Under the pieces are notes generated by a model. It made no database searches. It was given only the letters and a program-made list of their open reading frames with translations, and was not told where the DNA came from. From Williamsia sp. 1135 (lineage in GTDB: Bacteria; Actinomycetota; Actinomycetes; Mycobacteriales; Mycobacteriaceae): a stretch of 64,000 nt of DNA. The translations under genes and the position numbers were made by a program. Below, in pieces: positions 1 to 64,000 of the stretch (position 1 is its first letter; each line of letters begins with the position of its first letter). The stretch lies in contig NZ_MJEI01000077.1 in NCBI RefSeq assembly GCF_002095395.1, positions 1-64,000 on the forward strand. Reading direction: 5' to 3'.

Positions 1-849
1 TGACATCTCGTAGTCGATGGGACTGAGCATCCCGATCGTTGAGTGCCTCCGTCGAGTGTTGTAGTAGTCGAACCAATTGTCAACCGCAGCAACCAGTTCG
101 CTCTTGTAGACGTAGCTGTGGCGGTAGTAGTGCTCGTGCTTGAACGTCGACCACAGGCTCTCGGCACCGGCGTTGTCCCAGCACACCCCGGTCCGACCCA
201 TCGACCGAAGCAGACCGTACTTCCCGCAGGCATTCGTCATCAAGGACGATGTGTACTGAGATCCCCTGTCCGAGTGCATGATGATGCCCTTGGTTCGACC
301 GCGACGGGTACGAGCAGCCATATCGACCGCATCGGTCACCAAGTCAGCGCGCATGTGATCGGCCACAGCCCACCCCAACGCCCGCTTCGAATGCTCATCC
401 TTGATCACGCACAGATACATGTCTTCGCCACCGCAAGTCAGATATGTGATGTCCGACGTCCACACGGCGTCGGTGCGGCCCTGATCGAAGACGCGGTCGA
501 CCAGATCCGGCGGGAACGTCGCGAACGGATCGACGATCGTCGTCGGCGGCGAGAAGGTGCGCGGACTGATACCAGCTAGGCCCCGCTCGGCCATGATTTT
601 GGCGACGGTCTTCTCGGTGACGAACTCGCCCCGCGCGCGTAGCTCAGCGGTGATCCGCGGCGATCCGTAGACACCGTGGGAGTCTTCGTGGATCGAAGCG
701 ATTCGCACAGCCAACTCTTCCCGACGCTGCCTCTGTATCCCTAATTCTGTTGCCCTGGTTGACTTTAGATGCCGATAGTAACCCGAGGCTGACACACCCA
801 GCAGGGTGGCCATTCGACTGATTGCTGTGGTGGCGCACTCCGTGGCCAT
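1..849 (-). CDS. IS3-family transposase OrfB (integrase core), partial
   Basis: This is the catalytic half of an IS3-family transposase, which cuts and joins the ends of the element. Reading leftwards from ATG 849 the frame stays open to the window edge. It contains an HTH_21-like segment (GVYGSPRITAEL) and an rve integrase core with the DDE residues visible in WTSDITYL, HSDRGSQY and WDNAGAESL, then RRRHSTIGMLSPIDYE near the usual C-terminus. Only a few residues appear to be missing. It is probably made mainly as an OrfAB fusion through a -1 frameshift, because the same frame is open upstream of ATG 849 (EPSTVEKYAL). Confidence 0.92.
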   Translation of the reverse strand, partial: MATECATTAISRMATLLGVSASGYYRHLKSTRATELGIQRQRREELAVRIASIHEDSHGVYGSPRITAELRARGEFVTEKTVAKIMAERGLAGISPRTFSPPTTIVDPFATFPPDLVDRVFDQGRTDAVWTSDITYLTCGGEDMYLCVIKDEHSKRALGWAVADHMRADLVTDAVDMAARTRRGRTKGIIMHSDRGSQYTSSLMTNACGKYGLLRSMGRTGVCWDNAGAESLWSTFKHEHYYRHSYVYKSELVAAVDNWFDYYNTRRRHSTIGMLSPIDYEMS

Positions 850-863
850 CAACGCGTACTTCT

Positions 864-1169
864 CTACCGTTGATGGTTCGCCGCGAAGTACGCCGACGCT
901 TTTTTCAAGAATGCGATGTCCTTCTCCTGATCGGCGACCTGCCGGCGTAGCCGGGCAAGCTCGTCGCGCTCGACTGCGGTCAGTGGCTCATCGCCCTCTC
1001 GCCGCGCTGCGTCCAGGCGCCGGCGCTCATCAGCGACCCACCGCCCCAGCAGGCCTTCGTTGAGGCCGAGGTCTCGTGCGACCTCGGCGATGGATCGACC
1101 AGAATCGATCACTCGATGCGCAGCATCGACCTTGTACTCGGTCGTGAACGACCGACGCTTCCGCGACAT
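864..1169 (-). CDS. IS3-family transposase OrfA
   Basis: This 101-residue protein has the HTH_Tnp_1 fold of IS3 OrfA: KRRSFTTEYKVDAAHRVIDS, then SIAEVARDLGLNEGLLGRWV as helix-turn-helix, then a leucine-zipper-like ELARLRRQVADQEKDIAFLKKAS that mediates multimerisation. In IS3 elements OrfA binds the terminal repeats and regulates transposition. Its last codons overlap the upstream extension of the orfB frame, as expected for programmed frameshifting. The gene looks intact. Confidence 0.93.
   Translation of the reverse strand: MSRKRRSFTTEYKVDAAHRVIDSGRSIAEVARDLGLNEGLLGRWVADERRRLDAARREGDEPLTAVERDELARLRRQVADQEKDIAFLKKASAYFAANHQR
898..906 (-). promoter_or_regulatory. Putative -1 frameshift site of the IS3 transposase
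   Basis: On the minus strand orfA contains a run of six A followed by G (GAAAAAAGC) within the codons for LKKA. Slipping back one base leads directly into the frame that continues as OrfB. Such A-rich heptamers at this position are the usual way IS3 elements make OrfAB. The phase (AAA AAA G) is slightly different from the canonical A AAA AAG, so this is a likely rather than certain site. Confidence 0.5.
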
Positions 1170-1271
1170 GTGAACATCCTCCCAGCGGAACCGCTGATCC
1201 CGCTAGCTCGGTGTCCACTACCTGGGGGGAACCTCAGATCAAGGTTGACCGATGAGACGAAAGTCGACTGT

Positions 1272-1635
1272 GTGAGCGCTCCACGGAATAGTCGGGTGCC
1301 GAACCGCCGCGTCGCGGAAACCATTGCCGCCGACCTGCGTAGCTTGATCTTGGCAGCCGAGAGCTATCAACTTCCCACCCAAGATGAACTAGTCCGCGAT
1401 TTCGGGGTCAGCTACCCCTCAGTCCGCGAAGCATTGCGCATTCTGGAGACTGAGGGCCTGGTCACTGTTCGACAAGGAAGTGTTGGTGGCGCCGATATCC
1501 ATCGGCCCGACGGGTTTCGGCGGCTTATCACATTGGGCTCGCCCTGCAAGCCGCAGGTGCCACACTCCGCGATCTTGCACAAGGACTTTTGAAATTAGAG
1601 CCCACGATGGCGGCAAGATGCGGGACTCGACCATG
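1272..1635 (+). pseudogene. GntR/FadR-family regulator, frameshifted remnant
   Basis: From GTG 1272 the frame gives a convincing GntR winged helix: RRVAETIAADLRSLI, LPTQDELVRDFGVSYPSVRE, ALRILETEGLVTVRQGSVGG. After about residue 80 the frame changes to unrelated sequence and stops at 1592. A neighbouring frame resumes the expected helical ligand-binding domain (AYHIGLALQAAGATLRDLAQ, then GLLKLEPTMAARC) before it too degrades. FadR-type proteins are about 220-250 residues, so the effector domain is lost. The IS3 element ends some 35 bases upstream, so the gene is probably also cut off from its promoter. Confidence 0.75.
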
Positions 1636-1778
1636 TGACCGAACGTCAGGACCTCATTACGCATGCTCCGGACGTCAACACGAAGCATCACGTGGGGCAT
1701 CTGCGCCGAAATACGCGTACCGCTCAAAAGTATAACGCCCAGCCCCACCTGAAACGCCTCAGACTCACGCACATCTGC

Positions 1779-2021
1779 TTAACGCAGCGCTCCTGGCTTG
1801 GTGACGATCTTTGCCGCCCGGGGGCCGATGGTTGAATCGGGCGGCCACCCTGGCCAGTTCTCTTCGAGTTCGACGGTGTGGCCGGTAACGTGCCCCAGCC
1901 CGTGCAGCTGCACGATTCCGGGCAGATAGGGAAGCAGGGTTTCGTACGTCACCACCACGATCTCGTCTTCGGCTGTGCTGACTACTCGCACGTCGTGGCT
2001 GGCGTTGATCTGAATGATCAC
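1779..2021 (-). CDS. Small hypothetical protein, last gene of the monooxygenase operon
   Basis: An 80-residue product starting at GTG 2021, which overlaps the stop codon of the NIPSNAP gene, a sign of translational coupling. The sequence is rich in beta-forming segments (MIIQINASHDVRVVSTAED, IVVVTYETLLPYLPGIVQLH) and ends with PRAAKIVTKPGALR. I do not recognise a family. Its position as the seventh gene of the leftward operon suggests an accessory part of the same pathway. It could be a small ligand-binding or dimerisation protein, but nothing in the sequence shows that. Confidence 0.6.
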   Translation of the reverse strand: MIIQINASHDVRVVSTAEDEIVVVTYETLLPYLPGIVQLHGLGHVTGHTVELEENWPGWPPDSTIGPRAAKIVTKPGALR

Positions 2022-2347
2022 GGCGCTGCTTCGATGGGGTCGTCATCGATCACCCGCCGACGCATTCTCTGAATCAGTGCACCGTCCCTCTCGGCATCGG
2101 CGAATGCTTCTTGCCAGTCGGGATCTGACAGCATCTGGGTCCATTTGCTTTCCAGCTCTGCGAGATCGGCGAAGCGAAGGGTGTAGACCAATTCGCCAAA
2201 TGAGTTCTCGCCGATCAGTGTGCGGCCGGCGCTGACCAACTCCATGTCGTATCGGATGAACGTGGGGGCAGTGTGATTGTTGAACAGGTCGATGATTGCC
2301 GGTAGACGACCGGGTACGGCGACATACTCTCGGACTTCGAAGATCAT
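2018..2347 (-). CDS. NIPSNAP-family protein
   Basis: This 109-residue protein has the short ferredoxin-like barrel of the NIPSNAP/Dabb superfamily: it opens with MIFEVREYVAVPGRLPAIID and continues with ELVYTLRFADLAELESKW, a typical dimeric alpha+beta barrel pattern. Family members in actinobacteria are often found in catabolic operons, where their biochemical role is usually unknown. I chose ATG 2347 over an upstream in-frame ATG because this is where the family match begins and a purine-rich stretch precedes it. It is 22 bases downstream of the flavin reductase gene and overlaps the next gene. Confidence 0.75.
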   Translation of the reverse strand: MIFEVREYVAVPGRLPAIIDLFNNHTAPTFIRYDMELVSAGRTLIGENSFGELVYTLRFADLAELESKWTQMLSDPDWQEAFADAERDGALIQRMRRRVIDDDPIEAAP

Positions 2348-2369
2348 GGTGTTCCTTCGCTGCTGGCGG

Positions 2370-2936
2370 CTACGACTGCGGGGTGGACAGTTCGTGAAAT
2401 CGACTGGCATAGAATATGAGTGGGTCCTGTTCCTCCTCGGTGCGGTGCCCGAGGATACGCAGCAGGACGAACTCATGGTCGCCGGTGGTGGTCTCCACTT
2501 CGATTTCGCACTCGAGCCAGGCGGTGGCACCGTGCAGAAACAACGCCCCGCTGGGCCCTGTCTCCCAGCTCAAGCCGGCAAACCGGTCGACATTGCGGGC
2601 GGCGAGTTGTCGGCACGCTGCCTTCTGGTTGGCCCCCAACACTGACAGCCCGATGCGTGGACGCGAACGCAGCTCTGGCCACGTGGTCGACGATTTCTGA
2701 ACGAAGACGCCCACCAGTGGCGGCTCCAACGACACGTTGACGAAAGCGCTGACGGCCATGCCGATCGGTTGTTCAGATGAACCGGTGGCACACAGCGCGG
2801 TCACCCCGCTCGGGAACCGGCTGAATGTGGCTCGCAGTTCAACGGTGCCCACAATGCCGGCGGCGTCCTGCACGCTTCGGAGATGAGTGGATTCCACAAC
2901 GTGCCCTCTGACTTCCTTCTGCGTTTCAGAACACAT
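2370..2936 (-). CDS. Flavin reductase (HpaC-like) of a two-component monooxygenase
   Basis: About 188 residues with the FMN-binding split-barrel fold of NAD(P)H:flavin oxidoreductases: RATFSRFPSGVTALCATGS, then GMAVSAFVNVSLEPPLVGVF, then RPRIGLSVLGANQ. These enzymes supply free reduced FMN to a partner oxygenase; the obvious partner is the luciferase-like protein encoded at the head of this operon. ATG 2936 overlaps the end of the PRPP synthase gene; a GTG about 14 codons later is an alternative. The family assignment is firm, the partner is an inference from context. Confidence 0.85.
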   Translation of the reverse strand: MCSETQKEVRGHVVESTHLRSVQDAAGIVGTVELRATFSRFPSGVTALCATGSSEQPIGMAVSAFVNVSLEPPLVGVFVQKSSTTWPELRSRPRIGLSVLGANQKAACRQLAARNVDRFAGLSWETGPSGALFLHGATAWLECEIEVETTTGDHEFVLLRILGHRTEEEQDPLIFYASRFHELSTPQS

Positions 2937-3918
2937 GATTTTTCCCGCCGAATACTTCGCTGACCGAGTTGTCGGTGAAGATGCGGCCGATGGTGTCGGC
3001 CAACATCGGCGCGCAGGAAACCACATCGATGGTCGACGGGGCACCGGGGCGCAGCGGGATCGTGTCGGTGACAACGATGCGCTCGAACGGCGAATCGGAG
3101 AGGTTCTCGTACGCTCGTCCGCTGAATACCGCATGCGTGGCTGCGGCAAAGACCCGGCGACTTCCGGCCTGCTGCACCGCTTCCCCTGCCGCGCGTAGCG
3201 TGCCCGCGGTGTCGATGATGTCGTCGACGATGATCGCCGTCTTTCCCCGCACATCGCCGATCACATTGGTGATCTCAGCCACCTGCTGCTGGGGGCGTTC
3301 CTTGTCCATGATCGCCAGGCCGGCGCCGATCCGGGTGGCGAACTGTTTGTTGAGCTTCACCCGTCCGGCATCAGGTGCGACCACCACCAGATCATCATCA
3401 AGATCGGCAAAATGGTCGGCGAGCATCATCAGCGCAGTCATGTGGTCAACCGGGATACTGAAGAAGCCCTGGAGCTGACCAGCATGCAGGTCCATGGTGA
3501 GCACTCGGTCAACGCCGGTTGCCTCCAAGATGCGTGCAACCATTCGCGCCGAAATCGGCTCTCGCGGAGCAGATTTCTTGTCCTGGCGGGAATACCCGAA
3601 CCACGGTGTCACGGCCACCACGCGGTGGGCACTCGCACCGACGGCAGCATCGATCATGACCAGCAGCTCGACAAGTGCATCGTTGGCATTGAGGCCCTCT
3701 TCAGGATTTGCGCACATCGGCTGAATCAGAAACACGTCTGCCCCACGAACAGACTCGTCGAACCGGCAGTACACCTCGCCGCTCGAGAAGGTCTTGAGGG
3801 TGATCATTCCGAGGTCGACCTGGAGGTGCGAGGCAATCGACGCGGCCAGGGCCGGGTTGGCTCTGCCCGAGAACATCATCAACTTCTTCTGAAAACCGAA
3901 GGGGAGAGAGGTCGTCAT
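2926..3918 (-). CDS. prs: Ribose-phosphate pyrophosphokinase (PRPP synthase), accessory copy
   Basis: Makes 5-phosphoribosyl-1-pyrophosphate from ribose-5-phosphate and ATP. The 330-residue protein has all class I landmarks: an N-terminal MMFSGRANPALAASIAS, the flexible-loop region FGYSRQDKKSAPREPISA, the DLHAGQLQGFF segment, and the PRPP loop VVDDIIDTAGTL near residue 225. A housekeeping prs is normally elsewhere in a genome beside glmU, so a second copy inside a catabolic operon directly after ribokinase suggests local PRPP production for a dedicated phosphoribosyltransferase, for which the NAMPT-like enzyme at 12700 is the candidate. Confidence 0.93.
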   Translation of the reverse strand: MTTSLPFGFQKKLMMFSGRANPALAASIASHLQVDLGMITLKTFSSGEVYCRFDESVRGADVFLIQPMCANPEEGLNANDALVELLVMIDAAVGASAHRVVAVTPWFGYSRQDKKSAPREPISARMVARILEATGVDRVLTMDLHAGQLQGFFSIPVDHMTALMMLADHFADLDDDLVVVAPDAGRVKLNKQFATRIGAGLAIMDKERPQQQVAEITNVIGDVRGKTAIIVDDIIDTAGTLRAAGEAVQQAGSRRVFAAATHAVFSGRAYENLSDSPFERIVVTDTIPLRPGAPSTIDVVSCAPMLADTIGRIFTDNSVSEVFGGKNHVF

Positions 3919-4008
3919 GGTGGTCTTTCCGAGTAGTTGTCACGGGTGTCATAGGTTGTCACTGGGCGGCTGTGGCCGTTCCGATGTTCAGCCTGTAGAA
4001 GGGCACGA

Positions 4009-4932
4009 TCACAGACGAGCCGCGTCGACCTCCTCTGCCGAAGGCATGCCACTCCGGGCGCCACTGTGGCGCACGGATAGAGATGCTGCTGCCACGGCTC
4101 GGGTACTGGCTGCGGTAAGAGTCATTCCTACCGAAAGGCCTGCTGCGAGAACGCCATTGAACGTATCTCCGGCGCCGGTGGTATCGCGGACGTCTGGCAC
4201 CGCCACAGCTGGGATCGGTCCGGTTGTACCGTCCGGGGAGGCGACAAGCGCTCCGCCGGCACCCAGAGTGACGGCCAGGCGGGCACCGGTGGCCTGCGCG
4301 ACCCTTACTGCGGCATCGGCGATGTCGCTGTACGGGACTGCAAGCACGTTGCACAGGTCGCGCAGCTCGGAGGCATTGGGGGTCAGGATCGACGCGGTGT
4401 GCGCGGCCGCGACGAGGTCGGTGCGCATGGGTGCAGGATTGAGCACGCAGAGCAGTCGTAGATCACGGGCCGTGGTGACCGCCGCTTCGACCGCCGCCGA
4501 GGAGATTTCTGTACTGACCAGCACGCAACTGGCCCAGCCTGCGGCACGGATGACGCCGGACCGAACGAGCGCCGGGTCGACGACGGCGTTGGCTCCCGCA
4601 GCTACTGCGATCTGGTTTTCTCCCGCACTGTCGACGACGATCAGGGCGGTGCCGGTCGCAACGTCCTCGAGTACTGCGACGTCGACGACGTCGATGTTCG
4701 CGCTGCGCAGGTCGGCCAGCGCCTCGCGCCCCAGATCGTCGGATCCGACAGCGCCGCAATAGCGAACCGGTGCGTTCATGCGAGCAGCGGCGATTGCGGC
4801 ATTGGCGCCCTTGCCGCCTCCGAACTTGTCGAGACGAGGACCGACCACGGTCTCGCCCGGGCCAGGCAACCGATCCGCGACAACCACGAGGTCGACGTTG
4901 AGTGCGCCGATCACCAGGACCCCGTCGTTCAT
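4009..4932 (-). CDS. rbsK: Ribokinase (PfkB family)
   Basis: Phosphorylates ribose to ribose-5-phosphate. The 307-residue protein opens with VIGALNVDLVVVADRLPGPG, has the sugar-site glycine stretch KFGGGKGANAAIAAARM, the LNPAP and TPNASEL segments, and the catalytic anion-hole motif DTTGAGDTFNGVLAAGL near residue 250. ATG 4932 was preferred over GTG 4938 because GGGGAG lies at good distance. It precedes the PRPP synthase gene, so the two would convert ribose to PRPP in two steps. Another nucleoside-linked sugar substrate is possible. Confidence 0.9.
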   Translation of the reverse strand: MNDGVLVIGALNVDLVVVADRLPGPGETVVGPRLDKFGGGKGANAAIAAARMNAPVRYCGAVGSDDLGREALADLRSANIDVVDVAVLEDVATGTALIVVDSAGENQIAVAAGANAVVDPALVRSGVIRAAGWASCVLVSTEISSAAVEAAVTTARDLRLLCVLNPAPMRTDLVAAAHTASILTPNASELRDLCNVLAVPYSDIADAAVRVAQATGARLAVTLGAGGALVASPDGTTGPIPAVAVPDVRDTTGAGDTFNGVLAAGLSVGMTLTAASTRAVAAASLSVRHSGARSGMPSAEEVDAARL

Positions 4933-4971
4933 TGCCACTCCCCGGGACTTGTCGCCACAACCGCCACTTGG

Positions 4972-5727
4972 CTAGGACCGTCCACTGGCCCACGACAGAA
5001 TCGAGTTCCACAAAATCGGGTAGCCAGTCCACTCGACGAACTCTGGCGGCGCCCAGTGTGGGGCGAGGTCCGAGGTGAAAGCGACCGCGCGACCCGCGCC
5101 GAATCCACCGGTGACCAGGATGGGATCATCCCCACTACGGGCGATGACTTCGGCAGTGTCGTCGGCGATCACTCGGTTGTATCCCAAGAGCGGCGGCCAA
5201 TCTCCAGGTGTTGCGCCGAGTACGGCGTGTTCAGGCGCACAAACCTCGACCTTGCAGCCCTCGGGGACCTCGATCCGGTCGTCATACGGCAGCATGGTCA
5301 CCGGCAGAACGTTGGCGAGTGGGGTCATACCGAATCGAGCCTTGCCGTCGATCCCGGTGAAGGAAAGATAGCCCCCGATCATGACCAGTCCGCCGCCTCG
5401 GCCCACGTAGTCTGCCACCACGCCGAGCCGGTTGGGTGAAGTTTGCGAGCGCAGGAAGGTCTCATCGGGAAGCTGAAACGAGTTCGAGCCGATATCGGAG
5501 ATGACCACCACGTCGTACTCGTCGATCTCGTGCGCGGATGTAGGAAATCGCGACGAAATCTCGTGTCCGCGCACGTAGTTGACGGTGTGGCCGTCTGAGG
5601 CGAGATTGTCGAGGAAGGTGGTGGCGCCTTCCTCGTACTCAGTCGAGTGAAACTGGTCGAAACCTTTCATATGGATCGTGTGTTTGATCCACGATTCACC
5701 GGCGAAGAGGATGTTGAGTGGTTCCAT
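4972..5727 (-). CDS. Class I glutamine amidotransferase-like protein (STM3548/ThuA-like)
   Basis: A 251-residue protein with the Rossmann-like GATase1 fold of putative cytoplasmic amidotransferases: MEPLNILFAGESWIKHTIHM, EYDVVVISDIGSNSF, YVGRGGGLVMIGGYLSF, and a late GGFGAGRAVAFTSDLAPHW near residue 220. The usual nucleophile-elbow cysteine of true amidotransferases is not evident, as in many members of this branch, so the activity is unknown. The start at ATG 5727 has a strong AGGAG. It lies between the luciferase-like gene and ribokinase. Family known, function unassigned. Confidence 0.75.
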   Translation of the reverse strand: MEPLNILFAGESWIKHTIHMKGFDQFHSTEYEEGATTFLDNLASDGHTVNYVRGHEISSRFPTSAHEIDEYDVVVISDIGSNSFQLPDETFLRSQTSPNRLGVVADYVGRGGGLVMIGGYLSFTGIDGKARFGMTPLANVLPVTMLPYDDRIEVPEGCKVEVCAPEHAVLGATPGDWPPLLGYNRVIADDTAEVIARSGDDPILVTGGFGAGRAVAFTSDLAPHWAPPEFVEWTGYPILWNSILSWASGRS

Positions 5728-5840
5728 GGTGTTCTCCTGTGTGGCGTCAGGGTTCGGGCAGAAGTCCCGGAGGTAGGTCGAGGTATTTGGGTCGCGCATC
5801 GTCAACCCGACTTCGAGTTTGTGGGGAACTCGACTGGGGC

Positions 5841-6932
5841 TCAGGAGAACTCGGGAAGAACTTCTCTGGCCATGAATTCCATGTTCTTGATGACGGCCCC
5901 GATGGGCTGGCCGACGGCGACCAGACACGCCATGTGGTCGACACCGAGTGCCTCGTAAGATTTGAACCTCTCGATCATTCGATCGGGCGTGGTGAGGATC
6001 GGGTCAGCATACTTTTCGAAAAGCCCATCCTTGGAGACCGACTCCTGTGCGGGTACCATTGCGCCGGCCCTGACCACAGAGTCGTCCTTTTCGCCGTCGG
6101 CGCGTGCTGCCAGTCGTTCTTCCTTGGTCTTGTTGCTGTTGCTGCCGGCATGCACCAAGGTGAGGTAGTAGTTGTATTCACTGAGCACATCATCGAAATA
6201 CTCGGTGGCTTCTTCTTCTGTGCTTCCGAGCCACGTGTGACGCAGGGCCATGACCTGCTGGCGGGCCAGGCCGGTCTTGTCGATTTCGTCGTTGTAGGCC
6301 TCCAGCAGCGCTTCAAGATCGCCGTAGGGCTCGAAATTGCCATAGTTCGGTGCCGTGATCAGATTGGTGCCTTGATGCGCGACGCGGCGTACTCCGTCGA
6401 TACTTTGCGAGGCGGTCCACAACTCGGGGTGGGGATCTGAGGCCGGCTTGGGAACGAGCGTGGTCGGCGGGAACGAGAAGTACTTGCCTTCGTATGACAC
6501 GTCGTCCTCCATCCACACCCGTTTGATTATCTCCAGGGACTCCTCGTAGATTTCGCGCGAGTCCTTCGGGTCGATGCCGATGCGATCGAGAGGGTAACGA
6601 CTGCCTCCGCGAGCCACCCCGATGCCGATGCGACCAGGTGCCATCTGGTCGAGGAAGCTCATCTCCGATGCGATGAGCAGTGGGTTGTAGTACGGAAGCA
6701 CCACGATGCCGGGCATGATCCGCAAACGCTTGGTACGCGCTGCAGCCAAAGCGCTGAACATCATCGACGAAGGATTGCTCACGTAATTCTGAAAGTGGTT
6801 CTCGTTGACCGTGACGCCCTCGAAACCGAGATTCTCCGCCGCGTCGACGATGCTGAGCATGTCGTTGAGGAGCTCTGACCACGGACGGTTCATGTCGCGG
6901 TAAAAGAACGGTGTTGTGAACCAGATCTTCAT
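5841..6932 (-). CDS. LLM-class (luciferase-like) flavin-dependent monooxygenase
   Basis: A 363-residue TIM-barrel oxygenase of the bacterial luciferase group, expected to use reduced FMN and O2 to oxidise or open an organic substrate. Seen: an N-terminal WFTTPFFYRDMN, NLGFEGVTVNENHFQ, the SNPSSMMFSALAAARTKRLR segment, and PGRIGIGVARGGSRYPLDRI, all typical of the family. It is first in the leftward operon, with a flavin reductase five genes on. Two-component LLM enzymes of this kind act in N-heterocycle catabolism in actinobacteria (for example pyridine), which fits the neighbouring amidohydrolase and aldehyde dehydrogenase; the real substrate is unknown. Confidence 0.85.
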   Translation of the reverse strand: MKIWFTTPFFYRDMNRPWSELLNDMLSIVDAAENLGFEGVTVNENHFQNYVSNPSSMMFSALAAARTKRLRIMPGIVVLPYYNPLLIASEMSFLDQMAPGRIGIGVARGGSRYPLDRIGIDPKDSREIYEESLEIIKRVWMEDDVSYEGKYFSFPPTTLVPKPASDPHPELWTASQSIDGVRRVAHQGTNLITAPNYGNFEPYGDLEALLEAYNDEIDKTGLARQQVMALRHTWLGSTEEEATEYFDDVLSEYNYYLTLVHAGSNSNKTKEERLAARADGEKDDSVVRAGAMVPAQESVSKDGLFEKYADPILTTPDRMIERFKSYEALGVDHMACLVAVGQPIGAVIKNMEFMAREVLPEFS

Positions 6933-7036
6933 GAAATGTAATCCCCTCTATACCGGTGGAATGTCTTGTTCAGGTGGGGCCCGATCTTCAGGCCCCAGCC
7001 CTGCGCCGCCGAGGCCGTCGATATCTTGAAGCCTCG

Positions 7037-7065
7037 TGATAAAGACCCAAACCTCAGGCGGTCAA
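7037..7065 (-). promoter_or_regulatory. Candidate promoter of the leftward monooxygenase operon
   Basis: On the minus strand TTGACC (7065-7060) is followed after 17 bases by TTATCA (7042-7037). It lies about 105 bases upstream of the monooxygenase ATG, directly beside the operator-like palindrome at 7072-7085. The -10 match is weak, so confidence is modest. Confidence 0.4.
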
Positions 7066-7071
7066 CGCCAA

Positions 7072-7085
7072 TAGAAACGATTCTA
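7072..7085. promoter_or_regulatory. LacI-type operator, copy 1 (TAGAAACGATTCTA)
   Basis: A 14-base near-palindrome with arms TAGAA and TTCTA around a central CG, the form typical of LacI-family operators. It is identical to the site at 7579 and lies upstream of the leftward operon. The regulator encoded at 10893-11918 is the natural candidate to bind it. Confidence 0.7.
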
Positions 7086-7578
7086 TCATGGCGGGTCCTC
7101 CGCTGTACATATCGATGCGCAGATAGGCTCGGATCACACCCGCACCCCAGGTCCCTACCGAGGACCTACTCGACGACTCCGTAACCCCCGCAGATGATTT
7201 GGACGACACCGGCCCGGCCGGCCTCAAGTCACGGCGGTGTTCTCGTGATAGATAAAGCACACGACGAACAACGCAGCCGGCAGAAGCCCCGGTCCGAGTG
7301 GTCATCCACCACCCGCAGAATAATCGATTCTTCGGGTGCTCGCCACACGAGAGGAGAACGACCTTCGAGGCCGCCGGCCCCAGCCGATGCGGTGCCACAA
7401 CAGGCACCTCAGTCTGACGCTGCGGCGCACGTCACGGGCTGGTATCTTCACAACCACGAAAACGGACGCGACGGCCCCCTCTCAGCTCACGAACCCACGT
7501 TGAGGGGCGGCGCCGATCCCACCTACGGAATCGCAACGAGTTCTGCTACCTGCGGTTGCCAGGGAATACGTTTGGGTG

Positions 7579-7592
7579 TAGAAACGATTCTA
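7579..7592. promoter_or_regulatory. LacI-type operator, copy 2 (TAGAAACGATTCTA)
   Basis: An exact copy of the 7072 site, placed about 118 bases before the aldehyde dehydrogenase start codon. Two identical 14-base matches at both sides of a divergent intergenic region are unlikely by chance. Confidence 0.7.
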
Positions 7593-7709
7593 GCCTGTGG
7601 TCGTGAAGGCGAGTCGGCCTTTGGCCCCCGCCGCTGCGTAGGTATGAGGATGACCCTTGCGTTGCCTGAGCTGACGTGACATCGCCACCTAGATGAATAG
7701 GAAACGAGA

Positions 7710-9182
7710 ATGAGAACACTTCCGAAGGTACCGCTCTCCTTCACCGAGAGCCTGTACATCGGCGGTCAGTGGGTTCAACCGCACTCGACTACATCGATCG
7801 ACGTCGTCGACTCGAGCAGTGAACTGGTGTACTACTCGGTGCCCAATGCCGATGTCGAGGACATCGGTCGCGCTATCACCGCCGCTCGCACAGCATTTGA
7901 CGATGGACCGTGGCCGCGGTTGACACATGCAGAGCGGGCCCGGGTCCTACTCGACATCGCAGATGCAGTGGAAGCACGCATCGATGACGTGGTCGAGATC
8001 TGGCCGCGCGAAACCGGGATACTGGCGTCGTCGGTCGACGTGGTCATGAGAGAAGTGATCGACGCCTACCGGTACTACGCGGGCCTGGCAACAAGCTTCA
8101 CATTCGAGGAGGAAGTCACGCCCACCAACGGCGCCGACTTCGGAATGATCGTGAAAGAGCCCGTCGGCGTCGTGGGCGCCATCATCCCGTGGAATTCGCC
8201 GATGGCGCTCATGGCCTACAAAATTGCGCCGGCCTTGCTCGCCGGATGCACGGTCATCGTGAAATCTTCCCCGGAGGCGCCCGGTGCGGGCTATCTCATG
8301 GCTGAGATCGCTGAGCAGCTCGGACTTCCGGCGGGGGTGCTGAACGTGGTCACCGCGGATCGCGCCGCGTCCGAGGCGCTGGTGACCGACCCCCGTGTCG
8401 ACAAGATCGCCTTCACCGGGTCGACGGAAGCGGGTAAACGAATCGGCGGCATCCTCGGCAGTCGTATTGCCCGGTCGTCGCTCGAGCTCGGCGGGAAGTC
8501 GCCGGCCATCGTTCTCGACGATTTCGATATCGCAGAGGCAGCACACACGATTGCCTCGGCCGAGTGTTTTCTATCCGGACAGATCTGCGCGTCCCTGACC
8601 AGGGTGATCGTTTCCGAAAGTCGTCACGACGAGATGGTTGATGCATTGGCGGCCGAGTTCAGTCGCGTGAGCATCGGCGACCCCTACGACCCGGATGTCG
8701 CTGTTGGACCGGTGGCCACCGAGCGACAGAGGGCACGCATCGAGAACTACATCGAGATCGGACAGCAAGAAGGGGCCACCCTGGCGTACGGCGGTGGTCG
8801 TCCCCCTCACCTCGATCGCGGTTTCTTCGTCGAGCCAACGGTATTCGGAAATGTCGGGGTGACATCTCGGCTCGCTCAGGAAGAGATATTCGGTCCGGTG
8901 CTGGCGGTGTTGTCTGCCCGTGATGTAGATGACGCCGTACGAATTGCCAACGCGACCGAGTTCGGCCTCAATGCCTCTGTTTTCACCCATGAGTCGCGGC
9001 GAGTCCTCGAGATCGCGCGGTCGCTGCACTCCGGCACTGTCGGACAGAATGGCAACCGCGCAGACTTCGGCATCGGATTCGGCGGTTTCAAAAGGTCCGG
9101 GATCGGCCGCGAAGGTGGCGTCGCGGGCCTGCAGGCATACTTGGAGAACAAAACAGTTGTCCTCGACGCACGTCCCGAGTAG
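7710..9182 (+). CDS. NAD(P)-dependent aldehyde dehydrogenase
   Basis: A 490-residue member of the ALDH superfamily that oxidises an aldehyde to the carboxylate. Seen: an N-terminal YIGGQWVQP, the GVVGAIIPWNSPMAL segment, the cofactor-fold FTGSTEAGKRI, the general-base glutamate in LELGGKSPA (about residue 259) and the nucleophilic cysteine in SGQICAS (about residue 293), then EEIFGPVLAVL. It is first in the rightward gene set, opposite the monooxygenase. It could oxidise a semialdehyde released after ring opening; the substrate cannot be read from sequence. Confidence 0.93.
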   Translation: MRTLPKVPLSFTESLYIGGQWVQPHSTTSIDVVDSSSELVYYSVPNADVEDIGRAITAARTAFDDGPWPRLTHAERARVLLDIADAVEARIDDVVEIWPRETGILASSVDVVMREVIDAYRYYAGLATSFTFEEEVTPTNGADFGMIVKEPVGVVGAIIPWNSPMALMAYKIAPALLAGCTVIVKSSPEAPGAGYLMAEIAEQLGLPAGVLNVVTADRAASEALVTDPRVDKIAFTGSTEAGKRIGGILGSRIARSSLELGGKSPAIVLDDFDIAEAAHTIASAECFLSGQICASLTRVIVSESRHDEMVDALAAEFSRVSIGDPYDPDVAVGPVATERQRARIENYIEIGQQEGATLAYGGGRPPHLDRGFFVEPTVFGNVGVTSRLAQEEIFGPVLAVLSARDVDDAVRIANATEFGLNASVFTHESRRVLEIARSLHSGTVGQNGNRADFGIGFGGFKRSGIGREGGVAGLQAYLENKTVVLDARPE

Positions 9183-9258
9183 TGCTCGGCATTGCAGGAG
9201 TGTGGCCGAAGCCGCAGTCACCGACGGCGATTCGTACTGAACAGTTAGTAGGTAGGTA

Positions 9259-10530
9259 GTGAATGACATCGCCATCGAGAACGGCCTGTTGTGGCTGGGT
9301 TCTGGAGAGTGCCACAAGGCGGGCCTCCTCTACATCAAGGACGGCAGGGTCAGCTATGCCGGCGACCACCGCGCGGACGTCGTTCCCCCGGGTACAGAGT
9401 GCATCGATGCAACAGGGTGTGCGGTGTTGCCAGGTCTGATTGATTGTCATGTGCATCTGACGACGAACTCAGACAGCCGCCGGGTCGTTGCCAGCGATGT
9501 CTTCCGTGGCCAGCGGACCGGTCCCGAGAAGCTGTTACACGGCTATCGAAACTCACTGCGGGCGCTCAGCGCGGGATTCACGACGCTGCGCTGCATGGGC
9601 CACCGGGGAGTCGGCGAGACCGAGTTGCGAGACATGATCGCTGACGGTCTGATGATCGGGCCGAATCTCGTTGTCGCCCCGTGGTGGATCACCATGACGA
9701 ACGGTCACGGCGACCTGTTCTACCCCCCATACACATCCCGACGCAAGTGGGATACCGCCGACGGCGTCGACGCCTGTCGGGAAATGGTCCGCTTGCAAGC
9801 CCGCAGCGGAGCAGACTTCATCAAGGTGATGGCCAGTGGCGGAATGTCGAAGGGAGAGAAGCCTCATTGGCCCAACTACACCGTTGCCGAGCTCTCTGCA
9901 GTTGTCGAGGAGGCTCATGACATGGATCTACGTGTCGCCGCGCACGCTCTATCGCTCGAGGGCATTCGTCGCAGCATCGAGGCCGGCGTCGACAGTATCG
10001 AACACGGCTCCTACCTCGACGAGGACTGCGCCGGCGAGATGGTGCGTCGAGGAATCTATCTGGTTCCCACCATGGCATTCAACGACTGGTGTCAACGCGA
10101 AGGCACCGAACGCGGCCTGACTTCGTCGGGTGTCGAGGGTCTGCGTGATGCACATGACCGAACGCTGGAGGCCTTCGGTCTCGCGCGTTCGGCAGGAGTC
10201 AAGATTGCGATGGGCACGGACTCGTCGGGAACGCTCTGCCCATTTGGGGCACATTATCGAGAACTCGAACTCTATGTTGAGCACGGCATGTCAACGATGG
10301 AAGCTCTGGCAACCGCGACCGGAACGGCGTCAGATCTGCTGGACAGGCCAGATGTCGGCTCTCTTCGAAGCGGCTCCATCGGCGACGTATTGATCGTCGA
10401 CCAGGGGGTTCTCGATGACATATCTCTCCTGCGCGGGGGTATCAAATCCGTGTTGCGGTCCGGACGCGATATCAGCACCTACTTGGCAGCGTCATCAGAG
10501 GCACTCGAGCTGGAGGTGTCGACGAATTGA
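9259..10530 (+). CDS. Metal-dependent amidohydrolase (imidazolonepropionase/prolidase-like)
   Basis: A 423-residue amidohydrolase-superfamily enzyme expected to hydrolyse a C-N bond with a binuclear metal centre. The metal ligands are visible: HVH in LIDCHVHLT (residues 64 and 66), a likely carboxylated lysine in DFIKVMASGGM (about residue 189), histidines in RVAAHALS and SIEHGSY, and the aspartate in MGTDSSG. It resembles the COG1228 group (HutI-like enzymes and Xaa-Pro-type peptidases). The start is GTG 9259. It is 76 bases after the aldehyde dehydrogenase gene. A plausible job is hydrolysis of an amide or cyclic amide formed by the monooxygenase. Confidence 0.9.
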   Translation: MNDIAIENGLLWLGSGECHKAGLLYIKDGRVSYAGDHRADVVPPGTECIDATGCAVLPGLIDCHVHLTTNSDSRRVVASDVFRGQRTGPEKLLHGYRNSLRALSAGFTTLRCMGHRGVGETELRDMIADGLMIGPNLVVAPWWITMTNGHGDLFYPPYTSRRKWDTADGVDACREMVRLQARSGADFIKVMASGGMSKGEKPHWPNYTVAELSAVVEEAHDMDLRVAAHALSLEGIRRSIEAGVDSIEHGSYLDEDCAGEMVRRGIYLVPTMAFNDWCQREGTERGLTSSGVEGLRDAHDRTLEAFGLARSAGVKIAMGTDSSGTLCPFGAHYRELELYVEHGMSTMEALATATGTASDLLDRPDVGSLRSGSIGDVLIVDQGVLDDISLLRGGIKSVLRSGRDISTYLAASSEALELEVSTN

Positions 10531-10612
10531 TGTGGAGAGCGCCTGCCCTTCACGAGCGATCCCTTGTCACAGGTATCTCGATGGTTGAACAACAGGAAGA
10601 AGGGCACAAGAA

Positions 10613-10801
10613 ATGCCATACATAGAAGCAAGCTTTTTCGAGGATCGGTTCGCTGACAACCAATTCGCCTCGGACATGGTTGCAGAACTGACCAAGGCGG
10701 TATCGGCTGTGCTCGGAGAGGACATTGCCGCGGATACGACGGTCGTGATACACGGCATACCGCGCGAACGGTGGGGCCACGGTGGCAAGATGATGGGATG
10801 A
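10613..10801 (+). CDS. 4-oxalocrotonate tautomerase-family protein
   Basis: A 62-residue protein with the catalytic N-terminal proline (MPYIEASFFEDR) and the length of 4-OT enzymes, which interconvert enol and keto forms in ring-cleavage pathways. The middle TKAVSAVLGEDIAADTTVVI matches the helix and second strand. It lies between the amidohydrolase and lacI genes on the same strand, supporting a role in processing an unsaturated intermediate after ring opening. The tail (RERWGHGGKMMG) is as in other 4-OT paralogues. Confidence 0.85.
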   Translation: MPYIEASFFEDRFADNQFASDMVAELTKAVSAVLGEDIAADTTVVIHGIPRERWGHGGKMMG

Positions 10802-10892
10802 TCGCGCCCGGTGTGCGTCGCGGGCCCGCCAACGATCGACACGTGTCCCACGTCCGGGTTGCAGGCGCGGGTGGCGGTAGATTGATGCCTCT

Positions 10893-11918
10893 ATGAACAA
10901 GGGTCGGCCACCAACGATGAAGGACGTCGCTCGCCACGCGGGCGTCTCCGTCAGCACTGTGAGCTACGTTCTCAACGACAGCGGCCCGGTTGCTCCGGCA
11001 CGCAAAGCCCGGGTGCTCGATGCGGTACGTGTCCTCGACTACGCCCCGAACGAAGCCGCCCGCGGCCTCAAGAGGAGATCGGCCCCAACCATCGGCCTGG
11101 TTGTACCCGAACTCTCAAATCAGTTCTTCGCGTTGCTGGTCGAGGGCGTCGAGCAGACGGTCTCTGCCAGTGGCGGATTGGTGGTCCTGTGCGCCCCGGA
11201 GGCCACGGGCGCGGCAGAATCGGTGAACGGTCGACTACTGCGCAGCCAGCGGATCAACGGCATCGTCTACCTTTCGGGTGCCATGACGTCGCCGCGGTCC
11301 CTGCTCGAGCTCACCCGACTGGGACCGGTGGTCCTCGTCGACGAGCAAGTGCCCGGTTTTGATCTGCCCGCGATCGTCTCTGACAACCGCCGTGGAGCGC
11401 GTGAGGTCGCTGCGCATGTCATCGGTTTCGGCCATCGCAGGTTAGCAATCATCGCCGGACCGAAGAACCTGTGGTCGACACAGCAACGCCTGTCGGGATA
11501 CCGAGAAGCGATCGCGTCCATCGGGATCGAGCCCGATTCGGTCCCCATCCATTGGGGCGACTATCACCAACAGTCCGGATGGGACGGCGCCGACAAGTTC
11601 CTCTCCGGCCCACCCGCTGATCGACCCACCGCCCTCCTCTGCGCGAACGATCTGATGGCCGTCGGTGCCCTCGAATACTGCCGTTCACGAAACATCACCG
11701 TCCCCACCGATCTGAGTGTGGTCGGTTTCGACGATCTCCCGTTCGTCTCGCTGCTGACGCCACGACTCACCACTGTCCGCCAGCCGGCTCGCGACATGGG
11801 CCAGCAGGCGGCATCGCTGCTCTCGGACCTCATCGAGGACACCGCCGGCCCGGAATCGCCCGACCCGCTGCCGACCACACTGCAGGTCAGGGACTCGGTT
11901 GTTACGCCGAGCGACTAA
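10893..11918 (+). CDS. LacI-family transcriptional regulator
   Basis: A 341-residue regulator: an N-terminal LacI headpiece (TMKDVARHAGVSVSTVSYVL, then NDSGPVAPARKARVLDAV), then a periplasmic-binding-protein-like effector domain (TIGLVVPELSNQFFALLVEG through SVVGFDDLPFVSLLTPRLTT). This is the typical sugar/nucleoside-sensing architecture. It sits between the catabolic genes and the NAMPT operon, all of which carry TAGAA-N4-TTCTA sites upstream. It is therefore the best candidate for a local repressor responding to a ribosyl compound or pathway intermediate; the effector is not known. Confidence 0.93.
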   Translation: MNKGRPPTMKDVARHAGVSVSTVSYVLNDSGPVAPARKARVLDAVRVLDYAPNEAARGLKRRSAPTIGLVVPELSNQFFALLVEGVEQTVSASGGLVVLCAPEATGAAESVNGRLLRSQRINGIVYLSGAMTSPRSLLELTRLGPVVLVDEQVPGFDLPAIVSDNRRGAREVAAHVIGFGHRRLAIIAGPKNLWSTQQRLSGYREAIASIGIEPDSVPIHWGDYHQQSGWDGADKFLSGPPADRPTALLCANDLMAVGALEYCRSRNITVPTDLSVVGFDDLPFVSLLTPRLTTVRQPARDMGQQAASLLSDLIEDTAGPESPDPLPTTLQVRDSVVTPSD

Positions 11919-12226
11919 CCCTCGTCCCCACACCACTCCCCCGGTGTCGATGGTGCAGGACGCATCGACGCCATGATCGTCATGGCCATGGACATCACCG
12001 GTGATCCAACTCGCCACGTAGCAAGAACCTGATGCAGTAGCGGCCGCAGTAGACCTCCCTACCGAATCACTTTTGCGCTGAGCGCAATCCGGCACGAGCC
12101 GCTCATCGCCTCGCCTCGCCGCGTTCTCTTGTCAGCATCGGCAGCTCGGGTGTGCCGTTTAACTCATGCACAACCTGATGAATCCCTCCGGACACATTCA
12201 ACCCGTCTGCGCGCCTGGCCCTACGG

Positions 12227-12240
12227 TAGAACGCATTCTA
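12227..12240. promoter_or_regulatory. LacI-type operator, copy 3 (TAGAACGCATTCTA)
   Basis: Same TAGAA and TTCTA arms and the same 4-base spacing as the sites at 7072 and 7579, with CGCA at the centre. It lies upstream of the NAMPT-like operon. Confidence 0.65.
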
Positions 12241-12432
12241 GCGATCACCCGATGAGGACCGTCGAGATGTGAACCCAACAATAAGATCTGCTCACAGCGG
12301 CCAGACCAGACGAACGAAACTAGGCCTTGAACTGGCCTTTAGTCTGGACTTCCTGAAGAGCTTCCACCGTCCGGCGGCCTGTCAGACGCCCCAGGGATTA
12401 CTACGTGCCCTTGCACCTCTTGCATTCACAAG

Positions 12433-12446
12433 TAGAAACGATAATA
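12433..12446. promoter_or_regulatory. LacI-type operator, degenerate copy 4
   Basis: TAGAAACGATAATA keeps the first half and centre of the operator but has two changes in the second arm. It directly abuts the inverted repeat at 12447-12465. A further half-site (TAGAAACGAATCCA, 12663-12676) lies just before the NAMPT ribosome binding site. Confidence 0.45.
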
Positions 12447-12465
12447 GTGGTGTGTGTTACACCAC
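12447..12465. repeat. Inverted repeat beside operator copy 4
   Basis: GTGGTGT and ACACCAC form a perfect 7-base inverted repeat around GTGTT. It could be an operator for a second regulator or a hairpin near the transcription start of the NAMPT operon. Confidence 0.45.
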
Positions 12466-12699
12466 ATTGTCGAGGTGCATCACCTCGGCCACCTGGGCAA
12501 ACAACTCCGACTCGGAGGTCCTCCGACATCGAAACATCGTGTTAACCAACGCCTTACCGTCGTCGGGGCAAGATGAACAGTGCCGTCCCACAGGGACTCG
12601 TCGACGCGCACCGGCCCGACCCTCAGACGATCTGCGAAACACCACCGGGCGAGAACGACCAGTAGAAACGAATCCACCCGCAATCGACAGGAACCAGAA

Positions 12700-14166
12700 A
12701 TGCCGCTCAGCAGCAGCTACGACAACATCATCATCAACACCGATAACTACAAGCACTGCCATTACCCGCTCTACCCACCGGGCACCGAGTACGTGAATAG
12801 CTACATCGAATCCCGTGGCGGCGAGTTCCCAGTGACGATGTTCGTCGGTCTGCAGGCCTTCCTCCGTGACTACCTCATGCATCCCATCACGCTCGAGGAC
12901 ATCGATCAGGCCGAGTACTACATGCGCGAGCAAGGCATGCATTTCAACCGTGAGAACTGGATGGGGATCCTCAACGACCACGGTGGATTCCTACCCGTCG
13001 AGATCGAGGCGGTCCCAGAGGGTTTGGTGATGCCGACCAAGAACGTGCTGGTCCAGATCATCAACACCGACCCAAAGTATTTCTGGGCCACCAGCTTCTT
13101 CGAGACCGCTCTGCTGCGCGCAGTGTGGTACCCGACCACGGTCGGCACCATCAGCTGGCTTGCCAAGGCCGTCATCCGCGAGGCCCTGGACCGCACCTCC
13201 GACAATCCCGGTGTACTTCGGCACATGCTGCACGACTACGGCGCCCGCGGCGTCAGCTCGCAGCAGTCGGCCGCTCTCGGTGGACTCGCGCATCTCGTCA
13301 ACTTCTCCCAAAGCGACACCGTGCCCGGCATCATCGCCGCGAAAGAGATCTACAACGCGGTGGCGCCGTCCAATTCCGGCCCCAACTCCGAGCACGCCGG
13401 GTTCTCGGCCTGGGGTCGTGACAATGAGGCCGCGGCAATGCGGAACATGCTCGAGGTCCACGCTCCGTCCGGATGCGCACTGCTGCTCACGGACACGTAC
13501 GACCATGAGAACGCTGTCAAGAACATCATCGGCAAGGAACTCGCCGAAGAGGTCCGCAACTTCCCCGGACTCGTCGGTGTCCGCCCAGATTCCGGCGATG
13601 TCGTCCAGGTGACCGCGGACACGACCGAATGGTTGATGGATGCATTCGGCTATGAAGTCAACAGCAAGGGCTTCAAGGTGCTGCCGCCGTTCGTCCGCAC
13701 GGTGCAGGGCGATGGCGTCAACCGGGACAGCCTACCGTTGGTGTTCGCCGAGATGGAGCGGCGCGGAATGTCTGCCGAGAACGCCGTCTTCGGTATGGGT
13801 GGCGGGCTGTTGCAGCACTGCAACCGAGACACGATGAACTTCGGGCAGAAGGCCAGCGCGGTCATGGTCAACGGTGAGTGGCGTGCTATCGGCAAGTCCC
13901 CCACCGGTGACCTGATGAAGACGTCGAAGAAGGGGCGTCTCGCCCTGACCTTCGAGGACGGCGAGTACAAGACCGTGCAGCGCGACTCGGTGAGCCCCGA
14001 GCAGAATCTGCTCAAGCCGGTCTTCCGCAACGGCAAGCTCCTCAAGAAGTGGGACTTCAGTGAGTTGATCGAACTCAGCGAAAAGGACGTACCGGAGGCG
14101 TACTACGCGGCGGCCATCGCGCCCCTACGCAACGCCGTCAGCGGTCAGGACGCCGCAGTCGCCTGA
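12700..14166 (+). CDS. nadV: Nicotinamide phosphoribosyltransferase family protein (NAMPT/NadV)
   Basis: A 488-residue member of the NAMPT family, which joins nicotinamide to PRPP to give NMN. Recognisable family segments: DNYKHCHYPLYPPGTEYV at the start, DYGARGVSSQQSAALGGLAH (about residue 180) followed by VNFSQSDT, whose aspartate matches the amide-binding residue of the human enzyme, NSEHAGFSAWGRDNE (about residue 229), GVRPDSGDVV (about residue 295) and FGMGGGLLQ. It starts at ATG 12700 with AGGAA upstream. Nearby PRPP synthase and ribokinase could feed it. It may do NAD salvage or activate a related heterocycle; the retained aspartate favours a carboxamide-bearing base. Confidence 0.92.
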   Translation: MPLSSSYDNIIINTDNYKHCHYPLYPPGTEYVNSYIESRGGEFPVTMFVGLQAFLRDYLMHPITLEDIDQAEYYMREQGMHFNRENWMGILNDHGGFLPVEIEAVPEGLVMPTKNVLVQIINTDPKYFWATSFFETALLRAVWYPTTVGTISWLAKAVIREALDRTSDNPGVLRHMLHDYGARGVSSQQSAALGGLAHLVNFSQSDTVPGIIAAKEIYNAVAPSNSGPNSEHAGFSAWGRDNEAAAMRNMLEVHAPSGCALLLTDTYDHENAVKNIIGKELAEEVRNFPGLVGVRPDSGDVVQVTADTTEWLMDAFGYEVNSKGFKVLPPFVRTVQGDGVNRDSLPLVFAEMERRGMSAENAVFGMGGGLLQHCNRDTMNFGQKASAVMVNGEWRAIGKSPTGDLMKTSKKGRLALTFEDGEYKTVQRDSVSPEQNLLKPVFRNGKLLKKWDFSELIELSEKDVPEAYYAAAIAPLRNAVSGQDAAVA

Positions 14167-14179
14167 GCCCTCCTCTCTT

Positions 14180-14217
14180 CGACCCGGTGGTCAGGGCAAT
14201 GCCCGACCACCGGGTCG
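14180..14217. terminator. Strong hairpin between nadV and the HAD gene
   Basis: CGACCCGGTGGTC (14180-14192) is perfectly complementary to GACCACCGGGTCG (14205-14217), and inside it GGGC pairs with GCCC around AAT. The stem has 17 pairs with one bulged A. No T-run follows, so it may act as partial terminator or as an mRNA-stabilising processing hairpin that sets nadV above the genes downstream. Confidence 0.6.
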
Positions 14218-14262
14218 ATATCGTCACAAGTGCCGACAAACCTCGAAGGGATCAATGACCCT

Positions 14263-14901
14263 GTGACCAAGCTGCACATTTTCGACATGGACGGCACGCT
14301 TCTGCGATCGACCGCGTCAATCGAGATATCGAAGGTCAGCGGCAACATGGCGATCGCTGAAGAAATCGAAGAGAACTGGTTGCTCGGGCGGATCACCGAC
14401 ATCCAGTTCTGGCAGCAATGTCTGCCCATCTGGGCTGACATGACCGAGGCCGACATCGATCACGCCTTTCTGAACGCACCGTGGATCGATGCGGTCCAGG
14501 ACGTCTTCGCCGACATCGCCCGCCGCGGCGAGCGCAGCGTTGTCATCTCGCAGTCGCCCGAGTTCTTCGTCAGGCGCTTCACATCGTGGGGCGCGCACGG
14601 TGCGTTCGGGACCGGGATCGAGATCGGCATCGAACCGCACGAAGACATGCTGTTGTCCGCCGACGACAAGGTCACCATCGTTCAGGACCTGTTGCTACAG
14701 TACGGACTCGGCGCGAATGACTGCGTCGCCTACGGTGATTCGACCTCCGATGTCCCCTTGTTTCGCTGGCTTCCCAACACCGTGGCCATGAACGCGAGCC
14801 CACAGGTCCGTGAACTGGCCTCCGTGGAATACGACGGGCTCGATCTGCGCGAAGCCTACGAAATCGGCCTGTCCCTGATATCTGGGCGCGCCGTGTCATG
14901 A
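14263..14901 (+). CDS. HAD-superfamily phosphatase (SerB-like)
   Basis: About 212 residues with the four HAD motifs: the nucleophile in FDMDGTLL, the threonine/serine motif VVISQSP, a lysine in ADDKVTIV, and the acidic motif AYGDSTSDVPLF. A small helical cap after motif I is SerB/IB-like. It should remove phosphate from a small metabolite. Placed after the NAMPT-like gene and overlapping the nucleoside hydrolase gene (ATGA), it could dephosphorylate a ribotide to a riboside. I chose GTG 14263 because AAGGG lies 12 bases upstream and the fold begins just after it; GTG 14230 is also possible. Confidence 0.85.
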   Translation: MTKLHIFDMDGTLLRSTASIEISKVSGNMAIAEEIEENWLLGRITDIQFWQQCLPIWADMTEADIDHAFLNAPWIDAVQDVFADIARRGERSVVISQSPEFFVRRFTSWGAHGAFGTGIEIGIEPHEDMLLSADDKVTIVQDLLLQYGLGANDCVAYGDSTSDVPLFRWLPNTVAMNASPQVRELASVEYDGLDLREAYEIGLSLISGRAVS

Positions 14902-15857
14902 TCCCGGTCGGTGGCCCGCTTTATCTGGACTGTGACACCGGCATCGACGATGCGTTGGCGCTGGCCTTTCTGCTCGGTGCCGGCCACCCACCTGATCTGG
15001 TCGGCACCGTCAGCGGGAATGTCAGCGCCACCGTCGCAGCCGACAATACGCGCCGGATCCTGGCCCTCTTCGGGCATTCGGACATCCCAGTTGCGGTCGG
15101 TTGCGACTACCCACCCCTGCTCGGTCATCCTCGCGGCGCACCGCAATTTCATGGCGCCAACGGAATCGGCGGAGTGACCCTTGCACCCGCGCGTACGCCG
15201 CCACCGCCCACAGCCGGAGCAGTCGAGGAGATGATCACGTTGGCTCAGCGGCATCGGGGTGCGCTTCACATCATCGCTACCGGGCCGCTGACAAACATCG
15301 CCGAAGCGCTGCGCCGCGAGCCCGATCTGCCCGATGCGATCGCGTCCATCACGGTGATGGGAGGCGCTGCACACGTACCCGGCAATGTAACTCCGTACGC
15401 CGAGGCCAACATTCTCGGTGACCCCGAGGCCGCAGCAGCGACGTTCACGGCACGTTGGCACCAGCTCCTGCTGGTGCCAATCGACATCACCAACAAGCAT
15501 TTGCTTAGCGTTGCTGACAAACAGCGACTCCTCCATTCCCCCAGCGCTGCAATACGTTCCGTGGGGATGATGCTGGATTGGTACTTCGACTCCTACGGGC
15601 CGGTCCATGCTGGCTTGTGGTGCCCTACCCACGACCCGTTGGCCGCGGCGCTCGCCGTCGGCGCCGTGGAGCTGACAGACGCTCCTACGGTGACCATTAC
15701 CGTGGACACCAGCATGGGTCCGCAGCGGGGACGGATGACCGTGCGCGCAGTCGCAAGATCTGACATCGCGCCGTTCGTGCGTGTCGCGCTCGGGACGAGG
15801 CAGCAGTCGGCAGATACCATCATCGACGCAGTCTGCGGCCTCGCCGGGACTGGTTGA
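14898..15857 (+). CDS. Inosine-uridine-type nucleoside hydrolase
   Basis: A 319-residue IUNH-family enzyme that splits an N-riboside into base and ribose. The calcium/ribose-binding signature is seen at the N-terminus (LDCDTGIDDALALAF), followed by TVSGNVSATVAADNTRR, the YVTNIA-like block IATGPLTNIAEALRR, VMGGAAHVPGN, EANILGDPEAAA and the late catalytic-aspartate region TVTITVDTSM. Translationally coupled to the HAD gene by an ATGA overlap. Its product ribose would be the substrate of the ribokinase at 4009-4932. Base specificity cannot be predicted. Confidence 0.92.
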   Translation: MIPVGGPLYLDCDTGIDDALALAFLLGAGHPPDLVGTVSGNVSATVAADNTRRILALFGHSDIPVAVGCDYPPLLGHPRGAPQFHGANGIGGVTLAPARTPPPPTAGAVEEMITLAQRHRGALHIIATGPLTNIAEALRREPDLPDAIASITVMGGAAHVPGNVTPYAEANILGDPEAAAATFTARWHQLLLVPIDITNKHLLSVADKQRLLHSPSAAIRSVGMMLDWYFDSYGPVHAGLWCPTHDPLAAALAVGAVELTDAPTVTITVDTSMGPQRGRMTVRAVARSDIAPFVRVALGTRQQSADTIIDAVCGLAGTG

Positions 15858-15876
15858 CCATCTGGGAGGATTGCGG

Positions 15877-16827
15877 TCAGGACGTTTGATCGATAGACCG
15901 CAGAACCTCGTTTCGACGGGGGGCCGTGGATGCCCCTGGTCGTGTCACCGCAATCGCAGCTGCGTGATTGGCAAGCTTCACCGCCGCGCGGAGGCTCTCG
16001 CCTCGTGCCAGTTCCGCCAACAGCACCCCTGTGTGCGTATCTCCGGCGCCAGTGGTATCCACGGCCGTCACTGCGGGCGCAGCGATGTTCACGACCTCAT
16101 CGATCAAGTGCGGTGCGGATACCAGACACCCCGCCGCGCCTTGCCTCACCAACAATATCGAGACGTTGAAGCCAGGGACGTTGCGTACCGCACCGACCAG
16201 GTTCTCGCCGCAAAGACCCGGGGCTCCGGCCACCAACTGCGCCTCGCGCTCATTGAGCGACACGATGTCCGTCTGCTCCAGCACCGGGCGCAGCCGATCC
16301 TGGGGGATCTCCAGCACCAAAGGGCCAGGATCCAGCGCAATCAGCTGAGCTCCGACGCCGGAGGCCAACCATGGCGTCAGAGCCGCGCCGCTGATCGGAT
16401 ACAACAGGTCGTAACCGGACACTGCCAGCAGATCCGTCTCTCGGATATCAAGGTTCTCGAGTTCATCAAGTGAAGTCCGGGCCTCCACTCCAGGCACAGT
16501 CACAAAAGTCCGCTCCGCGTCCGGTTCAACCATGACAACACAAAAGCCGCTGTCACCATCGCTGCGAGCCGTACCCATTGCACTGATGCCCTCTGCGTCG
16601 AGCGCCGCTCTGACGATCGAGCCGTAGTGACCGACGCCATAGGTCCCGGCGTACACACACGAGATCCCCTGCCGGGCCGCGGCTGCGGCGAGATTAAAAC
16701 CTCCTCCTACGCGAGTCCGCGTCCCAGTGGCGACGACATCACTGCTGCGTTCAGGCAGCGAGGGAACCTCAACCATGACATCGACCAGGATGCTGCCTGT
16801 CGATACCACCCGAGCTGACGATGTCAC
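15877..16827 (-). CDS. PfkB-family carbohydrate/nucleoside kinase (YegV-like)
   Basis: A 316-residue ribokinase-superfamily protein: SILVDVMVEVPSLPERSSDV, RVGGGFNLAAAAARQGISCV, LNEREAQLV and the catalytic VDTTGAGDTHTGVLLAELAR near residue 250. The gene starts at GTG 16827 and overlaps the permease stop codon, so it is the last gene of the gntR-led operon. Its combination with a permease, an ADP-ribosylglycohydrolase-type enzyme and a GntR regulator matches E. coli yegTUVW, where YegV is a kinase of unknown sugar or nucleoside. It converges with the nucleoside hydrolase gene 20 bases away. Confidence 0.88.
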   Translation of the reverse strand: MTSSARVVSTGSILVDVMVEVPSLPERSSDVVATGTRTRVGGGFNLAAAAARQGISCVYAGTYGVGHYGSIVRAALDAEGISAMGTARSDGDSGFCVVMVEPDAERTFVTVPGVEARTSLDELENLDIRETDLLAVSGYDLLYPISGAALTPWLASGVGAQLIALDPGPLVLEIPQDRLRPVLEQTDIVSLNEREAQLVAGAPGLCGENLVGAVRNVPGFNVSILLVRQGAAGCLVSAPHLIDEVVNIAAPAVTAVDTTGAGDTHTGVLLAELARGESLRAAVKLANHAAAIAVTRPGASTAPRRNEVLRSIDQTS

Positions 16828-18320
16828 GGATTCACCACCGGCTCTGAGGTAATCGCCTCAGTATCTGCAGTCTGCGTGACGACGGCCGGCGCACGAAAAA
16901 CGGATTCTTCACCGGCGATCCGGCGCAGTACCAAGAACAGCAGCGCCGCGGACAGGCCGCTGACAAACCATCCAAGTGAGTTCTGGCCCACCCAGGTATC
17001 CGACAACGGGCCGGCAAACCACACCGTGTCACCGGACTGGGTATGGGTGAACAACAGTCCCAACACAATCGCCGCCGCCCACGCGATCAGCGCGGTCCAG
17101 CGCACCCCGCCCCGATACCAATACGGACCGGGTCCGGAAGTGTTCATCAACCCTGGCTCGTCATAGTGGTGCCGGCCGGCCAGATCCACCAGGAAAACTG
17201 CGGCCCAAGCAGTCAGCGGAACCGCGAGCAGGGTCAGGAATGTCGTGAAGGGACCGTAGAAGTCGTCGGCGATCACCGTAATGTACAGGCCGCCCACCGT
17301 AATCAGGAGGGCATCGACCGCCACCGCCGTAGTGCGTTTGACCTTGATGCCGCCGGTGATCAGATTCAAGCCCGAGCTGTACATGGACAGATCCGCTCCG
17401 GCGATCAGCCCAAAGACCGCCGTCAGCAGGTAGGGCACCAACATCCAGCTGGGTAGGGCGTTCCCGACCGCGGCGACGGGATCGTTGGACGAAGCGAGGT
17501 CCGCGTCGCCGACCGCCATCAGTGCACCCATCGTCACCAGCGCGACAAGCGGCACGGCGGCGCCGAACACAGTGGACCCGACGATGCGCCGGGATTGCAC
17601 CTGACGAGGGAGATAGCGTGCGTAGTCCGCACCTGCGGCCAACCAGCCCAAACCCGTTCCGGCAGCGATGAACCCAACTCCCGCAACGACTGAGCTCATC
17701 GGACCTCCGGTCTGGTCAAACGCTGCGGCCCAGTCCACCGTGACAGCGAGGAAGACCACCACGACAACGGTCAACCCACCGAAGACCCACGTCAACCACT
17801 TCTGCACCCACATGATCGTTGCGTGTCCAAACAGTCCGATTACCGCTGCAAGCACCACCGTGACCAGGACGCAGACCACCGTCAGTGGCACCGACGCTGC
17901 AACCCCAGCCAAATCCAACAGCGCCAGCAACGCGAACGCCGCCGTGGTACACATGACGGTTTCCCATCCGACGAAACCCAGCCACGCGACGAGAGTCGGT
18001 GCCCAGTTGCCACGGACACCAAACACAGCCCGAGACAGTGTCAAACCTGGTGCGCCTCCACGTTTACCGGCAATGCTGAGCAACCCGACGAGGAGAAAGG
18101 AACCCACTGATCCGATCACCGCAACCAAGATCGCCTGAGCCACGTTAAGTCCCTGAAAAGTGATGAGCGCGGCGCCCAGGGTGATACCGAGCACACCCAT
18201 GTTGGCGCCGAACCACATCCAGAACAGGCCGATCGGCTTACCGTGTCGTTCACTATCTGGAATCGGTTCGATACCCCGTGTTTCGATGACGCCAACGCGG
18301 TCGCGAGTCTGTTCGGTCAT
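16824..18320 (-). CDS. NCS1-family purine/cytosine permease
   Basis: A 498-residue membrane protein with about 12 hydrophobic segments. Family pattern: an N-terminal GIEPIPDSERHGKPIGLFWM, WFGANMGVLGITLGAALITF, GAPGLTLSRAVFGVRGNW, and GADYARYLPRQVQSRRIVG. NCS1 carriers take up nucleobases, nucleosides, hydantoins or vitamins with Na+ or H+. It lies between the ADP-ribosylglycohydrolase-like and PfkB genes and probably imports the substrate of that operon. Confidence 0.92.
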   Translation of the reverse strand: MTEQTRDRVGVIETRGIEPIPDSERHGKPIGLFWMWFGANMGVLGITLGAALITFQGLNVAQAILVAVIGSVGSFLLVGLLSIAGKRGGAPGLTLSRAVFGVRGNWAPTLVAWLGFVGWETVMCTTAAFALLALLDLAGVAASVPLTVVCVLVTVVLAAVIGLFGHATIMWVQKWLTWVFGGLTVVVVVFLAVTVDWAAAFDQTGGPMSSVVAGVGFIAAGTGLGWLAAGADYARYLPRQVQSRRIVGSTVFGAAVPLVALVTMGALMAVGDADLASSNDPVAAVGNALPSWMLVPYLLTAVFGLIAGADLSMYSSGLNLITGGIKVKRTTAVAVDALLITVGGLYITVIADDFYGPFTTFLTLLAVPLTAWAAVFLVDLAGRHHYDEPGLMNTSGPGPYWYRGGVRWTALIAWAAAIVLGLLFTHTQSGDTVWFAGPLSDTWVGQNSLGWFVSGLSAALLFLVLRRIAGEESVFRAPAVVTQTADTEAITSEPVVNP

Positions 18321-18362
18321 TTGATGGTCCTTGATGGAGGGGGTTTACGTGAGGTGAAAGTC

Positions 18363-19379
18363 TTAGCGCTTGGCCGGATTGGCCCGGAGCTCGAGCAGCG
18401 AGAGCGCTAGACCGCGCAGACGGAGATCAGGGTTCGCGACAGCGAGCTGCTCGCGCACAGGGAGAGGGATCGACGACGCGCCGACGTGCGCACCCACAAT
18501 GGCGCCTGCGATCGCGGCAATCGTGTCGCAGTCGCCGCCCAGACTCGCCGCGTGACGGGTCACCGCCCATAGATCGGTTGGAAACAAAGATGCGATCGCA
18601 AGGGCGGCAGGAACCGCCTCCTGTGTGGCCACCCCGACACCGATGAGCTTGATGACGCGGTCAAGTGCCTCCTCGGGCTCGAGGTCACGAACGACGCCTA
18701 AGGCCCAATCGATTCGCGCGGCAACGTCCGGGCCCGCGATGTAGTAGCCTCTGCGACTGCCGATTTCGGCCGCTGCGATGGCAATCTCGATCGATTCGTG
18801 TAGCGGCCTGCCGTCGAGGCCAGAGCTGATTGCCGCGGCCACCGCAGCCGCGCCGGCAATCGCGATCCCGGTGTTGTGGGTGACACGACACGCATCTTCC
18901 ACAGCGTCCACGAGATTCTCGAGTGGCTCGCTGAGGTGGGCGATGCCGACGGGTGCAATTCGCATCGACGCCCCATTTGTATCCCCCCAACGCCCGGTGA
19001 GATCGGGCGAGACCCCCTGCGATACAAGGGCCAATGCCTTCACGGTCGAGGGGCCCAGCAAGTCCAGCGATCCGGTAGCACGCATCTCCTCTTCCCAGAC
19101 CAAGAGCGCCTTGGCGAACGCAGTGGGGTCGAGTGCACCCCCTCCCTCAACGAGCAGGTTTCCCAAAATGATCGCCTGATCAGTGTCGTCAGTGACGTGC
19201 CCGGCCGGCACACCACGACTGATGTCGTTGTCTTCGGGGCCGGGATAAAATCCGTCGAGCAACCCATACCGGGCCCTGACCACGTCCGGGGCCAAGTATT
19301 GGGTGGGCATACCCAATGCATCACCCACCGCGAGCCCGAGCAGCGCGCCTTCTGCACGATCGATTGTGGCGTCGTTCAT
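18363..19379 (-). CDS. ADP-ribosylglycohydrolase-family protein (YegU-like)
   Basis: A 338-residue DraG/ARH-fold hydrolase that should cut an N-glycosidic bond to a ribosyl group. Metal-binding acidic motifs are present: GLAVGDALGMPTQY at the N-terminus, HVTDDTDQAIIL near residue 63, and GGDCDTIAAIAGAIVGA near residue 287. It overlaps the gntR stop codon (ATGA) and precedes the permease, an order like that of yegU homologues. In this setting it is more likely a catabolic N-ribosidase than a protein de-ADP-ribosylase. The activity itself is inferred. Confidence 0.88.
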   Translation of the reverse strand: MNDATIDRAEGALLGLAVGDALGMPTQYLAPDVVRARYGLLDGFYPGPEDNDISRGVPAGHVTDDTDQAIILGNLLVEGGGALDPTAFAKALLVWEEEMRATGSLDLLGPSTVKALALVSQGVSPDLTGRWGDTNGASMRIAPVGIAHLSEPLENLVDAVEDACRVTHNTGIAIAGAAAVAAAISSGLDGRPLHESIEIAIAAAEIGSRRGYYIAGPDVAARIDWALGVVRDLEPEEALDRVIKLIGVGVATQEAVPAALAIASLFPTDLWAVTRHAASLGGDCDTIAAIAGAIVGAHVGASSIPLPVREQLAVANPDLRLRGLALSLLELRANPAKR

Positions 19380-20080
19380 CGGTGTCCTCCAAAGGAATGG
19401 TGAAGCCGAAAATGCTGTGGATGCAGAAGGCTTCGCACGAACTCGACAACCTGACCATGCATGTCGTAGTTCGTCTGTTCGGTTTCCAGAAAGGCATCGC
19501 CCGCCGGCCGACCAAGCATCTCGGCATCGTGTGAGCCGAGGATCGCAACACCGATAGATTCTTCACCAGCGGTAGCCAACATCCCGTGCTGTGCCAAGGT
19601 CTCTTTGATCGAACCATCTACCAGCCCTGTAGCTATCACCGTTTCGAGGGACGAACGCCATGGAATATAGCTGCGCTCCAGCGTGATGGGTTGATCGTCG
19701 CTGGTCTTTCGTACTCGCTCGACAAGTAGGAAATGATCTTTCGTCAATGACAACCTGCGGGCCACAACGGGCAGCTCGACTCGACCGAGGGCCATTAGGT
19801 CCAGAGACGTGTAGATTCCCTTGCGTCTGAGAGCTTTGGTCCAACCAAAGCCATCATCGATCTCTTCTCCGTCGTAGGTCACGAATGAACCGGCCCCAGT
19901 CCAAGTTTCGATCAGACCCTCTCGTTGCAGGGTGGTCAGGGCCTGACGAACCGTTCCTCTGCTGACCGCGAACTCGTCGGCGAGCACCATCTCACCGGGC
20001 AACCGCTCCCGATTGCCGAACTCACCTCGCCGGATTCGCCCGGCCAGTTCATTCGCGATCAGTCGATGCTTCACAACCAT
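19376..20080 (-). CDS. GntR/HutC-family transcriptional regulator
   Basis: A 234-residue regulator: a winged-helix domain (LIANELAGRIRRGEFGNRER, then LPGEMVLADEFAVSRGTVRQ) followed by a UTRA ligand-binding domain (residues about 95-225). It heads the leftward operon with the ADP-ribosylglycohydrolase, permease and kinase genes, and a perfect inverted repeat at 20101-20118 lies just upstream of its start codon, which points to autoregulation. The ligand is probably a phosphorylated sugar or nucleoside breakdown product, as for other HutC-type regulators of sugar operons. Confidence 0.92.
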   Translation of the reverse strand: MVVKHRLIANELAGRIRRGEFGNRERLPGEMVLADEFAVSRGTVRQALTTLQREGLIETWTGAGSFVTYDGEEIDDGFGWTKALRRKGIYTSLDLMALGRVELPVVARRLSLTKDHFLLVERVRKTSDDQPITLERSYIPWRSSLETVIATGLVDGSIKETLAQHGMLATAGEESIGVAILGSHDAEMLGRPAGDAFLETEQTNYDMHGQVVEFVRSLLHPQHFRLHHSFGGHR

Positions 20081-20100
20081 CAGTCACCTACTTATGTATG

Positions 20101-20118
20101 AACCTGTACATACAGGTT
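20101..20118. promoter_or_regulatory. GntR operator: AACCTGTA-CA-TACAGGTT
   Basis: A perfect 8-base inverted repeat with a 2-base centre, lying 20 bases upstream of the gntR start codon. Spacing and position fit an autoregulatory HutC-type operator. Confidence 0.7.
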
Positions 20119-20154
20119 TCGAGTAGTTTCACTGAGAGCAACGAACTTGTCAAG

Positions 20155-20459
20155 AGAGGACGGGCAGAAGATCACCGTCGGCGGTACCGAGCTCGTGGTG
20201 ATCAACACACCTGGTCACCCGCGGCTCCTGCTCGATCTACGCACCCGAACTCGGTGTCCTGTTCAGCGGTGACACCTTGTTCTCCGGCGGGCCCGGCGCC
20301 ACCGGACGGTCGTTCTCGGACTTCCCGACCATCATCGAATCGATCCAGACCAAGATCTTCACCCTGCCCGCCGAGACGAAAGTCTACACCGGACAAGAAG
20401 ATTCGACAGCCGTCGGCCAAGAGTCCCCGCACCTGGAAGAATGGATCATGCCCTCGTGA
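20155..20459 (+). pseudogene. MBL-fold metallo-hydrolase, C-terminal fragment with frameshift
   Basis: A short coding remnant without an N-terminus. One frame gives EDGQKITVGGTELVVINTPG and breaks at the GH of the family GHTPG motif; after a shift the other frame continues SCSIYAPELGVLFSGDTLFS, GPGATGRSFSDFPTIIESIQ and ends ESPHLEEWIMPS at 20459. This is the C-terminal half of a metallo-beta-lactamase-fold hydrolase of the kind often found with thiol-dependent aldehyde oxidation. It is non-functional and marks an old insertion or deletion boundary next to the gntR operon. Confidence 0.8.
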
Positions 20460-21045
20460 TGAAGTCAGAATCAGCTTCATCACTGCGACGGTGAATCTTG
20501 TGGTGGTGTGCCACGTTGAGGGTCCATCGCTCGATGAGCATTCGCACCGACAGCACCCCGCCCACAGTCAGATCGCTTCGGAGCAGGCGGGCTGAGTACG
20601 TGAAGTGGTCAAGGCCCCACCGCATCGAAGAGACCCAGTCGACCGAGAGGATAATGTCTTTCGCGGGAGGCCATGGAGCACCCATTCGACTCAACAAGTG
20701 GTCCGCCAGCGGCACCTTCGCGAGCTCGTACCACGCGCGCATAGGTAATAGTGTTTGGTCTTCAGCAACCCGCTCGCGGCGCCGACTAAAACTACTCATA
20801 AGTATCGGACCAACGAGGTCCGGTCGCTTGCGTGACGCGACGACGAGGGCTTCGATCGAGGGGTCGATCATACGAGCTTGCGCAGCACGCCGATTGTGGC
20901 GGGCAGCCCGCTTGGTGGCGCGGTGGCGCGAGTCGCCTGCCTTGGCACGCGGTCGACGCTTCCTCTGTCGTCCTCCCACAAGATGTTGTTGCAGATATTT
21001 GAGGTTCGAGCTTGTTCCCTTGAGCTCGACTGCCCGATCGGCCAT
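20446..21045 (-). CDS. Hypothetical protein, probably truncated at the C-terminus
   Basis: About 199 residues from ATG 21045. A basic N-terminal part (GRQRKRRPRAKAGDSRHR and more) is followed by a well-formed helical domain: MIDPSIEALVVASRKRPDLV, RAWYELAKVPLADHLLSRMG, ILSVDWVSSMRWGLDHF and SVRMLIERWTLNVAHH. I do not recognise the family; it resembles hypothetical proteins carried by actinobacterial plasmids. Its last codons run into the antisense of the MBL remnant and stop there, so the true C-terminus has probably been removed by the same rearrangement. Confidence 0.5.
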   Translation of the reverse strand: MADRAVELKGTSSNLKYLQQHLVGGRQRKRRPRAKAGDSRHRATKRAARHNRRAAQARMIDPSIEALVVASRKRPDLVGPILMSSFSRRRERVAEDQTLLPMRAWYELAKVPLADHLLSRMGAPWPPAKDIILSVDWVSSMRWGLDHFTYSARLLRSDLTVGGVLSVRMLIERWTLNVAHHHKIHRRSDEADSDFITRA

Positions 21046-22495
21046 ACGATATGGGGGCTTCTCCCCTGCCTCAGGCCCGCGGTGTCGGCTCCTGGGTTTA
21101 ACCAAACCTTCAGCGCGCCCTGAACGCGAGCTTTCGCGGCTGCCCGCTGGAAGTAGCCCCACTGCGACGCGTTTATGCAGTTAGGCGGCCGCCCTCCTGC
21201 GCTAATTGGATTTAGCGCAGGATTCTTCGCGTTTTCGCGATGTGACTGTGCCAGGTCCCTAACTTCTCGCGGTCCCTCCCTTGAACGAGCCGATTGTGCT
21301 CCTTTTCGAGCTACAAGAGCACTGCCACTCGCCGGGGCATCGATGATTGCTCGTGGATGGCGGCCATGGTGACCTGCGGAAACCAGATTGCGCTGACCAA
21401 GGCCGCAGTCTTCGTGCGCAGACGTGTTGTCGAGCCATGTTCACTAAGCCTGCTAACGAACTATGCCGGCACAGATCTGCCAGTCGGTTGTCAGCTACTG
21501 GCGGTATGACTGCAGGACGCCGGAACGCGACGGTCGTTTCCACCGCCGGCTGCGGACCAACAATCCGACTCTTATGGTCGCAGAGCGGTTGCTGGGCCGC
21601 GGCGCGTGGAGCACAGCGAGGCCGTTGGCCGAAGTGCAGCGCGCATTGCGGTCCAGCGCGCGGCCTCCAAGCTCATCTTCCTCCGATGCCGTCGGGCCGA
21701 TGACCCGACTGTCCGTGCCTGTAGCTCGTCGGTCGTGTATCGCAGGCCGTTCGGGCGCCAACTCTTCCGGGGTCCGCGCGGAGCCCCGTGCGCTCTCCAA
21801 CCGCGGTTTTCCAGAGGCCACTCCCCCGGTGCTGCTGAAAACTACATTATTTCGTCACAGTACGATTCGGCTGGCGGGCCTCTAGAACCGACCGATCCGT
21901 GGGCTCGTTCAAGTGGTCGGCGCATTCGGGCGACCAGGCACCGACGGGCTCGCTACAAGGCTTCCCAGCCGCTCGTTTTAGTGACCGGTCACGGCGATCT
22001 CAGCTCCGGTCACAATCCGGCACAGTTCATTGGACCACCACCAGCGACCAGGAGCCAACGCTCTTTGCGCAGGCCCGTTTGACGTATGCGGGCCGGCGGA
22101 CCTTCGCGGCGGGGCCCGAGGATCTCCGTCTGGCTCAATATCCGCGACTGCGCGCCCCTCGGATACCGCAGGGTCGGGGTGGATCGTCAGTTGTCTGGGG
22201 GGGGCGAGCCGGTTCACGTCGCCGAAGTTGGTCGCCCAGCGGGTCCACTGGCCGATCGCGGCTCTGGGTATTCACTTCGTCGGCGCGACTTGGTCCCACT
22301 GAACGCCGGATAAACCCCGGAAGCTTCCTAGATCATCGGACGAACTACTCGCACGGGCGAGTGATTACCGGAGTTTGCCTGGCTCCGATGCCCTCGCCCA
22401 ATCGGCGACCGACGCCGGCGGCGGACTCGACGCACGGGCCGGTCTGATCCGCGTTGTTAACTGAACTGGACGCCAACACTGGAAGTTCTAGTGCA

Positions 22496-22532
22496 TGCAT
22501 TAATGCAAGGCTTAATGCAAGGCTTAAGGTGC
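22496..22532. repeat. Tandem 12-base iteron-like repeats with palindrome
   Basis: A TGCATTAATGCA palindrome (22496-22507) runs into two exact tandem copies of TTAATGCAAGGC (22500-22511 and 22512-22523) and a partial third (TTAAGGTGC). GTTAAC lies about 40 bases upstream. This layout fits a ParB/RHH binding site or replication iterons. Confidence 0.6.
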
Positions 22533-23020
22533 GCTTCACTGCATATCGTAGTGCGCCCGTTGGCACTGGAGTGGAGCCTGAGTTCGTCCGCGAGTTCTAT
22601 TGTGGCCCACGATCTGGCTCCCGATGGGAACCTTCGAACAACAACAGTGCATCGGCCCCGACAGGGCGGCAAGCTACGCGCCATCCGAGAACCGAGGTTG
22701 CTGTGCCGCCCCCTCGTCGGCGCGACCAACAACCGCATCGTCGTCTCCAGCGGCGGGCCGCCTCAACTGTGCCTCCTCACCACTAGACTTCGGTCTGTCG
22801 GAGGACCGCGACATCATGCAATCCACTGGGCGGCGCGGCCGGGAGATGCCTGCACATTTCACTCCGCCTGAGCCCGTTGGTCAACCAAATCGCACGTCAG
22901 TTAGCTGGCCCAGATCATGCCCCCCGGACGTTGCAGGACACCATCTACCAACCACCCCAACGTGCCTTAAGCGCAACCTTCCAAACAACGATCGTTTCGA
23001 ATATCAGCAGTTCAAGGGCA

Positions 23021-23054
23021 GTTAACTCATGTCTTAATGCATGCATTAGTGCAC
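23021..23054. repeat. Palindromic TAATGCATGCATTA site
   Basis: A perfect 14-base palindrome at 23035-23048, flanked by GTTAAC (23021-23026) and a following AGTGCAC. It shares the TTAATGCA/GTTAAC vocabulary of the 22496 cluster half a kilobase away and lies about 400 bases before parA, so both may be partition-complex binding sites. Confidence 0.55.
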
Positions 23055-23444
23055 GTCCTAAAAAATTGCCTACCGTCACCCCGACTGTTGGCACTAGATG
23101 TTCATGTACGTCTCGCAATTCGCTATGCCGTACCCCTCGCCTTATTGGGTCAACTAGCGGCAGGTGCGCGCCACGCCGTGAGGCCCAACTTGCAGTACAC
23201 ATCACGTAGTGCATTCAGATACGACCTACTGCCTCAACTGTCCTCCACCACACACAGCACTGCACGATGCATCTTGCATCGGGATTTAGATCCAGACACA
23301 GCGCATCAACTAGGTAAATCACTGCGTGTCGCTCTACCGGATGCCACGTGGTGGGCCGTACGCTGCATCACATACCTCGCATCGCACTGTGCCCTATGCC
23401 TCGCCGTAGACCAGCCAATATTCCGAGACTGAAAGCGGGAAGTC

Positions 23445-24365
23445 ATGCATGAACTAACCCACGAGCTACAGCGTGTAGTAGCGTTCGCCAACGGAAAAGG
23501 GGGCGCAGGCAAGACGTCCACATCGGTGAACTGCGCTGGCCTTGCAGCCGCAGCTGGATGGCGCACTCTGCTCATCGATCTAGACCCACAGGGCAACGCA
23601 GGGGAGGACCTCGGCTACAACCAACAAGGTCTTACGGACAACGGTCAGCACTTACTCGATGCGATAGGTACTGGCCAAAAACTTCAGCCAGTAATTCGCG
23701 ACGTTCGTCCGAATCTCGACGTCATCCCCGGCGGCGATGCGCTTGATGACCTCGAGTCCATACTCGTCGGCCGCGCGCAGCGTGCGAAGAAGGTTCACGC
23801 GACGCTGGCCGAAGCGTTGGCTCCGATCGCCGGCGACTACGATCTCATCGTCTTGGACACGCCCCCCACGCGACCGAGCTTGCTTCAGGTTGCACTAGGC
23901 GCAACGCGGTGGATCGTTGTGCCCACGAAGCCCGACCGGGCGAGCATCCTTGGACTAGGCGCCCTCGCGACGCAACTGAATCACGTTCGCGAGTTTCATC
24001 CCGATATCGACGTTCTCGGCGCAGTCCTGTTTGACGTCTCTACGTCAGCTAAGGCCGTGCGCCGCAACGCGGTTGCGGACATCACAAATGCGCTCGGCGG
24101 TGCAGCTCCTCTTTTCGGGTCAGTCATACGCCACACCGAGACTTGCGCGGTACAGTCTCGCGAGGAGGGAAAGCTGATTCACGAGCTCGCGGAGCAAGTG
24201 GAAGACGCCGAGCCTTATTGGAAGGCCCTCAAAGAGGGTCGCAAGCCCACTCGTGTGCCCGGGAGCGCACCGGCACTCGCAGAAGACTACGTGCTTCTCT
24301 GCCAGGAGATCCTGCAGCGAATCGCGCAGCTTGAGTCCACCGGCGTAGGAGAGGAAGCAGTGTGA
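23445..24365 (+). CDS. parA: Plasmid partition ATPase ParA
   Basis: A 306-residue ParA of the deviant Walker A class: FANGKGGAGKTSTSVNCAGL near residue 15, LLIDLDPQGNAGEDLGY (Walker A'), and VLDTPPTRPSLLQVAL (Walker B). It lacks the long N-terminal DNA-binding domain of type Ia ParA, so it is closer to type Ib, which usually pairs with a small RHH-type centromere-binding protein. The next gene overlaps it and encodes such a protein. Together they should segregate this plasmid. Confidence 0.93.
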   Translation: MHELTHELQRVVAFANGKGGAGKTSTSVNCAGLAAAAGWRTLLIDLDPQGNAGEDLGYNQQGLTDNGQHLLDAIGTGQKLQPVIRDVRPNLDVIPGGDALDDLESILVGRAQRAKKVHATLAEALAPIAGDYDLIVLDTPPTRPSLLQVALGATRWIVVPTKPDRASILGLGALATQLNHVREFHPDIDVLGAVLFDVSTSAKAVRRNAVADITNALGGAAPLFGSVIRHTETCAVQSREEGKLIHELAEQVEDAEPYWKALKEGRKPTRVPGSAPALAEDYVLLCQEILQRIAQLESTGVGEEAV

Positions 24366-24919
24366 CGGACCGGACACCGTTAACCGCAGTCCCGGGGCTC
24401 GCACGGACTAGTTCACTGCCTCCGCCGCCGCCGCGCCGTTCACGGCCTGAAGCGAGCGAGTCGCGGACGACCCCCTCGACTGACGCCCACACTGAGGCCC
24501 CAGTGGCTGCCAGAATCCAGCGACAGCCATCTAAGCCTGAGCGGCAGCCCAGGCGAGCTGAGGACCGGGCAGCGAATGTGACAGTGCCGGTCACGCTTTC
24601 GCTGCCAGTCACGTTGGTGCAGCGCCTCAAGAAGTACGCCAAGGCCAACGAGGCTTCGTACGCGAGCATTGTTATGGATGCGATCGTGTCCAGCCGTGAT
24701 GAGCTGGCCCTCCTTGTCTCCCGACTCCGGCCGGACGAAGAGTCGGATGGGATTTTTGTGAGGACAACGCCGCGTAAAGCTGAGGACCGGACTGCGATAT
24801 CGTTCCGCACGCGGAAGGCGAATGTTACTGCGATCGATGATTTGGCCGCGAGCGATGAGATTTCGGCGGAGAACCGGTCTCAGCTTTGCCACGCTGCTTT
24901 GGATGCATTTCTCCCATAG
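24362..24919 (+). CDS. Putative ParB-type centromere-binding protein (RHH-like)
   Basis: A 185-residue protein starting at GTG 24362, which overlaps the parA stop codon. The first 80 residues are proline- and arginine-rich and probably disordered. Then comes a ribbon-helix-helix-like segment, VPVTLSLPVTLVQRLKKYAK followed by ANEASYASIVMDAIVSSRDE, and a second strand-helix unit near the C-terminus (RTAISFRTRKANVTAIDDLA). No canonical ParB/Spo0J motifs are present. Position and overlap with parA support the partition partner role. Confidence 0.7.
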   Translation: MTDRTPLTAVPGLARTSSLPPPPPRRSRPEASESRTTPSTDAHTEAPVAARIQRQPSKPERQPRRAEDRAANVTVPVTLSLPVTLVQRLKKYAKANEASYASIVMDAIVSSRDELALLVSRLRPDEESDGIFVRTTPRKAEDRTAISFRTRKANVTAIDDLAASDEISAENRSQLCHAALDAFLP

Positions 24920-24933
24920 GAATATCAGGTAGA

Positions 24934-26715
24934 TCACGCCACCACCCGGTACCTTTCATGCAGTTCCACGTGGGCGTATGCATCGGCATACGCCATTCGA
25001 CCACCGGTTGTGGTCGGAAAGCGGCCGTAGCGCATTCGCGCCGGCACCGCGATTGGTAGCGATGTGATGCCCGGGGTCGTATCTGCTGCGCGTGGACCGC
25101 GCCTGCGCCGCTTTCCTCGCAATCTCCGCCAGGCCAGCTCTTGGTCCCACCACTCACGAACTAGTCGCTCACGACGATGCCGGTGGACCCTATTCAGAGT
25201 GGTCCCGCCCACTCCAAGCGTGCTGGCGGCGTTTTTCCATGCTGGTTGCGCGCAAAGCATTCCGAGTGCATGCAGTCGCCGTAGCCATCTATCTACGGTT
25301 GCTAAACCGTATCCGGTGTCTACGGCAATCTGACCCGCGTCTGTAGAACCATTCTCCCAGCTCAGGTGAATTACCTCAGCGCACCCACCGAGTCCTCCGC
25401 CCCAGACCCAGACGTCGTGTTGCGCGTGGTTCAGGCGCGTTTGGAGCACCTGCAGAGGGGGGCGTGATTCCACTTGTGTTGCAGCTGTGTCTAATGGTGG
25501 AGCGTTTAGCCGCCAGGTCGCGGCCGACGTGCCTACTGCCTTATCCACACAGGTGATCCACGCTTCTCCCTCTAAGCGGTGGAGGGCGCGTGAGGCCGTG
25601 GCGGCGTGGACGTTCGCGTTCTCTGCAAGGCGTCGGACGTCTATGTTGATCATTTCAGTGTGAGCCGCGATACAGATGCTGAGGAAAGCGGTCAGTACAC
25701 GTTGGGCGCTTGTGTAGCCAGGGCGGGCCCAGTGGCGCGGATTTGTGAACATCGCTTGTGCCGCGCCTGCGATCAGATCAGTAGTTGGGTCCTCATCCAC
25801 TCGATCTAGTGCGGCTCTCGGCCACGCCGTCCGTGCAGCCGTAGTTAGCGCCTTATGCCACTGGTTGATTGCTCGGGCTTCGCACTGTCGATGATCCAGT
25901 CGCATTCGTGTGAGCCCAGGTTGATTCAGCTCCTTAGCAACATCTTTCCAGGACCAGCCGCTTGCCGCCATGCCGAGAATGATGGTCCATGCGACCGCGG
26001 AACGGTCTGCCGAGGACGGTATGGGCGCCTGGAGGAGCTTAGTTGTGCGGGGTGACAACGCTGTCTTGGCTCGATTCAGTCGTTGGTTGGACCCGGCCCC
26101 AACTAACTCGATCTCTGTCGGACCCGACCCCGCCAGGTTCAAATCGTGTCGGGGTTGCGTTGGGAAGCGAGCGTGAAGCCAATCGATGAGCTCTGGGGGA
26201 GCAGGGTTTTGGTCCATTGCCTGGAGAGCACGATTTAGGTCCGTGCCGGTGAGCAGGGGAGTGGCGCTGCCGTTCAGTCGATGAGACGAGCCTGGGATTC
26301 GCACGGCACCTGATTGAGGGTTGCTCAGTGGAGTGATGTCGAGCGTTGGTAGGTGCGCACGAATTGCGCGCCCTACGCCTGCGACTAGCGGCGCTTCGAC
26401 GCCTTTGTCGCAAAGCCGCACCCAGATATGGACTCCACCGGCTGGACCCGACCGCACAACTAGGTGCGGTACGTCGAGATCATCGAGCACTTTCGCCAGG
26501 ATCGACCAGTCAACATCGACGGCGTCGCATCCGTAGCGCCCGACATCGAAGTCAAACGCCAGCAGGCGATAGTTGCCCGCGCGATCAGCCAGGTACGTGG
26601 CGATCGGAAACTCGGGAAGACTTTTCGGCCAGGTCGTCGACCGGTAGGAGTGGGTGCGATCGGAGTCTATCCGGGCAGTCGTTCTCGGCGACCAGCGCCG
26701 CCACCACGTCAGCAT
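24934..26715 (-). CDS. Replication protein with primase-polymerase-like N-terminal domain
   Basis: A 593-residue protein. The first 170 residues resemble an archaeo-eukaryotic primase/prim-pol domain: LLAFDFDVGRYG, HLVVRSGPAGGVHIWVRLCD and VRIPGSSHRLNGS, with acidic and histidine residues at expected places. Later parts hold winged-helix-like segments (DVRRLAENANVHAATASRAL; VDTGYGLATVDRWLRRL) and a basic tail (RRLRGKRRRRGPRAADT). Such proteins initiate replication of actinobacterial theta plasmids. A candidate antisense RNA gene overlaps its leader on the other strand. It converges with the parAB operon. Confidence 0.75.
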   Translation of the reverse strand: MLTWWRRWSPRTTARIDSDRTHSYRSTTWPKSLPEFPIATYLADRAGNYRLLAFDFDVGRYGCDAVDVDWSILAKVLDDLDVPHLVVRSGPAGGVHIWVRLCDKGVEAPLVAGVGRAIRAHLPTLDITPLSNPQSGAVRIPGSSHRLNGSATPLLTGTDLNRALQAMDQNPAPPELIDWLHARFPTQPRHDLNLAGSGPTEIELVGAGSNQRLNRAKTALSPRTTKLLQAPIPSSADRSAVAWTIILGMAASGWSWKDVAKELNQPGLTRMRLDHRQCEARAINQWHKALTTAARTAWPRAALDRVDEDPTTDLIAGAAQAMFTNPRHWARPGYTSAQRVLTAFLSICIAAHTEMINIDVRRLAENANVHAATASRALHRLEGEAWITCVDKAVGTSAATWRLNAPPLDTAATQVESRPPLQVLQTRLNHAQHDVWVWGGGLGGCAEVIHLSWENGSTDAGQIAVDTGYGLATVDRWLRRLHALGMLCAQPAWKNAASTLGVGGTTLNRVHRHRRERLVREWWDQELAWRRLRGKRRRRGPRAADTTPGITSLPIAVPARMRYGRFPTTTGGRMAYADAYAHVELHERYRVVA

Positions 26716-26773
26716 CGTTTCGCAGTGCGGGGGAGGTGATCGTGATCGGCGCGCGACACGCGGTGTTTAAGGA

Positions 26774-26803
26774 TTGCGAGCTCATCTGCGCAAGCAGTAT
26801 CCT
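26774..26803 (+). promoter_or_regulatory. Promoter of the first antisense RNA
   Basis: TTGCGA (26774-26779), 18 bases, TATCCT (26798-26803). The same arrangement recurs at 28928-28957 before the second antisense RNA. Confidence 0.55.
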
Positions 26804-26809
26804 GAGATC

Positions 26810-26926
26810 TGTCAGGCAAGACAGTCCCTCCGGGGATGGCGTGAGCCAAGAGATCGAGCTGGTAACTCGATCTGCCAAACGTCAGATTAAGAGCCCTCCG
26901 GCTGGTACCCGGGGGGTTCTTCTTGT
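26810..26926 (+). ncRNA. Putative counter-transcribed RNA controlling the prim-pol rep gene
   Basis: A plus-strand transcript is predicted from the promoter at 26774-26803 to the hairpin at 26889-26921 followed by a T-rich stretch. It is antisense to the leader of the minus-strand rep gene that starts at 26715, the usual geometry of a copy-number control RNA. The core CAAGACAGTCCCT plus CCGGGG is shared with the second copy at 28971. It contains a further hairpin (GATCGAGCTGGTAACTCGATC). No translated product is expected. Confidence 0.6.
26889..26926 (+). terminator. Intrinsic terminator of the first antisense RNA
   Basis: AAGAGCCCTCCGG (26889-26901) pairs with CCGGGGGGTTCTT (26909-26921) with G-U tolerance, followed by CTTGTTT. 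Confidence 0.65.
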
Positions 26927-27244
26927 TTAGTGCTCACGCTGGCTATTGAAATGTGCGATCAGGTCCTGCTGGAGGACGTAGGTTCCCACCTCTCGTTGGT
27001 AGTGGTTGGCCTTGACCTCATCGATGGCGGGCGACGACGTCGAGGGTTCGTGCAGGGGAGCGTTGGTACCCACTCCCCGGGATGTGAATCACATCGATGT
27101 AAGTATATTGGCGCGTTTTTCGCGCAGTTTTAATGGCTCGTCTACAGGCGCGTCAGGCCAACGACTGACCTGCTTACCCCCATTCAGCCAGCTCAGCGGC
27201 TTCCAACTACCAGATTTTCGCGCGATTTATGAGACAATAAAGTA

Positions 27245-27706
27245 GTGGAGCGCAAACCTGGGACCCGGCGGGTAGCCGAGGCAGTGCCGTCCGCGCCCAC
27301 CGTCGAGAACAGCTCCAAGCGCGCAGCAGTGGTTACTGCGTACTGCGCACGGCCCCAGTGCCGCAGCGAGTTCCGCCGCACCATGGGCCGAGGGCGCCCG
27401 CGCAACTACTGTTCCGACAACTGCCGACGCGAAGCTGAGAGCGATGCGCGTCGCCTGGCCGCGCAACTCGAACATCATCGATCTATGGCAGAAATGCTGA
27501 CTCGTGACCTGGCCACGTACGACATTGAGACGCCGGCGGCGAATCCGAGCTCTGCGGGGCCCCCGAACATTGAGATAGCTGCTGCGCGCGCGGAAGGCGT
27601 TCTCATCGGGCTCGACGACGGAAGTCCTTTGGCGACCGAGTTCCGAAAGCTCCTCGATGCGGTTCGGAGCAGCACCTCTGTGGACCAAGAGCACAAAGCG
27701 TCCTGA
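27245..27706 (+). CDS. Small zinc-ribbon-like hypothetical protein
   Basis: A 153-residue protein from GTG 27245. It carries two cysteine pairs, CARPQC and YCSDNC, separated by a basic linker (RRTMGRGRPRN), which looks like a treble-clef or FCS-like zinc site, followed by a helical stretch (REAESDARRLAAQLEHHRSM). Such small proteins are common in actinobacterial plasmid replication regions; a nucleic-acid-binding role is likely but not shown. It lies between the two rep-like genes on the opposite strand. The upstream 300 bases (26930-27244) hold nothing further I can identify. Confidence 0.65.
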   Translation: MERKPGTRRVAEAVPSAPTVENSSKRAAVVTAYCARPQCRSEFRRTMGRGRPRNYCSDNCRREAESDARRLAAQLEHHRSMAEMLTRDLATYDIETPAANPSSAGPPNIEIAAARAEGVLIGLDDGSPLATEFRKLLDAVRSSTSVDQEHKAS

Positions 27707-27794
27707 CCGCTGCGGGCTAGAACAGCACAACCGGCTTCCTTCCTGCCAAACCGACGGCTCTCGCGACTGCAGTCACGGCCGGCGGCCGCGGTAT

Positions 27795-28973
27795 CTACTG
27801 ATGGTCGCATCGTTGAGCCGGCTCGCTATACGGCAACACCCAGCCGTGCTCGTCACACTTTGCGCACGTCAAGCCCGTGTCGCGCCATGACTCGTACTCC
27901 AGCTGTCTTGCATCATCAGCGGCGGCTGGGCGGTCATCTAGATTTTCGTGACGGTTGAGGATCCCGGCCAACAGAAGGATCGGGCGGCTCGGGCTATTTG
28001 CAATCCATCGTCCCAACCCGATTTCATCGACAAGTAGCTGGTTCAAGTCCCGGTCTGTCCATCCATGCGCCGCCGGACCTGCGAGGACGTGAGACCAGGC
28101 TGATGATGAGTATCTGTGCGCCCACCGGGGCGTGCGAGGGTTCCTACGCCACCTCGTTGCTAGCAACAGACCATGTTTGTCAGGTGCCTTGTATCGCCGC
28201 CGTGCTGTGGTCGTTGCGCGCGGAGCGCTCTGTTTTTGCTCTCCGGCTTTGCCGGTGGGGGTTAGTGAGTTGTTCGATACGAGAGGTGAGCGCCCTAAAG
28301 GGCGCCCTTCGGGGTGGGGTGCCGCAACACTGTTACCAGCGTACTTATCCACAACCTGGGGATTGTGAAGCGCGTACACCGAAGTCCACCCGCGGCCCCT
28401 ATCTCCGACTCGGTACGAGGCGAGGCGTTCGTCGAGGGTCCGTTGGCGGCCGCGGACTATCTCAGTAGCCAAGCCCAGCAGTCGTAGCACCTGGCGCGCA
28501 CGCTGGATGGTCCGTTCGGAATACCCGGAGATCGCTGCCACGCGCTCAATACTCGGCCGGCAGTTACGGCCGGTCCTAAAGTCAGCATGCACTGCGTGAG
28601 CGGCTGCGATCTGCATCAGCACACGGAGTGAAATTCCGTTCTTTGGTCCGCCGAGAATGGGAACAATGTCGGCATAGCGGTGCGCGTACGCGATCGGGAT
28701 GGCCCAGGTAAGCCAATGGTCGTCGCGATTCCAGCAGGCCACACCCGCGTGTGCGAAGTCGCCAGGCTCCAGGGCGATCGCCTGGAGGCCGAAGCAACCC
28801 AGTTTGCGCAAACGGGCCGAAGCGGTCGTAGACCGTCCGCGCCGCGGGCGTAGGGGTGTTGATCCGCAATATTCACGCAGAATTAGTGATGCGCCGGATT
28901 TTGTTTCCGACACGCGATGTGCAGGGATTGCAGCCGCGCAAGGGTCGGCTGTACCCTGGGCTCTGTCCGACAA
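27795..28973 (-). CDS. Replication-associated helix-turn-helix protein
   Basis: Up to 392 residues. A middle winged-helix segment (IERVAAISGYSERTIQRARQ, then VLRLLGLATEIVRGRQ) resembles helix-turn-helix replication initiators of Rhodococcus/Gordonia plasmids. Downstream of it are low-complexity and basic stretches and a C-terminal cysteine pair (CAKCDEHGW, then QRCDH) that may bind zinc. The first 30-odd codons overlap the putative antisense RNA on the other strand, so the real start may be later (for example GTG 28913). It may be a second initiator or an accessory to the prim-pol protein. Confidence 0.65.
   Translation of the reverse strand: MSDRAQGTADPCAAAIPAHRVSETKSGASLILREYCGSTPLRPRRGRSTTASARLRKLGCFGLQAIALEPGDFAHAGVACWNRDDHWLTWAIPIAYAHRYADIVPILGGPKNGISLRVLMQIAAAHAVHADFRTGRNCRPSIERVAAISGYSERTIQRARQVLRLLGLATEIVRGRQRTLDERLASYRVGDRGRGWTSVYALHNPQVVDKYAGNSVAAPHPEGRPLGRSPLVSNNSLTPTGKAGEQKQSAPRATTTARRRYKAPDKHGLLLATRWRRNPRTPRWAHRYSSSAWSHVLAGPAAHGWTDRDLNQLLVDEIGLGRWIANSPSRPILLLAGILNRHENLDDRPAAADDARQLEYESWRDTGLTCAKCDEHGWVLPYSEPAQRCDHQ
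28928..28957 (+). promoter_or_regulatory. Promoter of the second antisense RNA
   Basis: TTGCAG (28928-28933), 18 bases, TACCCT (28952-28957). Spacing and flanking GGATTGC are the same as at 26771-26803. Confidence 0.5.
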
Positions 28974-29087
28974 GACAGTCCCTTCGGGGAATGGGGCGGC
29001 CGCAAACCGTCCTGGCTCTCAGTTAGCGCTGAGAGTTCGAAACCTTACGAAACCCTCTGGCCCGCCAGCCAGGGGGTTTCGTGTATT
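28964..29087 (+). ncRNA. Putative counter-transcribed RNA controlling the HTH rep-like gene
   Basis: This plus-strand transcript would start shortly after TACCCT and end at the terminator at 29048-29081. The start region aligns with the first copy: TCTGTC, CAAGACAGTCCCT (28971-28983), then TTCGGGGA, where CCC-TTCG-GGG makes a UUCG-type tetraloop. A second hairpin (CTCTCAGTTAGCGCTGAGAG) lies in the middle. It overlaps the 5' end of the minus-strand gene. Two homologous RNAs in front of two rep-like genes argue strongly for a regulatory function. Confidence 0.6.
29048..29084 (+). terminator. Intrinsic terminator of the second antisense RNA
   Basis: CGAAACCCTCTGGC (29048-29061) pairs with GCCAGGGGGTTTCG (29068-29081), a 14-base stem with one weak pair and a 6-base loop. 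Confidence 0.7.
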
Positions 29088-29136
29088 CCAGGAGTCGACG
29101 AAACCGCGTGTGAAGTTGTGATCGGACTTCCGGGTC

Positions 29137-29340
29137 TTATCCCGTCAGCGGCAGTTGCTCCTCCTTCGAAAGATCAGGGCCAACCATTAGTTCGGGTTTG
29201 CCGCCTAGGTCACAAAGCAGGTCAGCGACGTATCTGCTGACTGTGCTGTAGCCCGCGCGCGCCGCAAGTTCCGGAACGTCAATGGGAGCTGGAACCCGCA
29301 CCATGTGCTCTCTGCGCTTACCGAGATTGGGTTGAGCCAT
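29137..29340 (-). CDS. Small putative DNA-binding protein
   Basis: A 67-residue protein from ATG 29340, which has GGAAGGAAG upstream. The sequence KRREHMVRVPAPIDVPELAA followed by RAGYSTVSRYVADLLCDLGG looks like a short strand followed by two helices, as in ribbon-helix-helix or antitoxin-like regulators. Two 16-base direct repeats lie 57-99 bases upstream of its start and could be its own operator. No partner toxin gene is seen. Family uncertain. Confidence 0.6.
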   Translation of the reverse strand: MAQPNLGKRREHMVRVPAPIDVPELAARAGYSTVSRYVADLLCDLGGKPELMVGPDLSKEEQLPLTG

Positions 29341-29396
29341 CAGTGAACTTCCTTCCTTGCGGCCGTCCAACGCGAACCTGTCTATCGTGGCGCATG

Positions 29397-29439
29397 CCTG
29401 TTACAGGTACAGGTAGCGACACGCCTGAAACAGGTACAG
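29397..29439. repeat. Two direct repeats CCTGNNACAGGTACAG
   Basis: CCTGTTACAGGTACAG (29397-29412) and CCTGAAACAGGTACAG (29424-29439) are 27 bases apart start to start, and each contains a CCTG-N3-CAGG dyad. They lie upstream of the small gene at 29137-29340 and look like a two-site operator. Confidence 0.65.
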
Positions 29440-29542
29440 ATAACTGGCAACTCAGCGCAGATTCCAAGAACAGACGCCGACGACCTTCTTGGGCGCTGGC
29501 GAGCTGGATGGCCCAACGCAAGCGGAAGCCGCGTCGAACGTG

Positions 29543-30550
29543 TCACAGCCCAAAAATCGAACGGGCTCTACGCATAAATGACCCCACGACCAAGCCGCTG
29601 CCAAGGGCGTCTGGATAGGGCCTAAGAGTCAGGTCAATCGGTTCATATACGTTGTCGACGTTGAGGATTCGTATGCTGATCGACTGGCTGTGCTCGGCCG
29701 AGTCGAAACTATCGGAGTCGACGAAGTCTGCCAGCTTTGGTAGATCGTCTGGATGAAAGATGCTGACGCCCGCTTGACGGTAGTTGTACTGGACCCAGTC
29801 TGGGGGCGGAGTAAGAAACATTGCCAAAGTTCCCTGTTGGGGAGCAATAACCGCAACATTCAGCCCCAAGCTTTGCGCGCTGTCTAGCCCGATTTGGTGC
29901 AAGGTAGGGGGCTCCACCGGCCTGACGTCGGTGACGTCTTCCCAGATCGTGAACACGCCCGGCGGATGTGCGATGACGTTGACCTGCCAGCGCATCAGAC
30001 GCCCCTCGGCGTGTGGAACAGTCACAAGGGACTGCGATCTGTGTCCCGGCTCCGGCGCAAACAATTGCTGCAATACCGGCGCGTACTCGTCGTAACGGTC
30101 ACCCAGACTCAAAATTCGTGCCAGAGACACTTCCTCGGTATAGACCGATTCTCGCCCCGACATGACATTGCTTTCATAGGGCTGGACGCAAATCTGTCTG
30201 TCGAAGTCCCAGATGCATCCGGCGATGGATCGAGGAGGCGGGGGAGTAGCGCCGCTTGGCCCACACCAGAACTGCACGCCGTGGCACAGACCTCGAGGTG
30301 TAGGTACGGGTATCACCACAACACGTGCGCTGCGGCCCCCGTCGCCGGGAACATCGACGTCGATAGCCTGCCTACGAGCGGCAACCTCACGAATCAGCCT
30401 CTTAATCGGGACAAACGCGGGTGCCCTGCGCTCGACTGATTGCCACTCTGCTTGCCTGCCGGCCACACTGACGACCGTCATTCCACCTTCGGTGATGGTC
30501 TCCACGACCACCCACCCGTCTTGCGGATACCCATCTTTTACGCGCGCCAC
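29543..30550 (-). CDS. GAF/PAS-like sensor protein (DUF5593-like)
   Basis: A 335-residue soluble protein. The first part (DGWVVVETITEGGMTVVSVA; QAIDVDVPGDGGRSARVVVI) and the second (LLRQ-free beta-rich SLVTVPHAEGRLMRWQVNVI; GVSIFHPDDLPKLADFVDSD) look like tandem sensor folds; the PDDL phrase is typical of PAS domains. Actinobacterial proteins of this type occur next to XRE regulators and cytochromes P450, exactly as here. It may sense a lipid or redox signal or act as a P450 partner; neither is proven. It is the last gene of a three-gene leftward operon. Confidence 0.65.
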   Translation of the reverse strand: MARVKDGYPQDGWVVVETITEGGMTVVSVAGRQAEWQSVERRAPAFVPIKRLIREVAARRQAIDVDVPGDGGRSARVVVIPVPTPRGLCHGVQFWCGPSGATPPPPRSIAGCIWDFDRQICVQPYESNVMSGRESVYTEEVSLARILSLGDRYDEYAPVLQQLFAPEPGHRSQSLVTVPHAEGRLMRWQVNVIAHPPGVFTIWEDVTDVRPVEPPTLHQIGLDSAQSLGLNVAVIAPQQGTLAMFLTPPPDWVQYNYRQAGVSIFHPDDLPKLADFVDSDSFDSAEHSQSISIRILNVDNVYEPIDLTLRPYPDALGSGLVVGSFMRRARSIFGL

Positions 30551-30585
30551 AAACAGCCCCCTTCCCCGACCCCGACCGTCCGCCT

Positions 30586-31968
30586 CTAGGCGACCGGCTG
30601 CGCCCGCACGGCGAAACCCTCAGGCTTGAGGGTTAACATTTCGTGCACGCGGAGCTCAGATGAGCCCTCAATGTTCAAAGTGAATCTACGAGAAAGCTCG
30701 GCTACCGCCAAGGTGGCCTCGTGAAGAGCAAACATCCGACCGATGCACGCCCGTGGCCCAGTGCCGAAAGGTTTGTAGACACGATTCGGGTGTGACGCCG
30801 GTTTCGAGTTCTCCCAGCGCGCCGGGTCAAATGCGTCCGCGTCATCTCCCCACGTTCCTTTGTCGCGGTGAACTCCGAGGGTGAGGACGAAGACCACGGT
30901 CCCGCGCGGTATTAGCCTGCCCGCAAGTTCCTGGTCGGCCGTGGCCTTTCGGAAGTACCCGGGAGCGACAGGCCACAAGCGCAGTGTTTCGTCAATGAGC
31001 CGGCGCGTGAGCTTGAGTCGAGCGACATCCTCGAACTCGACCGGCCCTTGACCACATAGATCCTCGACCTCCGCTCGCACTGCTGCGAAGTACTCGGGCT
31101 GCTGCGACATGTAGTAGAAGCAGAAGCTGAGCAATCCAGCGGTAGTGTCGTTGCCGGCGGCCAAAAAGGTCAGTACCTGGTCGGCGATGTTCTCATCCGG
31201 CAGCGCGTCGAGGTCGTCACTGCCGTGGAGCATCATGTCGAGTAGGTCGTTGCTTCGCTCACCCGTCGCGTGTCGTTGTTCAATCACCCGTTGCGCGTAC
31301 GCCCGTAGCTCGGTCGTGTCTCGGCGAAACTGCGACAGACGACTCCGAAAGATCCACTGAGAGAAAGGCAAATCGTTCGCTGAGCGGCTCACGTTGGTAA
31401 GTGCTCGAGTCAACGAATCAGTAAACCCGAAGTCGTAGTCGGGCCGCAGGGCCCCGATCTCGGTGCCAAACCCGGCCTGGCCTATCACCTCGAGGGTTAG
31501 TCGACTCATATCGCGCGAGACATCGATTGATTCGGTTTGGTTGGCCCACAGTTTAGAGAGGCCGTTAACGCACTCGCTCATTGCTCCGTGGTAGCGCCGC
31601 ATGGCCTGGGGTACGAAGCCGGGGCGCAGAACTTGGTTCGCGTGACTCCACAGGGGGTCGGAGTTCGCTGCCGTGAGCAAGCCAGACCCCGTGAGGTTCT
31701 TGCGCATCGAAAGAAAAGGACCTGCAACAAGTTTGGACCAGGTCTGCTCGTTATTGACTTGTTTGGCCAACTCGCCGGAAGTTACAACCAGGAACCTCTG
31801 CGTGCCGAACTTCAGCTCGTAGACCGGTCCTAGATCCCTAGAGAGCTCAAACTCGGACTGGGTCGGACTCGCCGTTGACACGGCAAGAATGTCGCCCAGG
31901 CCGGGAAGTCGTCGTCGGGGATGTGGGAAAGTTGAGGCTGCACGCTGAGTGTGGACAGACATGCGCAC
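30586..31968 (-). CDS. Cytochrome P450
   Basis: A 460-residue haem-thiolate monooxygenase. Landmarks: the I-helix oxygen-binding stretch LTFLAAGNDTTAGLLSF, the ExxR motif in LIDETLRLWPVAPGYF, and the haem-binding loop FGTGPRACIGRMFALHEATL with the cysteine at about residue 408. Length and absence of a membrane anchor fit a bacterial class I enzyme needing a ferredoxin; none is encoded nearby. It lies between an XRE regulator and a GAF/PAS-like protein. The substrate is unknown, possibly a fatty acid or terpenoid. Confidence 0.93.
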   Translation of the reverse strand: MRMSVHTQRAASTFPHPRRRLPGLGDILAVSTASPTQSEFELSRDLGPVYELKFGTQRFLVVTSGELAKQVNNEQTWSKLVAGPFLSMRKNLTGSGLLTAANSDPLWSHANQVLRPGFVPQAMRRYHGAMSECVNGLSKLWANQTESIDVSRDMSRLTLEVIGQAGFGTEIGALRPDYDFGFTDSLTRALTNVSRSANDLPFSQWIFRSRLSQFRRDTTELRAYAQRVIEQRHATGERSNDLLDMMLHGSDDLDALPDENIADQVLTFLAAGNDTTAGLLSFCFYYMSQQPEYFAAVRAEVEDLCGQGPVEFEDVARLKLTRRLIDETLRLWPVAPGYFRKATADQELAGRLIPRGTVVFVLTLGVHRDKGTWGDDADAFDPARWENSKPASHPNRVYKPFGTGPRACIGRMFALHEATLAVAELSRRFTLNIEGSSELRVHEMLTLKPEGFAVRAQPVA

Positions 31969-32047
31969 TAGTGTGCACGGCGCCAGCGTTCATGCAACCC
32001 AACGGGTCCACTCGAGCGCCAGCACCGTAGATGAATACTTGCGATAT

Positions 32048-32524
32048 TTAGCTGCCACCTCGGCGCGCCGAGCGCCGAGCAGCGCGCTGGCGTTCGCGAT
32101 CGGCTACCGTCCGCTCCCACGCCTCGACAATGGACTCCTCGTCCACCGAATAGAGGTTGACCATTGAGGCCACCACGTTCGGATCGGGTTGGCGACGCCC
32201 CCGCTCGATCTCGCTGAGTGCACTTTGTGCGATGCCCAATCGCTCAGCCGTAGCGGTCTGAGTCAACCCCGCGCGGACCCGCAGGTCACTGACGTAGAGA
32301 TTGGCACTGACACCAGGGGTCAAGTCAGCTGGCGTTAGCTCTAGAGTCCGGGCGGCCCGGGTCAGTGAGGTAGGCGAAGGCGTGGTGACGCCGGTCAACC
32401 AGGACGACACAGCTTGCCTTGAGATTCCGATTTCGTCCGCGAAGTCTTCGATCGTCAGATTGTGTCGATCTAGGGCGTTCCTCAACGCAGCCGGAGAGAA
32501 TCCGGCAGTACCGCCACGTGGCAC
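32048..32524 (-). CDS. XRE-family regulator with two helix-turn-helix domains
   Basis: About 158 residues from GTG 32524 (GGAGAGG upstream; a longer in-frame start at 32668 is possible). Two successive HTH_XRE units are visible: LTIEDFADEIGISRQAVSSW near residue 20 and LTQTATAERLGIAQSALSEI near residue 90, followed by ERGRRQPDP. Tandem XRE domains in one chain are less usual than single ones. It is followed after about 80 bases by the P450 gene and probably controls that operon. Confidence 0.85.
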   Translation of the reverse strand: MPRGGTAGFSPAALRNALDRHNLTIEDFADEIGISRQAVSSWLTGVTTPSPTSLTRAARTLELTPADLTPGVSANLYVSDLRVRAGLTQTATAERLGIAQSALSEIERGRRQPDPNVVASMVNLYSVDEESIVEAWERTVADRERQRAARRSARRGGS

Positions 32525-32830
32525 GCGTTCCGCCTCTCCACTTCCCCTGTCTAGCCTTCCATTTTGACTAAAAACGCGCACCGGATTAGCCGCGCGAAAT
32601 GAATACTTGCGCTCAACTCTTGCGCCGACGGCTCTACTCGCTCTACGCTCAACCCATGCCGGACACAAAACGCCACGCTGAGTCCAGCGCTTGCACTTCT
32701 ATGTCATGCCTGCCTATGCTCACTGGGCACTCCGCATGGAGTGCTTTCCCGCAGGCTGACTACTCGCCAGTGGACGATTCGAGGCGTTGCTTCTGCACGC
32801 CTAGTCGAACGTTCCTAGGGGGAATCTGTG

Positions 32831-33172
32831 ATGAGCAATAGACCTGTCGATTTGTCTCGCATTGCGCGGATCGCGCTGCGGCAGAAGACCGCAACTCGAC
32901 GCAGGTTGTCTGTCCTGTTGCGGCGGTCAATAACACCGTCACGTACAGGCGCCGCGACCGGACCAGTGCCCACGTCAGGCCGCTCGACCATGTCCAAGTC
33001 AGCGTTAGTCCGCTTCGGCGACACACCCACCTGTCATGAGACGGAACAGCGAAACGTGTTGATTAACAAACGTTCCACCCGGTTCGGCACTCTTACATCG
33101 ATGGTGTCTAGGACCGAGTCCACTGCGCCGGCGACGGGGACATCCACGACTCCGGCATCGAAGGCTGGCTGA
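32831..33172 (+). CDS. Small hypothetical protein (weak)
   Basis: A possible 113-residue basic protein from ATG 32831, preceded by AGGGGGAA at a workable distance. The first part (SRIARIALRQKTATRRRLSV) could be helical; the rest is serine/threonine-rich. No family recognised. Codon choice is less clearly GC3-biased than in the transfer genes, so this may be a chance frame. Confidence 0.3.
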   Translation: MSNRPVDLSRIARIALRQKTATRRRLSVLLRRSITPSRTGAATGPVPTSGRSTMSKSALVRFGDTPTCHETEQRNVLINKRSTRFGTLTSMVSRTESTAPATGTSTTPASKAG

Positions 33173-33179
33173 TTCGGCG

Positions 33180-33434
33180 ATGCCTGCCTACGAGGATGAG
33201 GGGGTGGTGACAGTGGCGGCTGCTGCCACCCCCTCTGAACAGAGCAATTCGGCGCGGAATGCCAAATCATGGACCGTCGATCGCCTCGTCCCAGAAATTA
33301 CCCGGTGGCAGGCAGGCGTCGCATGCGACAAGTCGGCTTCTGGCGGTGAAGGGGAGCTTAGGACGTCGAGTCGCTGTCGCGCCATCAAGTCCTCACGACC
33401 TCGCGCAAACAACACGTCGGCGCAGCCACCTTAG
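33180..33434 (+). CDS. Small hypothetical protein (weak)
   Basis: A possible 84-residue product starting 8 bases after the previous frame and ending 10 bases before a strong inverted repeat that could terminate transcription. That arrangement is gene-like, but the sequence (MPAYEDEGVVTVAAAATPSE and a serine/arginine-rich tail) matches nothing I know. Confidence 0.3.
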   Translation: MPAYEDEGVVTVAAAATPSEQSNSARNAKSWTVDRLVPEITRWQAGVACDKSASGGEGELRTSSRCRAIKSSRPRANNTSAQPP

Positions 33435-33443
33435 AAATAGGTC

Positions 33444-33497
33444 GACCCCGAACCCATCTTCGAAAGATTGGCGTCCAGGAAGGGCGGGTTCGGGGTC
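33444..33497. terminator. Inverted repeat GACCCCGAACCC / GGGTTCGGGGTC
   Basis: A perfect 12-base inverted repeat (33444-33455 and 33486-33497) with a 30-base loop. It may end transcription entering from the left or be a protein-binding or recombination site in front of the transfer operon. Confidence 0.5.
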
Positions 33498-33678
33498 GTG
33501 TCAGGCATCCACGCCGTTAAGTGCGGACTGCTGACCCCTCCAGGGTAGGCGGTTGCGCCGCTATGTGAAGGACCTTGGGGGTCAAAGTGTCTATGTCACC
33601 GCCGTTTGTGCAGGTCATCTCGCGGTGCAGTTGTCATTCTCTGTTGGTTGGGTGGCCAACCAACAGCGTGGTCCGCCC

Positions 33679-34452
33679 ATGAAGAGCGTTGATGACTGCC
33701 AGCAGATCGAATCCACCGCAGCTGACAATCGCGTGGTCGAACGCCTCATTGAGGCTGAAGAGCATCTACCTCTCTTGTCGGAGATTCGCTCTGCACCTGG
33801 CCGGCAGTCCAAAGCCCGGCTCGTGCCGGTGTCGCGCTGGCGTGAACGTGGACTTCTGACCGCAGCGGTGGTGGGCATCGCTGTCGTCACCATGTCTGCA
33901 GTAGGACTTGCGTGGTGGGGGGTTGAAACTCTCTCGACGTCTACGTCGGCCCCAGCAGCTACAGCCGATCCCATCCTCGAGCTGTCTCCGGAGCCTCAGA
34001 GCACGATCCCTGCACAGATGGCGACCACGACCCAGTCGAGCCCGGATGTTGCAGCAGTCGTCGACGGGCAGTGCCGTGAGCTACGAGACGGGGCGATCTC
34101 GGTCAGTTCCGGGCGGGGCGGCGTCAGCGGGGGAGCTGCGGTCATTGAACGGTTCTTGTTCAACGTCTACGTATTGCGCTCCGCCTCGGCCGCACGATTA
34201 GTGGTCGACGTTCACGGTGCCGTAGCAACGACTTCTGCGCTCCAACAATGGATCAATAGCCGACCTCAGGGCACGCGGCACTGCGTCAAAGTGACCGACC
34301 GGGCAAACGGCGTCTGGGCCGTTGAAACGACGGAGATACGCCCCACAACCTCTGAAACACACCGTTTTTACCAAATTGTGCGTACCCATGACGATCCTTC
34401 GAGCCGTACGTGGATCACGTCGATTTCAGCTGATCCGAAGAAAGGGAAGTGA
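33679..34452 (+). CDS. Membrane-anchored transfer-region protein with secreted C-terminal domain
   Basis: About 257 residues from ATG 33679. A cytoplasmic N-terminus is followed by one membrane segment (GLLTAAVVGIAVVTMSAVGL, then AWWGVETL), a Ser/Thr/Pro linker and an outer domain: GGAAVIERFLFNVYVLRSAS, CVKVTDRANGVWAVETTEIR, FYQIVRTHDDPSSRTWITSI. The same domain ends the protein encoded at 37814-38719, so the two are paralogues. It is the first gene of the transfer operon. Function unknown; presumably part of the envelope-spanning machinery. Confidence 0.75.
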   Translation: MKSVDDCQQIESTAADNRVVERLIEAEEHLPLLSEIRSAPGRQSKARLVPVSRWRERGLLTAAVVGIAVVTMSAVGLAWWGVETLSTSTSAPAATADPILELSPEPQSTIPAQMATTTQSSPDVAAVVDGQCRELRDGAISVSSGRGGVSGGAAVIERFLFNVYVLRSASAARLVVDVHGAVATTSALQQWINSRPQGTRHCVKVTDRANGVWAVETTEIRPTTSETHRFYQIVRTHDDPSSRTWITSISADPKKGK

Positions 34453-34454
34453 TT

Positions 34455-36218
34455 ATGGCGAGGTCTCGAGCTGCAGTTTCGGCTGCATTGGCAGGCACGA
34501 TAGCGCTATCGATCGGCGTTGTATGGGGGAACGGGGTGGCGTGGGCTGATTCGCCGTCGTCCACCCCTGTTACCGCGACAGCAACGGGCGAACAGTGTGC
34601 GGTGATCCATGTCATCGCCGATCAGGGCACCAACGAGTCCGGCGATAAGCAGGACCCGAAGGCCGATGCCGGGATGCTCTCGAAGGTGGTTGTGCCGGTC
34701 GCGGCGAAGTTCGGAAACGATCCGAGCAAAATTGACCGTACCTACGTGCCGTATCCGGCGGACTTCGGCTGGCGCGGAAAGTCGTACGCAGAGTCAGTCA
34801 CGACCGGTGTGACCAACACTGAGAAAGTCATCGGTGACGAGGCCAAGCGCTGCCCGGGAACGAAGTTCGCGGTCTTGGGTTACTCCCAAGGCGGTCAGGT
34901 CGCCGACACGGTGCTCCGCAAGATCGGCAACGGCCAGGGTCCGATCGATTCGGACCGCGTCGCGTTGGGGATGCTCTTCAGTTCGCCAGACCGGCCAGAT
35001 GGCGCGGGTCTTTTTCCGGGTGCCGACGACCAGGCCGCTCCCGCTCCCGTACCGGGCACGCAGGGAGCATCAGTGACCCAAGTCCAGGCAGCCGATCAGC
35101 AAGCGGGCGAGGGCGGCGGGATCGCACCCCCTATCGAAGGGGTCGCCTCCGGCTTTGGCGACTTGACGGGACGCGTTGCGTCGGCGTGTATCCCAGGTGA
35201 TCTCGCCTGCGACGTACCTGCTGATGCCCCGGTGGCCAAGCTGGTCGCCAACGTTGCCGGCCAATTGAACCTCAATCAGGACGACCCGGTGGGGATTCTG
35301 CTGTCGGTGGCCAACGTTGTTGGTACAACCACCATTAAGACGGCGGCAGATGTGGTCAACGAGGACATTTCCACTACCGACGGCACCACTGCTGGCCTGC
35401 AATACCAGCCGCAGGAAACCGTATTGTCCCGGGTGACAACTGCATCTGACCCGCAGTACCAGCCCGATATCTTTGCGGCCGTCGGCAAAGTCCTTGGTAT
35501 CGCCATGAACACGGCCATCACGGTGGCCAAGAAGGTGCTGACACCGGCCAACATTGCTGAGGTCGCCACGGTCGGACTGGCCAATCCAGCAGCAGGCCTT
35601 GCGGTGTTCGGCGCCAAGCTCGGATCGGCGGCCCTGGAGATGCTGCCGGTCAACCTCGTCGATAAGGCAGCGCCATTGATTGTCAATGAGATCAAGCAAG
35701 ACATCACCGACAATCAGGGCCTGGTTCGTATGGCCGCTGACGTGTCGTACTGGAATGTTGCCAAGCACAACATGTACGACACAACGCCGCTGGCGGCGAC
35801 CGGTGCTTCTGCGGTCGAGTTCGGAACCAACTGGATCATCGCTGCGATCACCGATCTGCTGAGCAGCGCGATCGCCGACTCCACACCTGATGCGTCCGCC
35901 TTCACCCCTACGGTCCCGGTCAACGGAGAGGGCTCTTACAACGGTCTGCCGGGTCTGCAACTCCCAGCAGTGCCAGCACAACCGGCCACCGATCCGTCGT
36001 ACCAGCCCTGGCAGCTCGACGGTGACGACAGCGCCGACACCACTGCCACGCCCAGCAGCAGTACGTCAACGACCTCGACGAGCACCTCGAGCACCACCTC
36101 GACGTCCACCCCGATCACATCATCAGATGCGCCAGCGGCCGATCTTGATCTCGGTCCAGGCGAAGTAGCACCGAAGTCCACCTCTGCTGTTTCGACTGCG
36201 CCATCTGCGCCGTCGTAA
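34455..36218 (+). CDS. Cutinase-family secreted esterase with long C-terminal extension
   Basis: 587 residues from ATG 34455 (AAGGGAAG upstream). A signal peptide (IALSIGVVWGNGVAWADS) precedes a cutinase-like alpha/beta-hydrolase domain of about 220 residues: CAVIHVIADQGTNES, the nucleophile elbow FAVLGYSQGGQVAD (serine near residue 143), and the paired-cysteine CIPGDLACD that carries the catalytic aspartate in cutinases. The catalytic histidine is not obvious. A 300-residue extension ends in a Ser/Thr-rich tail. In mycolata such enzymes hydrolyse mycolate esters; within a transfer operon it could loosen the outer lipid layer. Confidence 0.85.
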   Translation: MARSRAAVSAALAGTIALSIGVVWGNGVAWADSPSSTPVTATATGEQCAVIHVIADQGTNESGDKQDPKADAGMLSKVVVPVAAKFGNDPSKIDRTYVPYPADFGWRGKSYAESVTTGVTNTEKVIGDEAKRCPGTKFAVLGYSQGGQVADTVLRKIGNGQGPIDSDRVALGMLFSSPDRPDGAGLFPGADDQAAPAPVPGTQGASVTQVQAADQQAGEGGGIAPPIEGVASGFGDLTGRVASACIPGDLACDVPADAPVAKLVANVAGQLNLNQDDPVGILLSVANVVGTTTIKTAADVVNEDISTTDGTTAGLQYQPQETVLSRVTTASDPQYQPDIFAAVGKVLGIAMNTAITVAKKVLTPANIAEVATVGLANPAAGLAVFGAKLGSAALEMLPVNLVDKAAPLIVNEIKQDITDNQGLVRMAADVSYWNVAKHNMYDTTPLAATGASAVEFGTNWIIAAITDLLSSAIADSTPDASAFTPTVPVNGEGSYNGLPGLQLPAVPAQPATDPSYQPWQLDGDDSADTTATPSSSTSTTSTSTSSTTSTSTPITSSDAPAADLDLGPGEVAPKSTSAVSTAPSAPS

Positions 36219-36274
36219 GAACCGCGACCTCACCACCCACTCAACGACACCAAACACGAAGGGATACACCTCTC

Positions 36275-37504
36275 ATGCAACAACATCGAGCACAGCACAA
36301 CTTTTCCACGTCTCCGCGGATGGTTACAGCCACTTTGCTGGCAACGATCGCAGTCAGCACAGCATTCGCCGGCCAGGCCCTGGGCGCACCCGAGGACGGT
36401 CAACCGGGCGTCACCCCACCCTCGACGACCGAACCCGGTCAGCCCGGGGTCACACCAACACCCGAACCGGCACCAGCTCCTCCCGCGCCTGAGCCCACTC
36501 CCCAGCCCGCGCCAGAGACCGAACCAGGCTTCTTTCCCTCACCTCCCCAGGAAGCGGAGCCGATCCTTTGGACAGCCCCGGAAGAGCAAGGCCCACCGTC
36601 GGCCCCGACACCACCACCTCAGCTGCATGCCCCGACACCAGAAGCACCGGTAGCGCCGAAGATCGTGACCGATCCGGGCGACAACATTCGCCTGGGCGAC
36701 TTTGTCGCGGAAGTACCTACCGAACTGAACATTCCAAAGTCGGTCGTCATCTCCGGCAACGAGTACAGCGCCTACACCGAAGCGAAGCTGGCCCAGTTCT
36801 TCCGCTCCATCGGTTACTCCGACAAAGAGGCCGACCGGCAAGCAGCAACCGCCGTAGTCGCCGGCTTCGTCGGCGGCGTCGCAGCAGCCGTCGCAGTCGG
36901 GGTCCCGACATTCCTAGCCGTCGCGCTGTTCACCGTGCCCTCCGGCGCGCTGATCGGTCTGGGTATCGGTTCAGCGATCCCACCGAACGGCCTGAACACC
37001 CTTCCCGGTGCCGCGATCGGTGCCGGCGCAGGCCTTGGTGTCGCCGCAGCAACAGCACTGGCGGCGGCCGCGGCCGCAGGCACGCTGGGTGCGGTCGCGG
37101 GCGCCGCGCTGGGATGGGCGCTCGGCGGGGGCAACGCCGACAGCAACCCGAGAGCTCCCTGGGAACACGACCCCGAGCACGCACCAATCAATCCTGATGC
37201 CAACCAGTTCGAGCTAGTCCTCGATGCCCCCTCGGCGTCAGATGCGGGGCTCCCGGCCGTGGACTACACCGTGAGCACAGCCGGCGACGTCAACTTCTCG
37301 GCGAACATCGCAGGCCTTCCACCCATTTCGGGTGGGTGGACCGCCGAACAAGCAGCCGCACCCTATGAGGTCCTCGGCCCACTGGCCGAACCCGCGAAGA
37401 ACCTGGCGGCAAACGTAACCAAGCAGATCGGCGACGGACTCACGCAGGCCGTCGACGGCCTCAACATCACCTACCCGCAGACCGTTCCGGGCGCAGCGGC
37501 CTAA
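36275..37504 (+). CDS. Secreted proline-rich protein with glycine/alanine-rich hydrophobic core
   Basis: 409 residues with a signal peptide (TATLLATIAVSTAFAGQALG), about 100 residues of Pro-Glu-Thr-rich linker, a small folded segment (EYSAYTEAKLAQFFRSIGYS), then a long run of Gly/Ala-rich membrane-type sequence (GALIGLGIGSAIPPNGL; GAGAGLGVAAATALAAAAAA) and a soluble tail. It resembles proteins annotated as insoluble-domain proteins in actinobacteria. Possibly inserts into or spans the outer envelope. No enzyme motif. Confidence 0.7.
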   Translation: MQQHRAQHNFSTSPRMVTATLLATIAVSTAFAGQALGAPEDGQPGVTPPSTTEPGQPGVTPTPEPAPAPPAPEPTPQPAPETEPGFFPSPPQEAEPILWTAPEEQGPPSAPTPPPQLHAPTPEAPVAPKIVTDPGDNIRLGDFVAEVPTELNIPKSVVISGNEYSAYTEAKLAQFFRSIGYSDKEADRQAATAVVAGFVGGVAAAVAVGVPTFLAVALFTVPSGALIGLGIGSAIPPNGLNTLPGAAIGAGAGLGVAAATALAAAAAAGTLGAVAGAALGWALGGGNADSNPRAPWEHDPEHAPINPDANQFELVLDAPSASDAGLPAVDYTVSTAGDVNFSANIAGLPPISGGWTAEQAAAPYEVLGPLAEPAKNLAANVTKQIGDGLTQAVDGLNITYPQTVPGAAA

Positions 37505-37541
37505 CAGGCAACCGAAATACACAGAGTTAGGAGCCGATCTC

Positions 37542-37814
37542 ATGACCACTTTCACCACGGCCTCGCGGACAGCACGCATCTGCGTAACAGGCGCAACTGC
37601 TGTTGCCGCAATCATCTGCGGGATCGGAGTCAGCGGGGGCGCACAGGTCATGGGATCGGCTCCCACTCGAACTATCCAGCTCAGCGAAACCACCACGGTC
37701 AAGGCAGTCTCAGTGCCATCAGCTGAGCTGCTCGGACTCATCGCCCACACACGCACCGGCAATCCCGCTGACGCCACGCAGGTCTCGCCAGTGATGTTCG
37801 GGACTGATCAGTGA
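37542..37814 (+). CDS. Small secreted or membrane protein
   Basis: 90 residues with one N-terminal hydrophobic segment (GATAVAAIICGIGVSGGAQV) that may be a signal peptide or anchor, followed by a polar tail. Its stop codon overlaps the next start codon. Unknown function; conserved placement would suggest a transfer accessory. Confidence 0.6.
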   Translation: MTTFTTASRTARICVTGATAVAAIICGIGVSGGAQVMGSAPTRTIQLSETTTVKAVSVPSAELLGLIAHTRTGNPADATQVSPVMFGTDQ

Positions 37815-38719
37815 TGCCTACTAATTACCCGAACTCTGCGCCCGCACGTAAACCGTGGGAGCGGCCTGCCTCGGCCGCGTTTGCGCCGCCGAATCCTGGC
37901 GCACCAGCACGCGAGGCAGCCACCACCGGCACGGCCTCAACAACAGCGGGCGAACCTGCTTCGTCTGCCACCTCTACCTCTGCCACCTCGCGGTCGGCAG
38001 CGGCCACCCAGAACGCAGAACGGGCTGCTGCGCCGACACCCGGGCCGCAGCGACCGCAACAAGCACCCGCCGACGTCATCGCACCGCCGTCTGAGTCGGT
38101 GTCGCCGTTGCTTGCCCCGCGCCGCCGCCCCCGCCGCCGCACTCGAGGCCTGCTGATCGCGATTACCGCTTTCGTGCTCGTGGTCGCCGGGTCCGTGGCT
38201 GCGGGAGCGTGGGCGATCGGTTCGATGTCCTCAACGACGGCCACGTCGAGCCGGCCGAACACACCCGCGGCCACGCACACCGGCGAGCACGCTCCGACGG
38301 CCGCCGCACCGACTGCCGACCCCACAGATCCGTGTCCCGACACCACCAACGGGAAGGTCACGACCGGTGACGATGAGGGCGATGTGGTCGGTGGCGCCGA
38401 GGTGATCAAACGGTTCAACTTCGCCTATTACACGTGGAGGTCCGGTATCAGGGCCCACGAGGTTGTCGCCCCGGACGCCCAGGTGGGATCGGTCGCTGAC
38501 CTCGAGGCGGGAATCAAGACCATCCCCGCCGGTACCACGTTCTGCTTGTCCGTCACCGATCGAGGCGAGGGCCTGTGGGCGGTGGAGCTGGCGCACAACA
38601 CCCCTAACCCCGCGGACCGCAGGGTCTGGTTCCAGCTCGTGCAGACCGTCGACAACGACGGCCGAACGTGGATCGTCTCGATCGACACAGACAAACGAAA
38701 AGGACTGTCATCGCCGTGA
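37814..38719 (+). CDS. Membrane protein, paralogue of the first transfer-operon protein
   Basis: 301 residues. A long Ala/Pro/Thr-rich cytoplasmic N-terminus, basic residues (RRRPRRRTRG), one membrane helix (LLIAITAFVLVVAGSVAAGA) and an outer domain: GGAEVIKRFNFAYYTWRSGI, CLSVTDRGEGLWAVELAHN, VWFQLVQTVDNDGRTWIVSI. The last domain aligns with that of the 33679 product, including GxWAVE and RTWI-SI. Bitopic proteins with such a compact outer domain recall the VirB8/TcpC class of transfer components, but this is only a resemblance. Confidence 0.75.
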   Translation: MPTNYPNSAPARKPWERPASAAFAPPNPGAPAREAATTGTASTTAGEPASSATSTSATSRSAAATQNAERAAAPTPGPQRPQQAPADVIAPPSESVSPLLAPRRRPRRRTRGLLIAITAFVLVVAGSVAAGAWAIGSMSSTTATSSRPNTPAATHTGEHAPTAAAPTADPTDPCPDTTNGKVTTGDDEGDVVGGAEVIKRFNFAYYTWRSGIRAHEVVAPDAQVGSVADLEAGIKTIPAGTTFCLSVTDRGEGLWAVELAHNTPNPADRRVWFQLVQTVDNDGRTWIVSIDTDKRKGLSSP

Positions 38720-38756
38720 GCGACAACACCTTCCATCCCAAATCAGTTAGGAGCGC

Positions 38757-39950
38757 ATGATGTCACAAGACTGGATGGCCAACCTGGGTGTCGACGGCAC
38801 CGAGGAGCCGGACGACATGGGGGACCCGCACGCGCAAACCGCACCCCTGCCATACAGCCAGCGCTCACCCCGTGCCCCACATCTGACGGCCGCGCCAACG
38901 GCGGACCGCGAGCTCTCAGCTGCCTCTGTCCAGATCGACCCCCCTCGCCGTTGGCCGCGCTCGGAAGGCTCGCTCGATGGCCAACCCGTCCCGGTGGGCG
39001 TCCAGGTCGGAACGACGTTGTCCCCGGAACTGCTCGGTCGTCGAGTCAAGCCCATCCCACGGTCGGGGTGGCGGCGAGTGGTGCACCGCTGCACCTTCGG
39101 AGCGATCAACCCCGGAGAGAACCCAGCCGACGTCCGTGAACGGGCCATCACCTACCGCTTGAACGCACCGGTGGCCAGCGATCATCGAATTACGGTGTTC
39201 ACCACCAAAGGCGGCGCCGGCAAGTCGACCACCACGTTGGGTCTGGGATCTGCGTTCGCGGACGCACGCACCGACCGGGTGTTGGCAATCGACGCCAACC
39301 CCGACAAAGGCATACTCGGACAGCGCCTTAACACGATTGTCCCTACCGATCAGGCATCGACGATCTACGACCTACTCGCTGCCGGTCAGTACGCGCGGTA
39401 TTCCGATGTCCGGGCTCACACCCTCGAGGCCGATACCGGCCTGCAGGTCGTCGCCTCCCACGCTGACCCTGCACGCTCGGAGGCGCTGACTGGCGAGCAA
39501 TACCAGCAAGCAGCACAGATGATCGCCGCACACTTCCAGGTCATCTTGAGCGACTGCGGCACCGGCATCACCCATGACGCAATGCGCGGTGTGTACGCCG
39601 ATACCGATTCGTTGATCGTGCCGACCCTGATCAGCGATGACTCGTTGAGCAACGCGGTGTTTGTCCTCGATTGGCTGGATGCCCACTCGATGCGCAATCT
39701 GTCCGCGCGGGCCATCGTGGTCATCAACCAGGCCAGCGGGCGCCGCAAACCGACCCCGGATGAACAACGAATCATCACCTACTTCCAAAGCCGGGTCCGG
39801 GCCGTCGTCACCGTTCCCTTCGACCCCCACCTGGCCGAGGGCGGACTGTTCTACTGGGACCGGCTCCGACCGAAAACCGTTGACGCATACCGCAACCTCG
39901 CATCGCTGGTCGCCGACGACTTTCACACCAAAAGAGAAGGCGCACTATGA
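38757..39950 (+). CDS. MinD/ParA-like ATPase of the transfer operon
   Basis: 397 residues. After about 135 residues of linker comes a ParA/MinD fold: VFTTKGGAGKSTTTLGLGSA (deviant Walker A near residue 150), VLAIDANPDKGILGQRL and ILSDCGTGITHDAMRG. It differs from the partition ParA at 23445 and has no ParB next to it; instead the following gene overlaps and encodes a DUF6668-like protein. Such ATPases occur in actinobacterial transfer and ESX-linked operons and may position the machinery in the cell. Confidence 0.85.
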   Translation: MMSQDWMANLGVDGTEEPDDMGDPHAQTAPLPYSQRSPRAPHLTAAPTADRELSAASVQIDPPRRWPRSEGSLDGQPVPVGVQVGTTLSPELLGRRVKPIPRSGWRRVVHRCTFGAINPGENPADVRERAITYRLNAPVASDHRITVFTTKGGAGKSTTTLGLGSAFADARTDRVLAIDANPDKGILGQRLNTIVPTDQASTIYDLLAAGQYARYSDVRAHTLEADTGLQVVASHADPARSEALTGEQYQQAAQMIAAHFQVILSDCGTGITHDAMRGVYADTDSLIVPTLISDDSLSNAVFVLDWLDAHSMRNLSARAIVVINQASGRRKPTPDEQRIITYFQSRVRAVVTVPFDPHLAEGGLFYWDRLRPKTVDAYRNLASLVADDFHTKREGAL

Positions 39951-40585
39951 GCGCCCTCGCACGCGACGACGACTACGCGCCGCCCACCCGGCCGCAACCT
40001 CGCCAACACGTCGTAGCGCCCCCTGCCGCGCACAGCTTCATCGACGTATGGCCCGAACCGGTATGGCTGCCGGCCGGAGCCAGCGCGCCCTCGTTCTGGC
40101 TCGTCGCCGCACACGGGGGAGCTGGCGCAAGCTCCCTGGCCCGGCTCTGGCCGCTGGCCGGCGATGCACAAGGGTGCTTTCCCGGCGGGGCAACAGAAGA
40201 GTCACCGTTCGTGGTCATCGTCGCTCGCGAATCAGAAGTAGGACTCTCTCGGGCCCACGACCTCATCAATCAGCATCTGTCCGGCCATGGCGGACAAGGC
40301 ACCGTGCTCGTCGGCTTGGTCCTGGTCGCGGCCAAACCCGGCACCGTCAGCACCAAGCTCCGCCATCACACCACCGTGATCAGCGGCCTGGTCAGCGACC
40401 GGGTATGGCACATCCCGTGGATCCCGCAGTGGCTGGAAATCACACCACCCGACATCACACCCATCGCCATCGACGAACCCGTTCCCGCCAAACGACGGGA
40501 CAAAGACCTCAAAGAGGCCATCGTCGCCGCCCACGAAATCCGCGACGTCATCAGAACTTTCATCCGCACACGAAACACCCATTAA
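39947..40585 (+). CDS. DUF6668-like protein
   Basis: 212 residues, overlapping the preceding ATPase gene by 4 bases. Core segments: SFIDVWPEPVWLPAG, FWLVAAHGGAGASSLARLWP (a degenerate P-loop-like turn without the lysine), VVIVARESEVGLSRAHDLI and GTVLVGLVLVAAKPG. It looks like an inactive P-loop relative of the neighbouring ATPase and may be its partner. The domain name is from memory of similar proteins and should be verified. Confidence 0.65.
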   Translation: MSALARDDDYAPPTRPQPRQHVVAPPAAHSFIDVWPEPVWLPAGASAPSFWLVAAHGGAGASSLARLWPLAGDAQGCFPGGATEESPFVVIVARESEVGLSRAHDLINQHLSGHGGQGTVLVGLVLVAAKPGTVSTKLRHHTTVISGLVSDRVWHIPWIPQWLEITPPDITPIAIDEPVPAKRRDKDLKEAIVAAHEIRDVIRTFIRTRNTH

Positions 40586-40620
40586 ACAGACGCACCCGCG
40601 TCAAAGGAGGAGAACCCAGC

Positions 40621-40911
40621 ATGAGCACCACCTACCTCGCAGTTGAAACAATCACCGTCCTCGCTATCGACCAGCCCACACCTATCCAGCCACCGGGTGG
40701 TGAGGGCTTGCTCAAACTCGTCGGCGCATCGCTGTGGATCGTGAGCCTCGGATTCGTCGCTGGCATCATCCTTGGGTCCGGCTGGATGTGGTTCGACGCA
40801 ATGAACGGCGCTGGAGCTCGCGGCGGTATAGGCGTCAAAGTCGTCATCGGAGCGCTCATCGGTGCGATCGTCTGCGCCTCCGCTGCTGCTCTGATCACAT
40901 TCTTCTCCTAG
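40621..40911 (+). CDS. Small two-helix membrane protein (possible VirB2/TrbC-like)
   Basis: 96 residues from ATG 40621 with AAAGGAGG nine bases before. Two hydrophobic helices: LWIVSLGFVAGIILGSGWMW and VIGALIGAIVCASAAALITF, joined by a short glycine-rich loop. Size and topology are like VirB2/TrbC pilin-type subunits or phage-holin-like proteins in T4SS operons. No signal cleavage site stands out. Confidence 0.7.
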   Translation: MSTTYLAVETITVLAIDQPTPIQPPGGEGLLKLVGASLWIVSLGFVAGIILGSGWMWFDAMNGAGARGGIGVKVVIGALIGAIVCASAAALITFFS

Positions 40912-40922
40912 CCGAGAACCCC

Positions 40923-41189
40923 ATGGCCTTCATCGTTCTCGCTGAACCCGCACCGCCCTCGCAACCACTTCCCCCCGACGCCGACGACGCACTGAACAAG
41001 CTCCTCGGCTACGGAATGTGGCTCGGATTGCTCGGTTTACTCACCTGCTTGATCGTCGGATCGACGCTGTTCTGGGTTGCCTGGCGTCACGGTTTGGGCC
41101 GCGGCGCTAAGAAGGTCGGCTGGGTGCTGTTCTGCACCGTCATGTTCAGTGCCGCATTCTCGCTCTCCGGATTCTTCCTCACCTTCTAA
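40923..41189 (+). CDS. Small membrane protein of the transfer operon
   Basis: 88 residues from ATG 40923, starting 9 bases after the previous gene. A proline-rich N-terminus, then two helices: LLGLLTCLIVGSTLFWVAW and VLFCTVMFSAAFSLSGFFL, joined by a basic loop (RHGLGRGAKK). It has the same topology as its neighbour and may be a second small channel subunit. Confidence 0.7.
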   Translation: MAFIVLAEPAPPSQPLPPDADDALNKLLGYGMWLGLLGLLTCLIVGSTLFWVAWRHGLGRGAKKVGWVLFCTVMFSAAFSLSGFFLTF

Positions 41190-41209
41190 CCGATTGGGAC
41201 ACAAACGCT

Positions 41210-41824
41210 ATGAAGCATCTACGAACGCCCCTCCTCGCTCTCCTGGCCCTGATAGCAGCGGTGACTATGGCTGCGTGCGGTTCCGACTCAGGCAGTGACG
41301 AACCGTCGGCGGCCACCGACACCACCGCACCTCCCGCGCAAGTCACCTGGGTGAGTTGGCAGGGCGCGAGGCTGCCCGTCTCCGCTACCGACGGCCCGGC
41401 CAAGGTCACCGGAGACCTGGCCACCGGCTACAGCAACACCCCGCAAGGTGCAGCGCTGGCCGCGTTCCAGGGCACCATTCGGCTATCGCTGGCGCCTGAT
41501 GAGTCGTGGGCACAAGTCGCCAACAAACTCGTCGCGCCAGGAACAGGCCGCGACACCTACGCGGTGAATCGAGCACTGGTGTCGGTGAGCGGGCCGGCAC
41601 CGCAAGGCACAGCCCCGATCGTGCGCGGCTACAAGTTCACCAGCTACAGCCCGCAGCGCGCCGACGTGTCGTTGGCAGTCGAACAGGACGGCACGCTCGC
41701 CGCCGCTCAGCAAACGGTGGTGTGGACAGGCGCCGATTGGCGGGTCCTGCTGCCCGAGCCCGGCCACGAACCGACCCCCACGCCGCTGGCGAACCTCGAG
41801 GGATTCGTCTCCCTGACGGAATAG
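41210..41824 (+). CDS. Lipoprotein with NTF2/VirB8-like outer domain
   Basis: 204 residues. A lipoprotein signal peptide with lipobox (LIAAVTMAACGSDSGSD) and a compact domain: RLPVSATDGPAKVTGDLATG, NTPQGAALAAFQGTIRLSLA, VVWTGADWRVLLPEPG. The TDGP...SPQGAA core is also found in the next gene product, so the two are tandem paralogues, one lipid-anchored and one membrane-anchored. Presumed structural part of the transfer apparatus in the cell envelope. Confidence 0.75.
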   Translation: MKHLRTPLLALLALIAAVTMAACGSDSGSDEPSAATDTTAPPAQVTWVSWQGARLPVSATDGPAKVTGDLATGYSNTPQGAALAAFQGTIRLSLAPDESWAQVANKLVAPGTGRDTYAVNRALVSVSGPAPQGTAPIVRGYKFTSYSPQRADVSLAVEQDGTLAAAQQTVVWTGADWRVLLPEPGHEPTPTPLANLEGFVSLTE

Positions 41825-41881
41825 CGCCACCCGCCCCCGCCGACATCGATTCCGCAGCGACGCCAGAAAAGGAACCAACTC

Positions 41882-42796
41882 ATGGCCTCGAAGTACTCCA
41901 CTCCACCGGAGCCCGCCACCGAGCGCACAGAGCGCAACCCTATCTGGACCGTCGTCGCCCTCGCGGGCGTCATCGGCGTCGTGATCTGTGTGGTCATCGC
42001 AACCGTTCTCGCGCTGCGAGGCGATGATTCGCCGGCGACCGACCGTCCCGAAGGCGCACCGCCGCCCGTATCTGCGACCACCCGAGCACCCGGGGAGCTA
42101 CCGGGGCAGTCGGATCCGCAGTATGCGGGTCTGGGTACGCCCGTCACAGATCCGTTCGGTCGCCGGGTGGACGTGCCCAAGTGGAGCGGCGGGTGGGCAT
42201 TGGCCCAAGACCCCTGGCGCGCTGGGCCAACCTGGTCGCCGAACACACCCGTCACCGCGCCTGCGGGCTTGATGTGGCAGAAGGTCAATGACGGTGTCAT
42301 CGTCCCCTTTACGACGTCCGACGGACCACGCACCGTGTATGCGGGGCAAGCCATGGGCTTTCGGCAGAGCCCGCAAGGAGCCGCTATCGCGGTGCTCAAC
42401 ATCTCGCTGCGGATCGCGGGAAGCGTCAACGAAATGGCACAGATCATCTACGACGAACAGGTCGAGATGACCACCGAGCAACGCAGCCAGCTCAACTCCG
42501 ACCTCACCAAACAGGGCCCGTACTACCGCGAGCTCACCGACGCGGCCATGACCTACCAAGCCCAGCCCGACGCCTTCCGCATCGTCGACTACGCAGACGA
42601 CTACGCGATCGTCGAGTTCGCCGGTCGAGCACCGGATTCAGAAGCAGGCAGCACCCCTGTGCAGCAATGGATCACCTCACGATGGCAGGCGGTGTGGGAC
42701 TCGTCGTCCGGTGACAACGGTGACTGGAAACTCCAACTCCCCACCAGCGACAACACCGGCACGACAACCTCACTCGAAGGGTGGACGCAATGGTGA
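41882..42796 (+). CDS. Bitopic membrane protein, paralogue of the preceding lipoprotein
   Basis: 304 residues: one N-terminal helix (WTVVALAGVIGVVICVVIA) and an outer domain with WSGGWALAQDPWRAGPTWS, VPFTTSDGPRTVYAGQAMGF, SPQGAAIAVLNISLRIAGS and a C-terminal TSLEGWTQW. The central part aligns with the lipoprotein before it. This arrangement (short cytoplasmic tail, one helix, NTF2-like fold) is that of VirB8/TcpC assembly factors, although similarity is only suggestive. Its last codons overlap the start of the channel gene. Confidence 0.75.
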   Translation: MASKYSTPPEPATERTERNPIWTVVALAGVIGVVICVVIATVLALRGDDSPATDRPEGAPPPVSATTRAPGELPGQSDPQYAGLGTPVTDPFGRRVDVPKWSGGWALAQDPWRAGPTWSPNTPVTAPAGLMWQKVNDGVIVPFTTSDGPRTVYAGQAMGFRQSPQGAAIAVLNISLRIAGSVNEMAQIIYDEQVEMTTEQRSQLNSDLTKQGPYYRELTDAAMTYQAQPDAFRIVDYADDYAIVEFAGRAPDSEAGSTPVQQWITSRWQAVWDSSSGDNGDWKLQLPTSDNTGTTTSLEGWTQW

Positions 42797-44847
42797 GCAA
42801 CAGCACCCGGCGGCGCACCACGGTCGCAGGAGCCCTGGCGATCGCCGCCTCGTTTCTACTGGCCCTGGTCATCGGCGGCGGCACCGCATCAGCTGCACCC
42901 GACGACGAGATGTGGAAACCTCTGTCCGAGCAAGAAGCCAAGTTCGACTTCGGGGTTCTAACCGGGTCGTACTACCTCGCCAACCCAGGCGCAGCCGACC
43001 AGGACTACCTTCCTCCCGGAACGGTCCGCGAGGACCGTCAGCGCGTGTGCCTGGCCGGTGCCACCCCCGGCTGCAAGAAGGGCACGACGGCGCCTTTGGC
43101 GGTCAACGCGGGCGATCCTGCGCCGACCGACCCCGCGCCCTCGGGCTTCCAGTACGTCACCGCACAAGACGCCGCTGACTACAAGATTCCAACCACCGCA
43201 TTGGTGCTGACCGGTGACCAAAAACCGCCGGCCGGGTACTCAATGGTTCAGAAGTCGAAGTCGTGCACCACCCTCAAACCGAACTTGAGTGCCACCGGTG
43301 GACCGCCGACGCTGGTGACCGAGAAGTGCGGCGATGCCAGGCAGTTCGCCATACCCAGCGGCACTCCGGCACCCACGGAGACCGAGAAGGCCTTCGATGC
43401 GAACGTGCCGAAGTCGCCCGGCCTCGACACCTCGGGCGGTGGTGATGGCGGCGGCACCTACGGCTTCGATGCCGTGTGCGAGCGCATGTCGAAGAACAAG
43501 GGATCCTGGCTGGCACCGACACAGGCGATCACCCGGGCAATCGGCAACGTGGCCGAGCAGACCTGCAAGGTCTCCAACGTCGTCAGCCATCCCACCGACG
43601 CATTGGCGGCCATGTGGAAAACAAGCTTCGGCAAAGCCGTCAAGTCGATGATCTCCGGGGTCGCAGACGGCTGGGGCGCGGTCCTGAACTGGTGGTTCAC
43701 CATTCCGACACCCAAGCTCGCCGGGACACAATATTTGACGACCCTGCAAGCATGGTTTGCCCCGTTACAAATTGCGGCACTGACGATCTCGCTGATGATC
43801 GCCTCAGTCCGCATTGCCATGGCCATGCCGGGTGGGGAAACCGCCGAATCCCTCGAGGTCGCCAAGGTTCTGATGCGATCGGTGTTCGCGATCGCGCTGT
43901 TGCCCACGATGATCACTTTGGGCACGATCGCCACCGACGCCATCGCACTGTGGCTCATCCGAGAATCCGGTGGCGACGATCTGGGCGGCAAAGTTCGGTC
44001 GATGCTGATCGACGACAACTCCACCTGGGGACCAGGATGGGTTCTCGTCATCGCGATCCTGGGTCTGGTCGGAGCAATCACCCAAGCAGTGCTCCTGGTC
44101 ATCCGGCAGGCCTTCTTGATGGTCATCGTCGGGGTAATACCGCTGGCCGCCACCGCATCCGGAAGCAGTTTCGGACGCAATTCGTTTGAGACCATGCGCA
44201 ACTGGGCGATCGCGTTCGTCCTGTTCAAACTCGGCGCCGCTGCGATCATGGCGTGCGCCTTCTGGGCCGCCGATCCTGCCAGCGATATCAGCAAGCTCCA
44301 GGGCCTGATCCTGTTGACCGTCGCAGCCGTCTCATTCCCCGCGTTGTTGCGGGTGATCGGGGTCAGCAACGACGGGGCGGGCGGCGGCGGTGGGTCGATG
44401 ATGCCGATGCTCGCTGGTGGAGCCATGGCCCTGGCCAGCGGCGGAACTTCCGTGGCCGCTAAGGCCGGTGGAGCCGCGATCGGTGCGATGGGCGGTGCTG
44501 GCAAGTCCATGGGCGGCGGGGGAGGCGGGGGCGGCTACGCCGGGCCTGCTCCCAAGAGTGGCGCTCGGGAAATGAAGGGCGCCAACATCAGTCCGTCCAG
44601 CGGCGGTCAGTCCGGTGGGCAGAGCGGCGGGTCAGGTAGCGGCGGTAAAGGGACCGGCAGCGCACCGGCTCCGCGGGTGGAATCGGCCAAATCATCGGGG
44701 GGCGGCAGGACTGCACCTGGCTCACCCGACGGCGGATCCAAGGCACAACGCGCCAGTAGCGGTGGCGGCCAGTCTGGGCCACCGCCGGCCACCGTCGGCT
44801 CACAGATACCGCAACGCTCCCTCGGACGAAATGAGGTGCCGTCATGA
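42790..44847 (+). CDS. VirB6/TrbL-like polytopic channel protein
   Basis: 685 residues. Signal peptide (LAIAASFLLALVIGGGTASA), a long extracytoplasmic region to about residue 310, then five or more membrane helices (IAALTISLMIASVRIAMAMP; VFAIALLPTMITLGTIATDA; VLVIAILGLVGAITQAVLLV; AFLMVIVGVIPLAATASGS), and a cytoplasmic Gly/Ser-rich tail (GGGGGGGGYAGPAPKSG). This is the layout of TrbL/VirB6-type translocation channel proteins in actinobacterial transfer systems. The next gene overlaps by 4 bases. Confidence 0.8.
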   Translation: MVSNSTRRRTTVAGALAIAASFLLALVIGGGTASAAPDDEMWKPLSEQEAKFDFGVLTGSYYLANPGAADQDYLPPGTVREDRQRVCLAGATPGCKKGTTAPLAVNAGDPAPTDPAPSGFQYVTAQDAADYKIPTTALVLTGDQKPPAGYSMVQKSKSCTTLKPNLSATGGPPTLVTEKCGDARQFAIPSGTPAPTETEKAFDANVPKSPGLDTSGGGDGGGTYGFDAVCERMSKNKGSWLAPTQAITRAIGNVAEQTCKVSNVVSHPTDALAAMWKTSFGKAVKSMISGVADGWGAVLNWWFTIPTPKLAGTQYLTTLQAWFAPLQIAALTISLMIASVRIAMAMPGGETAESLEVAKVLMRSVFAIALLPTMITLGTIATDAIALWLIRESGGDDLGGKVRSMLIDDNSTWGPGWVLVIAILGLVGAITQAVLLVIRQAFLMVIVGVIPLAATASGSSFGRNSFETMRNWAIAFVLFKLGAAAIMACAFWAADPASDISKLQGLILLTVAAVSFPALLRVIGVSNDGAGGGGGSMMPMLAGGAMALASGGTSVAAKAGGAAIGAMGGAGKSMGGGGGGGGYAGPAPKSGAREMKGANISPSSGGQSGGQSGGSGSGGKGTGSAPAPRVESAKSSGGGRTAPGSPDGGSKAQRASSGGGQSGPPPATVGSQIPQRSLGRNEVPS

Positions 44848-46349
44848 CCGGACCACAGACCCAGTACCGCGTGCTCTACACCGGCTGGTCCATTCCCCGG
44901 TCCTCGTTCCTGTTCGGGATGAGTACTCGCGCATCGATCTGGTTCCTGGTCATCGCGATCATGTTCATCGCCCTGATCATGTTCGGTTTCGGTGTCGCAG
45001 TGGCTGTCACGTTCGCCGCCATTGCCTACCTGGTGTGGTCACCGATGGTGCTGCGGTTCGGCGGCCGCAGCCTCTACGAGTGGTCAGGCCTGGCCCGTCA
45101 GTGGCGCACACACACCCGCAAAGGAGAAGACATGTTTTTGTCCGGACTATTTTCCCGAGTACCCAACGGCACCAATCGCCTTCCAGGCCTGCTGCACAGC
45201 AGTGAATTGCACGAAGGCTGGGATCAGCACCGATCTGGCCACAAGTACGGCGTGGTGCACTTGCCCGCCACCAAGCAGTCGACCGTCATCATCGAATGTT
45301 TCCCCCAAGGCAACGAAGCCATCGACCAAGAGTCAGTGAACGTGTCAGTCTTCAACTGGGGAACATTCTTGAACTACCTCGGCGACACCAGTGATGTCGA
45401 CGGGGCCACCGTCGTCATCGAAACCGGTCCCGAAACGGGGAACCGGTTGCGCCGCGAAGTCGCCGAACTGGTCCGCCCGTCCATGCCCGGCGGGCCGCTT
45501 CCTACGGCCATGATGACCGAGTCGGCCGAGATCCTGCCGCATGGCTCAGTGCGCATGTGGGCCCGGGTCGCGATCACCTTCAAAGCAACCTCGGCAGCCC
45601 GCCGCGACGACGTGGGGGAGCAGATCGCAGAGATCTCCCGCCGCCTCGGCGGACTGCTGACGGTGCTCGATGAAGCCAATCTCAATCCCCGCATGCTCGG
45701 ATCGGATGAGATCGTGGCGCTGACAAAACGGGCGTACAGCCCCAGCACTCAGAATGTGTTGGAGCTGGCCGACATCGACGAGGGCGGGCACGACCTGGGT
45801 TGGGAAGACGCCGGCCCGATGGCACACCGCGACAAACGGTCAACCTACTGGCACGACGGTTGCTTCAGCACCACCTGGGAAATGTCGGTGGCACCAAGCC
45901 AACCGGTACCAGAGACCGTGCTGCGTCCTGTGGTCGACGTCAACGGTGATCTGGTCCGCAAACGAGTGGCGATCGTCTACCGCCCCCACAGCCCCTCCGA
46001 TGCCGCCAGCTTGGTCAACAAGGACTACAAGAACGCATTGTCCGGCCGCAACAGCGGCAAGGGAGTTGCCAGCGTCGAGGCCGACCTCCGCGTCGAGGCG
46101 ACCGAGCAACAGCGACAGGAACAAGGCCGCGGCCACGGACTGACCCGCTTCGGCGTCATGGTCACCATCACCAACCCCGAAGACAGCGACGTCCCCCGCA
46201 ACGAGGCGATCGTCCGAGATCTGACCATGCGGGCCAGCCTGCGGGTGCGCCGCATGTACCTGCAGCAATCAGCAGCATTCGCAGCAACCATCGGCATCGG
46301 CGTTCTACTCCCCGACCACGCCTCGGTATCGCGCAAACACGCTGAATAG
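44844..46349 (+). CDS. SCO6880-family transfer protein
   Basis: 501 residues with two adjacent N-terminal helices (FLVIAIMFIALIMFGFGVAV and VTFAAIAYLVWSPMVLRFGG), like a PrgI/VirB3 domain, followed by a large soluble part: KYGVVHLPATKQSTVIIECF, MRMxx-type beta strands, and LTRFGVMVTITNPEDSDVPR. This matches the SCO6880 family that always precedes the VirB4-like ATPase in actinobacterial type IV systems, where VirB3-like and VirB4 N-terminal parts are fused. No P-loop is present; the ATPase is the next gene. Confidence 0.85.
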   Translation: MTGPQTQYRVLYTGWSIPRSSFLFGMSTRASIWFLVIAIMFIALIMFGFGVAVAVTFAAIAYLVWSPMVLRFGGRSLYEWSGLARQWRTHTRKGEDMFLSGLFSRVPNGTNRLPGLLHSSELHEGWDQHRSGHKYGVVHLPATKQSTVIIECFPQGNEAIDQESVNVSVFNWGTFLNYLGDTSDVDGATVVIETGPETGNRLRREVAELVRPSMPGGPLPTAMMTESAEILPHGSVRMWARVAITFKATSAARRDDVGEQIAEISRRLGGLLTVLDEANLNPRMLGSDEIVALTKRAYSPSTQNVLELADIDEGGHDLGWEDAGPMAHRDKRSTYWHDGCFSTTWEMSVAPSQPVPETVLRPVVDVNGDLVRKRVAIVYRPHSPSDAASLVNKDYKNALSGRNSGKGVASVEADLRVEATEQQRQEQGRGHGLTRFGVMVTITNPEDSDVPRNEAIVRDLTMRASLRVRRMYLQQSAAFAATIGIGVLLPDHASVSRKHAE

Positions 46350-46395
46350 CAGCCCCGTTCATCGAACAGAACCCTCCAGAAAGGACACCGCAGCC

Positions 46396-48315
46396 ATGGG
46401 CACGGTGCTAGGCAAACACCACGCGGAGACCTCCCAGATCGCCAACCACGACGAGGACGCCGTCGACGAGACCGCTGCCGGTAGCCGCCGAGACAGGCGG
46501 CGCAACCAACGCAAGCCGTCGGGACCGACGCTGCTCGACCCCGAGCAGCGTCGCCACCTCGAGCACAAAAAGTGGTCCGGCAACCGCGTCGAGAGCTGGG
46601 TGGCCGACTTCAAACTCAAAGCCGATGTTCGCAAACGGAAAACCCTGGCCGCCAGCAGTAGAAGGCGACTGGTGTCCCAGAGCAGGGGAGGGGTCAAACC
46701 CTTCCCCGAATCTAAACGCGGCGGTCTCGTCGGACGGCTCAGTGGGCATGCCGGGCCGGTGGCCATGCCGGTCGAATACCGCGCCACCACCGTGCAGGCA
46801 GCAGGCATGTGGCCGTTCCCGGTCGGAGCAGGAGCCCCACTTGTAGGCATCCCATTGGGTTCGCACCTATACACCAGCGCCCCAGTCTGTTTCGACCCGC
46901 TGTCGTGGATGACCCGGGCCAAGTTCTTGCACCAGCCCTCAATGATGCTGTTGGGTCTTCCCGGCTTCGGAAAGTCGACACTGGCCCGCAAGATCATGCT
47001 CGGGTTGATCGCCACCGGAGTGACCGCGCTGGTCCTGGGCGACATGAAGCCCGATTACCGCAAGCTGGTCGAATCCATCGACGGCGGACAGATCATCGAC
47101 CTGGGTAACGGGGCCGGCCAAATGAACCCCCTCGACATGGGACCGCTCTCGCAGATTTTGCCCACCCTCGACGCAGCGGTCATCGACCGTCGGCGCCTGG
47201 CCGAACAGGCCCTCGACGAGGGCCGCACGGAGGTAGCTGATCAACTCGCCCTGAGTGCTGACAAGGCCGCCACGATCGCCCGCCGGGTGCGTGCCCGCAT
47301 CTCCGGTGACCGGCTGCGTCGCATCAAATCGCTCTCCGAACTCACGCGCGGCCGCCACATCGAAGACTTCGAGGAAGCAGCTCTACGTGAGGCCTTGTCC
47401 CTGTGCGACGAAGCAGGTCAACAGTCGGGAGTCCAGCCCGAGCTCAAAGATCTGATCGCGGTCCTCGACACGTGCCCGCAGCCGATCCTCGACGCCTACT
47501 GCGAGAGTGACCGCGATGCGTGCTTGCATGAGTCCAAACCGTTGCGCCGGACACTCAAGTCGCTGCTCAAGGGCGGCTTCGGCGATGTGTTCTCCGGACA
47601 GACAACCACCCCGATCAATGTCGATGCCACTGCGGTGTGCATCGATGTATCCGGCATCGAAGCTTCTGACCGCAAGCTCAAAGGCGCTGTGCTGCTGACC
47701 TGCTGGGAGCACGGCTTCGCCGCTACCGCCGCTGCTCACTTCCTGCACGACGCCGGATGCGGACCCAAACGCAACTTCCTCGCCGTCCTCGACGAGATGT
47801 GGCAGGTTCTGCGTGCTGGGGTCGGGATGGTCGAGCGGGTCGACGAGCTGACCCGCCTCAACCGTGTCTGGGGCACCGCACTGCTGATGTGCACCCACAC
47901 CGTCACCGACCTGATCTCCCTGGCCAACGAGGAAGACCGGGAAATCGCTCGCGGATTCATCGAACGGGCCGCGTGCCTGGTCGTCGGAGCATTGCCACGC
48001 AAGGAGATGGGCCGACTCTCCGACATCAAACCCTTCACCGACACCGAGATCGCCGACATCACGTCCTGGTCGTCACCACCGGCACTGACCGGCGATGCCC
48101 GCACGAATACCACACCGCCAGGTCAAGGCAAGTTTTACATCAAAGTGGGGGAGCAAGGCGCACCAGGACTGCCGCTGCGCAGCATTCTCACCAACGCCGA
48201 AATCGTCTCGGGTATCCACGACACCAACCAGCGGTTCGACCTGGTCGAACAGTGGACCCAAGAATATGCCGCCGCTGATGCTGATGCTGACTGGGCAGGG
48301 GCCGCGTCGGCATGA
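46396..48315 (+). CDS. VirB4-like transfer ATPase
   Basis: 639 residues. After a basic N-terminus comes the RecA-like motor: Walker A LLGLPGFGKSTLARKI near residue 192, VLGDMKPDYRKLVES, and a Walker B region NFLAVLDEMWQVLRAGVGMV followed by the sensor ALLMCTHTVTDLISLANEED. It should power assembly of the channel or substrate transfer at the inner face of the membrane. Together with the SCO6880-type protein before it, it corresponds to full-length VirB4. Confidence 0.88.
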   Translation: MGTVLGKHHAETSQIANHDEDAVDETAAGSRRDRRRNQRKPSGPTLLDPEQRRHLEHKKWSGNRVESWVADFKLKADVRKRKTLAASSRRRLVSQSRGGVKPFPESKRGGLVGRLSGHAGPVAMPVEYRATTVQAAGMWPFPVGAGAPLVGIPLGSHLYTSAPVCFDPLSWMTRAKFLHQPSMMLLGLPGFGKSTLARKIMLGLIATGVTALVLGDMKPDYRKLVESIDGGQIIDLGNGAGQMNPLDMGPLSQILPTLDAAVIDRRRLAEQALDEGRTEVADQLALSADKAATIARRVRARISGDRLRRIKSLSELTRGRHIEDFEEAALREALSLCDEAGQQSGVQPELKDLIAVLDTCPQPILDAYCESDRDACLHESKPLRRTLKSLLKGGFGDVFSGQTTTPINVDATAVCIDVSGIEASDRKLKGAVLLTCWEHGFAATAAAHFLHDAGCGPKRNFLAVLDEMWQVLRAGVGMVERVDELTRLNRVWGTALLMCTHTVTDLISLANEEDREIARGFIERAACLVVGALPRKEMGRLSDIKPFTDTEIADITSWSSPPALTGDARTNTTPPGQGKFYIKVGEQGAPGLPLRSILTNAEIVSGIHDTNQRFDLVEQWTQEYAAADADADWAGAASA

Positions 48316-48659
48316 GTGAACGAGGCCGCAAGCGCACCTACACCAGCCAGTTCCGCCTGACATGCCTGACGAAACTCAGTGAACAACTGGCGCATTCGCG
48401 CTCACGAGAAGAAGCCATCGGCGTGACCGCCACGTCGATGGGCGTTCCCATCACCACCCTGCGCCGCTGGGCGCACGAAGAACTTGGTCCAGCTAGAGCC
48501 GAATCTGCCGACGAACCCCTGCGGGTGCGCGAGCTCACCCGCGAAAACGAGGTGCTGCGTGCAGCGGTCGCCGAACTGACCCGGCTTGCCAACGGCGAAG
48601 GCGCGGTGCCGTACTCGGTCAGCTACCTCGACGGTCGCGACCTTTCGGCCGGGCGATAG
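48312..48659 (+). CDS. IS3 OrfA-like helix-turn-helix protein embedded in the transfer operon
   Basis: 115 residues, overlapping the VirB4-like stop codon (ATGA). The sequence KRTYTSQFRLTCLTKLSEQL, TSMGVPITTLRRWAHEELG and RVRELTRENEVLRAAVAELT has the fold and coiled-coil of IS3 OrfA proteins, yet there is no orfB, no terminal repeats, and the gene is translationally coupled to its neighbours. It may be a domesticated transposase HTH protein acting as operon regulator, or a convergent small DNA-binding protein. Confidence 0.75.
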   Translation: MSERGRKRTYTSQFRLTCLTKLSEQLAHSRSREEAIGVTATSMGVPITTLRRWAHEELGPARAESADEPLRVRELTRENEVLRAAVAELTRLANGEGAVPYSVSYLDGRDLSAGR

Positions 48660-48673
48660 GGGCGGGTGCGGCG

Positions 48674-50722
48674 ATGAAGAACTCCGGCAAGCTGGTTTCT
48701 TACGTGGCCATAGCCGGCGTGGTGCTGGTGGTCATGATGTTCGTGATGCTCTTCAGCACCGACGAAGACGCCGACTGCGATACCTACAACGCTGCACCTA
48801 ATGCCACCGGGCCGGCCACCAATCAAGACGCTCTCGCGCCCGGAACGACCGTCAAGCCGATGAAGACCGGCGACTACACCCCCACCAGCCCGTTCGGCAT
48901 GCGCGAGGGTGCGATGCACCAAGGCGTTGACTTCGGTTCTGCACCAGGCAAGCCGATCTACGCCTCCGCTGACGGCACCGTCGCCGAAGCGAAAGAAGCC
49001 TCCGGGTTTGGCATGTGGATCGTGCTCGACCACAACGTCGGCGGCAAGATGTGGAGCACTGTCTACGGTCACATGTTCCCCGAGGGTGTACTGGTCAAGA
49101 CCGGCGAGAAAGTGACCGCCGGCCAACACATCGCCGACGTCGGTTACAACGGCGGAGTCTCCCCGCCCGGACCCGGCGGGGCACACCTGCACTTCGAAAC
49201 GTGGGAGGGCGGAAGGCTCACCGGAGGACACGCAGTAGACCCGCAGCCGTGGATCGATTCCGCCCGCGAGGTGGGGTCAGCGCCGCCAGTCAACGCAGGC
49301 AGCGGCGTCAATGCAGGCACCGCGCCGAACCAGAGCGCCCCGGCAGATCCCACCGCTGTGTCGGTTGCGGACTGGGAGAAGATCGCCGAGCACGAATCCG
49401 GTGGCAACTGGGCCATCAACACTGGAAACGGGTACTTCGGTGGCCTGCAGTTCAATCCGGGCACATGGACAGGGGCCGGCGGCGGTCAGTACGCGCCCAC
49501 CGCAGACAAAGCCACCAAAGAGCAGCAAATGGAGGTGGCCAATCGCGTCCTGTCGACCCAGGGGTGGGGTGCGTGGCCACAAACCTCGGTCGCGGCCGGT
49601 GTCCGCGACAAAAAGCCCGCAGCCGCAGGAACCTTCGTCGGCGCCACCGGCACCAACGGCGGACCCACCCAACCCACACCCCTGGCCGCCGACACCCCCT
49701 CCGGCGGGGAGTTGCCTCCACTGCCCGCGAGCAAAGGCACCGAAGAGCACTGGCAGATCGACACCATCCGCCTCGCCCGGGCAGTAGCCGTCAAATTCCC
49801 GCAGGTCAAGACCATCGGCGGGTGGCGTCCCTACGACGCGTTCCCGGACCACCCCTCAGGCCGGGCCGCAGACATCATGATCCCGAACTACACCAGCGGT
49901 GAGGGCAAAGCGCTCGGTGATGCGATCGCCAACTACGTGATGGCGAACAAGAAGATCTTCAACGTCGAGTACATCATCTGGGTCCAGACGTACCGGCCCG
50001 CTGATGGACCCTCCAACGTCATGGAAGATCGCGGCGGCGACACCGCCAACCACATGGATCACGTCCACGTCACCACCGTCGGTCACGGGATGCCCGGACC
50101 CGGCCAGACCTACGGGATGGCACCGGGAGGGGCGGGCAGCGATCCGTCAATCAACACCGGCGGCGCGAACTGCACCGGAGGCACCATCAACGCTGTGGGG
50201 GAAACCGGTTCCGGGGCAGATAATCTCGCGGCCGGGAAAGTGCCCGCCGAGTTCGAACCCTGGTACCGCAAAGCCGGAAAACTCTGCCCCCAAATCGGAT
50301 CGGCATTCCTTGCGGCACAGGGAAAGCAGGAGATGGGTTTCAACCCCAAGGCCACCTCGCCCGACGGCGCACAAGGTCCAGGCCAATTCATGCCTGGCAC
50401 CTGGCCGAACTACGGCAAAGACGACGACGGCAACGGCAAGGTCGACCCCTACGACATCGGTGACGGAGTAATGGCCCAAGGCCGATACATGTGCGCGATC
50501 GCGGCCACCGTCGACGGTTGGGTCAGTTCCGGTGAAGTCTCCGACAACACCCCCGGCGGACGCAAAGCGCTCTACCTGGCCGCCTACAACGCCGGTGAAG
50601 GCGCGGTGCAGCGCAACCGAGGATTCCCCACCGACGGTGCCGACTACATCAACCAGACCCGCCCCTACGCCGACAAAATCCTCGCCATGGAAGCCCAATT
50701 CGCCAGTGGCGGACTGACCTAA
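48674..50722 (+). CDS. Four-domain peptidoglycan hydrolase (M23, Rpf-like, carboxypeptidase-like, lytic transglycosylase)
   Basis: 682 residues: one N-terminal helix (YVAIAGVVLVVMMFVMLFS), an M23 endopeptidase domain (MHQGVDFGSAPGKPIYASAD ... GGAHLHFETW, with the metal-binding HxH; residues about 70-190), an Rpf/transglycosylase-like domain (WEKIAEHESGGNWAINTGN; about 232-305), a domain resembling ARB-07466-type peptidases (GGWRPYDAFPDHPSGRAADI and NHMDHVHVTT; about 362-480), and a C-terminal lysozyme-like domain (SPDGAQGPGQFMPGTWPNYG; about 525-675). It should open the wall for the transfer channel. Confidence 0.88.
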   Translation: MKNSGKLVSYVAIAGVVLVVMMFVMLFSTDEDADCDTYNAAPNATGPATNQDALAPGTTVKPMKTGDYTPTSPFGMREGAMHQGVDFGSAPGKPIYASADGTVAEAKEASGFGMWIVLDHNVGGKMWSTVYGHMFPEGVLVKTGEKVTAGQHIADVGYNGGVSPPGPGGAHLHFETWEGGRLTGGHAVDPQPWIDSAREVGSAPPVNAGSGVNAGTAPNQSAPADPTAVSVADWEKIAEHESGGNWAINTGNGYFGGLQFNPGTWTGAGGGQYAPTADKATKEQQMEVANRVLSTQGWGAWPQTSVAAGVRDKKPAAAGTFVGATGTNGGPTQPTPLAADTPSGGELPPLPASKGTEEHWQIDTIRLARAVAVKFPQVKTIGGWRPYDAFPDHPSGRAADIMIPNYTSGEGKALGDAIANYVMANKKIFNVEYIIWVQTYRPADGPSNVMEDRGGDTANHMDHVHVTTVGHGMPGPGQTYGMAPGGAGSDPSINTGGANCTGGTINAVGETGSGADNLAAGKVPAEFEPWYRKAGKLCPQIGSAFLAAQGKQEMGFNPKATSPDGAQGPGQFMPGTWPNYGKDDDGNGKVDPYDIGDGVMAQGRYMCAIAATVDGWVSSGEVSDNTPGGRKALYLAAYNAGEGAVQRNRGFPTDGADYINQTRPYADKILAMEAQFASGGLT

Positions 50723-50736
50723 CAGGAGACCATCCA

Positions 50737-51324
50737 ATGAACCGCACCGCTCTTGCCATCGTTTTATCGGCCATCGCTGCCATCGCTCTCGTTCTGGGCG
50801 TCATCGTGTGGCTGATGTGGCCGGACAACGACACCACCGGACCTGCAGCGCCTCCGCAGAGCACCCACAGCGATGACCACGGCTCCGACCACGATCACGA
50901 GATCGCCGATCCACTGGACCCACAGAACGCCGACATCAACGCCACTGCCGAGCAGGCGCTGCGCACCATGTTCACCTGGCAACCCGTCTCCGACTCCTCG
51001 CCCGGCGATGCGGTACTGCGAGCCCAGCCATGGCTGGGCGGCGAGCTGGCAAACGCATCGGGCCGCGACACGAGCGTTCGCCCACCGGCCGATTGGCCGG
51101 CCTGGCAACGCTCGGGCGACCTGGTCTCGGCCAGCGCCGTAGTCATCGCTTCGGTCTCAACGACCGACACCAAAGCAGTACGCACCGTCCAGGTCGACCA
51201 GAACGTCATGCGCCCCACCGGCGACACCGTCGCCTACTCGTCCTTTACTGCCCGCGCAGAGCTAACCCGCACCGACAACGGTTGGCGGGTAACTGGATAC
51301 ACCGTGCTCCCCACCACCAACTGA
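50737..51324 (+). CDS. Membrane-anchored protein with Mce-associated/NTF2-like outer domain
   Basis: 195 residues: one N-terminal helix (ALAIVLSAIAAIALVLGVIV), a His/Asp-rich linker (HSDDHGSDHDHEIAD, a possible metal-binding stretch) and a small alpha+beta domain (NATAEQALRTMFTWQPVSDS to TRTDNGWRVTGYTVLPT). This topology recurs in VirB8-like assembly factors. It follows the wall hydrolase by 14 bases. Confidence 0.7.
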   Translation: MNRTALAIVLSAIAAIALVLGVIVWLMWPDNDTTGPAAPPQSTHSDDHGSDHDHEIADPLDPQNADINATAEQALRTMFTWQPVSDSSPGDAVLRAQPWLGGELANASGRDTSVRPPADWPAWQRSGDLVSASAVVIASVSTTDTKAVRTVQVDQNVMRPTGDTVAYSSFTARAELTRTDNGWRVTGYTVLPTTN

Positions 51325-51364
51325 CGACTGACGACTAACACAAACCAACCCAAGGAGTCACCCG

Positions 51365-52096
51365 ATGTCCGATCACACACCCACTCTCGGTGGCGGCGAA
51401 GTATTCGAAGAAGTCACAGTCGCCGCTCGCCAGGCGCTGTCGATGGCCCGGCGCCGCTCACCCCACACCCAACGCAGCTTCTCCCGCGGCCGCGGGCGCG
51501 GGCAGCAGTTCGCGCGATACACCATCGCGCGCACCCGACGCGTCCGCAGCGACACCGACCGCACCGCCAACCACCCAGATACTCAGCGCGCGCTCGCCGA
51601 ACGCCTCGACGCAGGCGACCTCTCGCGCGCGGCCATGCTAGCCCGGTGGGCCACCGCTGTCGCCGCCGCCGAAGCCGCCCACCAGATTGTCGCTGAACTC
51701 GCCGACACCGACCCCACCCTCGACGCCGCCACACTCGACGCCGCCCAAGCCCAAATCCACGCCGACGCCTGGGAAGAACGCCTTCGGACCGACGAGGGGA
51801 TCGACGTCAGCGGTCTGGCCGCACAACCGGCCGCAGACCTCGATGCCGACCTCGACAAGGCAGACATCGACTCCTCACCTCTGGCCACAGCAACTGTGGC
51901 GGAGACCGCTGAACTCGCTGCCGCCGACCTCACCCCGGTTCCCGTCGACGCACACGTCGGCGATCTCCTCGAGCAGACAGGGCTCGGCGTGGAACCACCC
52001 ACCTCGCAGTCGGAGGCATCTGGCTCTTCCTTCGCCGCCGACATCGACTACGCCTCGGGCGTCGACCTTGACGCCGGCCACGGCATCGACGACTAA
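51365..52096 (+). CDS. Hypothetical protein with basic N-terminus and acidic C-terminus
   Basis: 243 residues. The N-terminal part is arginine-rich (RRRSPHTQRSFSRGRGRGQQ), the middle helical and alanine-rich (AAMLARWATAVAAAEAAHQI), and the last 100 residues are strongly acidic. No family recognised. A basic DNA-contact part plus acidic tail directly before the coupling protein could suit a relaxosome accessory factor, but this is speculative. Confidence 0.6.
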   Translation: MSDHTPTLGGGEVFEEVTVAARQALSMARRRSPHTQRSFSRGRGRGQQFARYTIARTRRVRSDTDRTANHPDTQRALAERLDAGDLSRAAMLARWATAVAAAEAAHQIVAELADTDPTLDAATLDAAQAQIHADAWEERLRTDEGIDVSGLAAQPAADLDADLDKADIDSSPLATATVAETAELAAADLTPVPVDAHVGDLLEQTGLGVEPPTSQSEASGSSFAADIDYASGVDLDAGHGIDD

Positions 52097-52131
52097 ACAC
52101 CCCTGGCACCTTCGAACGCAAAGGAAAAATC

Positions 52132-53979
52132 ATGCCCAGCAGTACAAGTCGTCGCCAAGGTGGACGCAATGATCTTACGACCACCATCGGCTTCATCGCG
52201 GTCATCGTCGTCGTCACCGTCCTGGCGCTGTTCTACGGCAGTTGGCGCTTCGGACGGTGGGTCGCCGGCATCACCGAACCGGCTCCACTTAACCCGGTCA
52301 GCGCCCTGCTGCAGGTGGCTAGCGGCGAGCTGCGGTGGCCGCTTGCGTCGACGATCACCGCCGTCGTCGTGGTTGTGCTGCTCGGGACGATCGCCACTGC
52401 CACCGGCGTCCTGTGGACCAGGCACCGGCCCGACACCCGCACCCGTGAGTTCGACCGCAACTCCCGATACCTGGCGACCCCGGCAGAAATGAAGGGCGTG
52501 GTGATGGGCCCGGACGCCAAACGAACCGCCCAACGCCTGCGCCCCGAGGCCGACATCAGCACTGCCGACGACGTTGGGCTCTCCTTCGGGGCGCTGACGC
52601 CCTCGGATCGGCGGTTGCTGCTGTCGTGGGAATGGTGCGCACTCGTCGTGGCCGGACCACGAACCGGCAAAACCCACGCACTGGCGATCCCCATGATCTG
52701 CCAAGCCCCCGGCCCGGTCTTCGCCACCACCAACAAACCAGACCTGCACGATCACACCCGCTACGTGCGCTCAGACCAGGGCGCGGTGTGGATCAGCGAC
52801 CTGCAACGCATCGCAGGAAACCACGGCCAATCCCGCATGGACAGCACCGGCATCGTGCAGAACTGGTGGTGGAACCCACTGCGAGGAATCGAGGCGCTTC
52901 GCGACGCACGCACCGTCGCCGGGTACTTCAAGTCCGCGTCCACCGAAAGCGGAGCCCGCGTCGACTCTTACTTCGACGGGGGCGCACAAGAACTCCTGGC
53001 GCTGTACATGTTCGCCGCAGCAGCCGCAGACGGCGACATGCTCCACGTCTACGGCTGGCTCTCCGACGCCACCCTTGACACCCCAATCGAAGCCCTCAAC
53101 AACGCCGGTCACACCAGCGCAGCCTCGCAAGTTCTCACCGCACAAAACCTGAACCCACGGCAACGCGACGGCCTCTACGACATGGCCCGGCGATTCGTGA
53201 ACGTCATGAGCGACCCCGGATACGCCGCATCGGTACTGCCACCGAGGCGAAAGATCCTCGACGGCGACAACTCACTGGGCAACAGCAACATCACCCACGA
53301 CGGCCGCGAGTTCATCCCCGATCAGTTCGTGCTCTCCACCGACACCGTCTACGCCATGAGCATGGAAGGCCCCGCCGCCGCCACCGCACTGACGACCGCG
53401 CTTGCCGGGTGCGTATTCGAGGCCGCAGTCAAGGCTGCCCGCGCCAACAACGGACGCCTGGGCGTTCCACTGGTCGGCATACTCGACGAAGCCGCGAATG
53501 TGTGCAAACTGCAGGAACTTCCGGGCTGGTACTCCCACTTCGGCGGGCAAGGCATCTGCCTGGTGACCATCTTGCAATCCCTGGCACAAGCTGACCGGGT
53601 CTGGTCAGCCAAGCAGCTCCAAGAACTCATCGGCGCAGCGAACCTGCACTACTACGGCGGCGGATCCAACGACATGGACTACCTACGGCAGGTATCCGAT
53701 CGCATCGGCCACCGCGACGTGCGCCGCCAGTCACGATCACGCTCGGGCGGCCACACCAGCTACAGCGAGAACTTCTCCAAAGAGCCAGTACTAAGTCCTG
53801 ATGCGCTCGCTCAGATGCCGTCCGAACGAGCCATAGCCATGTTCGGCAGCTATCCCGCAGCCATTGTCCGCAAACAGTTTTGGTGGGACGGACCCCTCGT
53901 CGACGCGATTGAGGCCTCCAAGGATCGGTGCCGACAAGAACGCGGAGAACACGCCGCGCCCGTCGGTGCGACAGCCTGA
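52132..53979 (+). CDS. VirD4/TraG-type coupling ATPase
   Basis: 615 residues. Two N-terminal membrane helices (FIAVIVVVTVLALFYGSW; ITAVVVVVLLGTIATATGVL) and a motor domain with Walker A VVAGPRTGKTHALAIPM near residue 180, Walker B VPLVGILDEAANVCKLQELP near residue 452, and the sensor VTILQSLAQADRVW, as in the TraM-recognition/TraD C-terminal part of coupling proteins. It would bring the DNA-relaxase complex to the channel. No relaxase is encoded within the window; it may lie to the right. Confidence 0.9.
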   Translation: MPSSTSRRQGGRNDLTTTIGFIAVIVVVTVLALFYGSWRFGRWVAGITEPAPLNPVSALLQVASGELRWPLASTITAVVVVVLLGTIATATGVLWTRHRPDTRTREFDRNSRYLATPAEMKGVVMGPDAKRTAQRLRPEADISTADDVGLSFGALTPSDRRLLLSWEWCALVVAGPRTGKTHALAIPMICQAPGPVFATTNKPDLHDHTRYVRSDQGAVWISDLQRIAGNHGQSRMDSTGIVQNWWWNPLRGIEALRDARTVAGYFKSASTESGARVDSYFDGGAQELLALYMFAAAAADGDMLHVYGWLSDATLDTPIEALNNAGHTSAASQVLTAQNLNPRQRDGLYDMARRFVNVMSDPGYAASVLPPRRKILDGDNSLGNSNITHDGREFIPDQFVLSTDTVYAMSMEGPAAATALTTALAGCVFEAAVKAARANNGRLGVPLVGILDEAANVCKLQELPGWYSHFGGQGICLVTILQSLAQADRVWSAKQLQELIGAANLHYYGGGSNDMDYLRQVSDRIGHRDVRRQSRSRSGGHTSYSENFSKEPVLSPDALAQMPSERAIAMFGSYPAAIVRKQFWWDGPLVDAIEASKDRCRQERGEHAAPVGATA

Positions 53980-54012
53980 CACCTTCTCTCACCATCGAAA
54001 GAGGCACCACCC

Positions 54013-54315
54013 ATGACACCCGAACCGCACCCTCGAGCAGCACACCGGCTGCATCGCATACGCGGCGCAGCACGTTCCCTGGCTTTCACGACGGTCGGTG
54101 CGGTGCTGCTGACAGTCGGAGTCGGCATCGCAGCCATGTCACTGCAGGTACCGGGCCACAACCCTGACCGGCTCTGGACCCAGATCATCTCCACCACGGC
54201 CGCCATCGCCACTCCGCTGTTCATCCTGGCGATCGCGGCGTTGGTCGCCGTCCGCATCGCCACCAGCATCTTCCGCACGAACACCGCTGCCCCGAAAGGC
54301 GCTGACCTGTCATGA
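54013..54315 (+). CDS. Small two-helix membrane protein
   Basis: 100 residues with hydrophobic segments SLAFTTVGAVLLTVGVGIAA and TAAIATPLFILAIAALVAV. It overlaps the next gene by 4 bases. No family recognised; location after the coupling protein suggests a transfer accessory. Confidence 0.65.
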   Translation: MTPEPHPRAAHRLHRIRGAARSLAFTTVGAVLLTVGVGIAAMSLQVPGHNPDRLWTQIISTTAAIATPLFILAIAALVAVRIATSIFRTNTAAPKGADLS

Positions 54316-54743
54316 CCCATGCAGACTTCGACGACACCGACCTAGACGAGGACCTCGACGACGACGCGGAGCCCATTCCGGACCCACAGTTCGAACGTTT
54401 CGAGGACTGGGTCGAGCAATGGCTGACGCCCACCATCGCCCGCAAGCTCACCACCGAAACCCTCTGGTGCCCGCAATGGTGGCAACACCCCGAAGTAGCC
54501 ATTCGCCTGGCCGCCTTGCACCGGGGCTGGGAAGCCGCGCGGATCAGCGACGAACCGCTCGCTCAATCATCCTGGTGGGTCTACCACTTCAGCGCCCACT
54601 GGCGCGACATCAGTGCAGCTAACGGGCCCATGCACAAATGCACCAACGGCAACCACACCACCACCAAAGCGCTGCCCTCAGTGCCCGCACCCGACGGATG
54701 GTTCGACCCCACCCGCACCCCAGAACCAGTCAGCACCGTCTAA
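54312..54743 (+). CDS. DUF4913-family protein
   Basis: 143 residues. An acidic start (DDTDLDEDLDDDAEPIPD) precedes the conserved core: FERFEDWVEQWLTPTIARKL, LWCPQWWQHPEVAIRLAALH, WWVYHFSAHWRDISAANGPM. DUF4913 proteins are widespread in actinobacterial conjugative elements and lie near coupling proteins, as here. The role is unknown. Confidence 0.85.
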   Translation: MTHADFDDTDLDEDLDDDAEPIPDPQFERFEDWVEQWLTPTIARKLTTETLWCPQWWQHPEVAIRLAALHRGWEAARISDEPLAQSSWWVYHFSAHWRDISAANGPMHKCTNGNHTTTKALPSVPAPDGWFDPTRTPEPVSTV

Positions 54744-54761
54744 ACGGAGAACACACCGAAC

Positions 54762-55154
54762 ATGCCCATCGCCTTTCTCTTCCTCACCCCGATTCTTTGT
54801 TGGCCAGTCTTCCTAGCGGGAGGGTCAAACGCTCTGGACGGGCTCAAGACCGAGGCCTGCTCGACCGGGTTGGCGGTAACCACCTTGCTCGCTGCACCCC
54901 TGGCGCTGGTTTCCAGCGTCGTCGCGATGTTCGCCGGCCAGGTCAACGCAGAGGTCTCGTGCAATCGAAACAGCGGATGCACGGGAGATCCGTTCTCGCC
55001 GGTGACGTGGACCGTGGCTGGACCGGCCCTGATCGTCACCGCAGCAGCGACCGTGATCACGACAGCAGGAGCAGCGCTCATCCATCGAAACCTATCCCGC
55101 GAAGAGTACGAAAGGAGCTGCCCGACAACCACTGCCATCACGTCCGACCACTAG
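54762..55154 (+). CDS. Polytopic small membrane protein
   Basis: 130 residues with about three hydrophobic segments (AFLFLTPILCWPVFLAGGS; TTLLAAPLALVSSVVAMFA; ALIVTAAATVITTAGAAL) and a short exposed loop with a cysteine pair (VSCNRNSGCTG). Function unknown. Confidence 0.65.
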   Translation: MPIAFLFLTPILCWPVFLAGGSNALDGLKTEACSTGLAVTTLLAAPLALVSSVVAMFAGQVNAEVSCNRNSGCTGDPFSPVTWTVAGPALIVTAAATVITTAGAALIHRNLSREEYERSCPTTTAITSDH

Positions 55155-55188
55155 CCATCCGATAGCACACCACCTAAGGAGATCCGCC

Positions 55189-55431
55189 ATGAAGAACACA
55201 CTGCGAACGAAAATCGCCTCGCTAGCTGTCGCGGGCGCTGCCACGGCGGCCGTACTGACCGGGGCAGGAGTGGCCAACGCCGATGACCCCGCCTGGCCCA
55301 ATTACCGGGTCGGCCCGTACAGCTCTCAGCAGGAGTGCGAAAACGCACCGAGTCCCTTCATCCAAGTCTCACCGTGCTTCTGGGTCCCCACGCCGGTCAA
55401 CGCTTGGTACTTCTGGGGCGAAACTATCTGA
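55189..55431 (+). CDS. Small secreted cysteine-containing protein
   Basis: 80 residues starting after AAGGAG. A signal peptide (LAVAGAATAAVLTGAGVANA) leaves a mature peptide of about 48 residues with one pair of cysteines (SSQQECENA and VSPCFWV) and several tryptophans. Such short exported proteins are common in mycolata; function unknown. A perfect hairpin follows the gene. Confidence 0.7.
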   Translation: MKNTLRTKIASLAVAGAATAAVLTGAGVANADDPAWPNYRVGPYSSQQECENAPSPFIQVSPCFWVPTPVNAWYFWGETI

Positions 55432-55438
55432 CCGTCGG

Positions 55439-55469
55439 AGCCGCTGACACCCCTCGGTTGTCAGCGGCT
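55439..55469 (+). terminator. Hairpin after the small secreted protein gene
   Basis: AGCCGCTGACA (55439-55449) pairs perfectly with TGTCAGCGGCT (55459-55469) around a 9-base loop. There is no T-run, so it may attenuate rather than end the transfer transcript. Confidence 0.6.
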
Positions 55470-55537
55470 CTGCACGCCTGCGGAGACGACCGAGCGCCAC
55501 GCAACTATCGAACTCGACCCAAGGGGAGATCACACTC

Positions 55538-56254
55538 ATGGCAACTACCCGACGAACCAAAACCGGTGCAGAGGAATGGAAGACGGCAGAGCGCGCGGTC
55601 CGTGACAACGCGGCGGCGCTGCGCTCGATGACCACCCATACTGAGCTGTACACGTGGGCCAAGGAGAACAAGCTGGCCACCAAACGTCTGTTTCCGCCGT
55701 TCAAAACCGAACTGCGCAAGCAGCTGCATATCGACTACGAACGGCTCCGGGAGCAAGCGGTCGCCGACCGCTACGCCCAGCTCACCGCAGCGGCCGTTGA
55801 CGCCCCCACCATCGCCCTGTGCTGCGCCGGGGACGCCGAGGTCAGCACGTTCGCCGTCTGCGATCTGGAAGGGGGAGACCCCTGGTACGGCGACTTCCAC
55901 GACGAGGATCCGATCTACAAAGAAGGCGACCAGATCACCGCCGACATCTCTGCCGCCAGCAAGGCCATCTATCTCGCCGGACAAGCGCGCGAATACGCCG
56001 AACTCGAGGCAATCAACCTGGTGATAACAACCAGCAACCACGAACTCGATGCGGACAGCCTGCGCAAAGACGCTGTCAGGCATCGCGTCCTGGTGTCGGT
56101 AGAGGTGACCGATGACAATCCGGCGCTGGCAATGTGCCGCGACCTTCCCGGGTTCCGCACGTGGCGTGAGGTTTCCTTGACTGATCTTCTCGAAGCAGCC
56201 GACCACACCGACGTCGTCGTGGCGGACGAGCAAAGCCAGAACGTGGCCTCGTGA
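55538..56254 (+). CDS. Hypothetical soluble protein
   Basis: 238 residues with an ATG preceded by AGGGGAGA. The N-terminal half is helical and basic (WKTAERAVRDNAAALRSMTT; FPPFKTELRKQLHIDYERLR); the second half is alpha/beta and acidic (VSTFAVCDLEGGDPWYGDFH; LRKDAVRHRVLVSVEVTDDN). I do not recognise a family. Its stop codon overlaps the next start. Confidence 0.65.
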   Translation: MATTRRTKTGAEEWKTAERAVRDNAAALRSMTTHTELYTWAKENKLATKRLFPPFKTELRKQLHIDYERLREQAVADRYAQLTAAAVDAPTIALCCAGDAEVSTFAVCDLEGGDPWYGDFHDEDPIYKEGDQITADISAASKAIYLAGQAREYAELEAINLVITTSNHELDADSLRKDAVRHRVLVSVEVTDDNPALAMCRDLPGFRTWREVSLTDLLEAADHTDVVVADEQSQNVAS

Positions 56255-56769
56255 ACGTCCACGCCGGCGGTCTACTCGCAGTCATCGCGGCGGCAGCAGC
56301 ACTGGCCTGTTCAGCCGGGACAGCCAACGCCGACGGGCAGATCCCGGAGCAATACCACCAGGCGTTAGCGTCCGCGCCGCTGGCGTGCGGCCATGAGGAA
56401 GTCACCGGCGAACTCGTTGCCGCGCATATGAAGGCCGACTCCCACTGGGAGCAGTTCGCCCAGTCGCCGGCCGGTGCGTTAGGACCCGCGCAACTGTTCC
56501 CCACGACGTTCGCTGTCTACGGCGCAGACGACGACCGCAACGGTATCGCCTCGCCGTTCGACATCGCCGACGCCATCAATGCCGCAGTCCGCGTGGATTG
56601 CGCGATCGTTGCCCACCTCAAAAGCATTGGCCACACGACAGATCCAGTCTCCATCATCAGCGCATACGTCGGCGGCCTCGCGATGGTGGACGATCGCGGC
56701 GTCCACGAACAAGCCACCCGCATCTGGGATCAGCGGCCAGCGCTCCCGACAACAGGCGGCGCATCGTGA
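56251..56769 (+). CDS. Secreted lysozyme-like (transglycosylase-fold) protein
   Basis: 172 residues starting at GTG 56251. A signal peptide (LAVIAAAAALACSAGTANA) precedes a lysozyme-like domain: ELVAAHMKADSHWEQFAQSP, AGALGPAQLFPTTFAVYGAD, DDRNGIASPFDIADAINAAV. The A-GPAQL-PTT and D-N-G-xxSPFD-xDA pattern is the same as in the C-terminal domain of the wall hydrolase at 48674. In this copy the catalytic glutamate of transglycosylases appears to be replaced (HMKADS where HxxxES would be expected), so it may bind rather than cut glycan. Confidence 0.75.
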   Translation: MNVHAGGLLAVIAAAAALACSAGTANADGQIPEQYHQALASAPLACGHEEVTGELVAAHMKADSHWEQFAQSPAGALGPAQLFPTTFAVYGADDDRNGIASPFDIADAINAAVRVDCAIVAHLKSIGHTTDPVSIISAYVGGLAMVDDRGVHEQATRIWDQRPALPTTGGAS

Positions 56770-57185
56770 CCCCCTCTCTAACTCTGCGTCGACGGCCTCC
56801 GTGCCCGGCCGCACACCATGGCCACGAGCCGCAGGCGGGTCAACAGATCGAGGTTCTGCATGGACACCTCGACGAGCAGCTAGCTGTCGACCGCGTTGAT
56901 CTGGAACTGATGCGCGCAACAGTGCGCGAAGCCGCACCCGCTGTGCCTGTCGCGGTCGACCTCCTGCACGTGGGCAGCGCCCGTGAGGTGATCGTCGTCA
57001 TCGACTACACGACCTCGGCCGTGCCGCCGGCGACACGGTGCGCCGTCCGCGCGGCATGTCGGCGCATCGCCGCGAGCCCCGACCGCTATGGCCTGCTCGA
57101 TGCAACCGTCGACACCACGGGTCGACAGTGCCATGCACTATCGCGGTGCGGGATAACTGCGGGGCAGGGGCCTCGCGATGAGTGA
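56766..57185 (+). CDS. Small hypothetical protein
   Basis: 139 residues from GTG 56766, overlapping the previous stop codon. The part after residue 30 has good coding character (QIEVLHGHLDEQLAVDRVDL; AREVIVVIDYTTSAVPPATR; YGLLDATVDTTGRQC). No family recognised. Its end overlaps the next gene by 8 bases. Confidence 0.6.
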   Translation: MTPSLTLRRRPPCPAAHHGHEPQAGQQIEVLHGHLDEQLAVDRVDLELMRATVREAAPAVPVAVDLLHVGSAREVIVVIDYTTSAVPPATRCAVRAACRRIAASPDRYGLLDATVDTTGRQCHALSRCGITAGQGPRDE

Positions 57186-57651
57186 GCAGGTGAGCGAGTT
57201 CGCTGGGCTTGTGTTCATGGGCGGCGCTATCGTCGTGTCGGCACTGACCGCGATGGCAGGAATGGCACTCGGGGTTGCCGCGCGGCGGGTGTTCAATCTC
57301 AATCCCGTCGGTCGGCGGTATCACGGCCTAATCAGGGGTGCGGCTGTGGTTGCCCTCTTGGTGTTGAGCTATGGAGCTGCGGCGATGATCAGTGGCCCGT
57401 TCATCGCGCCCTGCCCGCCCGACATGGGTTCGTGTCGAGTGGTGCCGGGGATAAGTTCTGCGCCGTCGTGGACGCTCGCCGGCCTCTTCGCTGCCGCCGC
57501 CACAATCCCGGTCGCCGTGTGTTGTGCGTTCGTCCCTTCGATTCACGCGCCGAGTCAAAGAGCGTCTCAGGTGTCAGAGCCTGGTGGTATCGATGCTTCA
57601 GCACCACCCAGCGGCGAGGGGGTGGTGATATCTGGCCCTGCTCACGACTAG
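57178..57651 (+). CDS. Membrane protein with three predicted helices
   Basis: 157 residues: LVFMGGAIVVSALTAMAGMA, GAAVVALLVLSYGAAAMISG and LAGLFAAAATIPVAVCCAFV are hydrophobic, with a small loop containing cysteines (APCPPDMGSCRVVPG) and a polar tail. Unknown function. It is the last gene before a structured non-coding stretch. Confidence 0.65.
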   Translation: MSEQVSEFAGLVFMGGAIVVSALTAMAGMALGVAARRVFNLNPVGRRYHGLIRGAAVVALLVLSYGAAAMISGPFIAPCPPDMGSCRVVPGISSAPSWTLAGLFAAAATIPVAVCCAFVPSIHAPSQRASQVSEPGGIDASAPPSGEGVVISGPAHD

Positions 57652-57662
57652 TTCAGCCCAGG

Positions 57663-57692
57663 GCCCTGACGGGTGGCTAGACCCGCCAGGGC
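57663..57692. terminator. GC-rich hairpin ending the transfer operon segment
   Basis: GCCCTGACGGGT (57663-57674) and ACCCGCCAGGGC (57681-57692) form a 12-base stem with one mismatch around GGCTAG. Located 12 bases after a stop codon, it probably ends or attenuates transcription before the giant gene. Confidence 0.55.
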
Positions 57693-57719
57693 TGGGCGAT
57701 CAGAGAGGAACCCTCTGAC

Positions 57720-57778
57720 CAGTGAATAACCATACGAATACTTCGTGCCACACCCCGTGCAGGGGGGTGCGCTCACTG
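57720..57778. promoter_or_regulatory. Nested inverted repeats in the leader of the giant gene
   Basis: CAGTGA (57720-57725) and TCACTG (57773-57778) enclose two further dyads, ACGAA-TAC-TTCGT (57734-57746) and CACCCC/GGGGTG (57751-57769). The structure ends 5 bases before the GCAGGAG ribosome-binding site. It could be an operator, a translational control element or part of a transfer origin. Confidence 0.5.
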
Positions 57779-57797
57779 ATCTTGCAGGAGTTCCTTC

Positions 57798-60700
57798 ATG
57801 GCCCGCGGCCGCCAGAGCACCGATTCGTCCCCCACCGAACCGAACCTTTTCGACTTCCTAGAACCAGGAGACAATGATGAGCACAATGACCGAGCAGGAA
57901 ACCGTCCGGGAGATCGTGGAACGGGTGTGGCGGACCGAGATCGGGTTGGACGATCTGAACCCGGCCGAGCAGCAGAACTTTCTCAACCGGGAAGCCCAAC
58001 GGATCGAGGATCTGATCGAGGATCAGATACCCGGTCAGGGGCCGTTGGTGGAACAGTATCGGCGCGAGAATCAGCAGGCACCGGACTACACGACGACCGT
58101 TCGGCTGATCAACATGGCGCGGCTGCAGGCCAGCGAACAGATTCTGGCCGAGGAACTCTTTTCGAAGGTGCCGAGTCCGGTGGTGGACTTCGAACCGGCC
58201 GGGACGCTCGAGGAACTGGCCCAGGAGCGCAACGAGCAGGATCAAGCGCTGCGAGCGGCGAACCGCCACGACCGGGATCGGTGGATGCGGGCGCTGCACC
58301 GGTCGGAACCGACACCCGACATCGAGGAGCTGGTGGCCCAACTCTGGCCGAACCGGACAGCATGGTTTCGGGTCAGCGCCCAGTACCTGATGCAGGCACG
58401 CAGCGAGGACAACGAACCGATTCCGACCGGTCTGCACGATCCGCTGTTGGCGCAGTTTACGAACCAGGTAGAGCAGGAGCTACGCGCCAAGGGCCGGGTG
58501 CGCGACGCCGACAACGTCCGGTAGATACCGCTCAGCTAGGGCTTTTCGGTCTCGACGACAACGGTGCGGCGCCGATCGATCCGGCGGTCCTCGACCCCGG
58601 TGGCACGCCCCTGCCCGAACCTCCGACTGCGGTAGCAGCACGAGTCGAGACCACCGGGGCCGGCGACAGTGGCCTAGCTGATCCACGCACGGACGATGAT
58701 GTTGCTGCGGACGTGGACGCCGAGCCAGCACGGTCGGTGCCGCTGCCGTTTCGGCCGACGCAACCGGTTCTGCCGCCCTCCGGTGCCAAGTCGCGGGCGC
58801 GGGCGAACATCGCTGCCATCGAGCTGGTTCGCGAACTTACCGAGCAGAACCGGTACGCCACCGCAGACGAGCAGCAGGTTCTCGCTCAGTGGTCGGGGTG
58901 GGGAGCGGCCGCTGACGTGTTCGACCTGCGCAAAGACAACTGGGCCGCCGACCGTGACCGGTTGCGCGCCTTGCTCACTGACAGTGAGTGGGGACAAGCA
59001 CGCCGGAACACACTCAATGCGCACTACACCGACCCGCAGATCGCACAGGCCGTGTGGGGCGCACTAACCGATGCAGGCTTCACCTCCGGCCGGGTCCTCG
59101 AACCCGGCTGTGGATCAGGAACATTCATCGCCTACGCCCCCGATTCAGCGCAGATGGTCGGGGTGGAGCTCGACGCGACGACCGCACAGATCGCCGCGGC
59201 GTTGCACCCGGACGCACAGATCCGCAATGAGGGATTCGAGACCACACACGTTCCACAACAGTCGTTCGCCGCGACGATCGGCAACGTCCCGTTTGGCGAC
59301 TTCCGGCTCTACGATCCCGCGCACAATCAGGGTCGCCATTCCATCCACAACCACTTCATCATCAAAGCCCTCGATCTGACTGCGCCCGGTGGCTACGTCG
59401 CTGTCGTGAGTTCGCGATACACGATGGATGGCGTCGACGAGCGCGCCCGCAAGGAGATCGCGGCGGCCGCCGACCTAGTCGGCGCCGTACGTATGCCCAC
59501 TGGTGCGTTCTCTCGGGTGGCCGGCACCGAGGTAGTCACCGACCTGTTGGTGCTGCGCAGGCGTGAGCCCGACCGTGAACCGTCCTTGCAGACCACCGAA
59601 TTCCTGTCCGTCGGTTCAACTCCGGTGCGCGGATACAACGATGCCGCCGAATCTGCAGTGATCAACCGCTACTTCATCACCCACCCCGATCATGTCCTGG
59701 GTGACCTGCGCCATGGGCAGGGCATTCATGGTTCGACCACGTTGCAGGTGGCCGGGTCGACCGATGCCGCCGAGGTCGCCGAACAGGTCGCCGACCGCCT
59801 GACAGCGGTGGTGGACTACGCCCGCTCGGCAGACCTGATGCTCACCGCCGGGTGGCATAACACGCTGGGACCGCTGCGCGGCGAGTTCACTTACGGGTTG
59901 CAGCGACGTCAGCAACAGAGCACCACCGAGTTCGCGGTGGGGATGTTGCGGGCTGACACGTCCGGCTCCCACATCGAGCGATGGAATGGCGCGGCGTGGG
60001 AGGAAGCCAAGACGCGCGGCAAAGCCCAAACCCGGGAATGGGCCCGGCTGCTCGAGCTGCGGGATCTGGCATCGGCGTTGATTGAGTCGCAACGAGATGG
60101 TGAGCCTTCTGCGGATCGGCTCGCTCTGCGTGCCGACCTGGGGGCTCGCTATGACCAGTACGTCCGCACGTACGGTCCGATCAACCGTTTTCGCTGGGTC
60201 GAACCCAAAGAAATCACCCAGACCCAGCACGACAAGGTTTTCGAGACACTCGCTGGCAGGTGGCGTGCCGGTGAGGGCGTTCATGCCGACACCCCGTTGC
60301 CGACGGAAGTGTCTGACGAACTGTCCGCGCAGGCCTGGATCAACCCCCGTGAGCGGTTCAAGTCGTATCCGCACCTGGGCAAGTTGCTGCGCCAGGATCC
60401 GACGTTCGCGATGGTGATGGCCCTCGAACAGTTCAGCGACGACACCGGTACCGCCCGCAAAGCCGCGCTGTTCCACAACGACGTGCTCAGTCGCCGCGAC
60501 CTGCCCCGCGACATCAGCACACCCCAAGACGCGATCGCCGCGGTTCTCGATGAGCGCGCTGTGCTCGATGTTCCCCGGGTGGCCGAGCTGCTCGACATCG
60601 ACATCGAGCAGGTACCTGCGGTGATCGATGGTCTGGCGTTTCGCTCCCTGGACGACCCCGACGTGTGGATCCCAGCTCCGCAATACCTGTCGGGGAATGT

Positions 60701-63700
60701 ACGTAAGAAGCTCACTGCGGCAACCGAGATGGCGATGCTCGACGACCGGTACCGCAGCAATGTCGAGGCCTTGGCGCAGGTTCTGCCGCCCCGGCTCTCC
60801 AGCGGCATCTCGGTACGACCGGGCTCACCATGGATTCCAGTCAGCGACTACGAGAGGTTCCTCCGCGACACCTTCGATGTGCCTGCCGAGACCCGAGTCA
60901 GTGTCGAGTACGCCGCCGGCGAATGGTCGGTCGAGGTCGGGCACTACCCAGGCCGCAGCGGAGCGGATCTGACCTGGGGGTTGGTGCCCAAAGCATCCGA
61001 ACGCTCCAGCCGGTTCAACTTCGAGGACCGCGAAGCAGATCGTCTCGGCGTCATGTACGCCGGGATGCGCCGCAGCAAGTCTGGTGGCCACGACTACGAG
61101 TGGGTCGACATGTTCGCCGACCTGCTCAACAACAAACCTCCGCAGATCAACAAATCGAAAGAGTTCTTCGAGGCCACCGGCAGCCGTGACTGGCTCCACG
61201 ACAGCGCTTCACGAGCAGCGGGCCCACGAGCGCGCCGCATCGCCCAGGAGTTTGAGCAGTGGGCGCTGTTCTCTGACCCTGACCGCGCCGAGCGGCTCAT
61301 CGACCGCTACAACGAGCTGTTCAACTCCACGGTCGCACCTGCCTACGACGGCACCCACCGCCAGTTCCCAGGACTCGGCGATCAGTTCGACCCCTACCCG
61401 TATCAGCGCAATGCCGTGCAACGCATCGTCTCCGAGCCGACCGCGCTGCTCGATCACGTCGTGGGCGCCGGCAAAACCGGTACCATGCTGATGGGTGCGA
61501 TGGAACTCAAACGCCTTGGCGTGGTGAACAAACCCTGGATCGTGGTGCCCAACCACATCGTGGAGCAAGTGACGCGGGAAGCCAAGCAGTGGTACCCGGC
61601 CGCCAATGTGCTCTCCGGTAGCGCTGCCACCGACGCCGAAGGACGCCGGTTGTTCATCGCCCAGTCGGCCTCGCAGGACTGGGACATGGTGATCGTGCCC
61701 TTGTCGGCGTTCACCAGGATCGGTGTCGACGCCGGCACCAAGGCCGAATACATTCGCGGCCAGCTTGAGGACATCGAGCGGTCCTACCTCGGTCCCGACG
61801 CTGCCTACGAGATCGAGAACGAGGCCAGCGTCAAAGCAATCGAGAACGCGAAGGCACGGTTGGAGTCGCAGCTCGAGGAAGCACTCGACCAGGCGGGCAA
61901 AGACGCTGGTTTGACCTTCGAGGCATCCGGGGCGGACTACCTGTTCATCGACGAGGCGCACATGTTCAAGAACCTCGCCCGCCAATCGCACGTCGCAGAG
62001 CTTGCCTGTGCCGGCTCAAATCAGGCGTCGGACCTGCAGATGAAACTCACTCATCTGCGGTCTGTGCGACGCCAGGAGGCCGCAGAAAACGGGATCGCAG
62101 CCGACGCCTACGTCGAGCGAGTTGCCACCTTCGCCACCGGCACGCCGATCGCCAACAATCTCGCCGAGCTGTGGGTCATGCAAACGTATCTGCGGCCCGA
62201 CCTGCTCATCGATGCCGGGGTATCGGGACTCGACGAGTGGGGTGCGACGTTCACCGACACCGTCGAACGGGTGGAACTCAATAGCTCAGGAAGCCGCCTG
62301 CGGGCGGTGACGCGGGTGGGGGAGTTCACCAATGTTGGTGATCTGGTGGCGTTGTCGAGTGTCTTCACCGACTCGGTCGGTCGCGATCAGGTCCCCGCCA
62401 AACTGCCCACCAAGATCGGTGGCAGCAACGAAATCATCACCTTCGAGCCCTCCCAGCAGGTTCTGGACTTCATCACCGACCTGGGATACCGCGCCGACCA
62501 TCTCGACCCGCGTCGGATGGACCTGGACAACGCACTCAAGATCGCCAGTGACGGCCGCAACGCCTCGCTGGTATCGCTTTCTGCCCATCTTCCTCGCGAC
62601 ACCCGTGATGAGAACCGGCGCGCCTGGCACGTCGGACGGCACGTGCTGTCCATCCATGAACAGACCAAAGACACCGTCTACCTCGACCAATTCGGGGAGA
62701 CATCACCGCGAACCGGCGGGCTGCAGATCGTGTTCTGCGACCGCTCGACACCAAAGACCGATGGATCGTTCTCGATCTACGACGAGATCCGCGACGAACT
62801 CGTTGCCGGGGGAATGGACCCGGCCTCGATCCGCTACATCCACGACTATCCGAAAGCGTCAGAGAAAGCCCGCCTGTTCGAGCAATGCCGCAATGGCGAG
62901 GTGTCGGTCATCCTCGGCTCCACCGAAAAGATGGGCACCGGCACCAACATTCAAACCCGGGCCACAGCTCTACACCACGTCGATGCGCCCTGGCGTCCGG
63001 CCGATCTGGAACAACGAGAAGGTCGAATCATCCGGCAGGGCAACCAGAACGCGCACGTTCGGATACTCAACTATGTCGCCGAACGCACCTACGACACCGT
63101 CATGTGGCAAGTCCTGCACCGCAAAGCCCACTTCATCGAACAGTTCAAAACCGCAGATCGTTCTATGCGCCGTATGCCCGACCTCGACGCCGACTCCATC
63201 GCAGACAACGCCGCCATGACCAAGGCTCTGGCCACCGGGGACCAGCGCTATCTGCGGCAGGTCGAACTCGACAGCCAGGTCATGGACTTGCAGTCCGACG
63301 CCGACGCTCACTTCGCCGAGCAACGCAGCATCGAACGCGAACGCGACAACCTGAGCTGGCAGGTACCGGCCGCCGAAGAACGCACCGCACGGTTGCAGGA
63401 AGCACTGCCTGCTCTCACGCAATGGCGCGGGGCCGACAAGGACGACTACACGCTCACCATCGACGGCACCGTCTACCGCAAACGCACCGATGCCTCGGCC
63501 GCATTCCTCGAGGAGCTGCGCAAACAAACCGCGCTGCTCAAAGGTGCGGGCATGCGGGTGTCGCGAACGGTCGGTGAGGTCGCCGGCCAATCCGTTGAGA
63601 TAGTGCGACCGATGACCACCGACAGCATCTACCTGCAGTTCGCGAATCTGCCGATCCCGCACAAAGAAATCCACCTCCGGGATCTGTACGACAGCGACTC

Positions 63701-64000
63701 GGTCACTGGCGGCGACCGGTCACCGACAGCCCGCGCCGCATACGCCTCCGGTTTCATGACCCGACTCGAAAGCATGGTCACTGGCGCCGAACACTCCCTC
63801 GACGTCGGGCGCTGGCAACTCGAACGTGACCGAGCCCGTCTCGACGAGCTCCAGGCCGTGAGTTCGAGCGAGTTCCCACGCGGCCGCGAACTACGAGATC
63901 TCACCGATGAACTCACAGCGCTGCAACGCGAGCTCCGCGAAGCCGAGACCAGTCCCGAAGCGATCGCAGCACGAGAACAACTGTCAGAGCGGATGAACGA
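57798..64000 (+). CDS. Giant N6-adenine methyltransferase/Snf2-type helicase (DarB-like), partial
   Basis: About 2067 residues are visible and the frame runs off the right edge. ATG 57798 follows GCAGGAG at 7 bases, and MARGRQSTDSSPTEPNLFDF looks genuine. Residues about 28-245 are low-complexity and overlap another gene in a different frame. Then come a DNA methyltransferase domain (VLEPGCGSGTF near 433; NVPFGDF near 496), Walker A (VVGAGKTGTM near 1222), DEAH box (FIDEAHMFKN near 1385) and the helicase C motif LEQREGRIIRQGNQ near 1738, then coiled coil. The design resembles phage P1 DarB and other anti-restriction proteins carried by mobile elements. Confidence 0.85.
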   Translation, partial: MARGRQSTDSSPTEPNLFDFLEPGDNDEHNDRAGNRPGDRGTGVADRDRVGRSEPGRAAELSQPGSPTDRGSDRGSDTRSGAVGGTVSARESAGTGLHDDRSADQHGAAAGQRTDSGRGTLFEGAESGGGLRTGRDARGTGPGAQRAGSSAASGEPPRPGSVDAGAAPVGTDTRHRGAGGPTLAEPDSMVSGQRPVPDAGTQRGQRTDSDRSARSAVGAVYEPGRAGATRQGPGARRRQRPVDTAQLGLFGLDDNGAAPIDPAVLDPGGTPLPEPPTAVAARVETTGAGDSGLADPRTDDDVAADVDAEPARSVPLPFRPTQPVLPPSGAKSRARANIAAIELVRELTEQNRYATADEQQVLAQWSGWGAAADVFDLRKDNWAADRDRLRALLTDSEWGQARRNTLNAHYTDPQIAQAVWGALTDAGFTSGRVLEPGCGSGTFIAYAPDSAQMVGVELDATTAQIAAALHPDAQIRNEGFETTHVPQQSFAATIGNVPFGDFRLYDPAHNQGRHSIHNHFIIKALDLTAPGGYVAVVSSRYTMDGVDERARKEIAAAADLVGAVRMPTGAFSRVAGTEVVTDLLVLRRREPDREPSLQTTEFLSVGSTPVRGYNDAAESAVINRYFITHPDHVLGDLRHGQGIHGSTTLQVAGSTDAAEVAEQVADRLTAVVDYARSADLMLTAGWHNTLGPLRGEFTYGLQRRQQQSTTEFAVGMLRADTSGSHIERWNGAAWEEAKTRGKAQTREWARLLELRDLASALIESQRDGEPSADRLALRADLGARYDQYVRTYGPINRFRWVEPKEITQTQHDKVFETLAGRWRAGEGVHADTPLPTEVSDELSAQAWINPRERFKSYPHLGKLLRQDPTFAMVMALEQFSDDTGTARKAALFHNDVLSRRDLPRDISTPQDAIAAVLDERAVLDVPRVAELLDIDIEQVPAVIDGLAFRSLDDPDVWIPAPQYLSGNVRKKLTAATEMAMLDDRYRSNVEALAQVLPPRLSSGISVRPGSPWIPVSDYERFLRDTFDVPAETRVSVEYAAGEWSVEVGHYPGRSGADLTWGLVPKASERSSRFNFEDREADRLGVMYAGMRRSKSGGHDYEWVDMFADLLNNKPPQINKSKEFFEATGSRDWLHDSASRAAGPRARRIAQEFEQWALFSDPDRAERLIDRYNELFNSTVAPAYDGTHRQFPGLGDQFDPYPYQRNAVQRIVSEPTALLDHVVGAGKTGTMLMGAMELKRLGVVNKPWIVVPNHIVEQVTREAKQWYPAANVLSGSAATDAEGRRLFIAQSASQDWDMVIVPLSAFTRIGVDAGTKAEYIRGQLEDIERSYLGPDAAYEIENEASVKAIENAKARLESQLEEALDQAGKDAGLTFEASGADYLFIDEAHMFKNLARQSHVAELACAGSNQASDLQMKLTHLRSVRRQEAAENGIAADAYVERVATFATGTPIANNLAELWVMQTYLRPDLLIDAGVSGLDEWGATFTDTVERVELNSSGSRLRAVTRVGEFTNVGDLVALSSVFTDSVGRDQVPAKLPTKIGGSNEIITFEPSQQVLDFITDLGYRADHLDPRRMDLDNALKIASDGRNASLVSLSAHLPRDTRDENRRAWHVGRHVLSIHEQTKDTVYLDQFGETSPRTGGLQIVFCDRSTPKTDGSFSIYDEIRDELVAGGMDPASIRYIHDYPKASEKARLFEQCRNGEVSVILGSTEKMGTGTNIQTRATALHHVDAPWRPADLEQREGRIIRQGNQNAHVRILNYVAERTYDTVMWQVLHRKAHFIEQFKTADRSMRRMPDLDADSIADNAAMTKALATGDQRYLRQVELDSQVMDLQSDADAHFAEQRSIERERDNLSWQVPAAEERTARLQEALPALTQWRGADKDDYTLTIDGTVYRKRTDASAAFLEELRKQTALLKGAGMRVSRTVGEVAGQSVEIVRPMTTDSIYLQFANLPIPHKEIHLRDLYDSDSVTGGDRSPTARAAYASGFMTRLESMVTGAEHSLDVGRWQLERDRARLDELQAVSSSEFPRGRELRDLTDELTALQRELREAETSPEAIAAREQLSERMN
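57877..58524 (+). CDS. Nested protein gene overlapping the giant helicase gene in another frame
   Basis: 215 residues from ATG 57877 (ATG 57874 also possible), with AGGAG at 57866-57870. The sequence is strongly protein-like, helical and charged: TEQETVREIVERVWRTEIGL, DDLNPAEQQNFLNREAQRIE, NMARLQASEQILAEELFSKV, DPLLAQFTNQVEQELRAKGR. Codon third positions in this frame are GC-rich, whereas those of the overlapping helicase frame are not. No family recognised. It lies wholly inside the longer gene, so either the region is read in both frames or the larger protein is made differently than supposed. Confidence 0.65.
   Translation: MSTMTEQETVREIVERVWRTEIGLDDLNPAEQQNFLNREAQRIEDLIEDQIPGQGPLVEQYRRENQQAPDYTTTVRLINMARLQASEQILAEELFSKVPSPVVDFEPAGTLEELAQERNEQDQALRAANRHDRDRWMRALHRSEPTPDIEELVAQLWPNRTAWFRVSAQYLMQARSEDNEPIPTGLHDPLLAQFTNQVEQELRAKGRVRDADNVR

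Follow-up and report, generated by a model that had tools for sequence, protein, structure and literature searches.

Unsubstituted pyridine is a common pollutant for whose breakdown there are two old and competing descriptions, one oxidative, yielding a C4 compound and a one-carbon unit, and the other reductive, leading to glutarate; the reductive route reportedly passes through glutarate semialdehyde. The pyr cluster of Arthrobacter sp. 68b is said to consist of plasmid-borne pyridine-degradation genes, among them a two-component flavin monooxygenase, a flavin reductase, an aldehyde dehydrogenase, an amidohydrolase and a succinate-semialdehyde dehydrogenase (SSADH), and for a two-component monooxygenase encoded with comparable pathway genes, direct cleavage of free pyridine has been reported, no activation step being needed beforehand. 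In the trigonelline (N-methylnicotinate) pathway, encoded by tgnABCD, the ring of an N-alkylated pyridinium is opened by a two-component flavin monooxygenase, after which an aldehyde dehydrogenase and a hydrolase act. A further point of reference is human NAMPT, in which F193, G217, A244 and the S275 region belong to the nicotinamide pocket, D219 contacts the nicotinamide amide, and R196, D219, H247, R311 and D313 have PRPP-related or catalytic roles.

Here a gene cluster is analysed that lies at the left end of a 64,000-nucleotide stretch of DNA from Williamsia sp. 1135 (termed here the window). With some reserve, we favour the view that it is a plasmid-borne catabolic cluster for an N-heterocycle, most likely pyridine or a close analogue, which would be N-phosphoribosylated and opened, its ribose being recycled to PRPP. 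The corresponding general strategy, on which our confidence is evenly divided, would turn a plain azine into an NMN-like pyridinium for either oxidation by a luciferase-like (LLM) monooxygenase or reduction by F420H2, with the ribose handle recycled through ribokinase and PRPP synthase as an interchangeable module. Among the papers listed by the literature searches, which covered few subscription papers, none joins phosphoribosyl transfer to pyridine breakdown, and to that extent the strategy is undescribed. If true, a shared phosphoribosyl entry step would unite both pyridine routes and account for the presence of F420 genes in one of them, and the handle would be a reusable sugar-phosphate counterpart to CoA-activation in catabolism; moreover, some genes annotated as 'nicotinate phosphoribosyltransferase', including members of the clade described below, are probably not NAD-salvage genes.

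Gene content and limits of the unit

The window opens with a 15.9 kb block (1..15858) that is 97% identical to a congener contig, L109, by blastn of L109 against the window, and whose right end lies 1 base beyond the nucleoside-hydrolase gene. An IS3-type transposase, recognized by its rve domains, sits at the window's left edge inside this block. The block is taken to be a mobile unit and, judging from its genes, is probably a catabolic cluster for pyridine-like rings. Its features, with domains called from Pfam and NCBIfam models, are as follows.

1..15858, no strand: unit taken to be mobile; 97% identity to L109, IS3-type transposase included
1779..2021, minus: 80-aa ORF; the R. pyridinivorans cluster has a copy with 55% identity
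2018..2347, minus: NIPSNAP-like protein; 73-75% identity with the gene annotated as NIPSNAP in locus L003; ends from translation
2370..2900 (start approximate), minus: flavin reductase, putative reductase partner of the monooxygenase; PF01613
2926..3918, minus: ribose-phosphate diphosphokinase (PRPP synthase); TIGR01251; the genome's third full copy
4009..4938, minus: ribokinase-like PfkB kinase; PF00294; TIGR02152 at 239.8 bits, below its cut-off of 299.65
4972..5727, minus: PF07090 GATase1-like (STM1381-like) protein, conserved core; PF07090, PDB 3soz/2gk3
5841..6932, minus: LLM flavin monooxygenase, proposed ring-opening enzyme; PF00296
7710..9182, plus: aldehyde dehydrogenase; PF00171
9259..10530, plus: amidohydrolase, proposed formamide hydrolase; PF01979
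10613..10801, plus: 4-OT-like tautomerase, 62 aa; homology to annotated 'tautomerase family' genes in L003/L004
10893..11918, plus: LacI-family regulator; PF00356/PF13377
12700..14166 (ORF opens at 12580), plus: NAMPT-family phosphoribosyltransferase with remodelled base pocket; PF18127+PF04095, pocket signature
14230..14901, plus: HAD-IB phosphatase, proposed ribotide 5'-phosphatase; PF12710/TIGR01488, motif residues kept
14898..15857, plus: IU-type nucleoside hydrolase, optional in relatives; PF01156, conserved Asp cluster

All of the enzyme classes that a sequence-only reading had named for 1779-15857 are thus present, the tautomerase by homology and the others by Pfam/NCBIfam models, and the HAD, nucleoside hydrolase and ribokinase copies retain their characteristic motifs. 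The PF07090 protein, the LacI regulator and the NIPSNAP-like protein, which that reading did not mention, are conserved as well. Two candidates were set aside: the PfkB/NCS1 permease/ADP-ribosylglycohydrolase/GntR cassette at 15877-20080, which lies outside the unit given that the block shared with L109 extends no further than 15858 (queries with the cassette's permease and glycohydrolase matched the window only, among the loci they were compared with), and a 161-aa ORF at 7194-7679, which has no Pfam match and sits between the divergent LLM and aldehyde dehydrogenase genes.

Spacing suggests three gene runs: on the minus strand LLM-PF07090-ribokinase-PRPP synthase-flavin reductase-NIPSNAP, and on the plus strand aldehyde dehydrogenase-amidohydrolase-tautomerase-LacI and NAMPT-HAD-nucleoside hydrolase. 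By this gene order the PRPP synthase and ribokinase belong to the monooxygenase's own run. The PRPP synthase is, as had been supposed, surplus to housekeeping, because the genome holds two other full copies; elsewhere in the genome there is a single distant PF04095 relative (23.9 bits). Copies of the LLM gene that are 87% and 70% identical occur on Rhodococcus and Arthrobacter plasmids.

Conservation of the gene neighbourhood

Relatives were retrieved with the window's own transferase, and are therefore kin (53-99% identity); the neighbourhood set excludes pieces of the window's genome or of G002 (L001, L002, L008, L009), and L075 has no countable transferase ORF. Rates refer to those 44 of 71 loci whose two flanks each span 6 kb or more (termed here full-flank loci). 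Because the loci are related to one another, and some adjoin each other on a single contig (L042/L056, L054/L055), these counts are not independent, and the gene-family models were built from the very loci in which they were counted. For comparison, eight controls were chosen from 40 plasmid records of less than 60% identity, their NadV label coming from annotation, distance and context. Among the clade's hosts are one species whose name refers to pyridine use and another that is reported to use pyridine.

Within 10.5 kb of the transferase, the HAD phosphatase occurs in 41/44 full-flank loci, the PRPP synthase, LacI regulator and PF07090 protein in 37/44 each, and the ribokinase in 35/44; the models failed to detect the phosphatase in 3/44 and the ribokinase in 9/44. 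(Over all 71 loci the counts are HAD 60, LacI 55, PF07090 54, PRPP synthase 53, ribokinase 48, nucleoside hydrolase 37 and LOG-like phosphoribohydrolase 14.) Of these genes the NadV controls hold only the PRPP synthase, in 4/8 loci, with flanks of 8 kb as against 6-10.5 kb for the clade. In the reverse direction, the transferase is present in all 14 genomes found to carry the LLM gene, at most 9.1 kb away on one contig in 13 of them (in the 14th, LLM lies at a contig end); and in 6/6 plasmid records with an LLM of at least 60% identity the two genes lie within 10.2 kb. The association of the transferase with PRPP synthase and LLM that the earlier reading proposed to look for is thus a recurrent one, and the finding that it had named beforehand as fatal, namely that the genes occur together only in the window, was not made. 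Because the gene set recurs across clade loci, its assembly goes beyond chance.

The closed ribose loop envisaged earlier survives in part. Its ribokinase and PRPP synthase recur as just described; the nucleoside hydrolase is optional, being found near the transferase in 25/44 loci (30/44 when a LOG-like phosphoribohydrolase is also accepted). A loop closing solely through the nucleoside hydrolase is therefore rejected, the family model finding none near the transferase in 19/44. With the NMNAT/Nudix genes of four control loci as queries, there was no match in the 70 fetched clade loci; nor did Pfam/NCBIfam reveal an NMN adenylyltransferase or Nudix domain in the window's unit, which is outside the 70-locus set.

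A remodelled base pocket

The transferase contains both NAMPT_N (PF18127, 80.6 bits) and the NAPRTase fold (PF04095, 127.4 bits), each above its cut-off, and matches 7yqo with E = 5e-118. In human numbering, Y18, R196, D219, H247, R311 and D313 are retained in the clade, and R196, D219, H247, R311 and D313 are invariant in 62/62 main-clade sequences (those of at least 66% identity). The canonical nicotinamide pocket is not kept: F193, G217 and A244 are replaced by Y, Q and N in 62/62 of these sequences, whereas 8/8 NadV controls have F, G and A, and the S275 region has L/I in 62/62 versus S/A in 8/8. At the position of human S248 the clade carries A, yet A also occurs in 1/8 controls. Among eight more distant members, six deviate at 193 or 244, and two of these (DK176, ZPP) belong to type II clusters, defined below. 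Some clusters also hold paralogous transferases with other pockets, which suggests that several bases may be served.

Two pathway contexts

The module is placed in two different ring-breaking pathways. In type I loci, such as the window's, the LLM monooxygenase, aldehyde dehydrogenase, amidohydrolase and tautomerase stand beside it; in type II loci a PNPOx-like protein does, often with F420 and glutaryl-CoA genes and without an LLM gene. (Because the LLM and PNPOx-like genes define the types, their presence in 12/12 and 25/25 loci, respectively, is by definition.) Among the 12 full-flank type I loci, the NIPSNAP-like model matches in 11 and a flavin reductase is detected in just 6. An SSADH gene occurs in L003 and, by homology, in L015, L017 and L022; the window's unit has no separate one. 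Among the 25 type II loci, 15 have an F420 gene and 10 a glutaryl-CoA dehydrogenase (GCDH) or CoA-transferase within 10.5 kb. The type II GCDH matches PDB 3swo at 645.6 bits, the F420-dependent G6PDH exceeds its cut-off, the CoA-transferase has succinate--glutarate CoA-transferase as its best match, below cut-off, and the PNPOx-like protein weakly matches an F420 family. The set of GCDH, F420-dependent G6PDH and CoA-transferase fits an unsubstituted five-carbon ring.

The pocket signature is identical between type I and type II transferases. In the transferase tree the window's sequence groups with type II ones (99, on a starred and thus less safe branch), and a quick tree method gives a minimum of 9 type changes, with the qualification that short-flank loci may carry the wrong label.

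Proposed mechanism and its alternatives

From the gene content, the conservation, the pocket change and the module's two contexts, all of which are observed, we infer a substrate, each reaction and the reaction order. The changed-pocket enzyme would move 5-phosphoribose from PRPP onto the ring nitrogen, making the ring an electron-poor N-ribosylpyridinium, and the HAD enzyme would take off the phosphate. The FMNH2-dependent LLM enzyme, with the flavin reductase, would break the ring open; the aldehyde dehydrogenase, tautomerase and amidohydrolase would then yield formate and a C4 semialdehyde and release ribosylamine, which would decay to ribose and ammonia; and ribokinase and the dedicated PRPP synthase would return the ribose to PRPP. 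The nucleoside hydrolase, if present, would salvage unused riboside. In type II the activated ring would be reduced by F420H2 and then hydrolysed toward glutarate.

It is rather unlikely that the LLM enzyme attacks free pyridine, as in the known direct pathway, and that the phosphoribosyl genes serve a side function, either trapping volatile pyridine as a ribotide or guarding NAD metabolism against pyridine-derived false nucleotides. The direct cleavage reported for such a monooxygenase, which is the main evidence against the reading favoured here, speaks for this, as does the agreement of the type I enzyme classes with the reported pyr gene list; and direct cleavage, if true for this LLM family, would mean that type I loci can do without the ribosylation step. 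Yet transferases of the same type and pocket also occur in type II clusters, which lack LLM, and the PRPP synthase and ribokinase sit within the LLM gene run. Distinctly improbable is that the ribosyl-handle logic applies to another substrate (nicotinamide or nicotinate riboside, a picoline or a diazine), in which case that base, once N-ribosylated, would be what the LLM enzyme attacks. Nicotinamide is a possible substrate because D219 is kept, and the differing pockets of the paralogues point the same way, but the type II GCDH indicates an unsubstituted C5 chain and the two hosts mentioned above are associated with pyridine itself.

Least credible is the plainer alternative that the earlier reading itself had offered, namely salvage of NAD(P) precursors, here the conversion of nicotinamide to NMN, encoded next to an unrelated oxidation pathway, which we regard as very improbable. 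The transferase does belong to the NAMPT/NadV family with its catalytic residues kept, and PRPP synthase adjoins NadV in half of the controls. Such an accidental pairing nevertheless fits poorly, because NMNAT/Nudix matches number 0/70 in clade loci as against 4/8 in controls (whose genes were the queries), because the nearly ubiquitous phosphatase would destroy NMN and, together with N-ribosidase genes, undo it, and because the base pocket is altered. The ribosyl-handle interpretation, as judged from sequence comparisons, is partly supported.

Comparison with known systems

Like the pyr cluster, by its reported gene list, the window's unit brings together a flavin monooxygenase, flavin reductase, aldehyde dehydrogenase and amidohydrolase; unlike it, the unit has no separate SSADH gene, and the published pyr scheme, compared by description only, reportedly has no phosphoribosyl step. 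The plasmid records listed in the searches include none from Arthrobacter sp. 68b. The tgn pathway, likened here by description rather than sequence, shows that the opening of an N-substituted ring has a precedent in known chemistry, with the difference that its substituent arrives with the substrate, whereas here it would be added from PRPP and recycled. With bacterial NadV the clade shares its family, its PRPP chemistry and a PRPP synthase neighbour (in 4/8 controls), but differs in its remodelled pocket, in having as neighbours catabolic genes together with phosphatase, ribokinase and nucleoside hydrolase genes, and in showing no NMNAT match in the 70 fetched loci. Finally, type II resembles the reductive pyridine route in having candidate reductases, two aldehyde dehydrogenases, a CoA-transferase and a glutaryl-CoA dehydrogenase that correspond to the route's end; to that route, as commonly described, it would add cofactor F420 and N-phosphoribosylation.

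Composition and boundaries of the unit

The island at 1779-15857 had been proposed, in a sequence-only reading, to activate a nitrogen heterocycle by N-phosphoribosylation and to recycle the ribose handle; domain, family and homology searches of the window recovered every enzyme listed in that proposal. The features referred to here are:

1-1592 region (left edge of the window): IS3-type transposase, by domain search
1116-1592: short GntR-type HTH ORF, possibly a fragment
4972-5727, minus strand: PF07090 protein
5841-6932, minus strand: luciferase-like flavin monooxygenase (LLM), the proposed ring opener
12700-14166, plus strand: NAMPT-family phosphoribosyltransferase (the transferase)
15877-20080, minus strand: cassette of PfkB kinase, NCS1 nucleobase permease, ADP-ribosylglycohydrolase and GntR-UTRA regulator, by domain search

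The minus strand of the unit encodes the LLM, the PF07090 protein, a ribokinase-like kinase, a PRPP synthase, a flavin reductase, a NIPSNAP-like protein and an 80-aa ORF, an order that places the PRPP synthase and ribokinase within the monooxygenase's own gene run. Elsewhere in the genome there are two other full PRPP synthases and one ribokinase-like gene 55% identical to the kinase. The plus strand encodes an aldehyde dehydrogenase, an amidohydrolase, a tautomerase and a LacI regulator, followed by the transferase, a HAD-IB phosphatase and a nucleoside hydrolase, the last two genes overlapping by four bases.

The limits of the unit are indicated by a 17,163-base contig (L109) from a second genome of the genus (G002), which matches window positions 1-15858 at 97% identity over 15,865 bases and whose match ends one base past the nucleoside-hydrolase gene; the two LLM proteins are 100% identical and the two transferases 98%. 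The 15877-20080 cassette adjoins this shared block but lies outside it, and looks like a separate nucleoside-use cassette. Farther right, at 20000-64000, are ParA-like, P450, cutinase-like and TraD/TraG-like genes and, at the window's end, a 2067-aa open frame; the ParA- and TraD/TraG-like genes suggest a conjugative plasmid, and this region is probably its backbone. The 23 family models constructed in this work gave no match in the window between 20 and 64 kb.

Recurrence of the module

A search outward from the transferase found it at 66 loci across the genome collection and, at ≥60% identity, in 12 plasmid records (5 plasmids were fetched), from which a set of 71 neighborhoods was assembled (65 genomic, 5 plasmid and the window). 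For the 44 loci with at least 6 kb on each side of the transferase, neighbors within 10.5 kb were counted: HAD phosphatase in 41, PRPP synthase, LacI and PF07090 protein in 37 each, ribokinase in 35, nucleoside hydrolase in 25, LOG-like phosphoribohydrolase in 11, and one or other of these last two in 30. HAD phosphatase and PRPP synthase occur together in 35/44, and both with ribokinase in 30/44. The association of transferase and PRPP synthase recurs. The PF07090 protein is kin to structures 3soz and 2gk3, themselves of unknown function.

As controls, eight NadV loci were picked from 40 plasmid records below 60% identity and examined with 8 kb flanks: four contain a PRPP synthase and none contains any other counted family. 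Because loci are not independent, Fisher values are a rough guide only; for PRPP synthase alone the difference between clade and controls is weak (0.05). NMN adenylyltransferase and Nudix genes from four controls, used as queries, gave no match in the 70 fetched clade loci.

At strict limits, a search outward from the LLM shows it to be rare: genomes with the gene number 3 out of 397 in the order (the window's own included), a single one, again the window's own, out of 396 in the phylum, 12 out of 390 in one family and 2 out of 9 in the genus (G002 and the window's own). By contrast, 2 out of 19 genomes in one genus have the transferase. All 14 genomes with the LLM, several of which probably overlap with the 66 transferase loci, also have the transferase, in 13 of them on the same contig and at most 9.1 kb away; in the other (G196) a contig end cuts the LLM gene. 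Likewise, the transferase lies within 10.2 kb in 6/6 plasmid records with an LLM at ≥60% identity, though five of these are nearly equal in score and may represent one spread cluster.

Two pathways around one module

Seen from the transferase, 12 of the 44 loci have the LLM (type I), one has both it and a PNPOx-like protein, and the rest lack it, 25 having the PNPOx-like protein (type II) and six neither. Companions of type I are NIPSNAP (11/12), tautomerase (8/12), amidohydrolase (7/12) and flavin reductase (6/12), joined on a Rhodococcus pyridinivorans plasmid by SSADH and FdhF/FdhD-type genes. Companions of type II are a cupin (25/25), F420-synthesis or F420-dependent G6PDH genes (15/25) and glutaryl-CoA dehydrogenase or CoA-transferase (10/25), with both sorts in 8/25. 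F420-synthesis genes, glutaryl-CoA dehydrogenase and CoA-transferase were found in 0/12 type I loci; one of the 12 matches the F420-G6PDH model.

Going by its best structure matches (3swo, 645.6 bits; human 1siq, 370), the acyl-CoA dehydrogenase of L057 is a glutaryl-CoA dehydrogenase, and the F420-G6PDH of L024 exceeds the curated cut-off (423.8 versus 420); the CoA-transferase of L075 is nearest to succinate--glutarate CoA-transferase, at a score below cut-off, and the PNPOx-like protein of L024 matches an F420-type family weakly. Genome G787 has a near-complete type II set, with no F420-synthesis genes found in the 20 kb read. Among type II loci, Pfam searches placed LOG (PF03641) in L066 and phosphoglucose isomerase in L067. 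L024 combines phosphoglucose isomerase, F420-dependent G6PDH and lactonase genes, and L061 and L067 the isomerase and lactonase, an apparent on-site supply of F420H2 from glucose-6-phosphate.

In L004 (17530-18609) a flavin reductase looks, by eye, fused to a SnoaL-like domain, and type II locus L024 encodes a stand-alone SnoaL-like protein, a possible second link between the types. L045 is a type I cluster in the sulfonamide degrader Candidatus Leucobacter sulfamidivorax.

Base pocket and history of the transferase

The transferase is 43-47% identical to three controls and about 30% to others, and keeps the PRPP and catalytic residues. The altered positions (human NAMPT numbering, taken off the alignment) are ones that line the nicotinamide site of the human enzyme. 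In the main clade (≥66% identity, n = 62), F193→Y, G217→Q, A244→N, S248→A and S275→L or I occur in 62/62, V242→G in 59/62 and Y240→N in 58/62; the controls keep F193, G217 and A244 in 8/8, with S (seven) or A (one) at 248. The signature YQNGNAL is present in 15/18 type I and 23/26 type II sequences. With D219 conserved throughout the main clade, nicotinamide is still a possible substrate. All eight more distant members have Q217; six, including those of the Rhodococcus DK176 and ZPP plasmids, deviate at 193 or 244 and, judging from these residues, may use another base. Distant relatives with other pocket letters occur in L050, L030, L072, L059, L005 and L006, the first two of which also hold a main-clade copy beside them; these relatives, too, may serve other bases.

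A quick tree of 78 transferases (support values, starred, are for quick-method branches) separates the clade from the controls (99*) and joins the window's transferase and its G002 copy to type II genes from Rhodococcus opacus, R. jostii and JS3073 (99*), away from the remaining type I genes. Pairwise comparison gives the same picture, with 84-85% identity to those three and 72-80% to the 16 other type I loci (the G002 copy aside). At minimum nine switches between types are needed, and the type I label alone changes at least six times when only starred branches are trusted. Probably an oxidative pathway and a reductive one have repeatedly shared the transferase, as would be expected if it makes the first intermediate common to both.

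A possible mechanism and its main rival

Gene presence and kept catalytic motifs are observed; from known family chemistry we infer every reaction, and their order, as follows. The transferase would convert base and PRPP to an N-ribotide, which the HAD phosphatase would convert to the N-riboside. In type I, the LLM, with FMNH2 and O2, would open the ring to an N-formyl-N-ribosyl aldehyde, from which aldehyde dehydrogenase, tautomerase and amidohydrolase would yield formate and an enamine; the latter would break up into succinate semialdehyde and ribosylamine, and the ribosylamine into ammonia and ribose, which ribokinase and PRPP synthase would return to PRPP, closing the cycle. In type II, the activated ring would be reduced by F420H2 and hydrolysed to a C5 dialdehyde, which two aldehyde dehydrogenases would convert to glutarate, leading to glutaryl-CoA and crotonyl-CoA. 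The phosphatase step would cost one extra ATP per turn, which would make sense only if later enzymes need the riboside.

The main rival is direct cleavage of free pyridine, with ribosylation perhaps a requirement in vivo alone or of type II alone, or else a means of trapping. In its favor, Casaite and colleagues are said to have described, in 2020, a two-component monooxygenase that cleaves free pyridine directly; this bears on the window only if its LLM is an ortholog of that enzyme. We consider direct cleavage unlikely, though a serious contender, and favor activation by phosphoribosylation. Among the matches listed by a literature search, none described a phosphoribosylation step in the degradation of pyridine, which is weak evidence, many papers being outside the search's reach and matches being listed only in part for one query. 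Compared with known systems, the pyridine-type degradation cluster looks like one of a known kind, and the phosphoribosyl module within it like one hitherto undescribed.
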